From positions 1 through 53,254 of the IMG/VR virus record IMGVR_UViG_3300048686_001049: DNA of 53,254 nucleotides; one strand, 5' to 3'. The DNA comes from a virus. Numbering within the stretch: the stretch's first letter is position 1; every line of letters begins with the position of its first letter. The translations under genes and the position numbers were made by a program. This document shows, piece by piece, positions 1 to 53,254 of this stretch. The notes under the pieces are model-generated. The model had not been told where the DNA came from. It did not search any database and saw nothing but the letters and a program-made list of their open reading frames with translations.

Positions 1-3000
1 ATAGTAAAGAGACGCAATAAAAAACGCAAAAAATATAAAAAACTAAATGAATTTGATGCGGAAGAATACGCAATCAAGGAAAAAACTTTAGCTTCAGGAA
101 AAGAAAAATTCTTTTATATCCCTGTTGATGTGGAAAATGCTTTTGAAGTAAAATCTTTACTGGACGCAGTACTGGACCACCATAGGGTTGATTCGTTTGT
201 TGATGAATATGGAATTGTTTTAACATCCGGACTAACAGCCGAATCAGTCGATGCAATAAATATTGCAGTAAAAGGCATTGGGACAAGAATAGGAAAAAGA
301 ATTGGCAGCGGTCTAATCGATAGACCGAGAATCGGTGACAGAAGAAGAAGGCTTGGTGGCGGAAGAATTGATATACCTACCGGCGGTATGCGTGGCACAA
401 AAAAACCAACAGGAAACCGTCGCGACGTTGATGCTGATGGTTGGGCTGATGAAGGCACCACGAACCCAGTATGGGTTGGTCTGCCTTCGGGCGCAAACAA
501 AAAACCCACACCATCAGGTACTGGTAAACCCAAAAAACGCACTCCAATCTGGGAGCAAAATCGTCGCCCAAGCCCACCAGTCCCTTCGCGACTCAGAGAG
601 TTGTTGGATGACAAAAAACCAGAATCACGTCGGACACCTCCTCCGGCCCCCCCAAAACCAAAGCCTACAAAAACCCCATCTTCACCACCTCCACCCCCTC
701 GCAAAAAAGAAAAACTATCTTCAGGCACAAAAGATATTACTAGACATCGTTCTGCCAAAAAACTAAAAAATCCAGCCGAAGACGCAAAAGAAACAGACTT
801 TGAAAAGATTGCAAATTCATGGCGCGAACAAGGATTGGGTTGGGTAGAAATTCCGCGATACCCGGCTGACAAAAAACTAAGCAACGATTTCTTACGCGGC
901 AGGGAACTTGGGTACAACCAAGTAAGAGTGATGTGGAATGGTTCGGGCACCTATAAGCGGCCGGCCAATTTTAACGAGAAAGCAAAATCTTCGGTTGAAT
1001 ATAGGACTTGGTTTTTGAACACAGCTAAAACTGCTGGCGAATACATAAAAAACAGCCGTAAAAGCAGTAATACAAGCGAAGCAGAGAAGGAAATAAATTT
1101 TGGCATTCCCGAAGGCATAGAAAACTTTTTGGATGCAGTGAAGCCAAATGTCTCTGGCTTGAGCATGAACGACAGAAGAGAATTTTTTGGTGCACTAATT
1201 CAATATGAGTTAATACCAAGGAAAGACATATTTGGCGGAGATTATGGCTTCAGAGGTGGATACGTACCCCCTAAAGCCATAGAACCTAAACCAAGCAAAA
1301 AACTCAGCAGCGGCAGAAAAGTACCATTCCCTGAAGTAAAACCAAAGCGCACATCAAAACAGCAACGAGATGACGAAAAAATTTACAAGCGTCGCAACGA
1401 CGGAGAGTCTCTCGCCGATGTTGCTGAAAGCCTTGGTCTTTCTCGCGAGGAAGTAAGAAAACGTGAGCAACGACACATGCGTCGTCTTCGCAAAGAAGAG
1501 GGCGAAAGACTAAGTGAAGATTCAAATCGTTCCGGTGAAACACTGTCTTCTGGACGACGAGAGTACGAAGACAAATCAAAGACTTCGGTTAAAAACATGC
1601 CGGCAGATGTTCGGTCGTTTCTGAACCAACAAATCGAATCTCAAAGAAAGATAAACAAAAACTCAGATGTTGCAAAACTCTATGAAAAACTTAGAGATGG
1701 GTTTGAGTTGGACGCCAATGAGCGAGACTTCATTATCGATTTCCTTGACCAAATTGAAAAACTTTCTACGCAAGACAGCCGCGTATATACCCCTGGACAA
1801 AGAGCTTCAGCAAGAAGATTAAATGCGCTTTTGAATAAAGACAACCCAAATTTCCGGGCCCCCAAAGGAACAGAGTTAAGAGACCTTGATGTTCCTTTGC
1901 GTATGGGGGAAGGCGGAAAACTTTCTTCCGGTCTCAAAAAACCAAGAACATTTAGAGAGATGATGACCGAAAGTGACAGACTCAGAGCGCAAGGAATAAT
2001 GTCGGATTCATCATTATTTGACGATGAATGGCAAAAAACTGAATATGGCATTAGAATAAATGCGCCAGACATTGATGGCTCTTATGAAATACAAGGCAAC
2101 GCTAAAGATGGATTCGTAGTCTCTCGTATTGCCGACGCCGTACGTAACGGTGGTCAAGAGGCCAAAGAGTACGAACATGATAAAGTTTTTAAATCAAGAG
2201 CTGCAGCAAAAAAATGGGCAGCAAGAGACTATAAGCTGATATCTCAAGAGGTAGGTCTTTCTTCTGGACGTAAAAAAAAAGGGAAGACAACTAAACGTAA
2301 ACCATTCTCCCCTGAGGACCGACAAAGATTTGCTGACGGAGACCGGTTAAAAGCCAGAACAATTCCGAGCAAAAAGAAGCCTGGCCCAAGTATTGATGAA
2401 TTCAGATTAAGCAGTGGATATGGCGGAGGGTCGAGACCTGCTCGTCGCCTTGCTCAATTGAATCGCCGAGAAGTTGAGCAAATCTATATTCAAGAATCTA
2501 GGGGCATGGAAGAACAGGCTAAAAATCTTTTAGCCAATCTCAAAACCCCATCGTTTGACGAAAGCCTTGAAAAAGGTTCAAAATTAGAGACCATTCGTGG
2601 AAATCTCAAGAAAGCATTCACAACTCCAGCGCTTGTTGGTTCTCTGTCGGATAATAAAAACAGAAAAAAAGACGGACCATGGATGCTTTCGTTTGAAAAA
2701 TTAAGACCCCTTTTGAGAGACCCTAAGGGCGAACCAATGTCTGATGAAAACATTAAAAAAATGTTCAATCTCAATGAAGACGAAATGAAAAAATTGCTAG
2801 GGAAAAACGGCGCAATATCGTCTGCTTCTGTTCAGTCGTATTTGACTGCACATTCGGATACTAACTTGCCCGGCGAATCAGATGGACTAATCAGAAAAGT
2901 TTGGGGATTTGATTCTGCCCCATATTGGTATGACGGCCTAGAAGATAATAAGCCAGTAAGTCGTGAGGATTATGACGCCGCCAAAGACGAATCAACCTTT

Positions 3001-6000
3001 TTGGGTGCCATCTACCCCTTAGATGCACCTATAGATTTTAAGACTTCAACCGAAATAGATGAAGACGCTCTTCCTAAAAAGAGAGAAATAGTTGTTGCAG
3101 AAGATGTAAAGCGCTCAATAGAAAGCGTGAAAGGAAAAGAATCTAAAGAGGCCTACAGTCTTGACAAGTTAATTGAAAAACTTAATATGCCAGCTGATTC
3201 AGGAAAAAATCGAGAAGAAATAGCTAAAGCTTTTGAGAAGTTACTAGGGGTCCCAACTAGCACGGAACAATTATTTACTTCTCCAGGTTCATGGAGAAGA
3301 AATGGTGTACCAACAAATGTGGTTTTAGAATTAAAAAAACGTAAGCACATTACTAGTGCTGCCGACGTTTTTGGTAGTGATGAAGCCAAAAACCTTGACA
3401 AAGCAACAGAACAAAATAAATTCTTTAGTGCTTTAGATAATCTCCTAAGAGCAAATGGGATACAAATAGGAGGAGGTAAGGGCAATCTTTCGGACAGAGT
3501 TATTGGTGAAATTATGGGAGACGCTATTGGCTCTAAGCCTTTGGCAAAAATAGGTCGAGCCTTTAAAAAAGCTGGAGAAGAAAGGCCTTTTACTTACAAA
3601 GTGGGCGCCGCTGTCGTTTGGACTCCAGAAGAAATTCAAAAAACTCTTGATGGAATTAATAAAGCAACAGGAAAAGATTTTAAAGTTTCTGACCTTAAAT
3701 TGAGTAGCGGTAGATTCGGCAAAGGTGAAAGAAAAATAGCACCCAGAGCAGCAACTGCAGTTCAAATGGAAATGGACCCCCGTAATTCCAAACTTGCTAA
3801 AAAAATTACTTATGACCCACAAGACCAAGTTCTTGGAGTTACATATAGGGACACCGGTAAAACTGTTGAATTCAGAAACGTTACATACGAGAGTGCTCGA
3901 CAGGCTGGGGCTTCAAATAATCCAGACAAATTTATTAGAAGCCTGGAAGAAGGTCGCAAGTTATCTTCGGGCAGAACTGGGACTGAATCTTTTTCAGCTA
4001 ATGAATCAATTAACGAAATTGACGAAAGATTGCGTACAGCCAAAAAAAGAGGCTCAAAAGTATTTAATGAAATGCTTCGAGCAGAAAGTAAAAAACAAAG
4101 TTCTCAAAAAGCAAAACCGAATCCACTAGACAAAATGAAAGATGGTGAACGTCTTTCATCGGGCAAACTTGATGAAGTTTATAAGTCAATCACTCAAAAA
4201 TTAATTAAAGCAATAGAGACTGCTGATGGAGATAAGTGGGAAGCCCCTTGGTACAAAGTTGGTGCATTTCCTAAAAATCCAACCAATAAAAACCGTCCAT
4301 ACTCAAACACAAACTTATTGTTCCTATTAATGGCGCAAGAAGATAAGGGATACACGAAACCATATTGGGCAACATACAAGCAGTGGGAAAAATCTGGCGG
4401 CCAAGTCAAGGCGGGAGAAAAAGGAACCAAAATTCTCGTCCCAAGAGTTTACAAAGCAAAAGAAGATGATGAGGGCAACAAGAAGGGCGGCGGAGTATTT
4501 TATTCAGTTGCAACGGTATTTAATGTCGACCAAGTAGATGGCGTAGATGTTGATGAGATGGAAAATAAATTTCCAAAACTTTCAGAAGAGCAAAGAGTTT
4601 CTCAACTTGAAAGCGCTATTAAAGAAATAGGTGCAAAGATTACCGAAGCCGCAACTGATAGGGCTTACTACAGTCCATCAAAAGATGAAATAGTTCTACC
4701 AAAATTTGAAAATTTTAAATCTCCTTTGGATTTTTACGCGACTCAAGCTCACGAATTAATGCACTGGACCGGACACACATCACGTCTAAATAGACCAAAC
4801 ATGAATTATTTTGGTAGTCCAGAATACGCATACGAAGAATTGGTAGCAGAAATTGCTTCTGCTTTCTTTATGGCAGCACATGGTCTCTCCGCGGAGCCGC
4901 AGCCACAGCATGCGATGTATCTTGCTTCATGGCTTAAGCGACTCAAATCAGACCCTGATGCTCTGCAAAAAGCAGTGTCCGATGCACAAAAAGCTGTAAA
5001 TTTCGCCATCAAACTATCCCCGAGCATGAGTAAACAAATGGCCGTATCAGAAAACGTAGATGACGTGCCTGGGATAACGGTCCCCGACACTGGCGGTAAG
5101 TTGTCGTCGGGTAAAACTCCTGATTTACCTGCTCTTACTAGGGCGCTCGAAAACGCAGGGCTTGCTGAATCAGTAACCGAAAATATGATTACTGAAGCTA
5201 TTGGTGTATGGAAGGACAACCCTTCGCTACATAGGCAATATATTGAGCGTCTTGACGGAGATGTTAATGGCGCAGTGTTCTCTCTCTATAACGATTATCT
5301 CGAAGATATGTTTGACCGCTCTCCAGAGGGAGCCGCAAAAATAGAACGCGAGCTTAATGAACAATATGAAGCAACACAAAGCCTTTCGTCAGGCAGACCA
5401 TCAAAAAGACTTTCGCGTCGACTAAAAGATGATGAATCATCAAAACTCTCATCTGGCAAGCAACCATGGGATGACCCCGCTGTACAGAAAAGATTAATAG
5501 ACGGTGCAAGAACAAAAAAGAAAACCAAAGCCGATGGTAAAACCGAAAGTTACATGGCAAGCATGGTTAGACAATTTGACGCAGGGAAAAAACTGACAGA
5601 CAATCAGTGGAAACCTCTGTGGGAAAGCTTCGGCGGCGAAACCTCGGCCACAAAACCGAGCACACCGTCGACTGCATCAACAAGTAAAGCCCTTAAGCCA
5701 TTTAGCGGCCTTAAGCGTAAAGAAATAGACCTGTCTGATGTTAAAAAATATGATTACCCAACGACTGATGCTAAAGGAAAGAAAAAACCACTTCCGACAG
5801 AAGAGCAATCAGATGCGATAGATGCAATGATGACCGGTAGCGACGTCAAGGTTGCCGCATTAGCCGCAACCGGTAAAACTACTACGGTAATCAATTTTGC
5901 AAATCGACTTCTAGATGAAGAACCTGAATCAAGAATTCTTTATTTAGTATTTAATAAAAATGCTGAAAGAGACGTTGTAAAACGTGGCATGCCAGAAAAC

Positions 6001-7983
6001 GTAACAGTCAGAACAATGGACGCAGTTGCCTTCCGCGCCATGAAAACAATTGATTCGAAAATGACTGACAAAAGTTTTAATCCATCAATAAAACCAATCA
6101 AGTCTTTCCGAGATAGAGCGGCATATCTTGGTGTCAAGAGAATGGTGTCTCAGGGAGACGAGCTAACATCTGCCGATGTTGTGAAAAGAATAGCAAAAGC
6201 CGTAGAACATTTTTCGATTAGTAGCGATACGGAAATCGGACCACAACATTTTAATGGGAAATTTAATGGAAAGCTTGCTGTCGACGATGATGCAATACTC
6301 CCGGAATTAGTGGCACTTGCCAACAAGTACTGGAAAGACATTAAAACTCCACGAGATGGAGTTGCTGGAATGTTGCCAGTCAATAACACACATATTACAA
6401 AAATGTGGGCTTTATCAAAGCCAGACATAGGTTCGTCAATGGATGTAAATATCGCAATGGTCGATGAAGCGCAAGATATGAACCCGGTTTTTGCTGAAAT
6501 TTTACAAAAAGCAAATAAAGTGCAAAGAATATATATAGGCGATACAAACCAGGCCATAAATGCTTGGCGCGGCGCGGATGGACAGACTCTTGTCGACGCT
6601 CCAGCTAAATACACAATGCCAATAACTGATTCGTTTAGATTTGGTAAAAATATTGCAGGCATAGGCAATAGATTTCTTTCGCTACTTGGAGCTAAGGAAA
6701 AAATGACTGGTCGGAAAGTGGATAAATCTGGCAACCCGGTAGATGGGTTTATTGGGGACGTAGAAAATCCAACAATGATTCTTACTCGCTCAAATGGTGG
6801 AGCGATGGCCGCAACGATGAAGAGTTTTGAAAAAGGCCTAACCGTCTATGGCAGCAAAAACTTCAAAGAAGATTTAACAAAATTTATTGACAATGTTGAA
6901 TACATGGAAACATCCGCTAATGGCAAAAAAGGTTATTACACCAGCGCTGATGGTAGAAAAATCTATGAAAGACCATCAATGAGTCAAGACCTTGATGGCA
7001 TCAGCAATATTGAAGAATTTAAAGAAGCAGTGGAAAAGGGTGATGATAATAGGCTAAATATGCTTAACAAGCTGTTGAGCGAACATGGCGTTGAAGAACT
7101 TCGAAATGCCCTTGGCAGAATCATAACCGATGAAAAAAAATTACCCAAAAACCGTGATGAATATGTTCACATACAGACAGCACATACGTCTAAGGGTCTA
7201 GAGTCGCCCAGAGTCCAGATATGGAGCGATTTTGCTAAACCCAAAAAAGCTACCGATGGCACAAACATCACAATAATGCCCAACGAGCAAGAGCTCAGAC
7301 TTTCTTATGTGGCGGTCACCAGGGCTGAAGAAAAACTAGATTTGGGTTCTTTGTCGTGGATTTATAATCATACGAGCGACGAGGATGGCGCATCGAACAA
7401 ACTCAGTTCTGGTGCAAACTTGTTGATGCCGAGACTTTCTGGAACACTTTCGAACGCCATAATTAATTCAACACCGGCGGCTCGTAAAATGAGAAAAGAA
7501 TGGAAAAAGCGCGAATCAATGTCTGGACACCCATCTAAGAGAAAGGGTATAAAATTAAGTTCCGGAAGATATCTTAATTTTGAACGAATATTGTCTTCGG
7601 ATGAACTTGATGACAACCTAGAACCAATTAGGGGGCCTTATGGGGACCCAAATGACTTAATCCACCGAAAGCAAGTCAGATATGCGGTTCGCCGTTTCAA
7701 ACATACCGAATCCGTTCCAGTCCGTCAGCGTAGTACTGGGCTTCCTACTGGGCGTATGGTTGAAAGAACCAGGACATATTTCTGGATTGAAGACATGAAG
7801 ACCAACCAAACCCCAGTATGGGCTTCAGGTATTTTTTACTACAGAAACCACCTAATAGGAAGATTGCAATCACACCTAAATTCATTGTCGGAAGACGAAA
7901 AAGCCGCACTAGTAAAAGAATACGAAAAAAGTGCCAAAACATTTACCCGTCGCACGAAGGATGAATTAAAAATTCCATCCTAA
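1..7983 (+). CDS. Giant LSSG-linked polyvalent polyprotein 1 (5' end outside window)
   Basis: The frame is open from base 1 with no stop before the ATG at 130, so the true start lies upstream; 2660 residues are visible (numbered here from base 1). Fourteen exact LSSG motifs, at residues 239, 435, 515, 641, 753, 803, 1234, 1321, 1385, 1701, 1795, 1816, 2468 and 2519, cut it into segments of about 15 to 650 residues. Recognisable segments: an N-terminal DxDxDGWxDEGT module (about 120-165); a sigma-like helix-turn-helix (about 471-490); a KTSC-like domain (about 1238-1320); an ArdC-like antirestriction domain with zincin motif HELMH (1584-1588); and a full UvrD/Rep-type SF1 helicase (Walker A AATGKT at 1955, VDEAQD near 2154, then GDTNQAINAWRG, HTSKGLE and YVAVTRA). 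Other segments are unrecognised. Inferred role: a virion polyprotein delivered with the DNA. The domain assignments are by eye; cleavage is a hypothesis. Confidence 0.85.
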   Translation: MVKRRNKKRKKYKKLNEFDAEEYAIKEKTLASGKEKFFYIPVDVENAFEVKSLLDAVLDHHRVDSFVDEYGIVLTSGLTAESVDAINIAVKGIGTRIGKRIGSGLIDRPRIGDRRRRLGGGRIDIPTGGMRGTKKPTGNRRDVDADGWADEGTTNPVWVGLPSGANKKPTPSGTGKPKKRTPIWEQNRRPSPPVPSRLRELLDDKKPESRRTPPPAPPKPKPTKTPSSPPPPPRKKEKLSSGTKDITRHRSAKKLKNPAEDAKETDFEKIANSWREQGLGWVEIPRYPADKKLSNDFLRGRELGYNQVRVMWNGSGTYKRPANFNEKAKSSVEYRTWFLNTAKTAGEYIKNSRKSSNTSEAEKEINFGIPEGIENFLDAVKPNVSGLSMNDRREFFGALIQYELIPRKDIFGGDYGFRGGYVPPKAIEPKPSKKLSSGRKVPFPEVKPKRTSKQQRDDEKIYKRRNDGESLADVAESLGLSREEVRKREQRHMRRLRKEEGERLSEDSNRSGETLSSGRREYEDKSKTSVKNMPADVRSFLNQQIESQRKINKNSDVAKLYEKLRDGFELDANERDFIIDFLDQIEKLSTQDSRVYTPGQRASARRLNALLNKDNPNFRAPKGTELRDLDVPLRMGEGGKLSSGLKKPRTFREMMTESDRLRAQGIMSDSSLFDDEWQKTEYGIRINAPDIDGSYEIQGNAKDGFVVSRIADAVRNGGQEAKEYEHDKVFKSRAAAKKWAARDYKLISQEVGLSSGRKKKGKTTKRKPFSPEDRQRFADGDRLKARTIPSKKKPGPSIDEFRLSSGYGGGSRPARRLAQLNRREVEQIYIQESRGMEEQAKNLLANLKTPSFDESLEKGSKLETIRGNLKKAFTTPALVGSLSDNKNRKKDGPWMLSFEKLRPLLRDPKGEPMSDENIKKMFNLNEDEMKKLLGKNGAISSASVQSYLTAHSDTNLPGESDGLIRKVWGFDSAPYWYDGLEDNKPVSREDYDAAKDESTFLGAIYPLDAPIDFKTSTEIDEDALPKKREIVVAEDVKRSIESVKGKESKEAYSLDKLIEKLNMPADSGKNREEIAKAFEKLLGVPTSTEQLFTSPGSWRRNGVPTNVVLELKKRKHITSAADVFGSDEAKNLDKATEQNKFFSALDNLLRANGIQIGGGKGNLSDRVIGEIMGDAIGSKPLAKIGRAFKKAGEERPFTYKVGAAVVWTPEEIQKTLDGINKATGKDFKVSDLKLSSGRFGKGERKIAPRAATAVQMEMDPRNSKLAKKITYDPQDQVLGVTYRDTGKTVEFRNVTYESARQAGASNNPDKFIRSLEEGRKLSSGRTGTESFSANESINEIDERLRTAKKRGSKVFNEMLRAESKKQSSQKAKPNPLDKMKDGERLSSGKLDEVYKSITQKLIKAIETADGDKWEAPWYKVGAFPKNPTNKNRPYSNTNLLFLLMAQEDKGYTKPYWATYKQWEKSGGQVKAGEKGTKILVPRVYKAKEDDEGNKKGGGVFYSVATVFNVDQVDGVDVDEMENKFPKLSEEQRVSQLESAIKEIGAKITEAATDRAYYSPSKDEIVLPKFENFKSPLDFYATQAHELMHWTGHTSRLNRPNMNYFGSPEYAYEELVAEIASAFFMAAHGLSAEPQPQHAMYLASWLKRLKSDPDALQKAVSDAQKAVNFAIKLSPSMSKQMAVSENVDDVPGITVPDTGGKLSSGKTPDLPALTRALENAGLAESVTENMITEAIGVWKDNPSLHRQYIERLDGDVNGAVFSLYNDYLEDMFDRSPEGAAKIERELNEQYEATQSLSSGRPSKRLSRRLKDDESSKLSSGKQPWDDPAVQKRLIDGARTKKKTKADGKTESYMASMVRQFDAGKKLTDNQWKPLWESFGGETSATKPSTPSTASTSKALKPFSGLKRKEIDLSDVKKYDYPTTDAKGKKKPLPTEEQSDAIDAMMTGSDVKVAALAATGKTTTVINFANRLLDEEPESRILYLVFNKNAERDVVKRGMPENVTVRTMDAVAFRAMKTIDSKMTDKSFNPSIKPIKSFRDRAAYLGVKRMVSQGDELTSADVVKRIAKAVEHFSISSDTEIGPQHFNGKFNGKLAVDDDAILPELVALANKYWKDIKTPRDGVAGMLPVNNTHITKMWALSKPDIGSSMDVNIAMVDEAQDMNPVFAEILQKANKVQRIYIGDTNQAINAWRGADGQTLVDAPAKYTMPITDSFRFGKNIAGIGNRFLSLLGAKEKMTGRKVDKSGNPVDGFIGDVENPTMILTRSNGGAMAATMKSFEKGLTVYGSKNFKEDLTKFIDNVEYMETSANGKKGYYTSADGRKIYERPSMSQDLDGISNIEEFKEAVEKGDDNRLNMLNKLLSEHGVEELRNALGRIITDEKKLPKNRDEYVHIQTAHTSKGLESPRVQIWSDFAKPKKATDGTNITIMPNEQELRLSYVAVTRAEEKLDLGSLSWIYNHTSDEDGASNKLSSGANLLMPRLSGTLSNAIINSTPAARKMRKEWKKRESMSGHPSKRKGIKLSSGRYLNFERILSSDELDDNLEPIRGPYGDPNDLIHRKQVRYAVRRFKHTESVPVRQRSTGLPTGRMVERTRTYFWIEDMKTNQTPVWASGIFYYRNHLIGRLQSHLNSLSEDEKAALVKEYEKSAKTFTRRTKDELKIPS

Positions 7984-8137
7984 AAACTAGTTGTCAATAG
8001 ATGTTTGACAATATCTAATTTATTGATACTTCCCGTATGGGCCTTATGGTAGCGTATACTTTTACAAAGACATTTGTAATTAATATAACGGCCATTTTCA
8101 GGAGTGGCTAAAACAACAAACCCCAGGGAGTCATGAA
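7984..8137 (+). promoter_or_regulatory. Intergenic leader with promoter-like elements and an inverted repeat
   Basis: This 154-base gap contains an inverted repeat, TTGTCAA (7991-7997) and TTGACAA (8005-8011), with a perfect TTGACA inside it. The best hexamer pair I find is TTGATA (8023-8028), 16 bases, TATGGT (8045-8050); TATACT at 8055-8060 is another possible -10. A good ribosome site AGGGAG (8125-8130) sits seven bases before the next ATG. No terminator hairpin is evident after the first gene. Confidence 0.4.
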
Positions 8138-9844
8138 ATGAATAGCGATGAAAAAGCTACGGTCAATATCGATGCCGATGGGGCTGTCGTAAAATGCGCA
8201 AAAGGTCTTGCGTCAGGCGAGTGCGGCTACGTTAAAGGCGCTGAAATATGCGGCAAATGTGGAGCTATGGCTGTTGAAGTCAAAATGGTTCCAGTAGATA
8301 TTTTCAACACAAAAGGTGATAAACCGGAAATGGACGAAGAATACATGAAAATGGCAGATGACTCTTATCCAATCGAAAATGAAGATGACCTCAAAATGGC
8401 AATTATGGCTGTCGATGATGCAGAAAACCCTCAGGCTGCAAAAATGCATTGCATGAAGCGTGCGCAAGAACTTGGCAAGGAAGACATGATTCCTAAATCT
8501 TGGATGTCGGAAAAAATGGATGATGAGGAGTACAGCGAAGCGAAGGCTGCTGACGTGGGCGACGACGAAGACATGGGCGACGATGAAGACATGGATGATG
8601 AAGAAGACATGGACGAAGATGAAGACATGGATGAAGACGAAGACATGGATTCGGAAGAGAAAGCTGCATCAATGGATGACGAAGACGAAGACATGGACGA
8701 AGACATGGACGAAGACATGGATGAAGACATGGATGAAGATGAAGATGAAGATGAAGATGAAGAAGACATGACTGAAGATGAAGACATGGATGAAGACGAA
8801 GAAAAAAGCATGTACATGCCCTTTAAGGCCAAGAAGCGTAAAAAGGGAATGAATTCAGACATGGACGTCGAAATGGACGAAGAAGGCGACGCAGAACTTG
8901 CAGAAGAAATGGAGCCAATGCGTAAGCGTCGAATTGAATCAATGGGCATGAAATCTGAAGATTTCTCAAATAATGGTTATGTTTGCGCGATAGAGCGCAA
9001 AGCTTATGGTGGCGGCGTGTCCGTATGCGATGACTGCCCAGGTGGTTGCGTGTCAGAGAAGGGCCTACCTGGCCTTCTTCATATTGAAGGTCTTGCCGAA
9101 GAGATGTTCGATGGAAGCGTCATTGACTCTGGTTATTCGGCAAATGCAGATATGTATGTTGTTGATGTTCAAGTCAAAGATGGTCGTGCAGTAGAAGTTT
9201 TCGTAGACGGCACAACAGCAGAAGTTGTGGGTTGGCACAAACTCGATGAAAACGTATTTGAGTCAAAGTCGGCAAACAACGAACTTACATTGATTAGCTT
9301 TACCGAAGCAGCAGAAATAGCCGTCAAGTCAATTGACGGTCATGTTGTCGCTGTAGAGCCCGACACATTCGAAGGCTACGATGCGTACGCCGTAGAAATT
9401 GATGGTTTTGACGGCAAGTCTTACGACGTGTTTGTTGCCATGGATGGAGAGGTTCTTGGTTACGACAAGTATGAGCCAGAAGAGGCAGAAGAGATTGAGG
9501 CAGAGGCTGCAGAGATAGCTCTTAAGAGAGCATTTTCCGAGGACCAGAGAAATTTAATGGCCAAAGAAGGAACTGCTCTTCCAGATGGTTCATTCCCAAT
9601 TGCTTCTTCCGAAGACCTTCGTAATGCAATTCAGGCTTTTGGTAGAGCAAAAGACAAGAATGCTGCAAAGCGCCACATAATGAAGCGTGCAAAAGAAATG
9701 AATATGGAAAAATTGATTCCAGCAACTTGGTTGGTAAACGAAAACATTGAAAGCAAAGAAAAATCTGCCGAACAAGTTGAGGGAGAATTCCTTAAGTCAC
9801 TAGTAGAGTTTCAGCTTCTTGAATTAGAAGAAGACTCAATCTAG
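8138..9844 (+). CDS. Acidic virion-region protein with zinc-ribbon-like head, acidic repeats and PepSY-like domains
   Basis: 568 aa; the ATG at 8138 has AGGGAG seven bases upstream. A nearby ATG at 8132 is followed at once by a stop. The N-terminus carries four cysteines ending in CGKCG, zinc-ribbon-like. A low-complexity Asp/Glu/Met tract of DEDMDE-type repeats (8560-8815) fills the middle. Two PepSY-like beta domains follow (VVDVQVKDGRAVEVFVDG and a second near 9355-9470). One helical motif, SYPI..DLK.AI...AK.H.MKRA.E...IP..W, occurs twice, near the N-terminus (8365-8510) and the C-terminus (9580-9735). The second copy resembles a module found at the ends of phage prohead-protease and capsid-associated proteins. 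The site between giant proteins and upstream of the capsid gene suggests a scaffold, protease-associated or internal virion protein, but no catalytic site is visible. Confidence 0.7.
   Translation: MNSDEKATVNIDADGAVVKCAKGLASGECGYVKGAEICGKCGAMAVEVKMVPVDIFNTKGDKPEMDEEYMKMADDSYPIENEDDLKMAIMAVDDAENPQAAKMHCMKRAQELGKEDMIPKSWMSEKMDDEEYSEAKAADVGDDEDMGDDEDMDDEEDMDEDEDMDEDEDMDSEEKAASMDDEDEDMDEDMDEDMDEDMDEDEDEDEDEEDMTEDEDMDEDEEKSMYMPFKAKKRKKGMNSDMDVEMDEEGDAELAEEMEPMRKRRIESMGMKSEDFSNNGYVCAIERKAYGGGVSVCDDCPGGCVSEKGLPGLLHIEGLAEEMFDGSVIDSGYSANADMYVVDVQVKDGRAVEVFVDGTTAEVVGWHKLDENVFESKSANNELTLISFTEAAEIAVKSIDGHVVAVEPDTFEGYDAYAVEIDGFDGKSYDVFVAMDGEVLGYDKYEPEEAEEIEAEAAEIALKRAFSEDQRNLMAKEGTALPDGSFPIASSEDLRNAIQAFGRAKDKNAAKRHIMKRAKEMNMEKLIPATWLVNENIESKEKSAEQVEGEFLKSLVEFQLLELEEDSI
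8560..8815 (+). repeat. Acidic microsatellite-like coding repeat
   Basis: Tandem degenerate units built on gaagacatggat and gaagatgaa encode runs of DEDMDE. The repeat is prone to slippage in units of three bases and makes a roughly 80-residue polyacidic spacer in the gene at 8138. Confidence 0.8.
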
Positions 9845-9860
9845 AAAAGGGGCACCCGCC

Positions 9861-12800
9861 ATGACGGGGAAGCCGTTTCGCAAAACAAGAATAATAATTT
9901 CAGACAAATTAATATCTGCTCACACCGAGGCTAAAGATACTGATTTTTCTGCACATTTTTTTAAAAATGCCGTTTCTGAATCAATGAGTTCACCTCGCCT
10001 TGACGCTGATTTAGCCATTAAAAGCTTGGGTTCAAGCATTGGTTCAAAGAAAAAGCCAACATACGACAATACGGACAATAAGACCCGAACCAATTCAGGC
10101 GGTGAGCCAGGAATGGTAGTTACCCCCAATGGCTATAGATACCAACCAAAAGAAAAAAATGGTCCAGGCAAAGAACTTGTTTTGTTTCCCTCACAGAAAA
10201 GTCGAGAGTCAAACGGAAAAACCAGTAATTTTGGCTGGCTTGATAGAAAAAATACAAGCAGCATAAAAAACTATATTCAGCATCAAAAAGAACAGCCTCA
10301 AATAAGAATTAGAAAGTTTAAAGTAAACCCTAAGACGGACGAAATTATTCCTGGTTCAGACATAGAGATGTCTCCGTTCCGCAAAGATAATAATTCAGAA
10401 AACAATATTTCTGAAAAAATGCTTCCAGGAAGAACTCTTGGGTCAAGAGGAACATCACTAATAGGTAGGGCTGCAGGAAAATTCGGCATAGTAAGGGATG
10501 CTTTAAACAAGTTCAGATGCCCGCCAGGAACCCCAGCCGCAAACCAATTTACGGACCACATGGGAAGCAATTGCTTTGGTCAGTCAGCAGGAGACTTAGT
10601 TGACTTTGCGATAGACGCTTTTCAAGCAGCCCGCAAAGCTTTCACTGAACCAAACTCTCGAGAAACATTATCTAAATTTTTCAAAGAAGCAGCCTATGAC
10701 GCCGACAATGGAAGATTTGGTTCCTTTTTTGCTCGGACAATGTGGCGCGATGCTGACGGAAACAAAATACGTAATTTACGTAAATGGAACTCAGAACTAA
10801 GAGAGGGTGAATACAAAATATTTGCGGGGGGCATGGCAAATGCACAACTCGAACTTGAAGCTCAAGATAATCGAATAGCAAATCTTCGCGACTTATTGGG
10901 AGTACCAAGCACCCCAGAAACAAGAAAAAACAACGACGACCTTCATGAAATATTTAGGATTTTAAAAGAAAGAGGAATGCTAAATGTAACCCTTGGCAGC
11001 CCAAATCCCCAAGAAGAAGGAGAGGGACAACGACCTACCCCTGAGCAAGTAGCTCAAGTGGTTGAAGCAAGACTCAGGGCAGTACCAGGATTTAGCGAGC
11101 TATCAAGAGAGCAGCAAGAAAGAGTCATTGCAAATGATATTGAAAGATTCTATGAAACGGAACGAGCTTTGTTGGAAGGGTTTTTAGATGAATACGTCAA
11201 AAATCCAGAACATATGGGAACTATCAAAAACCTTATTTATGAATACAAGACGTCGCCACCAGCTGAATTTTTAGATGAAGCGAGCTATAACGTAAATGTC
11301 ATAAATGGCCAAGCTATTGGTGAAATAAGAATTGATATTCCTTTCATAATGCATTCACAAGAAACAATGCTGCCTCAACTGGCAGACAATGAAAGACTAA
11401 GAATTGATGTTGTTGGCGCAAAAACTGATTCTGAAGCGGCTAAACATCTTGGCGATTTCTTACTAACTACTGCTCAGCATTCCAAGCAACATGCGGCAAC
11501 AGTCGAAGAAAGAGGGTTTGCGCGACACATAATCAAACACGAAATAGCACACTCAATTCAGGCCAGGGTGTTCTTTGATGAAGCCAAAAGACAAATTAAC
11601 GAAAATGGCTTCATATCAATTGGGGATAAAAAAATTGAAAGCCTAGATAAATTAACTGGTTCAGATTTGCTTAACCTCATGACCGAATCAGCTGATTCCA
11701 TTAATCTTGAACAACTCAGTAAGGCTTTATCAAGAACAGAAAATATTATGTTCATGGCCGGGGAATACCCTCGAGACTACATAGACAAAGGTCGCGAAAT
11801 CACGGCAATTGAAGCAACAGCAGAGCTTTGGGCTCTAAGAAACGCAGGGCTGATTTGGGGCGACGATGTTGATGCCGCCCTTGAGTGGATGGACAATAAA
11901 GCTGACGGACGAATCGGAGAAAAAAGGGTTCGCTCCGATATTGAAACAATGAGAATTGTTGAAGATTCATATTATCTAAGCCCTGGCGAGTCTTCTGCTC
12001 CTTGGTACGTACCAGAAGACCCAGTTGCCACAGCCGCGGCGAAAAAACGAGCAGAAAATAAAGCGCTTAAAGGTGCTATTGAAAAATTGGACCACGACAC
12101 AATTATTGATGAACTTGCGCAACTCGAATTTAAAAAAGATGAAATTAATTTAAAAATCAATGCCGCAAAAGCCATAGGCGAAGACGTTTCTGATTTAGAA
12201 AAACAATTATCAGAATTGAAGAATGATGAAAAAATTATTCGTTCTGTATGGAAAAAGAAATATGGTACCGGCTCCGAAGACGCTACGGCTCTCAAGCTAT
12301 TAATTAAAAAAAGAAGAGAAGAACATGGTGCATTTACGCCAGACGTTCTTGAATCAAAAATTCGTGACAAAAAAATAATGGCAGCAAAAGCCGATGCGGC
12401 GACTATAGACAGCTTAGATGAATTGGTGCAAATGATGGCGGCTTATGACTTGGACATAAGACTTGCAACCAGCGATAAAGACAAAGGATTAAAGCGTGAA
12501 GAAAGAAAGGCATACCTTAGTCGATACCGAGCACTCCTTGATAAATCCGGCGACTCTCGTAGTTGGGTTGAGCAAAAGCGTGAAATGGAAGAAAAAATAG
12601 ACAGAATTCTTAGGCCTACAAAAACTGCGCCACTCAAAAAACCCAAAACCCCAACAACCGACAAGCAAGCTACAGATGTGGGTAATAAAGCAAGAGAAGA
12701 AGCGCTACGCACAGCTACACCTAGACAAAGAATTGCAGTTTCAGAATTTTCTGACTCACAAACATCTTCAGTAGCTCAGTTGTTTGATGCAGAAAAAAGG

Positions 12801-15800
12801 GATTCAGCTCTTGCTGGCATGAAGGAAAGAAATCAAAGGCTAAAAAAACAAGGCCTCAAAATCGACCCTACATTGCGAGGTGAGGCGTCACCCGAAGAGC
12901 AAGTCGAAAATATTCTTATTCCAACAATGGAAATTATCGACAAATCCAGAATTGGTACAAACCTAGAAGTAGAGGCAGAAATTGAAGTAGATGTTAATGA
13001 CGTTACTGGGGAAATTTCGCTTTCGGAAATCACGCATGACTCATTTATAAGCGGACGTGTTTTATCTAAAAAAAATCCATTTTCTGTAGATTCAAAAATC
13101 AAACCTCCAGTTAATGGAAAACAAAAAAGAAAAATAATAATTCAAACCACCGAAGAAGATAGAGGTATATTCCCTCATTGGTCAATGGATGTTGACAAAG
13201 ATGATAAGCGCCCACAAAAGCTAGTTTTACCTCCAGGCAAGTTGAAAGTCGTAGAAATACGAGACGATGGAACAGTAGTCGCTCAAATATCTGAACAGAA
13301 AGATACTGAATCAGTATTAGATACCTTGGTCGCTGCTGATATTAAAGGAACCAGGTTTCGTTCAGTTGCCGACAGGTACATAGTTGAGCGTAGAGAAAAC
13401 AAAATTCCACGCGAACAAAAAAGACCACTAAAAGCGCAAGAAACCCAAGACCGAGGAATTCTCGCCACTCGAGAATTAAAGAGAAGAGGTGGACGTTTTG
13501 GTCAAGGTCTTGATGATGACGATATAGATGAATCGTCTTCAAAACTTTCTTCTGGCAAGATTCGTACCAGAAGCCAGGTCAAGTCGGAAAGAATTAAGAC
13601 AGAAAAAGAAAACATTGCAGACGTCAAGGCTGTTCTCACAGGTAATGAACCAACTAAATTCAAATCACTTTCTCGTGACTCCTTGGACCCAGAGGTGGCT
13701 GAATTAATTATAAAAAACGAGCCAGAACAAATCATCAAATTAGTCGAAGACGCTGCAGTTGAACTACATAACAGCATGGATAAAAGAACAAGAGTCAGAA
13801 TGAGAGAGTCCGAACTCAATAATTTTGTTTCTTCTGGTACTTACAATCCAAGATTGCAAGCAGAAACAGTTCTGGATTCAGAATCAAAGCCAAACAGCAG
13901 GCTAAAGCGCAGGATTAAGGACTTTAGGGATAAGGCAAAACAAGCTGCCGCCGCCCAGGGGGCCAAAGATGAATTTAAAAAATTAAAAGAAGCAAATCTA
14001 GGCAACGGCGAACTACATAAACTGGATGATGCGACATTAATGAGCAACCTTGGCCTAGAACGCTCAAAACAAAAAAGTGTTATTTCAGACAATCCAATAT
14101 ATAGAACAAACTCTGCCGAACAAGCGATTGCTTTGTTGGCTCTTGGCTATGAAGTAGAGGTTCCAGACAGAGCCGAACGAAAGATGGTCAAAAATGCAGC
14201 GCTACAAACCGAAAAAGAACTTAAAACTCTTGCCGGAGCAGAAGCTGACAGTCTTGGGTTATCTGGTGACGAAAAAGATAAATACATTAAAAATTTTATG
14301 GAAACGCATGATATAGACCTTTGTGGCTTATATGAGGTCGGACGAAATCTCTTTTGTAACGAAAACATTGGAGTCAATCGTGAACACATGCCACAGAGCG
14401 GAGGCCCCACTAAGGGAGCCAATTCACCAGCGATGAGGGCTTTAATATCTGGCCATGTTGGCGGTGAGTATAAAGATGCCTTTAACCCTTCTTTGTCCAA
14501 GGAAGATAAGGAACGATATTTGGCAATAGTAAAAAATCTGGGAAATCCTGACACGTTTGCGAGCGTTAGTGAAGAAGATAAAAAATGGGTATTCGATAAT
14601 ACTGTTTGGAGCAAAGTCGAGGTTGTGACAGAACCCGAATTGATAAAATTTCTAAAACAAGCCCTTCCTGGTGGAGAAGACTCAGTCGTCCGTAAGTCAA
14701 AAAATCCAGACGACCTTTTTGCATCACAAAAACAATTAAAAAATGCACAAATTGATAAGACTGCTGAAAACATTTACGACCAATACATGGCCGCCAGAGA
14801 CAAGTGGGGCAAGCCGGGGACTGAAGAATTTATTAAAAATCGTCAAAATTTTTTGGATTCAAAAGAGGCATGGTTTCAGGGGCCAATACTTACGTCAAGA
14901 GATGGGTATGTAGTTGACGGACATCATCGATGGGCTGGCATCAAAATGCTTAATGACCATTTGCCAGAAGATGAAAAAATTCAAGTTCAAGTAAACGAAT
15001 TGCAAACATCTATTTTTGAAGCCCTGACTTTAGCAAAAGTATTTCAAGAACATCTGGAAATTAAAGGAAAAACTGTAGGAAAAGTTGTTCCTTATGAGGA
15101 TGGCGAAACCAAGCCAATGTCCAAAGCAGATTTTGATGAACATATGGCGCTATTAAATAATCAGATAAAAGAAAAAATTCAAGAAATAAAAGACAAAAAC
15201 ATCTATCCAATTAAAGTCAAAAATCTTGCAGCCAATAACGAACTACGTTCTCCGGGTCTCAAAGATAGTCGCGACAGGTCTGTGCGAATATACGGCATGG
15301 AATGGAAGCCAGAATACTCAGAGAACCAGGCACTTGAAGCATCCAAGAAATGGGATGGGTGGGATGATGTTCCACTTACGGAAATTGATTTGTCATCAGA
15401 GATTCGTCCGACCGAATCCCACTTAAAAGGTTCAGCAATAGATAGCGTTGTTTCCGGCGAAGTTCCTTTTAGGGAGGGTTATCACCCGCATATCGTCATA
15501 GACGTTGATGGGAAAATGTATGTGTCTGATGGACACAATAGAGTTGCCATGAATCGTGCTTTAGGGAATCAGAAAATACAAGCACGAGTAGTCGACCTTC
15601 GAAAAGTTGATGCACCATGGGGGGCGGTAGACCCAAGTAAGAAAAATTACAAAGGCTACGACCTTGTCGACCCACCAAATCCTTTTCCAAAAGATGGCAC
15701 ATATCCGGTCGAGATAGTGGAGGCAGCTAAACAGCAACGAGAAAAGATAGAAAAAGTAGAAAAAGAAATTACGGAAACATTAATAGACCTTGCAGAAAAA

Positions 15801-17810
15801 CATGGTTCTGTCTTAATTGGCTTAAAACATAGATTGAAGTCGATTAAGTCTTTAGCAAGAAAAATTAATGACGAAAAGGGCAATCGCTCAGCGACTGAAG
15901 CCGCAGAAGAAATGTCTGATGTTGTGCGCTACACAGCAACATTTCCCCCAGAAAATTATGTTTCTGGAGCATCTGGGGTTATAGAAGATTTAAAAAAATC
16001 AGGCTACAACCTGACTGTAAAAAATTACTGGCAAGCAGGAGACCCGTATCAGGGTATAAATATTGCCGCCGTTCATCCAAATGGAACAAGATTTGAATTG
16101 CAATTTCACACACCACAGTCCGCTATTGATAAAGAAGCCATTCATGAGATTTATGATGAATACAAAGTCGCCACTGACCCCAAAAAACGTTTTCAACTAT
16201 ATAACAGAATGACAAGAATGGCAGAGAGAATAGCAATCCCTGCCGAAAAAGATAAACTTTATGAAATTGGCGAAATAAGAACTCAGGAATTTTCCCCGAC
16301 AAGAACCAAATCAGAAATTTCTAAATTGGTTACTAGGGATTTTAATAGATATTCAAATAACCAGCTGATTACCAGAAAATCAGGCCAAATTATTGACGCA
16401 GCAATGAGAAGGGCTGGATTTGATAAAGATATTCGGGAAAAAGTTAATTTTGCTGTTCTTTTAATTTCGTCCTACAACAAGAACAATCAACACAATACTT
16501 TTTCATATTTCGTAAAAGACCTAATTAAAAATACTGGACCAACTATTGCCAGAATATCGATACAAGAAGTAGCCAAAAAAGAAAGAATACCTCTAGAGGA
16601 ATTAAATAAAATTTTATCAACAATTGACCAACAAGAATTTAAAAACATATCTAGCCGTGAGGATAAAAATTCCAAACTAGCTTTTAATATTGCGTATAAA
16701 ATTTTAAACGAAATACGCAGTTCTGTTGATATGAGAAAAGCCGATTATGAAACCAAAACTGCAAAAAATGATTTAGAAATGGGTCAAAGATTTAAATTCA
16801 AAAAAGGGTCTTCTGCTGATAATTATCGATTAAAGTACGAAGAAGAAATAGGTATCCCAGCAGACACCCCAGCCGCGCTTCGTCCAGTAACTGGATATGT
16901 TGTAAATAAATCACATATTGAGGAAAAGAAAAAACGAGTACAAAAAACTGGCTCTGGGAATTATGGAGCTGACGCGATTTTCGAAATACAAGATAAAGAC
17001 GTCATAGGTGATGGACTTACCGCTTCTGGGGAAATAGAAGTAATTCTACGTCCAGAAACAGCGAACAGAGTTGCCTATGGCAGGGGCAACTCGTTTGACA
17101 CAAGACACCAGCCTGTGTTGCTTGACTCTACGGAAAGAGAAGATATCGTAAACGCAGTCACGGTTAGTGACGGATTGGGTAAGGATGACGAAAACCTTGA
17201 TGCCATGCTCCACTTACTCGGTTCATCAAAAGACAAAAACTATTCACATGTTGGTGCTAAAAGAGATTCAAATGGCAGAATGAAGCCGGTAGGAAAAATT
17301 GACCCGTCAGACGACAGGGAGCATGAAGTCTTTGAAGCGAACATTCTTGGTGGGTTCTCAAAAGATGAAGTTGAAGGAATTCATTATCCGTTTTCAAAAG
17401 TTGCAAAACTTGCAGAAAACGAAGACGTTTCGGATGTCGTAAATATTGAAATTCTTAAACCAAGGATGCAAAAACTTGGATTTACTTCAGACGAAATTCA
17501 ATATATATCAGTTGTGTCAAAACAATCACCTATCGTTACTCTAGGAGTTCAGAAATTAAAAGAATACAGAACTGCTCAAAAAATAAAGAAAAAGTATGAA
17601 TCAATGGGGATTGGTTATGTTAAATTTGCTCACCCAACTGGTATAAATATTGAAAATCCAAAGACATATAACAAAACTGCGAACGTTAACGATAGTCCTG
17701 AGCAAGTAATTAAGCAAAATATTTACTCAGAACTAGACGAAGCGTTAAGGGATATTGTAAAAAAAATGAGAAAAAACAAAACACGAGAACTTGTTGGTAA
17801 CCCAGAATGA
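9861..17810 (+). CDS. Giant polyvalent virion protein with zincin, two ParB-like domains and a RelA/SpoT-like domain
   Basis: 2649 aa; the ATG at 9861 follows AAAAGGGG at eight bases. In order: a Cys-bracketed module RCPPG...FTD...C (C220 to about C238) shared with the gene at 18913; a zincin motif HEIAH (560-564) with a downstream Glu-rich helix; coiled-coil Lys/Glu/Ala segments (about 730-900); a single LSSG site at residue 1229; a ParB-like nuclease motif VDGHHRW (1685-1691); a second one, SDGHNR (1889-1894); a RelA/SpoT-like nucleotidyltransferase region (SDVVRYT at 2019, FELQFHTPQS at 2078); and an unrecognised C-terminus with YGADAIFEI and IEVILRPETANR. This domain set matches polyvalent proteins that are thought to be injected with phage DNA. 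Catalytic activity of the Rel-like and ParB-like parts is not proven by the motifs alone. Its stop overlaps the next start (ATGA). Confidence 0.8.
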   Translation: MTGKPFRKTRIIISDKLISAHTEAKDTDFSAHFFKNAVSESMSSPRLDADLAIKSLGSSIGSKKKPTYDNTDNKTRTNSGGEPGMVVTPNGYRYQPKEKNGPGKELVLFPSQKSRESNGKTSNFGWLDRKNTSSIKNYIQHQKEQPQIRIRKFKVNPKTDEIIPGSDIEMSPFRKDNNSENNISEKMLPGRTLGSRGTSLIGRAAGKFGIVRDALNKFRCPPGTPAANQFTDHMGSNCFGQSAGDLVDFAIDAFQAARKAFTEPNSRETLSKFFKEAAYDADNGRFGSFFARTMWRDADGNKIRNLRKWNSELREGEYKIFAGGMANAQLELEAQDNRIANLRDLLGVPSTPETRKNNDDLHEIFRILKERGMLNVTLGSPNPQEEGEGQRPTPEQVAQVVEARLRAVPGFSELSREQQERVIANDIERFYETERALLEGFLDEYVKNPEHMGTIKNLIYEYKTSPPAEFLDEASYNVNVINGQAIGEIRIDIPFIMHSQETMLPQLADNERLRIDVVGAKTDSEAAKHLGDFLLTTAQHSKQHAATVEERGFARHIIKHEIAHSIQARVFFDEAKRQINENGFISIGDKKIESLDKLTGSDLLNLMTESADSINLEQLSKALSRTENIMFMAGEYPRDYIDKGREITAIEATAELWALRNAGLIWGDDVDAALEWMDNKADGRIGEKRVRSDIETMRIVEDSYYLSPGESSAPWYVPEDPVATAAAKKRAENKALKGAIEKLDHDTIIDELAQLEFKKDEINLKINAAKAIGEDVSDLEKQLSELKNDEKIIRSVWKKKYGTGSEDATALKLLIKKRREEHGAFTPDVLESKIRDKKIMAAKADAATIDSLDELVQMMAAYDLDIRLATSDKDKGLKREERKAYLSRYRALLDKSGDSRSWVEQKREMEEKIDRILRPTKTAPLKKPKTPTTDKQATDVGNKAREEALRTATPRQRIAVSEFSDSQTSSVAQLFDAEKRDSALAGMKERNQRLKKQGLKIDPTLRGEASPEEQVENILIPTMEIIDKSRIGTNLEVEAEIEVDVNDVTGEISLSEITHDSFISGRVLSKKNPFSVDSKIKPPVNGKQKRKIIIQTTEEDRGIFPHWSMDVDKDDKRPQKLVLPPGKLKVVEIRDDGTVVAQISEQKDTESVLDTLVAADIKGTRFRSVADRYIVERRENKIPREQKRPLKAQETQDRGILATRELKRRGGRFGQGLDDDDIDESSSKLSSGKIRTRSQVKSERIKTEKENIADVKAVLTGNEPTKFKSLSRDSLDPEVAELIIKNEPEQIIKLVEDAAVELHNSMDKRTRVRMRESELNNFVSSGTYNPRLQAETVLDSESKPNSRLKRRIKDFRDKAKQAAAAQGAKDEFKKLKEANLGNGELHKLDDATLMSNLGLERSKQKSVISDNPIYRTNSAEQAIALLALGYEVEVPDRAERKMVKNAALQTEKELKTLAGAEADSLGLSGDEKDKYIKNFMETHDIDLCGLYEVGRNLFCNENIGVNREHMPQSGGPTKGANSPAMRALISGHVGGEYKDAFNPSLSKEDKERYLAIVKNLGNPDTFASVSEEDKKWVFDNTVWSKVEVVTEPELIKFLKQALPGGEDSVVRKSKNPDDLFASQKQLKNAQIDKTAENIYDQYMAARDKWGKPGTEEFIKNRQNFLDSKEAWFQGPILTSRDGYVVDGHHRWAGIKMLNDHLPEDEKIQVQVNELQTSIFEALTLAKVFQEHLEIKGKTVGKVVPYEDGETKPMSKADFDEHMALLNNQIKEKIQEIKDKNIYPIKVKNLAANNELRSPGLKDSRDRSVRIYGMEWKPEYSENQALEASKKWDGWDDVPLTEIDLSSEIRPTESHLKGSAIDSVVSGEVPFREGYHPHIVIDVDGKMYVSDGHNRVAMNRALGNQKIQARVVDLRKVDAPWGAVDPSKKNYKGYDLVDPPNPFPKDGTYPVEIVEAAKQQREKIEKVEKEITETLIDLAEKHGSVLIGLKHRLKSIKSLARKINDEKGNRSATEAAEEMSDVVRYTATFPPENYVSGASGVIEDLKKSGYNLTVKNYWQAGDPYQGINIAAVHPNGTRFELQFHTPQSAIDKEAIHEIYDEYKVATDPKKRFQLYNRMTRMAERIAIPAEKDKLYEIGEIRTQEFSPTRTKSEISKLVTRDFNRYSNNQLITRKSGQIIDAAMRRAGFDKDIREKVNFAVLLISSYNKNNQHNTFSYFVKDLIKNTGPTIARISIQEVAKKERIPLEELNKILSTIDQQEFKNISSREDKNSKLAFNIAYKILNEIRSSVDMRKADYETKTAKNDLEMGQRFKFKKGSSADNYRLKYEEEIGIPADTPAALRPVTGYVVNKSHIEEKKKRVQKTGSGNYGADAIFEIQDKDVIGDGLTASGEIEVILRPETANRVAYGRGNSFDTRHQPVLLDSTEREDIVNAVTVSDGLGKDDENLDAMLHLLGSSKDKNYSHVGAKRDSNGRMKPVGKIDPSDDREHEVFEANILGGFSKDEVEGIHYPFSKVAKLAENEDVSDVVNIEILKPRMQKLGFTSDEIQYISVVSKQSPIVTLGVQKLKEYRTAQKIKKKYESMGIGYVKFAHPTGINIENPKTYNKTANVNDSPEQVIKQNIYSELDEALRDIVKKMRKNKTRELVGNPE

Positions 17811-18271
17811 AAGCAGTATTGGTCGGTGGAATAGAAGATGAAAAGCTCTATTACGTAATTGATTCTAAAGGCTCATCCAAAGATGGGGTATTGGTCGGTC
17901 CAGATGGTCATACCGTAATGATTAGATTTTTTTCCTGGGTATCCCAGAACCCAGGAATTAGAAAAATAAGAAACACAAAATTTCATCGTTTTTTATGGGA
18001 CTCCCCTATTGACCCCTCAAAAGGTAAATGGTTTGATGTTTTTATTGGGAAGAATACAGAGATTGACAAATCCATGCTGGATGGGGTTGTTGTCGTTACG
18101 GACATAAAGTCGTCTCAAAAAGTTATTAAAAAGAAAATTGACAACATTGAAAAATCTATGTCCACCAAGAAAGACCGAACAATGATACTCTCAGATAAGG
18201 CTTTATTTCGGCCCGAAGACGCACATCGGGCATGGCTCCTGATGAAGCTCTTTGATACTGGAGAAAATTAA
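17807..18271 (+). CDS. Unrecognised 154-aa protein, coupled to the giant gene
   Basis: The start overlaps the stop of the 9861 gene in an ATGA junction, a sign of translational coupling. The protein is mixed alpha/beta with YYVIDSKGSSKDGVLVGPDG near the N-terminus and a basic, helical C-terminal half (KKKIDNIEKS). I see no signal peptide, membrane span or known catalytic motif. Its place in an unbroken run of overlapping genes before the capsid gene suggests a structural or assembly role, but this is context only. Confidence 0.65.
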   Translation: MKAVLVGGIEDEKLYYVIDSKGSSKDGVLVGPDGHTVMIRFFSWVSQNPGIRKIRNTKFHRFLWDSPIDPSKGKWFDVFIGKNTEIDKSMLDGVVVVTDIKSSQKVIKKKIDNIEKSMSTKKDRTMILSDKALFRPEDAHRAWLLMKLFDTGEN

Positions 18272-18272
18272 A

Positions 18273-18926
18273 ATGAACGAAAACAACTTTTCTCAAAAAC
18301 TAGACCCTCTTGGGGGTATTCTCCCACAAGAGATAATTACAGGGGATATTCTTCGCGGCTACGGCCCGCGTAGGGGTAATTTGGAAAGACTTCTTCGATA
18401 TTGGCGACCGATAATGAAGAAGCCTGGCGGATTTCGTCGGTGCAGGGTCATACTTGCCGACCACCCAGAACTCTACCCCCTCAACAATATCTGCGCATGG
18501 CTGCATCATGAAACAACTGGTCTTTGGCCAAACGAAGGCTGTCATCATCCAGGCATGAAAAATTGTCGAGGTAAGTTGAAGAAAAGAAATTGGTCAAATG
18601 CTGATTTTTCTAGAAGATTAAGAAGTTTAGGAAACCCTAAGAAAAAAAATTTAGAATTTAACGAAGAAACTGATGATGTTTTCTTTCATGAATTTAAATC
18701 ATTGCCCCAAGATGAACTAACTCCAGTTGTAACTAATTTAGATATTGTCCACGGTATCGAAGTTTTGCGAGACTTTATCGAAATGGAAGAAAAATTCATA
18801 CAAGAACTTAGAAATGTAGATAATTGGGAAATACATGGTGAAGACGAGAATGGCCAAAAAATGATTATTGGGGCTTCCGAAAAGTCTTTAAATCAAGAAT
18901 GTTGTTCGCAAGATGATTTTATCTAA
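18273..18926 (+). CDS. Unrecognised 217-aa basic protein
   Basis: I place the start at the ATG at 18273 because GGAGAA lies seven bases upstream and the preceding gene stops at 18271; an in-frame start at 18252 would sit inside that gene. The N-terminal 120 residues look like a folded domain, with GYGPRRGNLERLLRYWRPI, then CRVILADHPELYP and WLHHETTGLWPNEGCHHPG, rich in Trp, His and Cys, possibly metal-binding. The C-terminal part is acidic. I do not recognise the family. It overlaps the next gene by 14 bases. Confidence 0.65.
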   Translation: MNENNFSQKLDPLGGILPQEIITGDILRGYGPRRGNLERLLRYWRPIMKKPGGFRRCRVILADHPELYPLNNICAWLHHETTGLWPNEGCHHPGMKNCRGKLKKRNWSNADFSRRLRSLGNPKKKNLEFNEETDDVFFHEFKSLPQDELTPVVTNLDIVHGIEVLRDFIEMEEKFIQELRNVDNWEIHGEDENGQKMIIGASEKSLNQECCSQDDFI

Positions 18927-20931
18927 GGACGGCTGCTGCCCTGAATCTGGCTTGGATTCCAGAATATCCGTAACTCGATTCATATTAACCGATTTATCAA
19001 GTTTAGAAAAATTAAATTTATTTAAATCAAAAAGAAAATTAAACTCACAACTAATTGAGTACAAATCGCTTGCCCAAAGAAACGGAAGTCAAAGGTCGAA
19101 AAAAAACAAGAAATCTGATTTTCAATTACTTAAAACAAAAAAATTGGGCCGGACAGCATTGAGTCTTCTTATCCCAGGGGATTCAGACCCAATACGCTCA
19201 CCTGTGAGGTCTGCTATTTACAGAACCCTTACCCCTGGTAAACCTAGTTTTTCTGGAAGCATACCAACTAAACCATCAAGAGGGTATCGATGTCCTGAGG
19301 GCTATCAGTACGGAGGTAGATTTACTGATTCACGTCTTTCTACTTGCGGCGCAAAACTATTTGACATACCATCTCCTTTGGGTTTGGCCTTAGCAACCCT
19401 AAGAAGACTTGCAAAAAAACCAAAATTTCCCGAAGTGCAAGCAAACCCCGTAACCGGTGTGCCTGTCGCTGGAAATTTAATAGAAACAAGAAGACCTCAA
19501 ATTCCAAAAGTTTCTTTAGCCAATTCAAGAGCCGCATCAATTGAAATAAAAGAGATGGTCAAACAAATAGGCCAACATAGTGGCAAGGTTGCCAGAATGG
19601 TTAGAAGAGATGGATTCACTCTGGAGCCGGTTGTTCCCGCAAAGGTTTTAAGGGCAATTCCAGACAACAGAGACATGGAGGGTGCGACTTATATTCTGTC
19701 GGCTTTGTCTCCGTCAGATATCGGCAATGATGAACTTGGATTACTTTCAAACACTGGCATAACTTCTCTTATTTACGTAATGCCTGGGGGCTCAACTCTT
19801 ACTTTAGGGAAAAGACGCAAACTCTCAATTGGTGAAAGACGAAAATTAGGAAGAACTGTGAATTCATCAATGACCATCAACAATTCAAGAGACCCCGGTG
19901 CTCGACTGAAAGCCGTAGCCAGAGAGACGGGCGATGGAATGAGTTATTCAGAAAACTTTGTTGGAATAAAAAATCCTAATCAAATTATTAACGGTAAGCC
20001 TAAATGGTCAATTGATGCGTTTAAAGCACAAAACAGAAAAACAAAAATCCCTAATTCGCAAAACATATCTAGGGAGTCAGCTTCTAATGAAGCCATAGCT
20101 GGAAAAATTAATTCGATAGAAAAAGCTATAGACCATTTGTCCTCTGGTGGTAGTTTGTCCAAAATATCACCGGCTATACTCTCTCAGGTTTTATCAAGTA
20201 GTTCAGATATTCAAATTCAAAGATTAGAAAACAATCAATCTTTGGTTACTTATGGCAATAAAAAGTATTTCCTACATACAGCACCTAGGCAGTATCAACA
20301 CATTGAGGAGCTTTTTGCCGCCGACATACAGCAATACATGGGACTTGAATCGCCGGATATTATTCTGGCTTCCGGCGAAGGTCCAGAGCGACCCTATCTC
20401 AGGGAGGATGTCGAAACAGCTTTTAGTGGAGCAAAATTTAACCCCCAAATTAAGTTTGATGACTTAGACCCCAAGGATGTTGCGGTAATTATGTTGTCAG
20501 ATTTTCTAACAGACCAAGAATCCAGGCCATTATCATCCATATATCCAATGGAGAGCACATCTGGTACTGTGCCGATGTTGGCTCAAAACAACTTATCCAA
20601 ATTAGTGGACTTAGATAAAATTTCTATTGTAAAAAGAAATAAAATGAATATAAAAGAGTTTTATAATAATTTTACTGGAAATTATTACTCAAAATATTAT
20701 CTTGCCTTAAAAGCTGAACAAAAAGTCGTTTTTAGAAAAACCCTAGACAAATTGATATCAAGAGCTAAAGCGGCAAGCCTTGCAGTAATGAGGGAAAGAT
20801 TTAATAAAAATGGTTTGTCTGCCGGAGAAAAACAGCATTTAAATATTCTTGAAAAATTGTTCGACGTAAGACTTGAGTCTTTAGTGAACTCAAAGAGGAG
20901 CATTATTGAGATGCTAGAAAAGCAAACATAA
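18913..20931 (+). CDS. Modular virion-region protein with Cys module and one LSSG site
   Basis: 672 aa; the start overlaps the previous gene and has no clear ribosome site, so it is probably coupled. A basic N-terminus leads to a Cys-bracketed module RCPEG...RFTD...TC from C127, matching the one in the 9861 protein. The middle is basic and Ser/Pro rich. An LSSG site sits at residues 409-412 (20137-20148). After it comes a compact domain with KYFLHTAPRQYQHIEELFAADI and a region near MLSDFLTDQESRP that faintly recalls HipA/PI-kinase-like folds; I do not claim kinase activity because no clear catalytic Asp/Asn set is seen. The last 100 residues are helical. Its stop overlaps the next ATG. Confidence 0.65.
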   Translation: MILSKDGCCPESGLDSRISVTRFILTDLSSLEKLNLFKSKRKLNSQLIEYKSLAQRNGSQRSKKNKKSDFQLLKTKKLGRTALSLLIPGDSDPIRSPVRSAIYRTLTPGKPSFSGSIPTKPSRGYRCPEGYQYGGRFTDSRLSTCGAKLFDIPSPLGLALATLRRLAKKPKFPEVQANPVTGVPVAGNLIETRRPQIPKVSLANSRAASIEIKEMVKQIGQHSGKVARMVRRDGFTLEPVVPAKVLRAIPDNRDMEGATYILSALSPSDIGNDELGLLSNTGITSLIYVMPGGSTLTLGKRRKLSIGERRKLGRTVNSSMTINNSRDPGARLKAVARETGDGMSYSENFVGIKNPNQIINGKPKWSIDAFKAQNRKTKIPNSQNISRESASNEAIAGKINSIEKAIDHLSSGGSLSKISPAILSQVLSSSSDIQIQRLENNQSLVTYGNKKYFLHTAPRQYQHIEELFAADIQQYMGLESPDIILASGEGPERPYLREDVETAFSGAKFNPQIKFDDLDPKDVAVIMLSDFLTDQESRPLSSIYPMESTSGTVPMLAQNNLSKLVDLDKISIVKRNKMNIKEFYNNFTGNYYSKYYLALKAEQKVVFRKTLDKLISRAKAASLAVMRERFNKNGLSAGEKQHLNILEKLFDVRLESLVNSKRSIIEMLEKQT

Positions 20932-21713
20932 TGAATTCATTTTCGGTTATTTATGATGCTATAAGGAAAATCCCTTTTGCTCTTGCGTTTAAAAAAGATA
21001 ATCAAATAACTTTCCATGGAGTCAACTCACTTGGTGAATCTTGGGCCAGAGAGATGAACGAAAAGAAAGTAAGTGCATGCTGTTGGAATATCCCAAGTGG
21101 AATGGCTCGTTCTGCGTACAAGAGCTTCAATAAGGAGGAGGAGTATCTTCTAATTAAAAGTTTCAATATATCAAGCGACCAAATCGAGACAAAAAATCTA
21201 CCAACGATAGATGTTCAAAACAAAGAAAACATCACCCCTAAATCCGCTATAGGCGCAAAATCTTTTATAGAAAGACGCTTGTCAGTTAGTGGCAAGTCTG
21301 TAATTAAGCCTTTGTTGGTTAGTAGCTTGAGCCAACATGGAAGTGAAAACAAACAGATAAATCTAGAATATAAAGCAAAAGCGTTTACTGTCAACAGGAA
21401 AATTAGTTCTTTTGCGAATCTGGTTAAAGCTAAAAATCTTGGTTTTGATTCAACGACTAATTTGTTTAAAAACAAACCGTCTAATGAGTTGTCTGATTTT
21501 TCAGTACAAAAGACAATGGAAAGTATTGGATTTGGTATTTTGAGACGTTTTGGCCGCAAAAACCTAAACCAACAAGATTCTTCCTCGTTAAAGAGAAGGG
21601 TCAGTAGGCGTGTTAATAGTTTAACCGAAGCAGAAACTGAAGGTAAGAAAAGTTTAAATTTTGGTCAGAAAAAAAACAATTTGATTTACATGAGTGCTAG
21701 GTTCACGAAATGA
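20931..21713 (+). CDS. Unrecognised 260-aa protein
   Basis: It starts inside the TAATG junction with the preceding stop. The first 75 residues look globular (IPFALAFKKDNQITFHGV, then a Cys-Cys-Trp and EEEYLLIKSF). The remainder is Ser/Lys/Asn rich, probably disordered or alpha-helical and positively charged. No motif is recognised. The gene lies in the chain of overlapping genes leading to the capsid gene, so co-translation with the modular proteins is likely. Confidence 0.6.
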   Translation: MNSFSVIYDAIRKIPFALAFKKDNQITFHGVNSLGESWAREMNEKKVSACCWNIPSGMARSAYKSFNKEEEYLLIKSFNISSDQIETKNLPTIDVQNKENITPKSAIGAKSFIERRLSVSGKSVIKPLLVSSLSQHGSENKQINLEYKAKAFTVNRKISSFANLVKAKNLGFDSTTNLFKNKPSNELSDFSVQKTMESIGFGILRRFGRKNLNQQDSSSLKRRVSRRVNSLTEAETEGKKSLNFGQKKNNLIYMSARFTK

Positions 21714-22810
21714 AAAAACCAAAATCTCAATTAAATGAAAAAATACAAGCCCTAAATGTCGCCAAAATGATTGGCTGCAGTGGTGCCCATAGAACAGCTG
21801 ATGGCGTTTGGATGCCATGTGAGTCTCACGAAATTCTCAATGAGATATCTACGGTAGCGGAATCTTCTAGGTGGCGGACCGTTGTCCCTGGGTCGAGGCC
21901 AGAGAGAATCCAAAAAAAATCCTTGGATGAATGGTTCAAAGAAAAATGGGTCGACATTTCTAGGCCAAAAAAGGGAGGCGGATTTGAGCCTTGCGGAAGA
22001 GGGGATGCCAAAAAAGGCGCGTACCCTAAATGCGTGCCAGCATCCAAGGCTGCATCAATGACTGCCGCCGAAATAGCATCTGCCGTTAGAAGAAAAAGAA
22101 AGGCAGAATCTACTCAAAAGAGAAGAGGTAAAAAACCAATTTATGTTCCAACAGAAAAGAAAAATCTTGATGCTTTGGGCTTAAATGAAAAAGCCGCTAT
22201 ACCTACAAACCCTGAATTGTATGCACGAGTTAAGGCTAAGGCAAAAAGAAAATTTGATGTGTATCCTTCTGCCTACGCCAATGCTTGGTTAGTTCGTGAG
22301 TACAAGCGAAGAGGTGGCGGATATAGGTCAGATGAAACTTCACAAAAAAGTAGTCAAGAAGACGCTCGCAGATTTACTCGGATGAAAAAGGGTAGAAAAT
22401 ACAAGAAAAGAAGAAACCTCCCAATGCATACCGGAGTAATACACCTTGACGGAGTAGGTCTTGTTTCCGATAGCGGAATTTCCATGAAATCTGAAATAAA
22501 ATCTTTAAATAGGGGTCCTGAGTACGTAAGAGAAACAGACCCAGATGTATTTTTAGACCCAGAATCAGCAAGATTTAGGTCGCGACAACTTGGCTGCATC
22601 GGGATAAGCAGAAGAATTTCAAAAAACGGGAGAGCCGTTTGGATGCCATGCACAAATATGACTGATTATTCAAGGCTTTCTGGAACCACATCCCTTGGCA
22701 GAAGACATCAAAGAGAAAACAGCCAATCCATGGTTAGGACCATCTTGCGTCAAGAGTTAAGTAAATTAAAAAGAAAAAAATCAATTTGCGAAGAGATTTT
22801 ACAAAAATAA
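21710..22810 (+). CDS. DUF5872-like modular basic protein with two Cys-bracketed VWMPC modules
   Basis: 366 aa, starting in an ATGA overlap. Residues about 18-36 (GCSGAHRTADGVWMPC) and about 304-323 (GC..SRR....G.AVWMPC) are two copies of one short Cys-bracketed module. Between them is a region I recognise as DUF5872-like: FKEKWVDISRPKKGGG, CGRGDAKKGAYPKC, then the FDVYPSAYANAWLV motif. This family recurs in phage structural or internal proteins without a known function. The protein is strongly basic (many KRRK runs), compatible with binding packaged DNA. It ends the overlapping gene chain; a 152-base leader then separates the capsid gene. Confidence 0.7.
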   Translation: MKKPKSQLNEKIQALNVAKMIGCSGAHRTADGVWMPCESHEILNEISTVAESSRWRTVVPGSRPERIQKKSLDEWFKEKWVDISRPKKGGGFEPCGRGDAKKGAYPKCVPASKAASMTAAEIASAVRRKRKAESTQKRRGKKPIYVPTEKKNLDALGLNEKAAIPTNPELYARVKAKAKRKFDVYPSAYANAWLVREYKRRGGGYRSDETSQKSSQEDARRFTRMKKGRKYKKRRNLPMHTGVIHLDGVGLVSDSGISMKSEIKSLNRGPEYVRETDPDVFLDPESARFRSRQLGCIGISRRISKNGRAVWMPCTNMTDYSRLSGTTSLGRRHQRENSQSMVRTILRQELSKLKRKKSICEEILQK

Positions 22811-22962
22811 AATATTTATTGACATTCTTTTCTCTTAAACACAACTAGTTGCACTATAGGTGCAAAATGCCTGCTAATTTTGATAACTAGGGCTGGGTGC
22901 TTACCTAAGCCACGAAAAATAAATATTAAACCCAACCCTCAAATTTCAATAGGAGAAATATC
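22811..22962 (+). promoter_or_regulatory. Leader of the major capsid gene
   Basis: A 152-base non-coding stretch holds a perfect TTGACA (22819-22824), but no good -10 lies 16-18 bases after it; TATAGG at 22855-22860 is too far. AATAGGAGAAATATC provides a strong ribosome site just before the ATG at 22963. A separate promoter for the highly expressed capsid gene is expected here but not pinned down. Confidence 0.4.
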
Positions 22963-24318
22963 ATGTCGCAAGACAATAAGAGAGTCGAAGAACTGCAATC
23001 AGCTCTTCGCACAAAAATGGCAGAAAACAAGGCAATTGCTGATTCTTTTAAAATCGAAGAAGGCACAGTAGTCGTCTCTGCAGAGCAGAAATCAGCGTTC
23101 GACAAGAACATGGTTGACATCAAAGAAATCAAGAGTCTCATCTCTGGTTTGTCGGCAATGGAAGAAGTTGACCAGTGGGCATCACAGCCACAAAGTTCAG
23201 TAGCAGGCGCATATGCTTCTGCAGCTGCAGGTGTTCAACAACTCACAAGCCGCGAAATCAAGACAATCGGCGAAATGTTCCTTGACTCACCAGAGTTCAA
23301 GTCACTCGCCAATGGTCGCAACGGCTACAACATGTCATCACCATGGCAGGTAGCTGCATCGTTGACTCAACACAACTACGGAGTCAAAGATGTCTTCAGT
23401 GCAATGCCAACAGTTGGTGCAATTGCTCGTGGTTCGGGTCTCGGCGACTTCGGCACCATTCAGCGTGACCCAATGGTGACACCACCGATGCGCACAAAGC
23501 GTGTTCGTGACCTGTTCCCAGTTCGCACAACAACAGCATCGGTCATCGAGTACTTCCGTCAAGTTGGATTTACCTCGGTTTCAGGCGCACCAACCAACAA
23601 CGCTGCATCAGTTGCTGAGCGTTCAGGTAACGCCTTTACCGCTAAGCCACAATCTGGTTTCTCGTTTGTTGGTGAGCAAGTAGCAGTGAAGACATTGGCT
23701 CACTGGGAGGCTGCACACCGCAACGTCCTTGCTGATGAACCACAGCTGCGTTCAATCATTGACAATGAGTTGATGTACGGTCTTCGTCTTCTTGAAGACC
23801 AACAAATCCTCAACGGTGACGGTGCAGGAGAAAACCTTAAGGGTATTCTTCAGACATCAGGCATCCAGACTTACCTCTGGTCGTCGGGTGCTTCGGCTCC
23901 AGTCAAAGACACACGAGCAGACGCAATTCGTCGTGCAGCAACACTCGCTTACTTGGCCTACTACGAGCCAAGCGGCGTTGTTGTTCACCCATCGGATTGG
24001 GAAAAACTCGAATTGGCAAAGGACGCACAAGGTCAGTACCTGATTGCTCTTTCAGTAGCAATGGGTGGCGAACCAAAGGTGTGGAGAATGCCAGTTGTTG
24101 ACACACCAGCAATCGCACAGGGCACCTGCTTGACAGGCGCCTTCGGCACGGGAGCTCAGCTCTACGACCGTGAGCAGGCAAACATTCGCATCAGCGAACA
24201 GCATTCGGATTTCTTTATCCGCAACGCAATTGTTATCTTGGCAGAGCAAAGACTCGCTCTTGCTGTCAAGCGACCAGAAGCGTTCGTGAAGGTAACATTC
24301 GACAACGCTCCAGCCTGA
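22963..24318 (+). CDS. Major capsid protein, HK97 fold
   Basis: 451 aa, near the usual uncleaved HK97 length. Residues 1-70 are a helical, charged delta-like segment; an Ala/Ser-rich linker (about 75-95) could be the cleavage zone. The core shows family features: VRDLFPVRTTTASVIEYFRQ (N-arm/E-loop region), ADEPQLRSIIDNELMYGLRLLEDQQILNGDG (spine helix), VVVHPSDWEKLELAKD and a C-terminal AIVILAEQRLALAVKRPEAF. It assembles the procapsid shell. Start chosen from the AGGAG five to ten bases upstream. Base composition differs from neighbours: Arg is mostly CGC/CGT rather than AGA and the GC content is visibly higher, as expected for the most abundant virion protein. The gene is closed by a strong terminator. 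Confidence 0.95.
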   Translation: MSQDNKRVEELQSALRTKMAENKAIADSFKIEEGTVVVSAEQKSAFDKNMVDIKEIKSLISGLSAMEEVDQWASQPQSSVAGAYASAAAGVQQLTSREIKTIGEMFLDSPEFKSLANGRNGYNMSSPWQVAASLTQHNYGVKDVFSAMPTVGAIARGSGLGDFGTIQRDPMVTPPMRTKRVRDLFPVRTTTASVIEYFRQVGFTSVSGAPTNNAASVAERSGNAFTAKPQSGFSFVGEQVAVKTLAHWEAAHRNVLADEPQLRSIIDNELMYGLRLLEDQQILNGDGAGENLKGILQTSGIQTYLWSSGASAPVKDTRADAIRRAATLAYLAYYEPSGVVVHPSDWEKLELAKDAQGQYLIALSVAMGGEPKVWRMPVVDTPAIAQGTCLTGAFGTGAQLYDREQANIRISEQHSDFFIRNAIVILAEQRLALAVKRPEAFVKVTFDNAPA

Positions 24319-24333
24319 TAACTAAGTAAACAC

Positions 24334-24380
24334 AAACCCCACGCCCCCAGTAATGGGTAAGCGTGGGGTTTTTGTTTTTG
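24334..24380 (+). terminator. Rho-independent terminator after the capsid gene
   Basis: AAACCCCACGC (24334-24344) pairs perfectly with GCGTGGGGTTT (24361-24371) around a 16-base loop, followed by a T-rich run. This is an 11-bp stem with U tract, the clearest terminator in the window, and it separates virion genes from the next block. Confidence 0.92.
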
Positions 24381-24395
24381 TGAGACAATAGTTGT

Positions 24396-24797
24396 ATGCA
24401 AAGATTTTGGTACGGAGCGACAATACTGGGTGTCGTCGACGGAGACACTGTCGACTTGATGGTGGACTTAGGTTTTAATGTCCACCATAAAATAAGAGTT
24501 CGCCTTTACGGTATTAATACACCGGAATCAAGAACCAAAGACTTAAAGGAAAAAGAACTAGGGCTCAAAGCAAAGAAGTTTGTTGAAGACTGGTGCTCAA
24601 ATCATAAATGGGTATTTGTGAACACAATTCCTGACAAAAACGATAAATATGGACGTGTATTAGCACGAATATATTCATCGGATAATATAGACAGCCCTCA
24701 GACAGCCTGCCTAAATATAGACATGATTCAGTCGGGCAACGCCAGAGAGTATTTTGGTGTTGGAGACAAAACTTGGGCTGAGTTCAAAACTAAATAA
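24396..24797 (+). CDS. Thermonuclease (SNase family)
   Basis: 133 aa, a single staphylococcal-nuclease (TNase) domain without signal peptide. Visible motifs are VVDGDTVDL (D15, D17, D20), RVRLYGINTPE (R36, E44) and DKYGRVLA (R87), matching the catalytic Arg-Glu-Arg set. The Ca-site Asp of the Staphylococcus enzyme is Asn41 here (GINTPE), a frequent variant in homologues. Expected activity is sugar-nonspecific DNA/RNA hydrolysis; without a secretion signal it may act in the cytoplasm on host DNA. It stands alone after the capsid terminator with only 15 bases before the ATG and no ribosome site, so it may be a leaderless start. Confidence 0.9.
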   Translation: MQRFWYGATILGVVDGDTVDLMVDLGFNVHHKIRVRLYGINTPESRTKDLKEKELGLKAKKFVEDWCSNHKWVFVNTIPDKNDKYGRVLARIYSSDNIDSPQTACLNIDMIQSGNAREYFGVGDKTWAEFKTK

Positions 24798-24820
24798 CCT
24801 CAATGTGGGATAATTAATGC

Positions 24821-25093
24821 ATGAAAAAAGACCTTTTTGTAAATGTCCTTCTTAGAATTCTTGCTACTTTTGCAGCATCTGGTCTTGGCGTTATCGGCGC
24901 AGGAACGATTGCTGGTGTTCCAGTACTCAAGGCCGTCTTTATGGCTGGAATTGCAGGGGTTGCAGTAGTTGTAGAAGGTTTGTCTCGCGCCTTCCTTGAA
25001 GACGGCAAATTATCGCATGCAGAAATAAATGAAGTGTTCAACAAAGTTGACAAAAAATCGCCAGCGAAGGCAAAAGCGAATGAAGCGGTTTAG
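24821..25093 (+). CDS. Small membrane protein, holin-like
   Basis: 90 aa with two closely spaced hydrophobic segments (about residues 8-30, Gly/Ala rich, and 35-56), then a charged tail (EDGKLSHAEINEVFNKVDKK). The topology, the Gly/Ala-rich helices and the LLRILATFAASGLGV start resemble actinophage holin-like proteins. A lipoprotein gene overlaps its 3' end. No endolysin lies next to it; the lysozyme-like gene is 21 kb away, so the holin call rests on sequence type only. Confidence 0.6.
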   Translation: MKKDLFVNVLLRILATFAASGLGVIGAGTIAGVPVLKAVFMAGIAGVAVVVEGLSRAFLEDGKLSHAEINEVFNKVDKKSPAKAKANEAV

Positions 25094-25295
25094 TCTTGGG
25101 TTGGTTATTACTTTTTTGCTTACTGGCTGCGGTTACGACGGTAGTTATCGCTATTCTTGTCAAGACCCAACAAATTGGGGGAAAAAAGAGTGTGAACCAC
25201 CTCTATGTGAAGTGGATGGAAACTGCACAGAAGTTCTGCTTGGTTGGGACCCAACAGAACCAAAAGTAAAAACCACACAAAATACAGGAGACTGA
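25080..25295 (+). CDS. Small lipoprotein
   Basis: 71 aa. I choose the ATG at 25080 because it gives a proper lipoprotein signal: Lys-Arg, a hydrophobic stretch and the lipobox LTGC (Cys17). AAGG lies about nine bases upstream; an in-frame ATG at 25029 would spoil the signal. The mature part is Cys-rich (YSCQDPTNWGKKECEPP, CEVDGNCTE), probably disulfide bonded outside the membrane. It overlaps the holin-like gene by 14 bases and precedes another small gene by one base, so the three are probably co-translated. It may help lysis (spanin-like) or alter the host surface. Confidence 0.75.
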   Translation: MKRFSLGLVITFLLTGCGYDGSYRYSCQDPTNWGKKECEPPLCEVDGNCTEVLLGWDPTEPKVKTTQNTGD

Positions 25296-25296
25296 A

Positions 25297-25959
25297 ATGG
25301 CTGAGAGAAATGGTTGGGGTATCGTTTACCATCGCTCAGATTGTGGTGACGATTATGTGAGAATGTATGGTTTGGGTGGCGATGCACCAGGTTCATGCTG
25401 TGATACATGGGGGCTTACTAGCCACGCAATAAGATACGTCCACGAACATCCCGAAAAAAATCACACACTTGAAGACTTGCTTGCCTTAGAAATAGTAGAC
25501 GGCTACGAAATAGTAAAAGCAGGAGTAATTGACGCATACCATTGGGTGGATGAAAACGCTTGCAACTTAGCGATAACCGCACTAGTCAATGCGGCGGTAT
25601 TTGCCGCGTTTGGACCAGAGCAACCTGAAGGTGCCGCAACATCAACCACTCTGTCATTGATGGCAGAGCCAATTCTTTGGATTGAAGACAAAGCAGAAAA
25701 AGCAGTTGTAGTAAAAGCAATGACCGAAATAATTGCTGATGCATTTTTGCTTATTCCAGAAGTCAGTAACAGCATTGACCATTCACTGCTAGACAACATA
25801 ATTTCAAATTGTCTGGCTGAAAGTTTGAAACATACAGAACTGTGGGCAACACCAGCGGGTGTTTTCATTGCAATTGGGGCGGCATTTGCGCCTGTTATTG
25901 CAGATTTAATTTGTAAAAAAACCTGTCCTCAAGGATTTACGAAAGCGTTTGGAGCATAA
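25297..25959 (+). CDS. Unrecognised 220-aa protein
   Basis: The ATG at 25297 follows AGGAGACTGAA. The N-terminal 40 residues contain DCGDDY, GSCCDTWG and several aromatics. The central part is helical with Ala-rich stretches (ALVNAAVFAAFG), and the C-terminus has a hydrophobic segment (GVFIAIGAAFAPVIADLIC) that could be a membrane helix, followed by KKTC. I do not recognise the family. It sits between the lipoprotein gene (one-base gap) and another membrane protein (one-base overlap), suggesting a membrane-associated set. Confidence 0.65.
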   Translation: MAERNGWGIVYHRSDCGDDYVRMYGLGGDAPGSCCDTWGLTSHAIRYVHEHPEKNHTLEDLLALEIVDGYEIVKAGVIDAYHWVDENACNLAITALVNAAVFAAFGPEQPEGAATSTTLSLMAEPILWIEDKAEKAVVVKAMTEIIADAFLLIPEVSNSIDHSLLDNIISNCLAESLKHTELWATPAGVFIAIGAAFAPVIADLICKKTCPQGFTKAFGA

Positions 25960-26270
25960 TGTTTAAGATAAGTAACTCTAATAACCGTCCTCGTTTGACG
26001 CCAACAGAACTAGATGCCCGCCTCAAATTTGTGGTCGGCTGTGTTCTTGGTTTTGTTCTTTTGATTACAACCGTTGGTGTTCTTTGGGCATTGGTGTTTG
26101 TGACTCAACCAATTGGTGCACAGGCAGAGAATGACAAAATGTTCTTTGGGGTTCTTTCTTCTGTGGCGACCTTCATTACAGGCACCCTTGCGGGCATTAT
26201 GATTTCAACAGGGCGTAGCCCTGAAAGTAAAAGCAATAATGGAACATCTGACTCCGAAGGGTCAGAGTAA
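25959..26270 (+). CDS. Small two-helix membrane protein
   Basis: 103 aa starting in a TAATG overlap. Two hydrophobic helices (about residues 26-52, VVGCVLGFVLLITTVGVLWA, and about 66-86) are joined by a short loop; the tail is Ser/Asp/Glu rich. Size and topology fit a holin or accessory membrane protein, so either this or the 24821 gene could be the true holin. No motif gives a specific function. Confidence 0.65.
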   Translation: MFKISNSNNRPRLTPTELDARLKFVVGCVLGFVLLITTVGVLWALVFVTQPIGAQAENDKMFFGVLSSVATFITGTLAGIMISTGRSPESKSNNGTSDSEGSE

Positions 26271-26294
26271 CCCTAATTCAGAAAGCGATTCATT

Positions 26295-27503
26295 ATGAAT
26301 GACGAAGATATTCTTCTAGAAGAATTATTACTAATTGAGCAGCAATTAAAAATTGCTTGTTGCGGTGATACTCAATCAAAGTCAGATGAATCAACTAATG
26401 AAGACACCGACAGAGAAATAAAAAATATAGAAGAAAAAGGACTTCCATGTTGGGAGGGCTACATCCAGGTGGGAATGAAAAAGGGAAAAGATGGGAAAAT
26501 GGTTCCCAACTGTGTCCCAATTAAAAAGAAGACAGAAACAGACGAAATAGAAATATCTGAAAAATCCGAAAAACAAAAAATACGTGACCCGAAAGGTGGG
26601 CTAACAGCTGCCGGTAGGGCTTATTTCAAACGAACAGAAGGCGCGAATCTTAAGCCAGGAGTAAAAGGTGCCGCAAACACCCCAGAAAAAATGCGTCGAA
26701 AAGGTTCATTTTTAACAAGGTTTTTTACCAACCCATCAGGCCCACTTGTTGACGAAAAAGGACGAGCAACTCGTTTGGCTTTGTCTGCAGCGGCTTGGGG
26801 TGAACGTGTTCCCAAGAACGCAGAAGATGCAGCTCGTCTTGCCGAAAAAGGAAGAAATCTTCTCGAAAGATACAAAAACATAAAAGAAAAATCAGACGAA
26901 CTAGACATGGAAATTAAAAATCTTGGTCAATCAATTGGACAGATGGCTGGAGTATCCCCAACATCTAATCAAGCAGTAGACCACGATGGCGATGGAATGA
27001 TTTTTGACGGAACACCACAAGAGCAAAGAGCTCCATACAAAAAACAAAGCAATACTGCATACGAAAAAGCTCGTAGAAAATTTGTTCGCGCAGAACTTGC
27101 ACGTCAAGGAATAAAGCGTAATGCAAAAGTGGGAGACCGTTCTAAGGCGGAACGAGATGCCCGAGCACGCGCACGAGCAAAATATGACCAAATGACAAGA
27201 GCTGTTGGTGAGGAAAAACAAAACGAAATTGACAGGGCTAAAAAGAGGACACCAGCAACAACCAATCCAAAACCTGCCGACAGATACCCGAACCCATCTT
27301 CTGATAGAAGCAGGAAACCAGCTGACAGATACCCGAATCCACCAAACGCGGATAGAGGTAGAAAACCGGCCGACAGATACCCAAATCCATCTTCAGATAG
27401 AAGCAGGAAACCAGCTGACAGATACCCGAATCCTGGGAAAAAATATCCCCCGGGTCAAAAACCATCCGCGCCAAAACCTCCTCGCGACATAAGAGGTTTC
27501 TAG
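26295..27503 (+). CDS. Virion-type basic protein, DUF6321-like, with PADRYPNP repeats
   Basis: 402 aa. The acidic N-terminus is followed by a Cys-bracketed module CWEGYIQVGMKKG...VPNC (about residues 52-74). Then comes a region I recognise as DUF6321-like: DPKGGLTAAGRAYFKRTEG, MRRKGSFLTRFF and RLALSAAAWGE, ending LLERYKN. This family is common in phage capsid-region proteins and has no established function. An acidic DHDGDGMIFDGT stretch (about 233-244) is similar to the DxDxDGW module of the giant proteins and could bind calcium. The C-terminus has four PADRYPNP repeats and is very basic. Probably an internal virion or DNA-associated protein. Confidence 0.7.
   Translation: MNDEDILLEELLLIEQQLKIACCGDTQSKSDESTNEDTDREIKNIEEKGLPCWEGYIQVGMKKGKDGKMVPNCVPIKKKTETDEIEISEKSEKQKIRDPKGGLTAAGRAYFKRTEGANLKPGVKGAANTPEKMRRKGSFLTRFFTNPSGPLVDEKGRATRLALSAAAWGERVPKNAEDAARLAEKGRNLLERYKNIKEKSDELDMEIKNLGQSIGQMAGVSPTSNQAVDHDGDGMIFDGTPQEQRAPYKKQSNTAYEKARRKFVRAELARQGIKRNAKVGDRSKAERDARARARAKYDQMTRAVGEEKQNEIDRAKKRTPATTNPKPADRYPNPSSDRSRKPADRYPNPPNADRGRKPADRYPNPSSDRSRKPADRYPNPGKKYPPGQKPSAPKPPRDIRGF
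27272..27434 (+). repeat. Tandem coding repeat, KPADRYPNP units
   Basis: Four copies of a unit encoding KPADRYPNP plus a Ser/Asp/Arg spacer; unit lengths are 45, 48 and 45 bases with a truncated last unit. Synonymous differences occur between copies, so the peptide is maintained. Confidence 0.85.
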
Positions 27504-27531
27504 TCGCATAACGAAGATTAGGACAAAAGAA

Positions 27532-27870
27532 ATGCCAGCTCCATCAAGAAAAAAGAAACGCGAAGAAACAAGGTCTAATGAAGAAATTGCCTTAACTTCA
27601 GCAATGAATTCAGAATACAACATAATGCACCCAATGGTTAATGCTGAATATGTCCGTGTTCGTAATCCCCTAACAGGTCTTGACCCATCTTTTAAAACCA
27701 ATTCAGAATCTTTTCGTAATTTAGTATTAGAGCTATGTGATAAAGGTCTAGATAAAAAACTTTCTAAAGAATTTGATGAGTTTTCTGTGAACTATGATTC
27801 TAAATGGTCTTTGATAAAAGAATTTGCGATGCGTCCAACCGCGAAGACTGTAGTAGATGACGATGTATAA
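27532..27870 (+). CDS. Unrecognised 112-aa protein
   Basis: The ATG at 27532 follows AGGACAAAAGA. The N-terminus is basic (SRKKKREETR), the rest mixed helical with DKGLDKKLSKEFDEF. No motif or membrane span. It overlaps the next start by 14 bases. Confidence 0.55.
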   Translation: MPAPSRKKKREETRSNEEIALTSAMNSEYNIMHPMVNAEYVRVRNPLTGLDPSFKTNSESFRNLVLELCDKGLDKKLSKEFDEFSVNYDSKWSLIKEFAMRPTAKTVVDDDV

Positions 27871-28042
27871 TAATTTAGAAAAAACACAAATTTTACCAAT
27901 GGTCTGCAAACATTGTAGGTGGCCAATACACGAAGAACCCTATAAAGAGTTCACTGTTTGGCTTGATTATCAAGGTGATGGAATATTTTGTGGCAGACGG
28001 AACAAAGGCTTGCCGCATGAGCCAAAAGAGAATGGGGTATAG
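27857..28042 (+). CDS. Small Cys-containing protein
   Basis: 61 aa. CKHCRWPI near the N-terminus forms a CxxC pair, with another Cys in GIFCGRRN, so a zinc ribbon is possible. An alternative ATG at 27863 exists. It overlaps the 27532 gene and precedes the next gene by four bases. Function unknown. Confidence 0.5.
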   Translation: MTMYNNLEKTQILPMVCKHCRWPIHEEPYKEFTVWLDYQGDGIFCGRRNKGLPHEPKENGV

Positions 28043-28046
28043 CAAA

Positions 28047-28502
28047 ATGAGCGACAATACATGGGGAACATATAAAGGACAAATATCTGGATTTCGTTTT
28101 GAGACAAAAGGTGATTCAGCAACAGAAAAATGTCCAAAAGCCACAAAAGATATAGCCGTTAATCTCCGTAATCGTAGCAATGCAATCAAAACTGCCATGT
28201 ATGGTCCGTTGAACCCATCTGAACCAAACGACGATTATTGGAAGAAACTTGGCAAGGAATGGGATGTTGACTCCGCCAGCGCTAAGAAACAATTATGTGG
28301 CAACTGTTCGCTTTTTATTAAAACTTCGTCCATGATGACGTGCATAGAAAGTGGCGTAACCGGAGGAGAAAGAAAAGATGAATGGGACGCAATTGACGAT
28401 GCTGGCCAACTTGGTTATTGTGAAGCATTTGATTTTAAGTGTGCATCTAAAAGAACTTGTCGTGCATGGGTGACCGGTGGACCCATCACTAAAGAAAAAT
28501 AA
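28047..28502 (+). CDS. Cys-rich small phage protein
   Basis: 151 aa. I choose the ATG at 28047 (MSDNTWGTYKG) because it follows the stop at 28042 closely; upstream in-frame starts at 27963 and 28020 would overlap the previous gene heavily. The C-terminal half carries CGNCSLF, TCIESG, GYCEAFDFKC and RTCRAW, six or more cysteines spaced like a metal-binding (possibly Fe-S) module common among aquatic phage hypothetical proteins. It overlaps the ferredoxin gene by one base, which supports redox or metal involvement, but function is unknown. Confidence 0.65.
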   Translation: MSDNTWGTYKGQISGFRFETKGDSATEKCPKATKDIAVNLRNRSNAIKTAMYGPLNPSEPNDDYWKKLGKEWDVDSASAKKQLCGNCSLFIKTSSMMTCIESGVTGGERKDEWDAIDDAGQLGYCEAFDFKCASKRTCRAWVTGGPITKEK

Positions 28503-28747
28503 TGAAGGTCTGGATTGACCAAGATTTATGCACTGGCGATGGACTGTGCGCAGAGATAGCCCCCGATGTATTCATCATGCTGGAGGATGGGTTGGCGTAC
28601 GTCCAAGAGAATGGGAAAGTATTTTCGAAAGCGCGAGGCAACCCAGAAGGCGCCGCAGGTTGCGCTTCTTTCGGCGAAGATAGGCTCCAAGACGTAATAG
28701 ATGCGGCTGAAGAATGCCCTGGTGAGTGCATCTTTATCGAACCTTAA
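28502..28747 (+). CDS. Ferredoxin, 3Fe-4S type
   Basis: 81 aa, starting in a TAATG overlap. Ligand pattern: C10-x2-D13-x2-C16 followed by APDVF, then C72-P, which is the single-cluster 3Fe-4S (or Asp-liganded 4Fe-4S) ferredoxin signature of actinobacteria. Extra cysteines C54 and C76 are present. It would carry one electron to an oxidoreductase in the cytoplasm. Such ferredoxins often serve cytochrome P450s; no P450 is seen here. A convergent Fe/2-oxoglutarate oxygenase lies just downstream, but those enzymes do not normally need a ferredoxin. GC content is higher than in neighbours, suggesting host-derived acquisition. Confidence 0.88.
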   Translation: MKVWIDQDLCTGDGLCAEIAPDVFIMLEDGLAYVQENGKVFSKARGNPEGAAGCASFGEDRLQDVIDAAEECPGECIFIEP

Positions 28748-28756
28748 ATTAAGGTT
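28740..28756. terminator. Palindrome between convergent genes, possible weak bidirectional terminator
   Basis: AACCTTAA and TTAAGGTT flank a single A, including the ferredoxin stop codon, followed by TTAATTAATAATAATTT. The 8-bp arms and AT-rich flank between convergent genes suggest a weak terminator for both strands. Confidence 0.4.
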
Positions 28757-28770
28757 TAATTAATAATAAT

Positions 28771-29568
28771 TTACTTTCCGAATTTAGTTATAATAACATG
28801 CCCATCTCGATGAGACGTAGGGGGCAATGTATCAATAGCAAGAATTCGCTGCACCCATCTATCAGTGCCGTCATACCGAGCATCAAATGGCCGACGACCA
28901 TGTACTGTTGTCTTATTATTTATAATAACTAAGTCTCCTGTTTTTAGCACTATCTCACGGGTGCAATTTTTAATTGCATTTTTAAGGTGCATCAAGGCAT
29001 CAGTGGCTTCATCATTTATGCCCTTCATTAAAACTTCATCATACATTATATTAAAAAATTGGTCAGCGTTTACGTTTTTTGAAAAATCTTTCCTCAGTAT
29101 GGAGCAAGTAATTTCCATATCTAATTCACCATTAGTTCGAAAACTTTCATCAATAGAAGTGGTAAACCATAACTTTGTCAATGTATCCACAACTGACGGC
29201 TTGAGATGATTGACAATTTCATCAATGTATGCGTAGGTAGTTATAGCGTTTGGGTCGCCACGAAGACAAAGCAACAAAACAGCGGTAGGTTTATAAGGGT
29301 GAAATGCTGTTTCCGTATGCAAACCAAGTTCTATTTTTGATGAAGTAGAAATCTGTTGATTTTCTGTTTTCTTAATTGGGAATATATTTTGGATTAATTC
29401 ACCTTTTTGTTCTTGGGCAAAACTTATTGGCCAACCATAAACTTGAGCATATTTTAAAAGTATATTGCGAGATGGGTTTAGCGTTAAATTATTAAAATTT
29501 GAGTTTTTGGGCGTATTTGGAATATCGCCAATATCCAGATTCTCGATAAGGACAATACCTCTATCCAT
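28771..29568 (-). CDS. Fe(II)/2-oxoglutarate-dependent oxygenase, clavaminate synthase/VioC-like
   Basis: 265 aa. The iron site is HTE (H84, E86), a His-x-Glu rather than the usual His-x-Asp, plus distal H223 in VHGRRPFDARY; R237 and R241 lie 14 and 18 residues after it, the spacing expected for the co-substrate-binding Arg region. His-x-Glu is a hallmark of the clavaminate synthase, VioC and AsnO group that hydroxylates free Arg, Asn or related amino acids. The fold cues LLCLRGDP and TGDLVIINN fit. Substrate is not deducible. It is shorter than bacterial members (about 320-360 aa). Last gene of a minus-strand block, eight bases after the gene at 29576. Confidence 0.8.
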   Translation of the reverse strand: MDRGIVLIENLDIGDIPNTPKNSNFNNLTLNPSRNILLKYAQVYGWPISFAQEQKGELIQNIFPIKKTENQQISTSSKIELGLHTETAFHPYKPTAVLLLCLRGDPNAITTYAYIDEIVNHLKPSVVDTLTKLWFTTSIDESFRTNGELDMEITCSILRKDFSKNVNADQFFNIMYDEVLMKGINDEATDALMHLKNAIKNCTREIVLKTGDLVIINNKTTVHGRRPFDARYDGTDRWVQRILAIDTLPPTSHRDGHVIITKFGK

Positions 29569-29575
29569 AGGAGAT

Positions 29576-29785
29576 TTACTCTAGTACAGAATCCGCCTCT
29601 ATCCAGACCCTAGCCCCACACTTGTCTGGTGTATCTGACTGCACAACTTTGGCTGCCTCATGTCCACAATTTGAGCAAATTATCGTAATGCTCTTGCTGT
29701 GTTTGGAACCCTTATAGGTCCTATCAATAATCGCAGCGAGGCCTTTTTTAATCTTTTGTTGATGAACGTGAATAATATGTTTCAT
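29576..29785 (-). CDS. Small zinc-ribbon-like protein overlapping tRNA-Arg
   Basis: 69 aa: MKHIIHVHQQKI, then CSNCGHEAAKVV and a further Cys in DKCGARVWIE. The CxxCGH suggests a zinc ribbon. The A of its ATG (base 29785) is also the final A of the encoded CCA end of the upstream tRNA-Arg, so maturing that tRNA would remove the first base of this start codon. No ribosome site is possible except within the tRNA. Function unknown. Confidence 0.6.
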   Translation of the reverse strand: MKHIIHVHQQKIKKGLAAIIDRTYKGSKHSKSITIICSNCGHEAAKVVQSDTPDKCGARVWIEADSVLE

Positions 29786-29860
29786 GGCGCGTCGAGTAGG
29801 ACTCGAACCTACAGTCTACAGATTAGAAGTCTGTTGCCTTATCCGTTTGGCCATCGACGC
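29785..29860 (-). tRNA. tRNA-Arg (anticodon UCU)
   Basis: Cloverleaf on the minus strand: acceptor GCGTCGA (29854-29860) pairs with TCGACGC (29789-29795), anticodon arm ACAGA-CTTCTAA-TCTGT, T-arm with GTTCGAGTC, discriminator G and an encoded CCA (29785-29787). The anticodon reads AGA, the favoured Arg codon of the giant genes but not of the capsid gene, so it probably supplements the host for AGA-rich phage messages. Confidence 0.95.
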
Positions 29861-29877
29861 TTGTTTCTGCCATACCC

Positions 29878-31803
29878 CTACTTTATCGGGCATGCTCCTG
29901 TGGCGCAATTGTCGAGGTCTAAATCCCCCATGAATGCAACTTCTTGTAATGGGGTCGAAAAGTCAATCTTGGCAAGCATCTTGTCATACTCATCTTTAGA
30001 CACTTCCTCATACGGAGGTAAAGAAAAGTTATGGTCAACATGCAACAAGAACGAAACTGACTTAACGCTTTTGTCATAATTCTTTGAGAGCCACTCCTGG
30101 ATTTCCCCAAGCTCTTCTTTGCGGTAATAGACGGTCACGGAGACAGCATTATCTGCCCACTCAGTCTGCATCTTTTTCACCCATTCAAGCTGTTCAACTG
30201 CAGTCATTGCTGAAGCAAGAATTGAGCCCTCTGGTGACATGCATGGGAAGTCCACTACGTAGCGCGTGTGGTCTTCTCTGCCATCAATACCGATGTCCCA
30301 TTGAACTTTGTATCCACGCTTACGACACGCATCGACAAGCGGGTCAGAAGAGCCAAAACGAACTCGCCTAACGTAGAAGGGGGCAAATGCAGGGTGAATC
30401 CCTGGTGTGACGCCAGGGAGTAGTGAAAGCGTTCCAGAGGGCTGCACCGTAGTCAAACGAACCGATTCTGGCCACCCACGTTCAGCAGAGTACTGCTTAT
30501 CAAATTCCTGCAAGTATTCGTACGCAGGAGACAGCCATGAAATTTGCTCATCTGAACACTGAAGTATTCCGGTCACAGACTGTCCAAGTCTTGCGTTCTT
30601 GCTTACGATATTTGTTGTTTTCTCATATGGGTACGCCATACGAGTGATTTGTTTTTGTGTCTTGTAAAGCAAGCGAGAGATTTCTTTAAATTGCTCAAGC
30701 GACTCAACGTTTGACAAAAATATAGTTGCAAGGTTGCATGACTCTCCGTCGGCAAGGGCAATCTCAGCACAAGGATTAAACCCCTCAATTGAGTTGTCAA
30801 TTTTTACTTCACCAAGGCGACCATATTTACGAGCAAGACGGCGGTTTAGCAGTCCATAAGGCTCTCCAGTGCCATCGTAACCCTTCCATAGCTCACTCAT
30901 TATTTCGTCATAATGGTCTGCGTAAATTGAGTTATTCGAATTTGCTCTCCAGGCAGGAATATTGCCTGATGCCCAGTTTTTGGCGCGGATAAACAACACA
31001 TCGTCTGGGTCCCCCATGGCGATTTGCGCTGAACGTCGCGAAGAGCCAGAAACGACAATACGTCCAATGATGTTGCAGATGTCTAATACGTCAATGGAAC
31101 GAAGCTTTTTGCCTTCACGGTTTTGCAATACCTTACAGATATCTGAAATTCCATCAATGAGCGCGCCAGGACCGGATGCGGTACCACCAAAAGTTTTTAG
31201 AGGAGCTCCATATTCGCGAATCAAAATAGTTGAATATGAAAATGATTTGCCAGTATCAAAATATGATTTCAGAACAGCATGGAGAAGACGTTTCCAGCCT
31301 TGACGTGAATCAGGAACAATAATATCTGCGTCATTGCTGCGCTCTTGAGTAATTACAACCCCTGATTTAACTTTTGGTAAATCATGAATCTTTGAACGCT
31401 CTACAGAAAAACCGACACCACCACCGAGCATTAAATATTCAAACAAAAGCTCAAAATCTTCAATTTTTTCAATATTGGTGAAATAGCAATTATTAAGCGA
31501 TGTGGCATTAAATTTCTGAACAAGAGGTGTCCCCAGTTGCCATAAAGAGCGTCCAGAAAAAGAACAACGAAGATTGAAACAATGGTCAAATAGTTTTTCC
31601 GCTTCTTCCTTGGTGTAATCGACGCCTATTTCATGCGCACCATTAATAACTCTTTGAAGAGTCTCAACCCATGTTTCGTTATTACCGTTACTTTTTTTGC
31701 GACTATACGTTCTAAGGAAAACAATTTCTCCCATCCCGTTAAAACCCCATGGTGGCAGTTTTGAGGAATACGAATCTACAAATTCTTGGTCAAGTAATGT
31801 CAT
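29878..31803 (-). CDS. nrdJ: Adenosylcobalamin-dependent ribonucleotide reductase (class II)
   Basis: 641 aa, close to monomeric class II enzymes. The active site is visible: NNCYF (C106), NPCAE (N343, thiyl C345, E347), ESCNL (C356), PSGTLSLLPGVTPGIHPAF and a C-terminal redox pair C633-x4-C638 (CATGACPIK). It reduces ribonucleotides to deoxyribonucleotides using a B12-derived radical and needs no second subunit or metal cofactor; the host must supply cobalamin. AAGGAAAA precedes the ATG. It belongs to a minus-strand set with two small genes upstream and tRNA-Arg 17 bases downstream, and supplies DNA precursors for phage replication. The monomeric type acts mainly on triphosphates; substrate level is inferred. 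Confidence 0.95.
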   Translation of the reverse strand: MTLLDQEFVDSYSSKLPPWGFNGMGEIVFLRTYSRKKSNGNNETWVETLQRVINGAHEIGVDYTKEEAEKLFDHCFNLRCSFSGRSLWQLGTPLVQKFNATSLNNCYFTNIEKIEDFELLFEYLMLGGGVGFSVERSKIHDLPKVKSGVVITQERSNDADIIVPDSRQGWKRLLHAVLKSYFDTGKSFSYSTILIREYGAPLKTFGGTASGPGALIDGISDICKVLQNREGKKLRSIDVLDICNIIGRIVVSGSSRRSAQIAMGDPDDVLFIRAKNWASGNIPAWRANSNNSIYADHYDEIMSELWKGYDGTGEPYGLLNRRLARKYGRLGEVKIDNSIEGFNPCAEIALADGESCNLATIFLSNVESLEQFKEISRLLYKTQKQITRMAYPYEKTTNIVSKNARLGQSVTGILQCSDEQISWLSPAYEYLQEFDKQYSAERGWPESVRLTTVQPSGTLSLLPGVTPGIHPAFAPFYVRRVRFGSSDPLVDACRKRGYKVQWDIGIDGREDHTRYVVDFPCMSPEGSILASAMTAVEQLEWVKKMQTEWADNAVSVTVYYRKEELGEIQEWLSKNYDKSVKSVSFLLHVDHNFSLPPYEEVSKDEYDKMLAKIDFSTPLQEVAFMGDLDLDNCATGACPIK

Positions 31804-31884
31804 AATAATTTTCCTTAAGTGGCTTAATTGGTCTATCGATATTAACCGAAACCAGAATACTAAAATGGTCTAAAATTAATCAAA

Positions 31885-32211
31885 TTATTTTTTGATTAGA
31901 CCTAGTCTCTCAGCTTCTTTGTATGGTATGTATTTCCCTTTTGCGTGAAGGATTACCTTAACACTTGTAAATGGAGTTATTTGCACTGTTTGCAATATGT
32001 CTTCTTCAACTAAGAAATTTTGAATTTCTTTAAGTTCTTCTGTTGTGCCATAGCCGGCTATAATTTTTGGTGGCTCAGATTCTCCGACGCAATCTCCAGT
32101 TGGATGTCCGCAAATCGGACAGGGGGTGTTTTGTTGTGTCCCCGAACCGCTATTACGTATCAATCCTGCACTAGCCCTATCCCTAAATGAAGGAGAGTCG
32201 TAGAACGGCAT
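31885..32211 (-). CDS. Small CxxCGHPTGDC protein
   Basis: 108 aa with CPICGHPTGDC (a zinc-knuckle-like cluster) near residues 31-41 and a C-terminal alpha/beta part (TPFTSVKVILHAKGKYIPYKEAERLGL). Unknown function. Its ATG is only five bases from a TATAAT on the same strand, so translation may be leaderless. It precedes the reductase gene by 81 bases. Confidence 0.65.
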   Translation of the reverse strand: MPFYDSPSFRDRASAGLIRNSGSGTQQNTPCPICGHPTGDCVGESEPPKIIAGYGTTEELKEIQNFLVEEDILQTVQITPFTSVKVILHAKGKYIPYKEAERLGLIKK

Positions 32212-32216
32212 ACCCC

Positions 32217-32245
32217 ATTATATACATTAATTAAATTCCTGTACA
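32217..32245 (-). promoter_or_regulatory. Promoter for the minus-strand reductase operon
   Basis: Read on the minus strand: TGTACA (32245-32240), 17 bases, perfect TATAAT (32222-32217). The start point would fall on or beside the ATG at 32211, giving a leaderless message. Hexamer quality and spacing are good; activity is inferred. Confidence 0.55.
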
Positions 32246-32865
32246 TAGAATCCGTTATGTTTAATTAGTATTCTTAGCTCATCATAAGATTCTTTAGGTA
32301 AATCATCAATAACTTTTTCTGCTAAAACTGATTGCAACATTCTCGGATAAAGTCCGTTTCTTAGCTGAGCATCTGGCCCGTTTGGGTAAACCAAAATCTC
32401 GGACCAATCAATACTTTTATTTAAGCCATAAGAATATGGAATTGCCACCATGCTCACGTAGGATGGGGCTCTACCATCTTCTTCAACACCAGCATGACTA
32501 ACAGTTATGCATTCTTTTACCCCTATATTGGGGTCAAGAAAAGCCATAGAAAGCTCCATATCCTTAGTTCTGGTTTGGTTAGCCGAGCAATAACCCTCTG
32601 CGACCATGGCTATTGAATTCACCCCCCAATACCGTCTGAGGACCGAACATAACTCAGCCGCTATATGCAGCCTTTTATCGGTAGAAAGGCTCATAAGCTC
32701 CCTTTTCATTTGGCACACAATAACCAGACGGTCATCAACCCAGCCAAAAAAGTTCATACTCAAGTCCTCCCCTATCCCGTCCTCTTTAACAGTATTTGAC
32801 TTGGCTAATTGAGCAGCCGTCATGACTAGGGCCATTTTGCTCAGGGAGTTATCATAGTCATCCAC
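32227..32865 (-). CDS. Unrecognised 212-aa protein
   Basis: First gene of the minus-strand block. Mixed alpha/beta with no clear motif: LVIVCQMKRELMSL, LCSVLRRYWGVNSIAMVAEGYCS and SHAGVEEDGRAPSYVSMVAIPYS suggest a compact globular domain. A second in-frame ATG ten codons in (MALVMTAAQL) could be the true start; neither has a clear ribosome site. Its end lies 16 bases from the start of the next gene and overlaps that gene's promoter. Confidence 0.6.
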   Translation of the reverse strand: MDDYDNSLSKMALVMTAAQLAKSNTVKEDGIGEDLSMNFFGWVDDRLVIVCQMKRELMSLSTDKRLHIAAELCSVLRRYWGVNSIAMVAEGYCSANQTRTKDMELSMAFLDPNIGVKECITVSHAGVEEDGRAPSYVSMVAIPYSYGLNKSIDWSEILVYPNGPDAQLRNGLYPRMLQSVLAEKVIDDLPKESYDELRILIKHNGFYVQEFN

Positions 32866-32936
32866 AAGCCCAGATTAAGCCAATTAGCCCTTCCACAGGG
32901 GATGGTCGTGCTGAGCACATCCACTAAGGAGTATTT

Positions 32937-33155
32937 TTGTGTACTAAGCTCTTGCCCATGACAACACAAAAGAAAAAATCAACCCCAAAGAAAAAAGCTA
33001 CCCCTAAAGCAGCCAAAGCACCTGTGGTTCAAAAACCAAAAGAGAGCGCACCAGCTACTCCAGAGGTCAAGTTGCCAACGCCAGTTCAGGCTCCAGTCAG
33101 CGTAGCTCCATCTGCGAAAAAGAAAAGTTTTTTGCGCAGATTTTTTGGGTTTTAA
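32937..33155 (+). CDS. Small Lys/Pro/Ala-rich protein (TTG start)
   Basis: 72 aa. AAGGAG (32926-32931) is five bases before the TTG at 32937; an ATG at 32958 is too far from any ribosome site, so TTG is preferred. Composition is histone-tail-like: KKKSTPKKKATPKAAKAP, then Pro/Val-rich, ending FLRRFFGF. Probably disordered and DNA- or membrane-binding. It starts the plus-strand replication block and diverges from the minus block. Confidence 0.5.
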   Translation: MCTKLLPMTTQKKKSTPKKKATPKAAKAPVVQKPKESAPATPEVKLPTPVQAPVSVAPSAKKKSFLRRFFGF

Positions 33156-33199
33156 AAATTTAATAATTTCTCTTTCTCAAAAAAGAAAAAAATAGCGCC

Positions 33200-33613
33200 A
33201 TGACCACGGAGCATCGTCGCGCCCCTAGACGCAAGATAGTCGAGGTTAGTCGCGAGGGTGCTTGGGGTAAAGTTAAATATAAACATTTACTTGAGTGTGG
33301 ACACACCGAAATAAGACCAAGAGCATCATCAACACCAAGCCTTGCTTGTGCGTGGTGTTTGAGGGTGGACGTAAGGCAAAAAGAAATTAACGCTCTCTCT
33401 ATTACCAATAGGGGCCCATACGTCGATGCTTCACCATTAATGGCGTCTGATGAAATTACTTTGAGTAAAACACGAGCTTTACTCTCTTCTAAATTTGGGG
33501 TTCCTCTCGACGCTGTGGATATTATTTCCAGCGACGTAAACGGAAATTTAGAAATAAATTATGCAATAATTTTTCTTTCTTCGGGAGATGTGGCTAGGCT
33601 AATGAAACCATAA
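33200..33613 (+). CDS. Small zinc-finger-like protein
   Basis: 137 aa. KYKHLLECGHTEIRPRAS and LACAWCLR give C/H-x..-CxxC pairs, a zinc-binding head of a type frequent in actinophages. The rest is a small alpha/beta domain with SSGD near the end. No good ribosome site precedes the ATG. Located just before WhiB, so possibly regulatory, but function is unknown. Confidence 0.6.
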   Translation: MTTEHRRAPRRKIVEVSREGAWGKVKYKHLLECGHTEIRPRASSTPSLACAWCLRVDVRQKEINALSITNRGPYVDASPLMASDEITLSKTRALLSSKFGVPLDAVDIISSDVNGNLEINYAIIFLSSGDVARLMKP

Positions 33614-33635
33614 TTACACAAAAGGGAGTTAGTCG

Positions 33636-34031
33636 ATGGATAATAATAAAGAGCCTTTTAATAATCCACCGAAGAACGGTAAATGCGTTGGACATCCAAC
33701 AGAGTTATGGTTCCCCCACCACGTCAGGGGAGCAAAAGTTCAAGAGTTCCGTGAAAGAAAAGAAAAAACACGAAGAGCAATTGAGATTTGCAAAACCTGC
33801 GATGTCAGTGAAGAATGTCTACAATATTCATTAAGACACGAACCATGGGGTATATGGGGCGGCAAAACTGAACTACAACGTGCAGCAATACGTGTTCAAA
33901 CCAATGTTCGACTTACTCGGGATGGAAAAATATTTATACCTGGATTAGGTAATAGAAATGCCAATGGAGAAGCATTAATTCGTCAGCCCAAGAGTCTAAA
34001 GAGGCCAACCGCATTGTCTGAGGTTCAATAA
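33636..34031 (+). CDS. WhiB-family iron-sulfur transcription regulator
   Basis: 131 aa. Four cluster Cys: C17, then C52-x2-C55-x5-C61, followed by the WhiB turn GIWGG (72-76). WhiB proteins bind a 4Fe-4S cluster and act through the sigma factor region 4 in Actinobacteria, so this is strong evidence for an actinobacterial host. AAGGGAG is well placed before the ATG. It is one base from the primase-helicase start, linking regulation and replication. The C-terminus (IPGLGNRNANGEALIRQPKS) lacks the usual basic AT-hook and may target a different promoter set; phage WhiB proteins are known to act as dominant regulators of host division or superinfection genes. Confidence 0.93.
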   Translation: MDNNKEPFNNPPKNGKCVGHPTELWFPHHVRGAKVQEFRERKEKTRRAIEICKTCDVSEECLQYSLRHEPWGIWGGKTELQRAAIRVQTNVRLTRDGKIFIPGLGNRNANGEALIRQPKSLKRPTALSEVQ

Positions 34032-34032
34032 A

Positions 34033-35745
34033 ATGCCAACACCAGGCCCAATAGCAGAAAATTTTTTGACACGTTTGTCGTCGGTGAGACAAACAGGTTC
34101 CGGCTGGCAAGCTAAATGTCCATGCAGGAATGACGACAATAATCCGTCCTTATCCATAGCAGAGGGCTCGGATGGTCGAGTACTGGTGACTTGCCATAGA
34201 GGCGGTGGGTGTGATGTAAATCAAATATGTGCTGCCGTAGGACTTAAGGTTCATGAATTAATGCCACCAAAAGAGGAGCGAGCCGAAAGGAAAGAAAAAT
34301 TAAAATTTGTTGCTGCTTATGACTTCACTGATGAGCATGGTCATTTATTGTTTCAAAAAGTACGTTTCGTCAATCAGGACGGCGTTAAAACTTTTAGACA
34401 AAGAAAACCAGACGAAAATGGTGAATGGATTTATTCTTTGGGCGAAACACCAAAAGTTTTATACAATCTTCCCGCAGTTTTGGCGGCAAAAGCAAAGGGT
34501 GAACCTATTTGGGTTGTCGAGGGAGAAAAAGACGCTAACACACTTATCGAGATGGGTCTTTGTGCCACCACGATGCCCGGCGGAGCAGGAAAGTGGCTAG
34601 ACATACACACTGAGGCACTGTCGGGTGCTTTAGTTGAAATCATCGCAGATAATGATTTACCAGGCAAACAACACGCCCAAACAGTTCTTGAAGAATTGTT
34701 AAAAGCGGGCTGTGATGCTCAAATATGGATTTCGCCAAAAGCAAAAGACGTAACCGACCACCTAAACGAGGGCTTATCTCTTTCTGACTTAGTGGCTTTC
34801 GAGCCAGAGAGCAAAGAAGAAGTTGATGAGTCTCAACTGAATCCAAAAGACCTTGCCATCCATCGGCTTAAAGAAGTACTAGATAGAACAGATTTAGATT
34901 CTCAACAAAAAATTTCTAAATCATCGTTAATTATTGCCGCATCAACAATTGTTGACCCAGGTGACCCAGGCAGACTCATTCAGTGGAATGATTTTATTAA
35001 CGAAACAAGTTCAGACAGCTATGATTGGGTTATACCAAACCTGGTAGAAAGAGGTGAGCGCGTTATTGTCGTTGCGGCCGAAGGCGTTGGTAAAACAATG
35101 CTTGCTCGTCAAATTGCTCTATGCTCTTCCTCTGGTATTCATCCCTTTACTTTTCAACCAATGAAGCCAGTAGTAACTCTTACTGTTGACCTGGAAAACC
35201 CAGAAAGAATTATTAGAAGAATGTCTTCTTCTATTTTAAATAATGCAATGAGTATGGGTAGGGTACCAAAAGTGACTGCATCTATTTTGACAAAACCGGC
35301 AGGCATGGACTTGCTCAAAGCGTCGGATAGAGCAATTCTGGAGGAAGCAATTGACAGCGTAAAGCCGGACATTCTTTTGATAGGACCGTTATACAAAGCA
35401 TTTATCGACCCTGGAGGAAGAACGTCGGAAGCCCTTGCTGTCGAATTGGCTAAGTATTTAGACACAATCCGAACCGTATATAAATGTGCTCTTTGGCTTG
35501 AGCATCATGCTCCATTGGGCACGACTATGTCGTCTAGAGACCTAAGACCATTTGGCTCTGCTGTGTGGTCTAGGTGGCCAGAGTTCGGAATCTCGCTTCA
35601 ACCCGACCCGACATCTCCCGACCCATATGTTTATGACATTAGACATTTTAGAGGCGCTCGTGATGAGCGGCCTTGGCCAGTAAAGATTAAACGTGGGAAA
35701 CGTTTCCCTTTTGAGGTGCTAGAAGCGTCTAAGATAATTGTATGA
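34033..35745 (+). CDS. Primase-helicase (CHC2 zinc finger, TOPRIM, RecA-like ATPase)
   Basis: 570 aa. Zinc-finger region: CPC at 29-31 and TCHRGGGC at 53-60. TOPRIM domain: VVEGEKDA (161-168, E163) and EIIADNDLPGKQHA (D206, D208). The C-terminal RepA-like ATPase has Walker A AAEGVGKT (348-355) and Walker B-like PDILLIGP (about 445-452), with LEHHAP further on. It would make primers and unwind DNA at the phage fork. No separate DNA polymerase is in the window. Starts one base after the WhiB stop; ends in an ATGA overlap with the next gene. Confidence 0.9.
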   Translation: MPTPGPIAENFLTRLSSVRQTGSGWQAKCPCRNDDNNPSLSIAEGSDGRVLVTCHRGGGCDVNQICAAVGLKVHELMPPKEERAERKEKLKFVAAYDFTDEHGHLLFQKVRFVNQDGVKTFRQRKPDENGEWIYSLGETPKVLYNLPAVLAAKAKGEPIWVVEGEKDANTLIEMGLCATTMPGGAGKWLDIHTEALSGALVEIIADNDLPGKQHAQTVLEELLKAGCDAQIWISPKAKDVTDHLNEGLSLSDLVAFEPESKEEVDESQLNPKDLAIHRLKEVLDRTDLDSQQKISKSSLIIAASTIVDPGDPGRLIQWNDFINETSSDSYDWVIPNLVERGERVIVVAAEGVGKTMLARQIALCSSSGIHPFTFQPMKPVVTLTVDLENPERIIRRMSSSILNNAMSMGRVPKVTASILTKPAGMDLLKASDRAILEEAIDSVKPDILLIGPLYKAFIDPGGRTSEALAVELAKYLDTIRTVYKCALWLEHHAPLGTTMSSRDLRPFGSAVWSRWPEFGISLQPDPTSPDPYVYDIRHFRGARDERPWPVKIKRGKRFPFEVLEASKIIV

Positions 35746-36368
35746 GTGATGAAAAATCTAATAAAATCTCCACAAGGGAGTTTATTAGTGACAGAGATTT
35801 ACGTATTTTCAAACTACGTCAAGCCGGAACCTCAACATCTGAGATAGCTCGTCGTTTTGGGGTATCAACAACGGTCGTATCTCGTGCAATACAAAGACAA
35901 TTGCAAAAGATGAATAGTGAAACACTTTTGGCTTACCCTGAGGTTTTGAGACTAGAGCTAGAACGACTCGACAATCTTCAACAAGCTATCTGGCCTCTAA
36001 CGCAACATAGACGTGTGGTCATGGATGATGGCACAGAGCAGTCAGTTGAGCCGGACTTAAAGGCGATACAGCAAGTTTTGGGAATCATGGATAGAAGAAC
36101 CAAGCTTTTGGGAATGGACCAGGCGAATATTAATGTTCAAATGGATGTTAAATCATCAACAACTGAATCTATTAAAGCAACACTTGCTGGTTCTGACAGC
36201 TTAAAATTAGCCGCCAACAGATTTGACCCCGAAGCCGAGGCTAAGCAATTGTTGCAATTAATGGGTATTTCTGGTGTTTTGCCCGAATCTGTCATAAATC
36301 AAATTTTAGAAAAAAACGAAATACATGATGCGGAAATTGTTGAAGACGAGGAAGAAAGTGATGAATAA
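35742..36368 (+). CDS. Helix-turn-helix protein, possible small terminase subunit
   Basis: 208 aa. Residues 16-50 form a resolvase-like helix-turn-helix (FKLRQAGTSTSEIARRFGVS, then TTVVSRAIQRQ). A helical segment with LELERLDNLQQAIWP and DLKAIQQVLGIMDRRTKLLG follows. This order, HTH plus a long helical oligomerisation part, is typical of phage small terminases, but the same description fits other replication-associated DNA-binding proteins, and no large terminase is adjacent. The C-terminus is acidic. Starts in an ATGA overlap. Confidence 0.7.
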   Translation: MSDEKSNKISTREFISDRDLRIFKLRQAGTSTSEIARRFGVSTTVVSRAIQRQLQKMNSETLLAYPEVLRLELERLDNLQQAIWPLTQHRRVVMDDGTEQSVEPDLKAIQQVLGIMDRRTKLLGMDQANINVQMDVKSSTTESIKATLAGSDSLKLAANRFDPEAEAKQLLQLMGISGVLPESVINQILEKNEIHDAEIVEDEEESDE

Positions 36369-36702
36369 CGAACAAAACAACACAGAAAACAAAGACTCAA
36401 ATTTGATTTCCGCAATGAATCACGTTGCAGAAAATACTTCTATGTCCGTTTCTCCAATGCAAAAATCCGACGATGCACCAGCCGACAAGCAAGTCCTTAT
36501 CCGCGCAACCGAACACGACCGAGATAGGTGGAAAAACGCATCCAATAAAGTCGGGGTTACTCTTTCCTCGTGGATTAGGGATGCTCTTAATAAAGAAGCC
36601 GCAAGCGTTCTGGACTGCCCACACCCTGGTCACCAGGTGAGATATTACCCATGGGCAACAATATGTCTAGAGTGTGGACAAAGATTTCCTGTTGTCCAAT
36701 AG
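36361..36702 (+). CDS. Ribbon-helix-helix and zinc-ribbon protein
   Basis: 113 aa; I choose the ATG at 36361 overlapping the previous stop. VLIRATEHDRDRWKNASNKV plus TLSSWIRDALN (about 50-80) matches an Arc/MetJ/CopG-type DNA-binding domain, which dimerises and inserts a beta strand into DNA. A C-terminal CPHPGHQVRYYPWATICLEC (two CxxC/CPxPGH elements) looks like a zinc ribbon. Probably a regulator; it closes the WhiB-primase block. Confidence 0.7.
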   Translation: MNNEQNNTENKDSNLISAMNHVAENTSMSVSPMQKSDDAPADKQVLIRATEHDRDRWKNASNKVGVTLSSWIRDALNKEAASVLDCPHPGHQVRYYPWATICLECGQRFPVVQ

Positions 36703-36724
36703 ATAATTAATAAACCTTGTTATA

Positions 36725-36752
36725 TCGACTTCAGGTCGACAGAGCATACAAT
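36725..36752 (+). promoter_or_regulatory. Candidate promoter of giant protein 3
   Basis: TCGACT (36725-36730), 16 bases, TACAAT (36747-36752). The -35 lies inside an inverted repeat TCGAC-TTCAG-GTCGA (36725-36739) that could be an operator. The start point would be near 36759, six bases before the ATG at 36765. Confidence 0.4.
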
Positions 36753-36764
36753 AGATATACCACT

Positions 36765-39700
36765 ATGTTCGAACCAATCATTATAAAGCTTGACTACTCG
36801 CCACGAGACGAAAGACATAGCAAGCAGATAAAAAGCGTGGCATCTAGACTCGGTAAAAGAATTGGTAGAGGCCTGGCGGGCAGGCCAAATATTGGTAAAA
36901 ACAGAAGAACGATTGGTTCTGGAAGAATTGACATACCCACTGGTGGTGTGCGTGGATACAAGAGACCAACAGGAAATCGTCGCGACATTGACAGAGATGG
37001 CTGGGCAGACGAAGGCACAACTAACCCTGTATGGGTCGGGCTGAGCGGTGGGCGAGATAGACCAATTATTGAAACCCAAAGAGCTAGACCAAAAATAAAT
37101 TTAAATAATCAAAAAATAAATGAAAGAAAAAAAATTCGCCAAAAAATTAAATATGGCGAAAGTTCTTTGGATGGTAAATTAATTAGTAAAAAAAACGGCC
37201 CCAAATGGTTGAATGGATTAAGCAATGAGCAGATTTCAAACATCCTCGTCCCCGACTCGTATCAGACTTATTCTCAAATGCTGGCCGATGGATTCGGTGT
37301 CGACAAAGAGACTATAGAAAAATATCTTGAATCTAGATGGGGGGTTGGAAAGCCTTGGTTGGAAATTGATTACTCGGAAAGTTCAACTAAGCAATTAAAA
37401 CAAGCACTCAAAACTGCTCTTGACGAATCGCCTATTTTTTCTTGGGCCGTAAGAAATTACGGCTCACCAACATATACGGTAATGACCAGAAAAAGTGCAG
37501 AAACATACAACAATCGAGATGCAGTAAGGCCATTATATGATGCACTCAAAAAAATGTATCCAGATGCACCTGGAGAGCCACAATTTGCCGCAAGCAATCA
37601 TCTTGATTTTGAAATGGTGACTTTTAATCCAATCAATGTGATTGATAAAAAATCATGGCAAACAAATGAACCAATTTCAAGCAGCTTTCAAACGTCTAAA
37701 TTACCATCTAGCTCCGACACCGTAATAGATAGAAGCATCTCTGGAACTATTTTGCATGAATGGGCTCATTGGTATCACTCTGAGATGCTTTTGGCAAATA
37801 TTGAAAGTTCCGAAAATAAAAAACGGTCACCCAAATCTCTAGTTAATCCTCAAGATTCAGATTTTGCCGAAAAAATAAAAATTGCACTTGAGTACAATTC
37901 TGATAATGGAAACATGAATCTTCATTCAACAAAAAAACCACTAGAAGATTCACAGAACGAGCCAAGGACGATTACATCTTATGGGCACGTGAGCAGGAAG
38001 GAAATGTTTGCAGAAGGGATGCTTGCCTATATGCACCCTAATGAGCAGCTAAAACTTAAGGCAATAAATAAAAAATTGAGACAAGATATAGAGACAATTT
38101 TAGCTGGAGATAAGGGCGTTGATGCGTGGAAAGACAGTAAGGCAAACATAAGAAGAGAAAAAAATATTTTAAGTTCGGGTAGAAAAAATCGTAAGCTAAC
38201 AAAATTGTCATCAGGTTCAAAAACTGAGGAACCCGAAAGACCAACGTACCCAAGACACCCTAGCTATGGTCCATTCCTTGATGGCGCTGATGACGTGTTT
38301 GCGGATGTAAAAAACTGGAAAGAATTCAAAGAAATTTACGATAATTTAGAAATAAATTTCTTTGACTACGAAACCACTGGATTGGTTTCTGACGAATTTC
38401 GACAATCGTCCGGTAATGGCGCTCCAGTGCAGTTTGGTGTAACAAAGACCAAAGGCGGCAAGGAAATTGGTCGACTAAATATTTTTATGAACCCGGGAGA
38501 AGAGCTTGGGGATTGGTCGAAAAAAAATCTTAAAAACAAAGACGGAGAACCACTTACTGACGAATGGCTGTCATCTCAAATATCGATAGCTGATGCGCAT
38601 AAAAAATTAATCGAATTTGTGGGTCCTGATGCAATTTTTGGAGTTCAAAATGCAGTATTTGATAAAACGGTACTAGAAGATGCACTGACATCATCAGGCA
38701 TCGAATGGAGACCAAAGGGCTGGGTAGATACGAAAGTTGTATCCGACTTAGTAATTCCTAAATGGACAAAAGAAAATCAAGACGCACCTTGGACTACTGA
38801 CGGGAAAACTGGTGAAAAAATTCCGTCAAGTAGCCTAAAGGCTTTGACCGAATATCTCAACATAGACCTTGGGAAAAAACACCATACAGCAGACGCTGAT
38901 GCGGCAGCCACATCAGAGTTGATGTCAAAAATTATTGATAAAGCAATTGAGAAAAATTGGAGCAACGATATTTTTGATAAAAATTGGCGCGACCAAAAAA
39001 TCAAAGACAAATTAGAAAACTATCAACAAAAAATTATTGATTTTGAACAACAAAAAAGTAATTGGATTTCTGAAACGTCGCCTAAAAAATCCACAGTGCC
39101 AAAAGAAGTGGAGAAAAAAGAATTTGGTTTTGGTAGACTATCTAGTGGTACCACTTCGTACAAGGGCCGTCACGAATCTCCTGATGCGTCAAGTGGGGCA
39201 CCTCTACACAACCTGGCTAATGGCGCCATATATCCAGAAGATATCTATGGTCCAAATGGGGCGAACCTTTATGGGGGCGCATTCCCGGATTTAGCTCAAA
39301 AAGCTGTTGCTATTTTTAGAAAACTCCGCAATAAACCAGACTCTGAATTAACCATATATAGGGCGGTCCCAAGGGGCAAAAACATTAAAGAAGGCGACTG
39401 GGTAACGATTCTCCCCGAATACGCAAAAATACATGGAGATAGTTGGTTGAAAGACAACTATGAAATAGTGACCAAGAAGGTAAAAGCAAAAGAATTATTT
39501 AATGAAGGTAATTCACTTCTTGAATTTGGTTATCACTCAAAATTGTCTTCTGGCAAATACGATGGTGCCCCTACGTATAAAGGAAAAGTCTGGAAAGATA
39601 GAAAAAACGAATTAGATGGCCCTGTGTGGCCATTTCGGTCTCAAGCCAAACAGTACCCAGACGATGGTCCGTCGGGAATTTCATATTTTAAAGGCGTAGT

Positions 39701-42700
39701 TGATGATTCAACATGGGTTGATTGTCTGCTTTATAGAGATGATTCAGGAAAAGTTATTGGCATCTTAAATCATTATCCATTTGCTCTTGTGGACCCAGAT
39801 GACCCGCGAATTGTGGAAAGACGCGGGAATATTAATATCTTTATTGACCCAAAACATCAAGGTAAAGGTATAGCGACAAAACTTGTAGATGAAGCAGTTT
39901 CTCGATATAACGTCGACCTACGCAGGCAGCGATATAGCGAAGATGGCGCAAATTTTATAAACAGGTATATACGTAAGCTTCCCGAAAATAGGGATAAATC
40001 AAAACTTTCATCTGGAAGCCAACCACGAATAAATCTTTCTGATGAAGAAAAACGCGAAATCATAGCTATCGCATCTCAAAGAACCGATGATTTCTCAAAA
40101 AGTGTTGTTGAGCAATTCAGAAGGAATGGAAAGCTCTCAGATAGACAATGGAACGCCCTTAATAAAGCGACTCTTAGACGTTCAAGATTAAGTTCTGGAA
40201 TGAATACCCCTGAACTCAGCGAGATGAGCAAGCAAAGACTTCAACGCCGAATTGACTCATATGAAGCCGCAGTAAAAAAGGGAGATGGTAGTGAGTCTAA
40301 ATTACCATGGGATAAAAATGGGAAAATTAAAGAAAAACCAATTATTGTTTCTGAAGTAGATGACGACTACGACGATGACGAAGAAATGAGTGCAGAAGAA
40401 AAAGAAAACCAAGCCGCATATCGCGAAACTTCAAATATTAGTCCTGCAGAGATGGCTAGAAGAATAGAGCGAGAAAAAGCATCCAAGGAAAGACTCTCAT
40501 CTCCTGAGTACTTAGAGGAGAGTCGCCTTAGGCGTGTAGCAAGAAATAAAGGTAAGGAAACCAGCACGCACAACGCAGATGGAACGTTGAAAACAGAAAA
40601 TAAACCGAAACTATCGTCTGGTAAAACCAACAGAGCCAATAGAAGAGCCAATAATTCAAGATTAAGCTCGGGTAAAAACACTGACACCGAGCCTCAGTTT
40701 TTGCCAATCGAAAACCTAACAGCGGCACGAGACTCGAATACAGATACAAATCTACAAACACCCGCAAAGAGACGGGTGTATGTGAAGTCAAAGATACCAA
40801 AGGTCGGTCGGTTTAAAGAAGCAGACTACCCGTTAAACGTTCAACTGTCTATCGTAGAAGACTATAAAGATAAAAGAAAAACACTTTCTTATATTGCAAA
40901 AAAACACAATGTCTCTATTAGTGTCGTCCAATTTTTGGCACGGCAATATAATTTGCCATACAGGGTAAACAATCCGAAGTCTCCTCGACGACAAAGAATT
41001 ATTGAAGCCATCAGAAACGATATGCCGTTTGAAGAAATTATGGAAAAATTCAATACCTCAAGAGAAGAAGTGATAAAACTTAAAAATATTTCAGAATCTG
41101 CTAAAGCAAGAAAATTAAGACTAACTAGAGAAAAGATTAGAAGACAAAAAAAAGAAGAAAAAATAATCCAACTATTTAATGATGGTTTAAGAATCACCGA
41201 GGTTGCGAGGCTCACCAAGATGGATATCTCGGCAGTAGCCGACGTGTTGCTTGCCAACGAGGGAACAAAACCAAAACTAATAGCGAGAAGGGACGGAAGT
41301 CAGCCTTATCGGTCGATTCTTATACCACAGGTTCGTGAACTATTTAAAAATGGACTGAACATCGCCCAGATTGGAAAAACACTAAAAAAAGACATTAAAA
41401 TAATCCGCAAAATTGTAAATGAAGATGAGGAATTATCAAAATTGCAAAGAGAAAGAATTAAGAAAAGATTTTTACTTGCTCAAATTAGTGAGGAACTTAG
41501 AGAATTTTTCATAAACGGTGGGAGCATGGAAGGCGCAATTGAAAAATTTGGTTTATCACGAAAGCAGATTAAACAATGGAGAGAAAGACAAGCGGCACAA
41601 TCACAAAAACAACCAGGAATACCCCGACTACCCCGACTACAAAGAGGACTCGAGAATGGAACGTTGAAAACAGAAAATAAACCGAAACTATCGTCTGGCA
41701 AAACCAACAGAGCTAACAGAAGAGCCAATAATTCAAGATTAAGCTCGGGTCAATCACCAGTTTTTGATGACCAAGAAAAAAAACAAATACTTGACACTTT
41801 GGAAAAAGAATTCCCCGGCGGAATAACTAATACGATAGCGAAAATTGCAGACTATTCGGGAAGTAGGTTTCAAAATAATAAAAATGACCAAGTGGAGCTT
41901 AGTCCAGAAGAAAAAAAAGCTGTTAAAGCACTTGAAGATTTAGGCAAAATAATTGACCAAAAAATATCAAAATTGATTAATGAAAGAAAGACCACAGAAG
42001 GCTCGAAAGAATCTCAAGAAATACGTTTATTATCTGAAAAAGAAAAAACATACCAAAAAGTTGCTAGTTATTTTAACGCAATACAAAAGGTTATTGACAG
42101 CAAGTATGAGGATGTGGCCAAAATCGACAAACAGGTAAGGAAATCAATAGTTTCCAACATATATAAAATTCCAAAAAAAACGTCAAACATAGACATGGAA
42201 TATATGATGAATAGCAACAAGATATCTGGCTCCCATTTAGTTCAACTAATAAAAGATGTCAGAAAAAATTTAACTGCCGGAGAACTCCTTAAGATAGATG
42301 ATGCCTGGGATGGCTTCTTTGACGGCCAACCGGTAGTCAATTTTAGTGATAGCACCCGCTATTACATTAAGAGTTGGAAAGACAGGCTATACCTTACGGA
42401 TTTAGTTAGTGAAGCCGATATGGCATTTTTAGAATTGAAAGAGAATAAAGCAATCACACACGACATCATGAGGACTCTAAATCTTGCTGACCAAATATTA
42501 AAATCTCTTATTCAACAAACTCAAAGAGAAGAACGTAAAATTTCAGAATTATCAGATGCGGAAGTATTGGATTTTATAGAACGAGAAATATATCAAAACG
42601 GAGAGGCTTTTGGCCCGAAACTTGGTTCAAAGAAATATCGTCGAAACATATTAACCGGTCAAGCGTTTACTTCTGGAGAAGATTCCCCAAATCCACTTCC

Positions 42701-43976
42701 CGAACTTAATGAACCGCCTTTAGTTGCCGTGTTTAATGAAAAATCAGCAAAAGATTTACTCATTAAGACAATACGGGAAGCACTTGTAGACGAAGACGTT
42801 AATCAAGTATTCAATAAATCACTTAAAGCAAGAGAAGATATTGGTGTTGATTATGATGAAAAGCTTGGCGAAGGTGTCAACTCGCAATACCTATTGCCAC
42901 AAAATCTTCCATTCATAGAATTTTTAAAATTATATAATGAGAAACGTTCTATTTTTCAAAGGGAAACATTTGAGCTATTAAAAGAAACACAATCTCTGAC
43001 CGAGCGAGGCTCTCTGCCAGAGCTTACAAAATATGGGCTTCAGGATTTCCTAGAAAGACAAGAAGCAGAACTAAAAAGAGAATTATTTGTTCAGGCCTTG
43101 GGGGAATTAGGTGTTAGATTTACGCAACCAGAAAATGTAAAAAAAACAGTAGTTCGTCTTTATATGCAAAGATTGAACGACTTTTATCTATGGGCTAAAA
43201 ATCTTAACCCTAATGAAGACTTCGGTAAATACAATCCGTATGAGTACATAGGTGGCGAGAAGGGACAGCGACACGCAACGACCATCCCATTAATGAACAA
43301 AGTTTTATCATTAATCCCCGAGAATTTAACCAATGGTTCATTGATTGTTGAATTACCGCCCAAAGAAGCTGAAAGACTTGCAAACCTAGGAGCCGCAGAA
43401 ACGTTTGGTTATTTAGGGAGACAACGAGCCATTTCAAAATATTTTTCTGACGCATGGAATAAAAACCCTCTTGAAAAAGGAGGTCATAAATTAGGTATAA
43501 TTTGGCGTCTTGTGCCAGGAAAAAACAGGGCTCATGCACATAATGTTCTAAACGGAAAAGTTTTAATTACCCAAGAACCAGCACCAGTAGATGGTCCCAC
43601 AGATGATTGGGAGTCAGTGGCTTTGCACGAAATATCTCACGGCGTTGAATACGCCAACCCGGTTGTGACCGCGCTCGAATGGATGTACTGGGCGTCTAGA
43701 AGAAAAGCGAATGAGCAAATAGTAACGTTACGACATAAAAACGGGAAAAAATATAGAGATAAAAGCGAAGTTGGTATAGTTGATGAATGGGGAAACAGCT
43801 ATGCGGGCAAAATATATCAAGGAAGACCATTTGATGCTTTAGAGATATTTACCACCGGTATGCAAGCGATATTTTACGAAAATACAAGCAAAAATGCAGA
43901 CCCTTCACATAGGGCGTTTACGATTGGTGTTCTGATAGCGACTGGACTTGCCGATAAGGGAGGGTCTAATGGCTAA
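36765..43976 (+). CDS. Giant LSSG-linked polyvalent polyprotein 2
   Basis: 2403 aa from the ATG at 36765; a TTG at 36717 would add 16 residues but overlaps the promoter. Ten LSSG sites at residues 469, 481, 792, 927, 1081, 1142, 1283, 1300, 1642 and 1659; LSSPE at about 1246 is a degenerate one. Segments: N-terminal module shared with polyprotein 1 (about 50-95); zincin HEWAH (331-335); DEDDh exonuclease (D534, E536, H707-x4-D712); ADP-ribosyltransferase-like (IYRAVP, R866, then YAKIHG and LLEFGYH); GNAT acetyltransferase (QGKG 1032-1035); a small QF..NGKLSDRQW motif near 1115; an array of about five helix-turn-helices (1305-1640) inside a repeat-flanked cassette; and a large helical C-terminus with zincin HEISH (2288-2292). 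Domain mix indicates a virion-delivered polyvalent protein. The activities are inferred from motifs. Confidence 0.85.
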   Translation: MFEPIIIKLDYSPRDERHSKQIKSVASRLGKRIGRGLAGRPNIGKNRRTIGSGRIDIPTGGVRGYKRPTGNRRDIDRDGWADEGTTNPVWVGLSGGRDRPIIETQRARPKINLNNQKINERKKIRQKIKYGESSLDGKLISKKNGPKWLNGLSNEQISNILVPDSYQTYSQMLADGFGVDKETIEKYLESRWGVGKPWLEIDYSESSTKQLKQALKTALDESPIFSWAVRNYGSPTYTVMTRKSAETYNNRDAVRPLYDALKKMYPDAPGEPQFAASNHLDFEMVTFNPINVIDKKSWQTNEPISSSFQTSKLPSSSDTVIDRSISGTILHEWAHWYHSEMLLANIESSENKKRSPKSLVNPQDSDFAEKIKIALEYNSDNGNMNLHSTKKPLEDSQNEPRTITSYGHVSRKEMFAEGMLAYMHPNEQLKLKAINKKLRQDIETILAGDKGVDAWKDSKANIRREKNILSSGRKNRKLTKLSSGSKTEEPERPTYPRHPSYGPFLDGADDVFADVKNWKEFKEIYDNLEINFFDYETTGLVSDEFRQSSGNGAPVQFGVTKTKGGKEIGRLNIFMNPGEELGDWSKKNLKNKDGEPLTDEWLSSQISIADAHKKLIEFVGPDAIFGVQNAVFDKTVLEDALTSSGIEWRPKGWVDTKVVSDLVIPKWTKENQDAPWTTDGKTGEKIPSSSLKALTEYLNIDLGKKHHTADADAAATSELMSKIIDKAIEKNWSNDIFDKNWRDQKIKDKLENYQQKIIDFEQQKSNWISETSPKKSTVPKEVEKKEFGFGRLSSGTTSYKGRHESPDASSGAPLHNLANGAIYPEDIYGPNGANLYGGAFPDLAQKAVAIFRKLRNKPDSELTIYRAVPRGKNIKEGDWVTILPEYAKIHGDSWLKDNYEIVTKKVKAKELFNEGNSLLEFGYHSKLSSGKYDGAPTYKGKVWKDRKNELDGPVWPFRSQAKQYPDDGPSGISYFKGVVDDSTWVDCLLYRDDSGKVIGILNHYPFALVDPDDPRIVERRGNINIFIDPKHQGKGIATKLVDEAVSRYNVDLRRQRYSEDGANFINRYIRKLPENRDKSKLSSGSQPRINLSDEEKREIIAIASQRTDDFSKSVVEQFRRNGKLSDRQWNALNKATLRRSRLSSGMNTPELSEMSKQRLQRRIDSYEAAVKKGDGSESKLPWDKNGKIKEKPIIVSEVDDDYDDDEEMSAEEKENQAAYRETSNISPAEMARRIEREKASKERLSSPEYLEESRLRRVARNKGKETSTHNADGTLKTENKPKLSSGKTNRANRRANNSRLSSGKNTDTEPQFLPIENLTAARDSNTDTNLQTPAKRRVYVKSKIPKVGRFKEADYPLNVQLSIVEDYKDKRKTLSYIAKKHNVSISVVQFLARQYNLPYRVNNPKSPRRQRIIEAIRNDMPFEEIMEKFNTSREEVIKLKNISESAKARKLRLTREKIRRQKKEEKIIQLFNDGLRITEVARLTKMDISAVADVLLANEGTKPKLIARRDGSQPYRSILIPQVRELFKNGLNIAQIGKTLKKDIKIIRKIVNEDEELSKLQRERIKKRFLLAQISEELREFFINGGSMEGAIEKFGLSRKQIKQWRERQAAQSQKQPGIPRLPRLQRGLENGTLKTENKPKLSSGKTNRANRRANNSRLSSGQSPVFDDQEKKQILDTLEKEFPGGITNTIAKIADYSGSRFQNNKNDQVELSPEEKKAVKALEDLGKIIDQKISKLINERKTTEGSKESQEIRLLSEKEKTYQKVASYFNAIQKVIDSKYEDVAKIDKQVRKSIVSNIYKIPKKTSNIDMEYMMNSNKISGSHLVQLIKDVRKNLTAGELLKIDDAWDGFFDGQPVVNFSDSTRYYIKSWKDRLYLTDLVSEADMAFLELKENKAITHDIMRTLNLADQILKSLIQQTQREERKISELSDAEVLDFIEREIYQNGEAFGPKLGSKKYRRNILTGQAFTSGEDSPNPLPELNEPPLVAVFNEKSAKDLLIKTIREALVDEDVNQVFNKSLKAREDIGVDYDEKLGEGVNSQYLLPQNLPFIEFLKLYNEKRSIFQRETFELLKETQSLTERGSLPELTKYGLQDFLERQEAELKRELFVQALGELGVRFTQPENVKKTVVRLYMQRLNDFYLWAKNLNPNEDFGKYNPYEYIGGEKGQRHATTIPLMNKVLSLIPENLTNGSLIVELPPKEAERLANLGAAETFGYLGRQRAISKYFSDAWNKNPLEKGGHKLGIIWRLVPGKNRAHAHNVLNGKVLITQEPAPVDGPTDDWESVALHEISHGVEYANPVVTALEWMYWASRRKANEQIVTLRHKNGKKYRDKSEVGIVDEWGNSYAGKIYQGRPFDALEIFTTGMQAIFYENTSKNADPSHRAFTIGVLIATGLADKGGSNG
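40579..40673 (+). repeat. 95-bp direct repeat, copy 1
   Basis: Encodes NGTLKTENKPKLSSGK and a second LSSG after RANNSR. It is identical to 41656-41750 at 92 of 95 bases; all three differences are silent (GGT/GGC, GCC/GCT, AAT/AAC). Confidence 0.95.
41656..41750 (+). repeat. 95-bp direct repeat, copy 2
   Basis: Second copy, offset 1077 bases (359 codons) from copy 1. Recombination between the copies would remove the helix-turn-helix cassette and keep the reading frame. Confidence 0.95.
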
Positions 43977-44322
43977 TTATGAGCAAAAAAAAATATATGG
44001 TTGGTTGAAGTCTTCAGAAAACAATATATCCGTAGAGGAAACCAATGAAGGGGTAATTTTTGAACCTCTAAGTTTTGATTTTTTCGCCAGGAACTACATC
44101 ATTCCGCCATCGTTTTTGGCCTTAGGGGGCACTTATATCGTATACACCAACCCGCCCCCTGAGTCTGGCAGCTTTGATAGTGGTCAAATTTATATGCACA
44201 TAATGAATGAATACGCCAAAACAAAAAACGACACACTAGAGATTAATGACGTTGTTGGGATTGATGAACAACCATCACCAGAGCTGGACATTCATCCCGA
44301 CAACACACAGATTGTCTATTAA
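43969..44322 (+). CDS. Unrecognised 117-aa protein
   Basis: The ATG at 43969 follows AAGGGAGGG at five bases and overlaps the polyprotein stop by eight bases; a TTG at 43948 is less likely. Acidic, beta-rich with YIIPPSFLALGGTYIVYTNPPPESG. No known motif. The strong ribosome site and overlap suggest steady translation with the polyprotein; it could be a partner or chaperone, which is a guess. Confidence 0.6.
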   Translation: MANYEQKKIYGWLKSSENNISVEETNEGVIFEPLSFDFFARNYIIPPSFLALGGTYIVYTNPPPESGSFDSGQIYMHIMNEYAKTKNDTLEINDVVGIDEQPSPELDIHPDNTQIVY

Positions 44323-44370
44323 TATTTTGTATTAAAATAATGTACTATCTTCTAATGGAAAATCTCAATT

Positions 44371-44595
44371 ATGCTGCCTTTTAGCGACGACGAGCTTTCG
44401 TCACAAATGGCGGTTTTGGCATCTAACCAAAAAGAAAGAAATAATGATTTAGATGCGATGCTTGATTTTGCCGTAGAGGTTTATGCCAAGAAGCGACGTT
44501 TCAAAACCGGAGAATTAGTTAATCCCCCAAAAGACGCTCCTGAATCTTTAGTAAAAGAGACAGAATCTTCAGACGAATCATCAAAAACACAATAG
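44371..44595 (+). CDS. Unrecognised 74-aa charged protein
   Basis: Charged, helical (LDAMLDFAVEVYAKKRRFKTGE) with a Ser/Glu-rich tail. It has no clear ribosome site; an AT-rich stretch with TACTAT and TCTAAT lies 15-25 bases upstream and could hold a promoter. Confidence 0.5.
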   Translation: MLPFSDDELSSQMAVLASNQKERNNDLDAMLDFAVEVYAKKRRFKTGELVNPPKDAPESLVKETESSDESSKTQ

Positions 44596-44623
44596 TCAAA
44601 GCTATTTTGTATTTTTTGATTTG
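44589..44623. terminator. Weak bidirectional terminator between convergent genes
   Basis: ACAATAG and CTATTTTGT can pair (with a small bulge) around TCAAAG, followed by TATTTTTT; the minus-strand side is A/T rich as well. It lies between the stops of 44595 (plus) and 44602 (minus). Confidence 0.45.
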
Positions 44624-44829
44624 CGAAGACTGCTGGACAAAACGCTTAATTCAGAATCAAAAATTTGATTATATTCCTTAGCGTGTTTGTGTTGCAACAC
44701 GATATGGGCACGACGTCTTGCTTCTTGTCTTATTGCGGTAAGTTCTGCCCTTGCTTCTTTTTCTGCGGCGCTTAGTTTTGGCCTACCTCGGCCCAATCCG
44801 CTTGACTTCAATTTATTGTATTCAGACAT
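44602..44829 (-). CDS. Small basic protein with AT-hook-like motif
   Basis: 75 aa. The start has a good ribosome site (GGAGCAATAATG, read on the minus strand). GLGRGRPKLS resembles an AT-hook (GRGRP core), followed by a charged helix (AAEKEARAELTAIRQEARRRAH). Likely binds AT-rich DNA in the minor groove, as a nucleoid-type or regulatory protein; this rests on the short motif alone. Confidence 0.6.
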   Translation of the reverse strand: MSEYNKLKSSGLGRGRPKLSAAEKEARAELTAIRQEARRRAHIVLQHKHAKEYNQIFDSELSVLSSSLRKSKNTK

Positions 44830-44971
44830 TATTGCTCCTTTTTAATTATTGACTGTAGGTAGTAACAATTATATTAAGACAAAATGAGAAAACAACCTTT
44901 TTAAAAGAAAATCTAAAATTCTTGGTCAAGCTCAACCTGCTAGGCTGGAACACAAGCAAAAGGAGGCTTTC

Positions 44972-45217
44972 GTGGCTAGAGATAAAGGCAAGACATATAA
45001 GTCAAAGTATTTTGGTGACGGCGAGGATGATTTCAGCGAAACAGAATGGGAAAAAAAATTATGGGTTTTGGTTCGTGACGCCTATGCCAAAGAAATTAAG
45101 AAAAACCCTAATTTTGTTGCCCCAGATTGGGTCACAATTACTGATTGCGAAGAGGAACTAAGAAATTCCGGGGTAGTTCAAACTTTTAGACAGTTTGGTA
45201 AGGTCATAAAAAATTAA
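44972..45217 (+). CDS. Unrecognised 81-aa protein (GTG start)
   Basis: AAAGGAGG lies just upstream of the GTG at 44972, so this start is well supported. Small, charged, with WEKKLWVLVRDAYAKEIKK and no cysteine cluster or span. It ends before a good bidirectional terminator. Function unknown. Confidence 0.65.
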   Translation: MARDKGKTYKSKYFGDGEDDFSETEWEKKLWVLVRDAYAKEIKKNPNFVAPDWVTITDCEEELRNSGVVQTFRQFGKVIKN

Positions 45218-45230
45218 ATCTATAAAACAA

Positions 45231-45285
45231 AAATCCCCTTGTCTCTCTTTCTCGGAAGAGAATTAACAAGGGGGTTTTAGTTTAA
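45231..45285. terminator. Strong bidirectional terminator
   Basis: AAATCCCCTTGT (45231-45242) pairs with ACAAGGGGGTTT (45266-45277), a 12-bp stem with one G-U pair, followed by TTTAGTTTAA on the plus strand and by T-rich sequence when read on the minus strand. It separates the convergent 44972 gene and ssb. Confidence 0.85.
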
Positions 45286-45303
45286 TTGAAACTTACAACG
45301 CTA

Positions 45304-45768
45304 TTAGAAGGGTTCAGATTCCTCTGCGCCCACTGTTTGTAGTGCTGGCTTTGAACGGCGTTGCTGATTTGCTGCTTGTGGCGGCCTGGCTGAGGACTGA
45401 GCCCCACCCTCTTGCTTTGCACGACGTGTTACCGCGTCAATGCTTCGACAAGCAATTGCTACTTCATCAGCGACCAACTCAATAGCTGAACGCTTATTAC
45501 CTTCTTTGTCTTCGTAGCTGCGTTGTTCAAGTCTGCCAATCGCAATTACTCCGATTCCCTTTTCAAGTGTTTTTGCTGCATTCTCGGCAGTGTAACGCCA
45601 TGCAACAACATTGAAAAATGATACTTTCTCTTGCTTTTCTCCAGCTTGGTCGTACCATACATAATTTGATGCTACGGAAAAAGACAGGCGAGCCTGTCCG
45701 CTACTGGTAAATGTGAGTTCGGGTTCGCTTGTGACGTTCCCCGTAATCACGGTTGGTGTTGGGTTCAT
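45304..45768 (-). CDS. ssb: Single-stranded DNA-binding protein
   Basis: 154 aa. OB-fold SSB: TGNVTSEPELTFTSSGQARLSFSVASN, FFNVVAWR, NAAKTLEKGIGVIAIGRLEQRSYED, then a Gln/Pro-rich linker and an acidic tip EESEPF resembling the DDDIPF tail used to recruit partners. It protects single strands during phage replication. A good ribosome site (AAGGAGAAGAA) precedes the ATG. It stands alone on the minus strand, with an inverted repeat upstream that may regulate it. Confidence 0.95.
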   Translation of the reverse strand: MNPTPTVITGNVTSEPELTFTSSGQARLSFSVASNYVWYDQAGEKQEKVSFFNVVAWRYTAENAAKTLEKGIGVIAIGRLEQRSYEDKEGNKRSAIELVADEVAIACRSIDAVTRRAKQEGGAQSSARPPQAANQQRRSKPALQTVGAEESEPF

Positions 45769-45794
45769 TTCTTCTCCTTGGTTCTACGTAAATA

Positions 45795-45809
45795 CTGACA
45801 ACTTGTCAG
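45795..45809. promoter_or_regulatory. 15-bp perfect palindrome, candidate operator upstream of ssb
   Basis: CTGACAA-C-TTGTCAG lies in the divergent space between ssb and the gene at 45869, 26 bases before the ssb start. The half-site TGACAA also occurs in the inverted repeat at 7991-8011. Confidence 0.45.
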
Positions 45810-45868
45810 CAGATAAACCATATCAGCTTATTCGCACGTCCGCAACTACTGGGTGCTAGGGTTCTTTT

Positions 45869-46201
45869 ATGGCAAAAAACAAAGTAATTAAATCAAAAGA
45901 AGGCCTAGTTTTGGGCAAGACAAAAGAAGACGGCATAGAAGCCGTACAAGCACTAAGCACTAGTGACGCCACCCTGCAAATTAGCTCCCATATGGCCGCA
46001 ATGATGTTTTTTCTTTTCGGGGATTCAGAGGCGACACCCGAGGAGGATGAAGAGTTCGACGACGTAACATTAAATTTTGCGAGCTTATTGTGTGCTTCAA
46101 TGAATTTAGATGTCAAAAGTATTAATCCAAATGGAGAAATTACATTAACAGTAAAGCTTGAAGATATTAATAAATTCTTGCGGGAAATGCTTTCTGAATA
46201 G
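45869..46201 (+). CDS. Unrecognised 110-aa acidic protein
   Basis: Short basic start, then helical (LQISSHMAAMMFFLFGDSEA), an acidic EEDEEFDD stretch and an alpha/beta C-terminus (GEITLTVKLEDINKFLREML). No ribosome site is evident. Divergent from ssb, so it may be a partner in DNA metabolism, but function is unknown. Confidence 0.55.
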   Translation: MAKNKVIKSKEGLVLGKTKEDGIEAVQALSTSDATLQISSHMAAMMFFLFGDSEATPEEDEEFDDVTLNFASLLCASMNLDVKSINPNGEITLTVKLEDINKFLREMLSE

Positions 46202-46249
46202 TTTATGAAGCCGGGGAAACCCTTATAAACAAAGGCTACAAAAGTAATG

Positions 46250-46278
46250 TTGCGCCCAACATTTTGCTTTGATATAAT
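46250..46278 (+). promoter_or_regulatory. Strong promoter upstream of the lysozyme-like gene
   Basis: TTGCGC (46250-46255), 17 bases, perfect TATAAT (46273-46278). The -35 lies in an inverted repeat TGTTG-CGCC-CAACA (46249-46262), a possible operator. The leader to the gene start is about 70 bases. Confidence 0.65.
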
Positions 46279-46354
46279 GGAATTACTCATAAATACATAG
46301 GCAAGCCATTTACTAAAAGCTTGTTGCCCTATCAACCGACACTAGGAGTCAAAA

Positions 46355-46930
46355 TTGAGAATCTTTGCAGGTTGGGTTACTTCTTTACTTTTTTTTGTCT
46401 TAGGAATTCAAACACCATCATCTCAGGCGAATGCCCCAGAATATTTGGGGAACAAAAACGAAGAAATTAATCAAATTGTGCATAAAAATATTGAAAAACT
46501 AGACCCTGCTGCTACCCCAAAAATCACTTTTGCTCATGGTCGTGTTGATTGGTTATCGCAGTTGGCCAGTCAGGCTGGATGGCCTGAAAAGACCCATGAA
46601 AAACTGAAGGAAATAATTTTGAGAGAAAGCGGTGGCTGCCCAAATCGCAGGGGTGGAGACATTGTCGACAAAAACTGCAATATCACAGGTGTCTCTGAAT
46701 GGAACCATCGCTCCGACACAGGACTGCTTCAAATTAATGGTGTTAACTACGATTTATCAAGAAACAAATGGGCAAGAGTTTGTTTGGATTTAGATATTTG
46801 CACCCAAGAGCCATTGTTGGACCCACTGACAAACCTTAAGGCAGGTTATTTGCTTTACCAATACTCAGGTTGGAGTCCATGGGACCCATGTACTTGGGAT
46901 AAAACAAGGTGTAATAAAAAGAAACCATAA
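46355..46930 (+). CDS. Secreted lysozyme-like / lytic transglycosylase protein
   Basis: 191 aa, TTG start supported by AGGAG six bases upstream. An N-terminal signal peptide (about 1-27, ending SQANA) should export it. The lysozyme-like core has ILRESGGCPN with catalytic-candidate E91, SDTGLLQIN (about 120-128) and LTNLKAGYLLYQYSGWSPWDPCTW, the SLT/goose-type pattern. It would cleave peptidoglycan, at exit or entry. Because it carries a signal peptide it need not depend on a holin. Several Cys may form disulfides outside. It has its own promoter. Confidence 0.8.
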   Translation: MRIFAGWVTSLLFFVLGIQTPSSQANAPEYLGNKNEEINQIVHKNIEKLDPAATPKITFAHGRVDWLSQLASQAGWPEKTHEKLKEIILRESGGCPNRRGGDIVDKNCNITGVSEWNHRSDTGLLQINGVNYDLSRNKWARVCLDLDICTQEPLLDPLTNLKAGYLLYQYSGWSPWDPCTWDKTRCNKKKP

Positions 46931-46952
46931 AACGTTCGTATAGGATGTTCCT

Positions 46953-47423
46953 ATGAGCGCACAATTCGATATTCCTGGTCGGGAATTTAATTTTAAAAAA
47001 GACTTGGCTTATGGTCAAGACGGCGAAATGCTTATTGATGGTTTCATGCAAGAATTGTCTGGCGGTTCTGTTGAAGTAAAAAGTGACCGATACAGAAATG
47101 GCAGAATGGTTGTTGAAACAGAGCAAAACCCCAAAGGCGCGGTTGATAGTGATGGCAACAGAATTTGGGTAAAAAGTGGGATTAACGTAACCACGGCTAA
47201 GTGGTGGGTTTACATATTTTCCCCAGAGGGCGGGTTCGTGGTTGTTTCTGTCGCTCGGCTGAAAAGGTTTTTACGGCTAAATCCATATAAGTACAACCAA
47301 AATACCAAACGAGATTTCGGCGGCGCAGACAATCCGGCAAAGGGGTTTTTAATTATGCCCAACGAAGTAGCTGACCTTTTATCCAACAAAGCTTATGACT
47401 TGGTTGAAAATGGCGATGAGTGA
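46953..47423 (+). CDS. PD-(D/E)XK-like nuclease
   Basis: 156 aa. GEMLIDGFMQ (E25, D29), VEVKSDRYRNG (E41-V-K43) and VVETEQN (E55) match a restriction-endonuclease-like core, as in Holliday-junction resolvase and phage nuclease families. The C-terminal half is alpha/beta (KWWVYIFSPEGGFVVVSV). AGGAT is near the ATG. It may resolve branched phage DNA or attack host DNA; the assignment is by motif only. Confidence 0.65.
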   Translation: MSAQFDIPGREFNFKKDLAYGQDGEMLIDGFMQELSGGSVEVKSDRYRNGRMVVETEQNPKGAVDSDGNRIWVKSGINVTTAKWWVYIFSPEGGFVVVSVARLKRFLRLNPYKYNQNTKRDFGGADNPAKGFLIMPNEVADLLSNKAYDLVENGDE

Positions 47424-47679
47424 ATCAGGGGAATCTGACATTAGGGGAATCTATATTGAAGAAGGCCTTACTGAGCTTGAGTACATTCAAAAACTACAAA
47501 AAGAAATAGTCACTGCCAGATTAGACAGAGATGCGTGGATTCGCGAATGGCAAAAAGAGAGAATCCTTGCCGACGTACTGAGGGATGCATTGCTTCATGC
47601 CTGTGGAGCTCCCGGCGGCTTGATACTTGAGGGTCCCCCTTTTGATGCCATTAAACAGTATGATTTAGTCAGAAAATAA
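47416..47679 (+). CDS. Unrecognised 87-aa helical protein
   Basis: Overlaps the nuclease gene by eight bases; ATGs at 47395, 47410 and 47416 are all in frame and none has a clear ribosome site, so the start is uncertain. Helical, charged (YIQKLQKEIVTARLDRDAWIREW) then LLHACGAPGG. Unknown. Confidence 0.5.
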   Translation: MSESGESDIRGIYIEEGLTELEYIQKLQKEIVTARLDRDAWIREWQKERILADVLRDALLHACGAPGGLILEGPPFDAIKQYDLVRK

Positions 47680-47699
47680 TTCACCGAAAGTGAGATTTA

Positions 47700-47855
47700 A
47701 TGCAAGACGACGATATCAAGCAGTTAGAAAAACAAATACGAGACATTGATAAGTCAATTGCTTTAATCGATAAACAAATTTTGGAAATCGACAAATCTCT
47801 CGGCCGAAAATCCCCGAGGGTAACTTCAAATAAAAACAAAAATATAATCTCATAA
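47700..47855 (+). CDS. 51-aa coiled-coil peptide
   Basis: Too short to be obvious but coherent: MQDDDIKQLEKQIRDIDKSI, then ALIDKQILEIDKSLG, with hydrophobic positions every three to four residues, a coiled coil of about five heptads, and a Ser/Lys/Asn tail. GAAAGTGAGA lies just upstream. The next 47 bases are non-coding and A/T rich. Confidence 0.55.
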   Translation: MQDDDIKQLEKQIRDIDKSIALIDKQILEIDKSLGRKSPRVTSNKNKNIIS

Positions 47856-47902
47856 AAAAAATGAAGCAGCCCTAAAATTTTTTTTTAAAAAAAAGGCATA
47901 TT

Positions 47903-48148
47903 ATGAAATACAGATTTTTTACAAAAATGCGCCCAAATGGAGAGCACATCAAGCTATATCTTTTGGCATCAAACGAGAAAAAGAGGGAACTTCATGAGCT
48001 AGTGCTGGAAGATGGCCAGCTCAAAGAAACCTCAGCATTTATGAAAATAATGATTGACGGTTTACAGGATGTTGAAGAGATAAACCAAAAGAAAGCATCA
48101 GAATTATATAAAGACCTAAAAGACGCAATGGACAAAAAATTCAAATAA
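47903..48148 (+). CDS. Unrecognised 81-aa protein
   Basis: Beta-rich start (KYRFFTKMRPNGEHIKLYLLAS), then charged helices. No recognised motif. It is two bases upstream of the next ATG, so the two are likely coupled. Confidence 0.6.
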   Translation: MKYRFFTKMRPNGEHIKLYLLASNEKKRELHELVLEDGQLKETSAFMKIMIDGLQDVEEINQKKASELYKDLKDAMDKKFK

Positions 48149-48150
48149 CA

Positions 48151-48582
48151 ATGAACGAACTGCAACTTCAAGTAGAAGCGCTAAAAGAAAAAATACCCCC
48201 ATCTTTTGGTAAGTACATCAATGTCGATGAGGGCTGGTATCAGATTGTCGTCGACTGCGATAAAGAACTAACCGCAATTGACCCCGATTATCAAATTCTG
48301 CAAGTTAAGGAAAAGTTTGGCGGATTGCGCTACTACATGACCCCGTGTAACGACACCACAGAAAAACAAAGAAACAAAATGTATGAGGTCATATCTAAAT
48401 ACGAAGCAAAAGCAGCTCAAACCTGTGAAGCAACAGGGCAATCTGGTGTATTAATGAAATCTGTTAGAGGGTGGCTCAAAACTTTAAACCCAGAATATGC
48501 GGCTAGCTCGCTGCATTACAGGAATTATTCAATTGCCAATCAACCACCATCTGATAGTGAATGGTCTGAAGGGATTAGGTAG
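48151..48582 (+). CDS. Small phage protein with QVKEKFGGLRYY motif
   Basis: 143 aa. The QVKEKFGGLRYYM motif with an upstream EGWYQIVVDCDKEL and a downstream CEATGQSG is a pattern I associate with a widespread, uncharacterised phage family. Coupled to the 47903 gene. Function unknown. Confidence 0.65.
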   Translation: MNELQLQVEALKEKIPPSFGKYINVDEGWYQIVVDCDKELTAIDPDYQILQVKEKFGGLRYYMTPCNDTTEKQRNKMYEVISKYEAKAAQTCEATGQSGVLMKSVRGWLKTLNPEYAASSLHYRNYSIANQPPSDSEWSEGIR

Positions 48583-48651
48583 TATTGCTTCACACCTAAA
48601 GAATTCATAAAAGAGGACCTACGTCTCAGCGGTCAGAACAAAGGATGATAA

Positions 48652-48933
48652 GTGTCACAAAAGGGAACATTCGGAAAAATTACAAAAGCCGGCGAAACGC
48701 GCAACTGTATTTATGTGATTTGGCACACAAAAGACCCAGTCAATACCTGGTATGTCAATTCAATGATTAATGGTCAAATTGCCAGATGTAGATTAATTTC
48801 TTTACTGGACCGCCGTCCACATGAAATCAATAGTGGGTTTACTCAGGATGCCTGGTCGTTTGATGTACTTGACGAAAAAACATTCCAAAAAATGGCTGGA
48901 GGTGGGATACCGATACCACCAAGAGATTTATAG
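48652..48933 (+). CDS. Unrecognised 93-aa protein (GTG start)
   Basis: AAAGGA lies six bases before the GTG at 48652. Beta-rich: NCIYVIWHTKDPVNTWYVNSM, then RCRLISLLDRRPHEI. No motif recognised. Confidence 0.6.
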   Translation: MSQKGTFGKITKAGETRNCIYVIWHTKDPVNTWYVNSMINGQIARCRLISLLDRRPHEINSGFTQDAWSFDVLDEKTFQKMAGGGIPIPPRDL

Positions 48934-48952
48934 AGAATAAAAAGGAGCACAT

Positions 48953-49627
48953 ATGACTAAAACGCTTAATCAATTAGAATTTCGCATAAACGAAGAGGTA
49001 AAACGCCTTAAATCCTTACGTCTCACAGACGGTCCAGAAACACAATACGACCATAGCTATCGCATCTGGGTTCCGAGGTCTCGCGTTATTGGTTGCGATG
49101 GCTTAGTCAGGACGACGCGTAAACGCAATGAGGAGCCGACATCCCATCCGAAGGATTCGGATTATTTACGTTTGTACTTAGCTTTTATGAAAATGCGCTC
49201 TGATGGAGCGTATGCTAAGTGGAACATTGGTGGCGATGGACACACTGATTACTGGTGCAATCTTCCGGAGCTCAAGCAGCCAATGATTACGCACTACAAA
49301 GGACGCATTATATATAGCGACCATCTCGTTACTGGCATGACTTGGACAAAGAGTTGGGACTGTGTTCAGGACAACGTTTTGATTGATATTCAGAATGACG
49401 GTCTAGATATCGCAACCAAACGACTTGCAGAAGCTGGGTTTGACTTTAAGGTAATCGAAGGAGTATTTAACCCAAGGGACAACATACAAATGGTTAACAT
49501 TATTTTTCGTGGTGGTGGTTGCATTGATGGGGATATCAATGAACCAGGTTTTACAGCATGGACGTGGATTGACAATGCAATGGATGAAGGCCCACAGGAG
49601 CCACCAGCGATAACAGAGGGCCTGTAG
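48953..49627 (+). CDS. Unrecognised 224-aa protein whose stop lies inside tRNA-Ile2
   Basis: AAAAAGGAGCACAT gives a good start at 48953. Rich in Trp and Asp with NIGGDGHTDYWCN, HYKGRIIYSDHLVTG and FRGGGCIDGDIN; the family is unknown. GC content and codon choice are higher than in the following HNH gene. Its stop codon (49625-49627) lies eight bases into tRNA-Ile2, so 5' processing of that tRNA would cut off the stop of this message. Confidence 0.7.
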   Translation: MTKTLNQLEFRINEEVKRLKSLRLTDGPETQYDHSYRIWVPRSRVIGCDGLVRTTRKRNEEPTSHPKDSDYLRLYLAFMKMRSDGAYAKWNIGGDGHTDYWCNLPELKQPMITHYKGRIIYSDHLVTGMTWTKSWDCVQDNVLIDIQNDGLDIATKRLAEAGFDFKVIEGVFNPRDNIQMVNIIFRGGGCIDGDINEPGFTAWTWIDNAMDEGPQEPPAITEGL

Positions 49628-49690
49628 CTCAGCGGTTAGAGCAGGGCACTCATAATGCCTTGGCCGTGGGTTCGAACCCCACCGGGCCCA
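49618..49690 (+). tRNA. tRNA-Ile2 (anticodon CAU, reads AUA)
   Basis: Acceptor GGGCCTG (49618-49624) pairs with CGGGCCC (49683-49689, one G-U). D-arm GCTCAGCGGTTAGAGC, anticodon loop CTCATAA, variable region TTGGCCG, T-arm GTGGGTTCGAACCCCAC, discriminator A; CCA not encoded (CTA follows). The D-arm and the CTCATAA...TTGG pattern match bacterial tRNA-Ile2, which needs lysidine at C34 to read AUA, rather than tRNA-Met. AUA is common in this AT-rich phage. Confidence 0.88.
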
Positions 49691-49704
49691 CTAAATAAAA
49701 ACTT

Positions 49705-50478
49705 ATGTTAAAAAAATTAAAACCTATACAAATTTGTTCCTACTGTCTAAGGGTTGGGTCAAGCTCTAGTGACCCAGACGGCAATAAATGGCATATTGAC
49801 CACGTCATACCTAAAACGAAATATGCCGGAAGCAGCAAAGACCTATTTAATCTAGTCAAATCTTGTACGAATTGTAATTTAAAAAAAAGCAACAAATTAG
49901 GGGTTATGCCGCAATATGGCTCCCTATATGCTGATGGAACAACGCACGATGAACTAAAGGAGAAAAAACTAATGCTGATGGTAGAAGATGAATATGAAGT
50001 GTGTCTAGAACCAAAAAACAGAACAGATATTTCAATTAATCAAGCGGCAAATGAGCACTGCGTGTCCATAGACACTGTTAGGCGAGCAATTTATAATGGT
50101 CAAATAAGTGGCGTTTATAAAGTAAAAAGAAAAAATGGGTTACAGTATTTTTTCCCACGTAATTCCGCTAATAAGTTATGGCGAACCGGGAAAACAAACG
50201 ATAATTCAATATCAATAAAAGAATGTGCGGAAGAATTGGGTCTATCCGAAAAAACGGTCCGACGCATGATTAGAAAAAATATTTTGGCATATGCAGACAA
50301 GGTATGGGGGATGCACGGATATGAGTGGACGATACCTGTCGACTCTGTAAATTCGTTCAAAAACCTAAATACCAACAAAAACAATAGTAAAGAAAACAAA
50401 GAAATTAATGAATTAAAAAAAGAGATTATTCGTCTTAAAAAAATAATTAACGCAATTGTCGATTTGGGGGAGAAATAG
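49705..50478 (+). CDS. HNH endonuclease with two helix-turn-helix domains, possible homing enzyme
   Basis: 257 aa. HNH core: C11-x2-C14, WHIDHVIP (H30, D32, H33), N49 and C54-x2-C57 with NLKKSNK. Two excisionase-like helix-turn-helices follow (about 110-135, SINQAANEHCVSIDTVRRAI; about 172-200, SIKECAEELGLSEKTVRRMI), then a coiled coil. This HNH plus DNA-binding tail layout is typical of free-standing homing endonucleases. It is AT-richer than its neighbours and starts 14 bases after tRNA-Ile2, suggesting insertion beside the tRNA. Confidence 0.85.
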   Translation: MLKKLKPIQICSYCLRVGSSSSDPDGNKWHIDHVIPKTKYAGSSKDLFNLVKSCTNCNLKKSNKLGVMPQYGSLYADGTTHDELKEKKLMLMVEDEYEVCLEPKNRTDISINQAANEHCVSIDTVRRAIYNGQISGVYKVKRKNGLQYFFPRNSANKLWRTGKTNDNSISIKECAEELGLSEKTVRRMIRKNILAYADKVWGMHGYEWTIPVDSVNSFKNLNTNKNNSKENKEINELKKEIIRLKKIINAIVDLGEK

Positions 50479-50479
50479 C

Positions 50480-50752
50480 ATGAGCATAGGCATAGATTCA
50501 TTAATGGCGATGGTAGATATGAGAAAACTCCTCGACAGAGAAACATTAGAAAAATATCGTCTAGTCAAAAAAGAAACAAAATCACACAATCTTCAGATTG
50601 GCGAAGTCATTGACGCCATATCTCAGACTGAGCCCGAGCTTTTTGGCAAGAGCACTGCAGTGCTTATGCCCGTCAATCATGTTGACAGGCTAGACATCCC
50701 AATATGTGATTCGCGCCTCAACAACCTAAGACTAGACAAACATGGCCGCTAA
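50480..50752 (+). CDS. Unrecognised 90-aa protein
   Basis: GGGGGAG seven bases upstream supports the ATG at 50480 over an upstream TTG at 50456. Helical start, then FGKSTAVLMPVNHVDRLDIP. Overlaps the next small gene by 11 bases. Confidence 0.6.
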   Translation: MSIGIDSLMAMVDMRKLLDRETLEKYRLVKKETKSHNLQIGEVIDAISQTEPELFGKSTAVLMPVNHVDRLDIPICDSRLNNLRLDKHGR

Positions 50753-50882
50753 AGAGGAATTGTGCTGGTGTGGTTGGTTGAGAACCAATGGTAAACCGCA
50801 TACACACAACCCCAACTTCAATGATGGTTTTATCCCAGCGCCGACAGCTGTGCCTTCTCGCGATGAGGATAAATCAGAATGA
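50742..50882 (+). CDS. 46-aa small protein CWCGW
   Basis: Overlaps both neighbours: it begins inside the 50480 gene and ends in an ATGA with the 50879 gene. Encodes LCWCGWLRTNGKPHTHNPNF, a possible metal-binding CxC/H peptide. The tight coupling on both sides is the main support for translation. Confidence 0.6.
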   Translation: MAAKEELCWCGWLRTNGKPHTHNPNFNDGFIPAPTAVPSRDEDKSE

Positions 50883-51427
50883 CCCAACAAAATAAGTGCT
50901 GCGGCTGCAGTGAAGCCATAAACACCGACGGTGATGACTACGGTTGGAGCACCACGAAAAGCGACTATCTCTGCGCTGTCTGTAGAGATATGGACGAATC
51001 ATCATCATCTGTAATGATGGTAACAACCAATGGACAAACAACCAAATACTTCATCGGCGAGCATTTGCGTATAGATGAGAACGGAGAAGAGATGTCTGAG
51101 CCCGACTGGCTAATTACACGCCAATGGGTCAAAAGCGACGACCATAGGGGCTTCTACGACACTCTGGTGGATGGTTGGACCACCGTGCTGGAGGGCTGGA
51201 CTACAGGAAATTGGGACGACTCAACAGGTCAACGAAAAAGAAAATTCAACGAGTGGGCCGAATCTATTCACGACGGAGAAATTATCTCGCCCGTACAAAT
51301 TGCTATTATCGCTGACCCAACTAGCAACATATTCAGTACAGGAATATCAGTATTGACCCCCGACCCAATTGGACTCAAAGAATGGTTGGGTTCAGAATTA
51401 TCCGAGCTGCAAAATTCGCTGCTTTAG
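50879..51427 (+). CDS. Zinc-ribbon-headed 182-aa protein
   Basis: N-terminal CCGCSEAI and YLCAVCRDM give two CxxC pairs (about 7-10 and 32-35), a zinc ribbon. The rest is an unrecognised alpha/beta domain with repeated Trp (DTLVDGWTTVLEGWTTGNW). Coupled to the 46-aa gene by ATGA. Convergent with the next gene. Confidence 0.65.
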   Translation: MTQQNKCCGCSEAINTDGDDYGWSTTKSDYLCAVCRDMDESSSSVMMVTTNGQTTKYFIGEHLRIDENGEEMSEPDWLITRQWVKSDDHRGFYDTLVDGWTTVLEGWTTGNWDDSTGQRKRKFNEWAESIHDGEIISPVQIAIIADPTSNIFSTGISVLTPDPIGLKEWLGSELSELQNSLL

Positions 51428-51433
51428 ATAAAT

Positions 51434-51745
51434 TTATCCTAAAAGAGCATCTTCTTTATTTTTAGTGCCAGTACAGCCCGACTCTACTTTTCGCGCAATT
51501 AGATAAAGGTATTCGATACCAAGGCTTGTGATAATGATTTTGCTATCTAGTGTGTATTTAGCAAAGCTGTGACGAACTAATACGTCAAAAGAACGAGCTA
51601 TGTCTGATGGTTTAGATTTATGTAAGCAGAACCTACGGTAGTCATCTACAGACACTGGACATCTCTTCATCCTCAAATAACACAAAACAACATACGTCAA
51701 AGAGCCGTACACAACAGGGGTTTTCACATTTATAATAGAAGTCAT
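51434..51745 (-). CDS. Small winged-helix-like protein, possible regulator
   Basis: 103 aa, only seven bases from the convergent gene. SLTYVVLCYLRMKRCPVSVDDYRRFC, then SDIARSFDVLVRHSFAKYTLDSKIIITSLG has the helix-helix-helix-wing pattern of a winged helix. Repeated GATAAAT elements lie on both sides of it and could be its operators. Function is inferred. Confidence 0.55.
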   Translation of the reverse strand: MTSIINVKTPVVYGSLTYVVLCYLRMKRCPVSVDDYRRFCLHKSKPSDIARSFDVLVRHSFAKYTLDSKIIITSLGIEYLYLIARKVESGCTGTKNKEDALLG

Positions 51746-52119
51746 ACTTATTTGGATTATACGAACTAAATACCCAAGTTCCTACCCAAACTTTAGATAA
51801 ATTAAACCAAAATAAGGCTCCTTCTGTATATTTTAGTTTTGCTACCCAAAACCTTGGAAGAATTGAGGCGGTCATTGGGCGGAAAAGTTGAAGGTTTGGA
51901 TAAATCTATCCGGAGTTTGGCGACCAAAAAAATTTGGAATACGCACCCCCACCACCACTGGGGTGCGCCAAAAAGTTCGGCGGGGCTGACCCCGATGTCG
52001 ATTTGATTCGACAAGTAGCATCTCGATTATTTGTAATCACGCTCACGAGTAATCACTTAGACATCTGATGAAGTGTCTCACTATCATTTAGTTATCCAAC
52101 TGAAAGGGGATAAAAAATA
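51746..52119. other. Non-coding, structured intergenic region
   Basis: 374 bases with no convincing gene. It holds three TACCCAA copies (51768-51850), two TTT.GATAAAT elements, and three hairpins in a row: CGCACCCC/GGGGTGCG (51942-51967), CGGGG/CCCCG (51981-51994) and GTCGA/TCGAC (51997-52012). Then comes GTAATCAC twice and a promoter. It could be an origin, operator cluster or structured leader. Confidence 0.55.
52058..52087 (+). promoter_or_regulatory. Early-type promoter, copy 1
   Basis: TAGACA (52058-52063), 18 bases, TATCAT (52082-52087), with the shared TAGACATCTG block. It is followed by AAAGGGGATAAAAAAT and the ATG at 52120. Confidence 0.75.
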
Positions 52120-52428
52120 ATGTTAGCCAAAAAAATACGCAAGACGAATGACGGATTGGGATTCATTTACGAACTCTCTAGTCCGATTACTCACAAAGAC
52201 ATTAGTTATGATTTCGTAATTGCGAAGTCGTATAGTCCAATAGCAGTTGTTGAAGGTTTCTTTTATATGCCTTCCTACTCTTGCCTACTTGGTGCTATCA
52301 AAACTGATAAAGGATTCAGACAAGGTGAGACGATATGGAAATTACAACATAACAAGTTGAGTCAATCATCAATCCTCGCTCAACTGAATATAAAAGTTGC
52401 GAACAAAGTTGAGTGGCAGAACAAATAG
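52120..52428 (+). CDS. Unrecognised 102-aa protein
   Basis: GAAAGGGGAT is the ribosome site. Mixed alpha/beta: LGFIYELSSPITHKDISYDF, VIAKSYSPIAVVEGFFYMPS. No motif recognised. Driven by its own TAGACA promoter, as are the next small genes, which suggests an early host-takeover region. Confidence 0.65.
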   Translation: MLAKKIRKTNDGLGFIYELSSPITHKDISYDFVIAKSYSPIAVVEGFFYMPSYSCLLGAIKTDKGFRQGETIWKLQHNKLSQSSILAQLNIKVANKVEWQNK

Positions 52429-52586
52429 TCATCATCATCGCAACACATCGTCATCATCGCCCTCGTGGCATATCAGTAGTTCGCAAGTGCTACGGGTGTG
52501 CTACGGGTGAATACATACATACACAACTAGACATCTGTAGTAGTGCCTTACTATAGTTAAATCATCTCAATGAAGGGGGATACATA
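52429..52586 (+). promoter_or_regulatory. Intergenic region with 11-bp tandem repeat and promoter copy 2
   Basis: Contains TCATCATCG simple repeats, a perfect tandem pair of TGCTACGGGTG (52488-52498 and 52499-52509), then TAGACA (52528-52533), 18 bases, TATAGT (52552-52557). A ribosome site AAGGGGGAT precedes the ATG at 52587. Confidence 0.75.
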
Positions 52587-52817
52587 ATGAACATCAAAGA
52601 AACTACATTTGACAATTACATAGAGCAGTGCGAAGAACTAAACTTTTACAAACAACTTAGGTGGTTCAACAAAAGTGTCGCTCTACAAAACATCATCACT
52701 GAACTAGAAGCGTCTATCTGGAAGTATCTAGAGCCACTCACGATTGCCTTTTGTGAAGCACAATACCAAGCCCACTTGAAGATGATGGCTGAACTTGAAA
52801 AGGAGTTTCAATCGTGA
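52587..52817 (+). CDS. Unrecognised 76-aa helical protein
   Basis: All-helical and charged (NYIEQCEELNFYKQLRWFNK, LTIAFCEAQYQAHLKMMAELEKEF). Strong ribosome site. Overlaps the next GTG start by four bases. Likely an early small regulator by context. Confidence 0.65.
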   Translation: MNIKETTFDNYIEQCEELNFYKQLRWFNKSVALQNIITELEASIWKYLEPLTIAFCEAQYQAHLKMMAELEKEFQS

Positions 52818-52999
52818 GAGATAAATTCACTGTAGGCTACTCGTGGTTCGCTGACATCTATTGTTATGAACACGGTCATTCACTATCTGACACTGACCCC
52901 GAAGGCAACGAGAAGCACCCTATCGCAACTTGGCACATAGCAGAATTGCTTGAACATAGTTGCGCTGAGTGTGGCTTAGCAGTAGAGGAGTGGAAATAA
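52814..52999 (+). CDS. 61-aa Cys/His-rich protein (GTG start)
   Basis: AGGAG lies eight bases before the GTG at 52814, which overlaps the previous stop (GTGA). CYEHGHSLSDTD and HSCAEC give C/H and CxxC pairs, a plausible zinc finger. Unknown function. Confidence 0.6.
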   Translation: MRDKFTVGYSWFADIYCYEHGHSLSDTDPEGNEKHPIATWHIAELLEHSCAECGLAVEEWK

Positions 53000-53254
53000 A
53001 CGAGCAACTACTGACCCCAAAAAATACGATTACAGAAAAAGCCCGAACTAAAAAAATACGATTACAGAAAAAGCCCGAACTAAAAAAATACGGTTAGGTA
53101 TTTTCTCAACTAAAATTTTCCAAAGTCCGAAATGGAAAAAAGGGGTTAGGCTATGGGTAGCCTACGGGTATCACCAACTAGACATCTGTAGAACTAACCG
53201 ATATGATGAATACAATTCAAGAAGCAACCAACAAAACCAAAAAAGGGGATAGTC
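53000..53254 (+). promoter_or_regulatory. Repeat-rich intergenic region with promoter copy 3; next gene lies beyond window
   Basis: A 32-base tandem repeat (53019-53092, two full units plus 11 bases, unit AAAAAATACGATTACAG then AAAAAGCCCGAACT) is followed by GGCTATGGGTA and GCCTACGGGTA (53149-53170), a variant of the 11-bp pair at 52488. Then come TAGACA (53179-53184), 17 bases, TATGAT (53202-53207). AAAAAAGGGGATA at the edge is the ribosome site of a gene that starts outside. Confidence 0.75.
53019..53092 (+). repeat. 32-bp tandem repeat, about 2.3 copies
   Basis: Units at 53019-53049 (one A shorter) and 53050-53081, with a partial copy to 53092. Possible iterons or a slippage product. Confidence 0.9.

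What the first reader, a model, noticed from the sequence alone, without database searches (positions are those of the whole stretch)
1..43976. A [KR]LSSG[KR] motif punctuates giant phage polyproteins and may be a processing site
Seen: 26 exact LSSG tetrapeptides, 14 in the first giant protein, 10 in the third, 1 in each of two capsid-region proteins, mostly between recognisable domains. K or R precedes 21 of 26 and follows 16 of 26. With ordinary Leu, Ser and Gly frequencies I would expect fewer than one LSSG in about 8000 residues. All six Leu codons and all six Ser codons (TCN and AGY) appear, so this is not a DNA repeat but a selected peptide. Known: phage maturation proteases cut internal virion proteins at short motifs, and polyvalent proteins carry many effector domains. 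Inference: LSSG is the cut site that frees about 25 small proteins, or a docking or linker signal.
Basis: partly seen in the sequence, partly recalled or inferred. Interest (0 to 1): 0.96.

Follow-up and report, generated by a model that had tools for sequence, protein, structure and literature searches.

The report
Phage polyproteins with lineage-coded cut sites
A family of uncultured phages (probably of actinobacteria) strings many small proteins together into giant chains, and a short peptide tag, which changes wholesale from one phage lineage to the next, sits at the joints like a cut-here mark, probably for the phage's own capsid protease.

Summary
The three giant proteins carry 25 LSSG against 0.22 expected, K/R precedes 21, and the copies share no DNA (24 distinct 12-mers). 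The 26th copy (capsid-region protein) is probably incidental.

Relatives turn it into a system. (1) LSSG is concentrated in the same giants of 15 further contigs and rare elsewhere in them. (2) The tag changes in concert: KLSSG, RLSSG, GLSSG, SLSSG, RFSSG; sister lineages use ISG[RK]M, VVGxM, [EDS]AGM or GF[AS]S, some at the same module joints. (3) Sites lie at module ends (median 10 aa versus 43 for random positions) in disordered linkers. (4) Free-gene relatives of the modules lack the tag; one GP2 module is fused behind FSSG in one phage and a separate adjacent gene in four others. (5) The first polyprotein begins with the phage's S78 prohead protease; the window truncates it, a near-identical relative shows it. 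(6) The presumed tape-measure protein carries the tag.

Best reading: phage polyproteins cut at a lineage-coded site, most likely by the fused protease. Cleavage and enzyme are inferred. Against the enzyme: the S78 domain is 70-86% identical across lineages with different tags, and the capsid protein lacks the tag.

The parts
1..7983 (+). GP1: giant polyvalent polyprotein, 2660 aa in the window, N-terminus cut off by the contig end; in the near-identical contig G001 it is 3112 aa and starts with an S78 prohead protease
283..510 (+). module shared by GP1 and GP3 (GRIDIPTGG-RG-KRPTGNRRD-D-DGWADEGTTNPVWVGL); possible virion-targeting element (inference)
   Evidence: GP3 vs G001 GP1, 59% identity
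1375..1494 (+). sigma-70 region 4-like helix-turn-helix module of GP1
   Evidence: PF04545
4174..4485 (+). ArdC N-terminal (anti-restriction) domain of GP1
   Evidence: PF08401, E 2.7e-26
4603..4980 (+). zincin-like metallopeptidase MPTase-PolyVal of GP1 (HELMH)
5800..7338 (+). UvrD/REP-type helicase domain of GP1
   Evidence: PF00580, PF13361
8138..9844 (+). 568-aa acidic protein whose C-terminal stretch resembles that of the protease-scaffold proteins of Gordonia phages; possible scaffold, resemblance seen by eye
9861..17810 (+). GP2: giant protein, 2649 aa, one LSSG; HEIAH zincin-like motif, region 1958-2134 matching phage 'head morphogenesis' proteins
36717..43976 (+). GP3: giant polyvalent polyprotein, 2419 aa, ten LSSG; HEWAH zincin-like motif, exonuclease, ParB-like, GNAT, HTH, HEISH zincin-like motif
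36846..37046 (+). copy in GP3 of the module shared with GP1
38352..39047 (+). DnaQ-like exonuclease module of GP3; in most relatives examined a lineage tag precedes it
39123..39554 (+). ParB C-terminal-like module of GP3
   Evidence: phrog_2579
39714..39902 (+). GNAT acetyltransferase module of GP3; flanked by KLSSG here and by VSGRM/ISGSM in relative G037
22963..24318 (+). HK97-fold major capsid protein; no lineage tag; used to find relatives
88..99 (+). LASG (TLASGK), possible variant site in GP1
715..726 (+). tag KLSSG-T
1303..1314 (+). tag KLSSG-R
1543..1554 (+). tag TLSSG-R
1921..1932 (+). tag KLSSG-L
2257..2268 (+). tag GLSSG-R
2407..2418 (+). tag RLSSG-Y
3700..3711 (+). tag KLSSG-R
3961..3972 (+). 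tag KLSSG-R
4153..4164 (+). tag RLSSG-K, just before the ArdC module (conserved linker)
5101..5112 (+). tag KLSSG-K, after the ArdC/MPTase module
5383..5394 (+). tag SLSSG-R
5446..5457 (+). tag KLSSG-K
7402..7413 (+). tag KLSSG-A, after the helicase module (conserved linker)
7555..7566 (+). tag KLSSG-R
13545..13556 (+). tag KLSSG-K, the only one in GP2
38169..38180 (+). tag ILSSG-R, between zincin and exonuclease modules
38205..38216 (+). tag KLSSG-S, upstream of exonuclease
39138..39149 (+). tag RLSSG-T, between exonuclease and ParB-like module
39543..39554 (+). tag KLSSG-K, between ParB-like and GNAT modules
40005..40016 (+). tag KLSSG-S, after GNAT
40188..40199 (+). tag RLSSG-M
40611..40622 (+). 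tag KLSSG-K, first copy of the duplicated linker
40662..40673 (+). tag RLSSG-K, first copy of the duplicated linker
41688..41699 (+). tag KLSSG-K, second copy of the duplicated linker
41739..41750 (+). tag RLSSG-Q, second copy of the duplicated linker

Best explanation
GP1, GP2 and GP3 are phage polyproteins. Effector and virion modules are made as giant chains and separated after translation by proteolysis at a reiterated short site, [KR]-L-S-S-G in this phage. The chains are probably made late and loaded into the prohead, GP1 because it is fused to the maturation protease and GP3 perhaps through the module it shares with GP1. Cutting yields many small proteins that can leave through the tail with the DNA. 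The most likely enzyme is the S78 prohead protease that forms the N-terminus of GP1; the metallopeptidase domains inside the chains are the main alternative. Aligning the different lineage tags suggests one core, a large hydrophobic residue followed by a small one (L/F/M then S/A/G/T), with lineage-specific neighbours. Shown: tag, enrichment, module boundaries, lineage switching, free-gene versus fused versions, protease fusion. Inferred: that cleavage happens, which enzyme cuts, which bond, where, and that the products are injected.
For: Enrichment in giants only. Concerted lineage change: GLSSG 15 in G006, SLSSG 16 in G007, RFSSG 15 in G023, ISG[RK]M 14 in G037, [EDS]AGM[SATG] 24 in G040, GF[AS]S 14 in G043, each at most 0.32 in shuffles and 0-2 in small ORFs; heterogeneity of the -1/0 residues among LSSG genomes chi2 628, 126 d.f.; modal counts 166 of 283 versus at most 119 permuted. 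Orthologous linkers with swapped tags: exonuclease and GNAT modules. Module-boundary position: median 10 aa versus 43, lowest of 500 random sets 32.5. Linkers unstructured: pLDDT under 50 at all five tags of the GP3 exonuclease-ParB-GNAT stretch; disorder scale P = 2e-40. Free versus fused: of 67 stand-alone ORFs sharing sequence with segments, one has the tag, a partial tape-measure protein; the GP2 C-terminal module lies 5-7 aa behind FSSG in G012 and is a free gene next to GP2 in G031, G003, G023, G006. Protease at the N-terminus of GP1: PF04586 E 2.9e-11, phrog_80 E 2.4e-27, open frames of 1938-4807 aa in 31 relatives; fold closest to T4 gp21 and herpes assemblins, though weakly. Tag class follows the protease tree: LSSG genomes one group, support 98/95. 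Same core in five tag classes.
Against: No cleavage datum exists. The S78 domain is 70-86% identical to G001's across lineages with quite different tags, and the capsid protein, the classical substrate, carries no lineage tag, so the S78 enzyme may not be the recogniser. The presumed tape-measure protein, not a prohead component, carries the tag. The protease is a separate gene in seven relatives, at least four of which still have tagged giants, so fusion is not needed. Module boundaries without a tag exist and GP2 has one site only. The tree association is what plain descent would also give. Some LSSG genomes (G030, G035, G012) have a mixed residue before L.
Confidence: 0.72

Rival explanations
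1. The tags are cut, but by the zincin-like metallopeptidase domains inside the polyproteins (autoproteolysis, before packaging or after injection), as Iyer et al. 2017 proposed for other polyvalent proteins.
For: HExxH motifs occur in giants of every genome examined, in all three giants of the window; PF18818 in GP1; precedent proposed in PMC5512222. It would explain why the capsid protein has no tag and why the S78 domain is conserved.
Against: A metallopeptidase module of GP3 is a tag-free stand-alone gene in G031, G003 and G023, and such modules occur in several unlike families, so one shared recognition code per genome is harder to explain; HExxH was counted as a pattern, not shown to be an active enzyme.
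Confidence: 0.25
2. The tag is a docking or packaging motif: a lineage-specific partner (scaffold, chaperone, portal) binds the chain at many points; no cleavage.
For: A rapidly changing partner would also drive concerted change; presence in the presumed tape-measure protein suits a shared assembly factor.
Against: Does not explain why tags sit at module ends, why free genes of the same modules lack them, or why a module can be either tag-fused or free.
Confidence: 0.15
3. The tag marks module joints because recombination uses it as a short homology, or it is a selfish linker spread by duplication.
For: Module order differs strongly between relatives; one local linker duplication in GP3.
Against: The 25 copies have 24 different DNA sequences, as expected from free codon choice; distant lineages have entirely different tags at the same joints; a DNA-level process does not give concerted peptide change.
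Confidence: 0.04
4. Generic flexible Ser/Gly linker with no trans-acting recogniser.
For: Tags lie in disordered stretches.
Against: Exact tetrapeptides over 100-fold above chance, K/R fixed before L, lineage-coherent switching, and tags such as ISGRM or EAGMS that are not linker-like.
Confidence: 0.03

Closest known systems
Polyvalent proteins of phages and conjugative elements (Iyer et al. 2017, PMC5512222)
   Same: Multi-effector giant proteins with MPTase, ParB-like and GNAT domains, thought to travel with the DNA; embedded peptidases proposed to release domains; analogy with RNA-virus polyproteins drawn there
   Different: There the assemblin-like peptidase is reported always at the C-terminus; here an S78 protease is at the N-terminus. 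The passages read mention no reiterated junction peptide. Frames here reach 7362 aa.
T4 gp21 / SPN3US gp245 prohead proteases with consensus sites in many head and ejected proteins (PMC10052503, PMC7411985)
   Same: One phage protease cuts several head and ejected proteins at a short motif (14 sites in nine proteins in SPN3US); same broad protease fold (weak)
   Different: There it mainly removes N-terminal propeptides from separate proteins, and no chain of many effectors is separated; the site is a glutamate motif. Lineage-wide tag replacement was not looked for here in those phages.
Prohead protease-capsid protein fusions (PAJU2; Nocturne116 ORF18, PMC8306868)
   Same: Prohead protease fused in frame to a substrate, self-cleavage proposed
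   Different: One product (capsid protein), no reiterated sites, no effectors
Phage P1 DarA/Hdf (PMC12810830)
   Same: Anti-restriction head protein trimmed by the phage prohead protease
   Different: Single N-terminal trimming, separate genes

Membership tests
Polyvalent proteins (Iyer et al. 2017) | several unrelated effector domains in one polypeptide of a phage or plasmid | tested here: met
   ArdC-N, MPTase-PolyVal, UvrD, HTH, exonuclease, ParB-like, GNAT in GP1/GP3
Polyvalent proteins (Iyer et al. 2017) | delivered into the host with the DNA | not testable with these tools
   needs virion proteomics; fusion to the maturation protease and location beside the capsid genes are suggestive only
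S78 caudovirus prohead serine protease (N-terminus of GP1, seen in G001 because the window truncates it) | sequence match above the curated cut-off | tested here: met
   PF04586 44.2 bits versus cut-off 21; phrog_80; isolate annotations
S78 caudovirus prohead serine protease (N-terminus of GP1, seen in G001 because the window truncates it) | conserved candidate catalytic His and Ser in an assemblin-like fold | tested here: inconclusive
   invariant H64 (VVWGH) and S128 (EWSIGY) in all 19 sequences; top structural hits T4 gp21 and herpes assemblins but E 0.03 at best; activity not tested
Processed polyprotein | consensus site between modules, in accessible linkers | tested here: met
Processed polyprotein | embedded or cognate protease | tested here: inconclusive
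   a protease domain is embedded; that it is the cognate one is not shown
Processed polyprotein | cleavage at the site | not testable with these tools
   no proteomic data
T4/phiKZ-type glutamate-motif processing | cut after a short motif ending in Glu | tested here: not met
   no Glu at a fixed position in the LSSG-type tag; it may work like that system but is not a member

The most novel reading that the evidence does not exclude
A phage polyprotein strategy like that of RNA viruses: three giant chains release many injected effectors at one reiterated site, the cognate maturation protease is fused to the first chain, the presumed tape-measure protein is a further substrate, and the cleavage code has been rewritten at ten to twenty-five sites at once several times within one phage family.
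Probability: 0.5. Interest if true: 0.88.

Novelty: new variant of a known kind. Interest (0 to 1): 0.8.

Why it matters
If true, tailed phages use genuine multi-product polyproteins, and the reiterated tag gives an annotation-free way to split giant phage proteins into their mature parts, most of which are unknown effectors. The wholesale switching of the tag between lineages is a natural series for asking how a protease and its many sites change together. It also offers direct, cheap predictions for virion proteomics.

Tried and rejected
Chance or composition: rejected. DNA repeat: rejected by codon diversity. LSSG as a capsid maturation site: no LSSG-type tag in the N-terminal 170 residues of capsid proteins of 21 relatives; the conserved 'SLANGR/ALNGGR' looked similar but does not change with lineage, so it was not counted. 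LSSG at 20137 and 33575: judged incidental. The 'GLASGEC' of the 8138 protein lies in a Cys-rich N-terminus and was not counted as a site. Isolated phages GMA6, DalanDe and Cantare: no LSSG in the virion proteins examined and no clear reiterated tag. G041: no clear tag. PHROGs gave no match for the tape-measure candidate; it rests on sheath-tube-chaperone-like gene order and marginal BLAST hits. Literature searches found no report of the tag.

Full report
OBSERVATION. LSSG was counted in all six frames: 14 in GP1 (1-7983), 1 in GP2 (9861-17810), 10 in GP3 (36717-43976), 1 in the 672-aa protein at 18913-20931, and one in a 137-aa ORF. K/R precedes 21 and follows 16. Shuffles of each giant give 0.06-0.09 copies, maximum 2 of 5000. 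All six Leu and all six Ser codons are used and the 25 giant-protein copies have 24 different DNA sequences, what free codon choice predicts. The statement is confirmed; the full form [KR]LSSG[KR] fits only 12 of 26, so [KR]LSSG is the better consensus for this phage.

WHAT THE GENOME IS. The window is a 53-kb viral contig with an HK97-fold capsid gene (22963-24318, PF05065), a WhiB gene, which points to an actinobacterial host, and relatives in IMG/VR (278 stretches, best 80 kept). A capsid relative lies in an Actinomycetota MAG; two others lie in a Phycisphaerae and an Acidimicrobiia MAG, so the host is inferred, not shown. Nearest isolates by capsid are Gordonia phages of the GMA6/DalanDe/Gray kind and Brevibacterium phage Cantare. 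From 23 relatives whole contigs were fetched.

THE TAG IS CONSERVED AND CONFINED. In 15 further contigs that share LSSG-type tags (one, G001, nearly identical to the window), density in giants (1200 aa and more) is 0.4-2.6 per 1000 aa against 0-0.3 in the remaining ORFs (G023 and G036 use FSSG more than LSSG). Other large ORFs, such as collagen-like or secreted-looking ones, mostly lack it.

THE TAG CHANGES IN CONCERT. In G006 15 of 16 copies are GLSSG; in G007 16 of 20 are SLSSG; in G013 all 20 are RLSSG; in G023 15 are RFSSG; G002 mixes RLSSG and RLASG. The identity of the residue before L and of L/F depends on genome (chi2 628, 126 d.f.; 166 of 283 modal against at most 119 in 5000 permutations). 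Relatives without LSSG have their own tag in the same kind of giants, found by unbiased pattern counts: ISG[RK]M in G037, [IV][ST]GxM in G016 and G021, VVGxM in G044, [EDS]AGM[SATG] in G040, GF[AS]S in G042 and G043. Observed 6-24 against at most 0.32 in shuffles. The patterns were chosen after looking, so the shuffle figures understate chance somewhat, but not by the factors seen. One relative, G041, shows no clear tag. Anchored on the large hydrophobic residue, all classes are followed by a small residue: L/F then S/A; M then S/G/A/T (R in about 15% of ISGxM sites); F then A/S. That is the basis, inferred, for a shared core site.

ORTHOLOGOUS LINKERS. Modules were traced across shuffled architectures. 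The exonuclease module of GP3 is preceded, mostly within about 5-25 residues, by KLSSG here, SLSSG in G007, MSSG in G003, LASG in G013, RLSSG in G020, G017, G015, G031 and G036, RFSSG in G023, ISGAM in G021, ITGFM in G016, ISGRM in G037; no tag is seen there in G002, G035 and G040. What lies after it differs. The GNAT module is flanked by KLSSG on both sides here and by VSGRM and ISGSM in G037, at 51% identity of the module. Over 63 giants and 410 tags the median distance to the nearest end of a cross-genome alignment is 10 residues against 43 for random positions (lowest of 500 sets 32.5), and flanks score as more disordered (P = 2e-40). An AlphaFold2 model of GP3 480-1110 has pLDDT below 50 at all five tags, about 97 in the exonuclease, lower in the other two modules.

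FREE GENES AGAINST FUSED SEGMENTS. Of 67 small ORFs related to segments of the giants, one has its lineage tag, and that is a truncated tape-measure protein. Many of these matches are short shared modules, so the cleanest cases matter most: the last module of GP2 in G012 begins 5-7 residues after FSSG, while G031, G003, G023 and G006 encode the same module as a separate gene next to GP2; a zincin module of GP3 is a tag-free gene in G031, G003 and G023. A module that is a free protein in one phage and tag-joined in another is most simply explained if the tag is cut. This argument is inference, but it separates cleavage from docking.

A PROTEASE AT THE HEAD OF THE CHAIN. Annotated capsid maturation proteases of DalanDe and Cantare, and the homologous protein of GMA6, match the first ~200 residues of GP1 relatives. 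The domain is Peptidase_S78 (E 2.9e-11, above cut-off) and phrog_80 head maturation protease, with invariant H64 and S128; its modest model (pLDDT 71) is closest to T4 gp21 and herpes assemblins, with weak E-values. Of 38 relatives with the domain, 31 have it at the start of a frame of 1938-4807 aa and 7 as a separate ORF of 568-896 aa. The window itself lacks this part because the contig starts inside GP1; G001, 94-99% identical in aligned pieces, has it. On the S78 tree LSSG genomes are one group (98/95) and the whole labelling needs the minimum of five changes; descent alone could give this.

LIMITS. The S78 domain hardly changes while the tag changes radically, the capsid protein has no tag, and the presumed tape-measure protein, assembled outside the prohead, carries the tag near residue 35-43 and often again further in. 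So either the S78 enzyme has a loose core preference and acts partly before prohead closure, or another enzyme, such as the HExxH domains found in giants of every genome, cuts. I give cleavage about 0.72 and the S78 enzyme, given cleavage, about 0.6.

COMPARISON. Polyvalent proteins with embedded peptidases and the analogy to RNA-virus polyproteins are published (PMC5512222), as are prohead proteases with consensus motifs in ejected proteins (PMC10052503), protease-capsid fusions (PMC8306868) and P1 DarA trimming (PMC12810830). The reiterated, lineage-switched tag at module joints and the N-terminal prohead protease on effector chains were not found in the papers searched, which are open-access only. 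I therefore file it as a new variant of a known kind.

Noticed in passing
L181:9974-15481 (G013), L231:4934-9877 (G016) and homologues in G003, G012, G017, G020, G023, G030, G031, G035: The presumed tape-measure protein carries the lineage tag near residue 35-43 (RLSSG, KFSSG, RFASG, LTGAM ...) and often again around 560-830, suggesting that it is processed by the same factor.
   Followed up: partly
window 283-510 and 36846-37046: GP1 and GP3 share a module ending in DGWADEGTTNPVWVGL, found in relatives' polyproteins too; possibly a virion-targeting signal.
   Followed up: partly
window about 40580-40673 and 41657-41750: Recent duplication in GP3 of a short basic linker bounded by two tags (KLSSGKTNRANRRANNSRLSSG); similar basic spacers (GRKNRR...) next to tags occur in relatives.
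   Followed up: no
window about 10515-10590 (GP2) and about 19285-19355 (18913 protein): A Cys motif (RCPPGTPAANQFTDHMGSNCFG / RCPEGYQYGGRFTDSRLSTCG) recurs in virion-region proteins and is enriched across giants of relatives (RCPP, CPPG, NCFG).
   Followed up: no
window 29878-31803: B12-dependent ribonucleotide reductase overlapping or next to a tRNA-Arg(tct) gene at 29785-29860.
   Followed up: no
L159-L160 (G002 27637-49722): Single open frame of 7362 aa with six HExxH motifs.
   Followed up: no
G016, G037, G031, G023, G042 small ORFs of 117-132 aa: The four-Cys module that follows the S78 protease in GP1 also exists as a free gene.
   Followed up: partly
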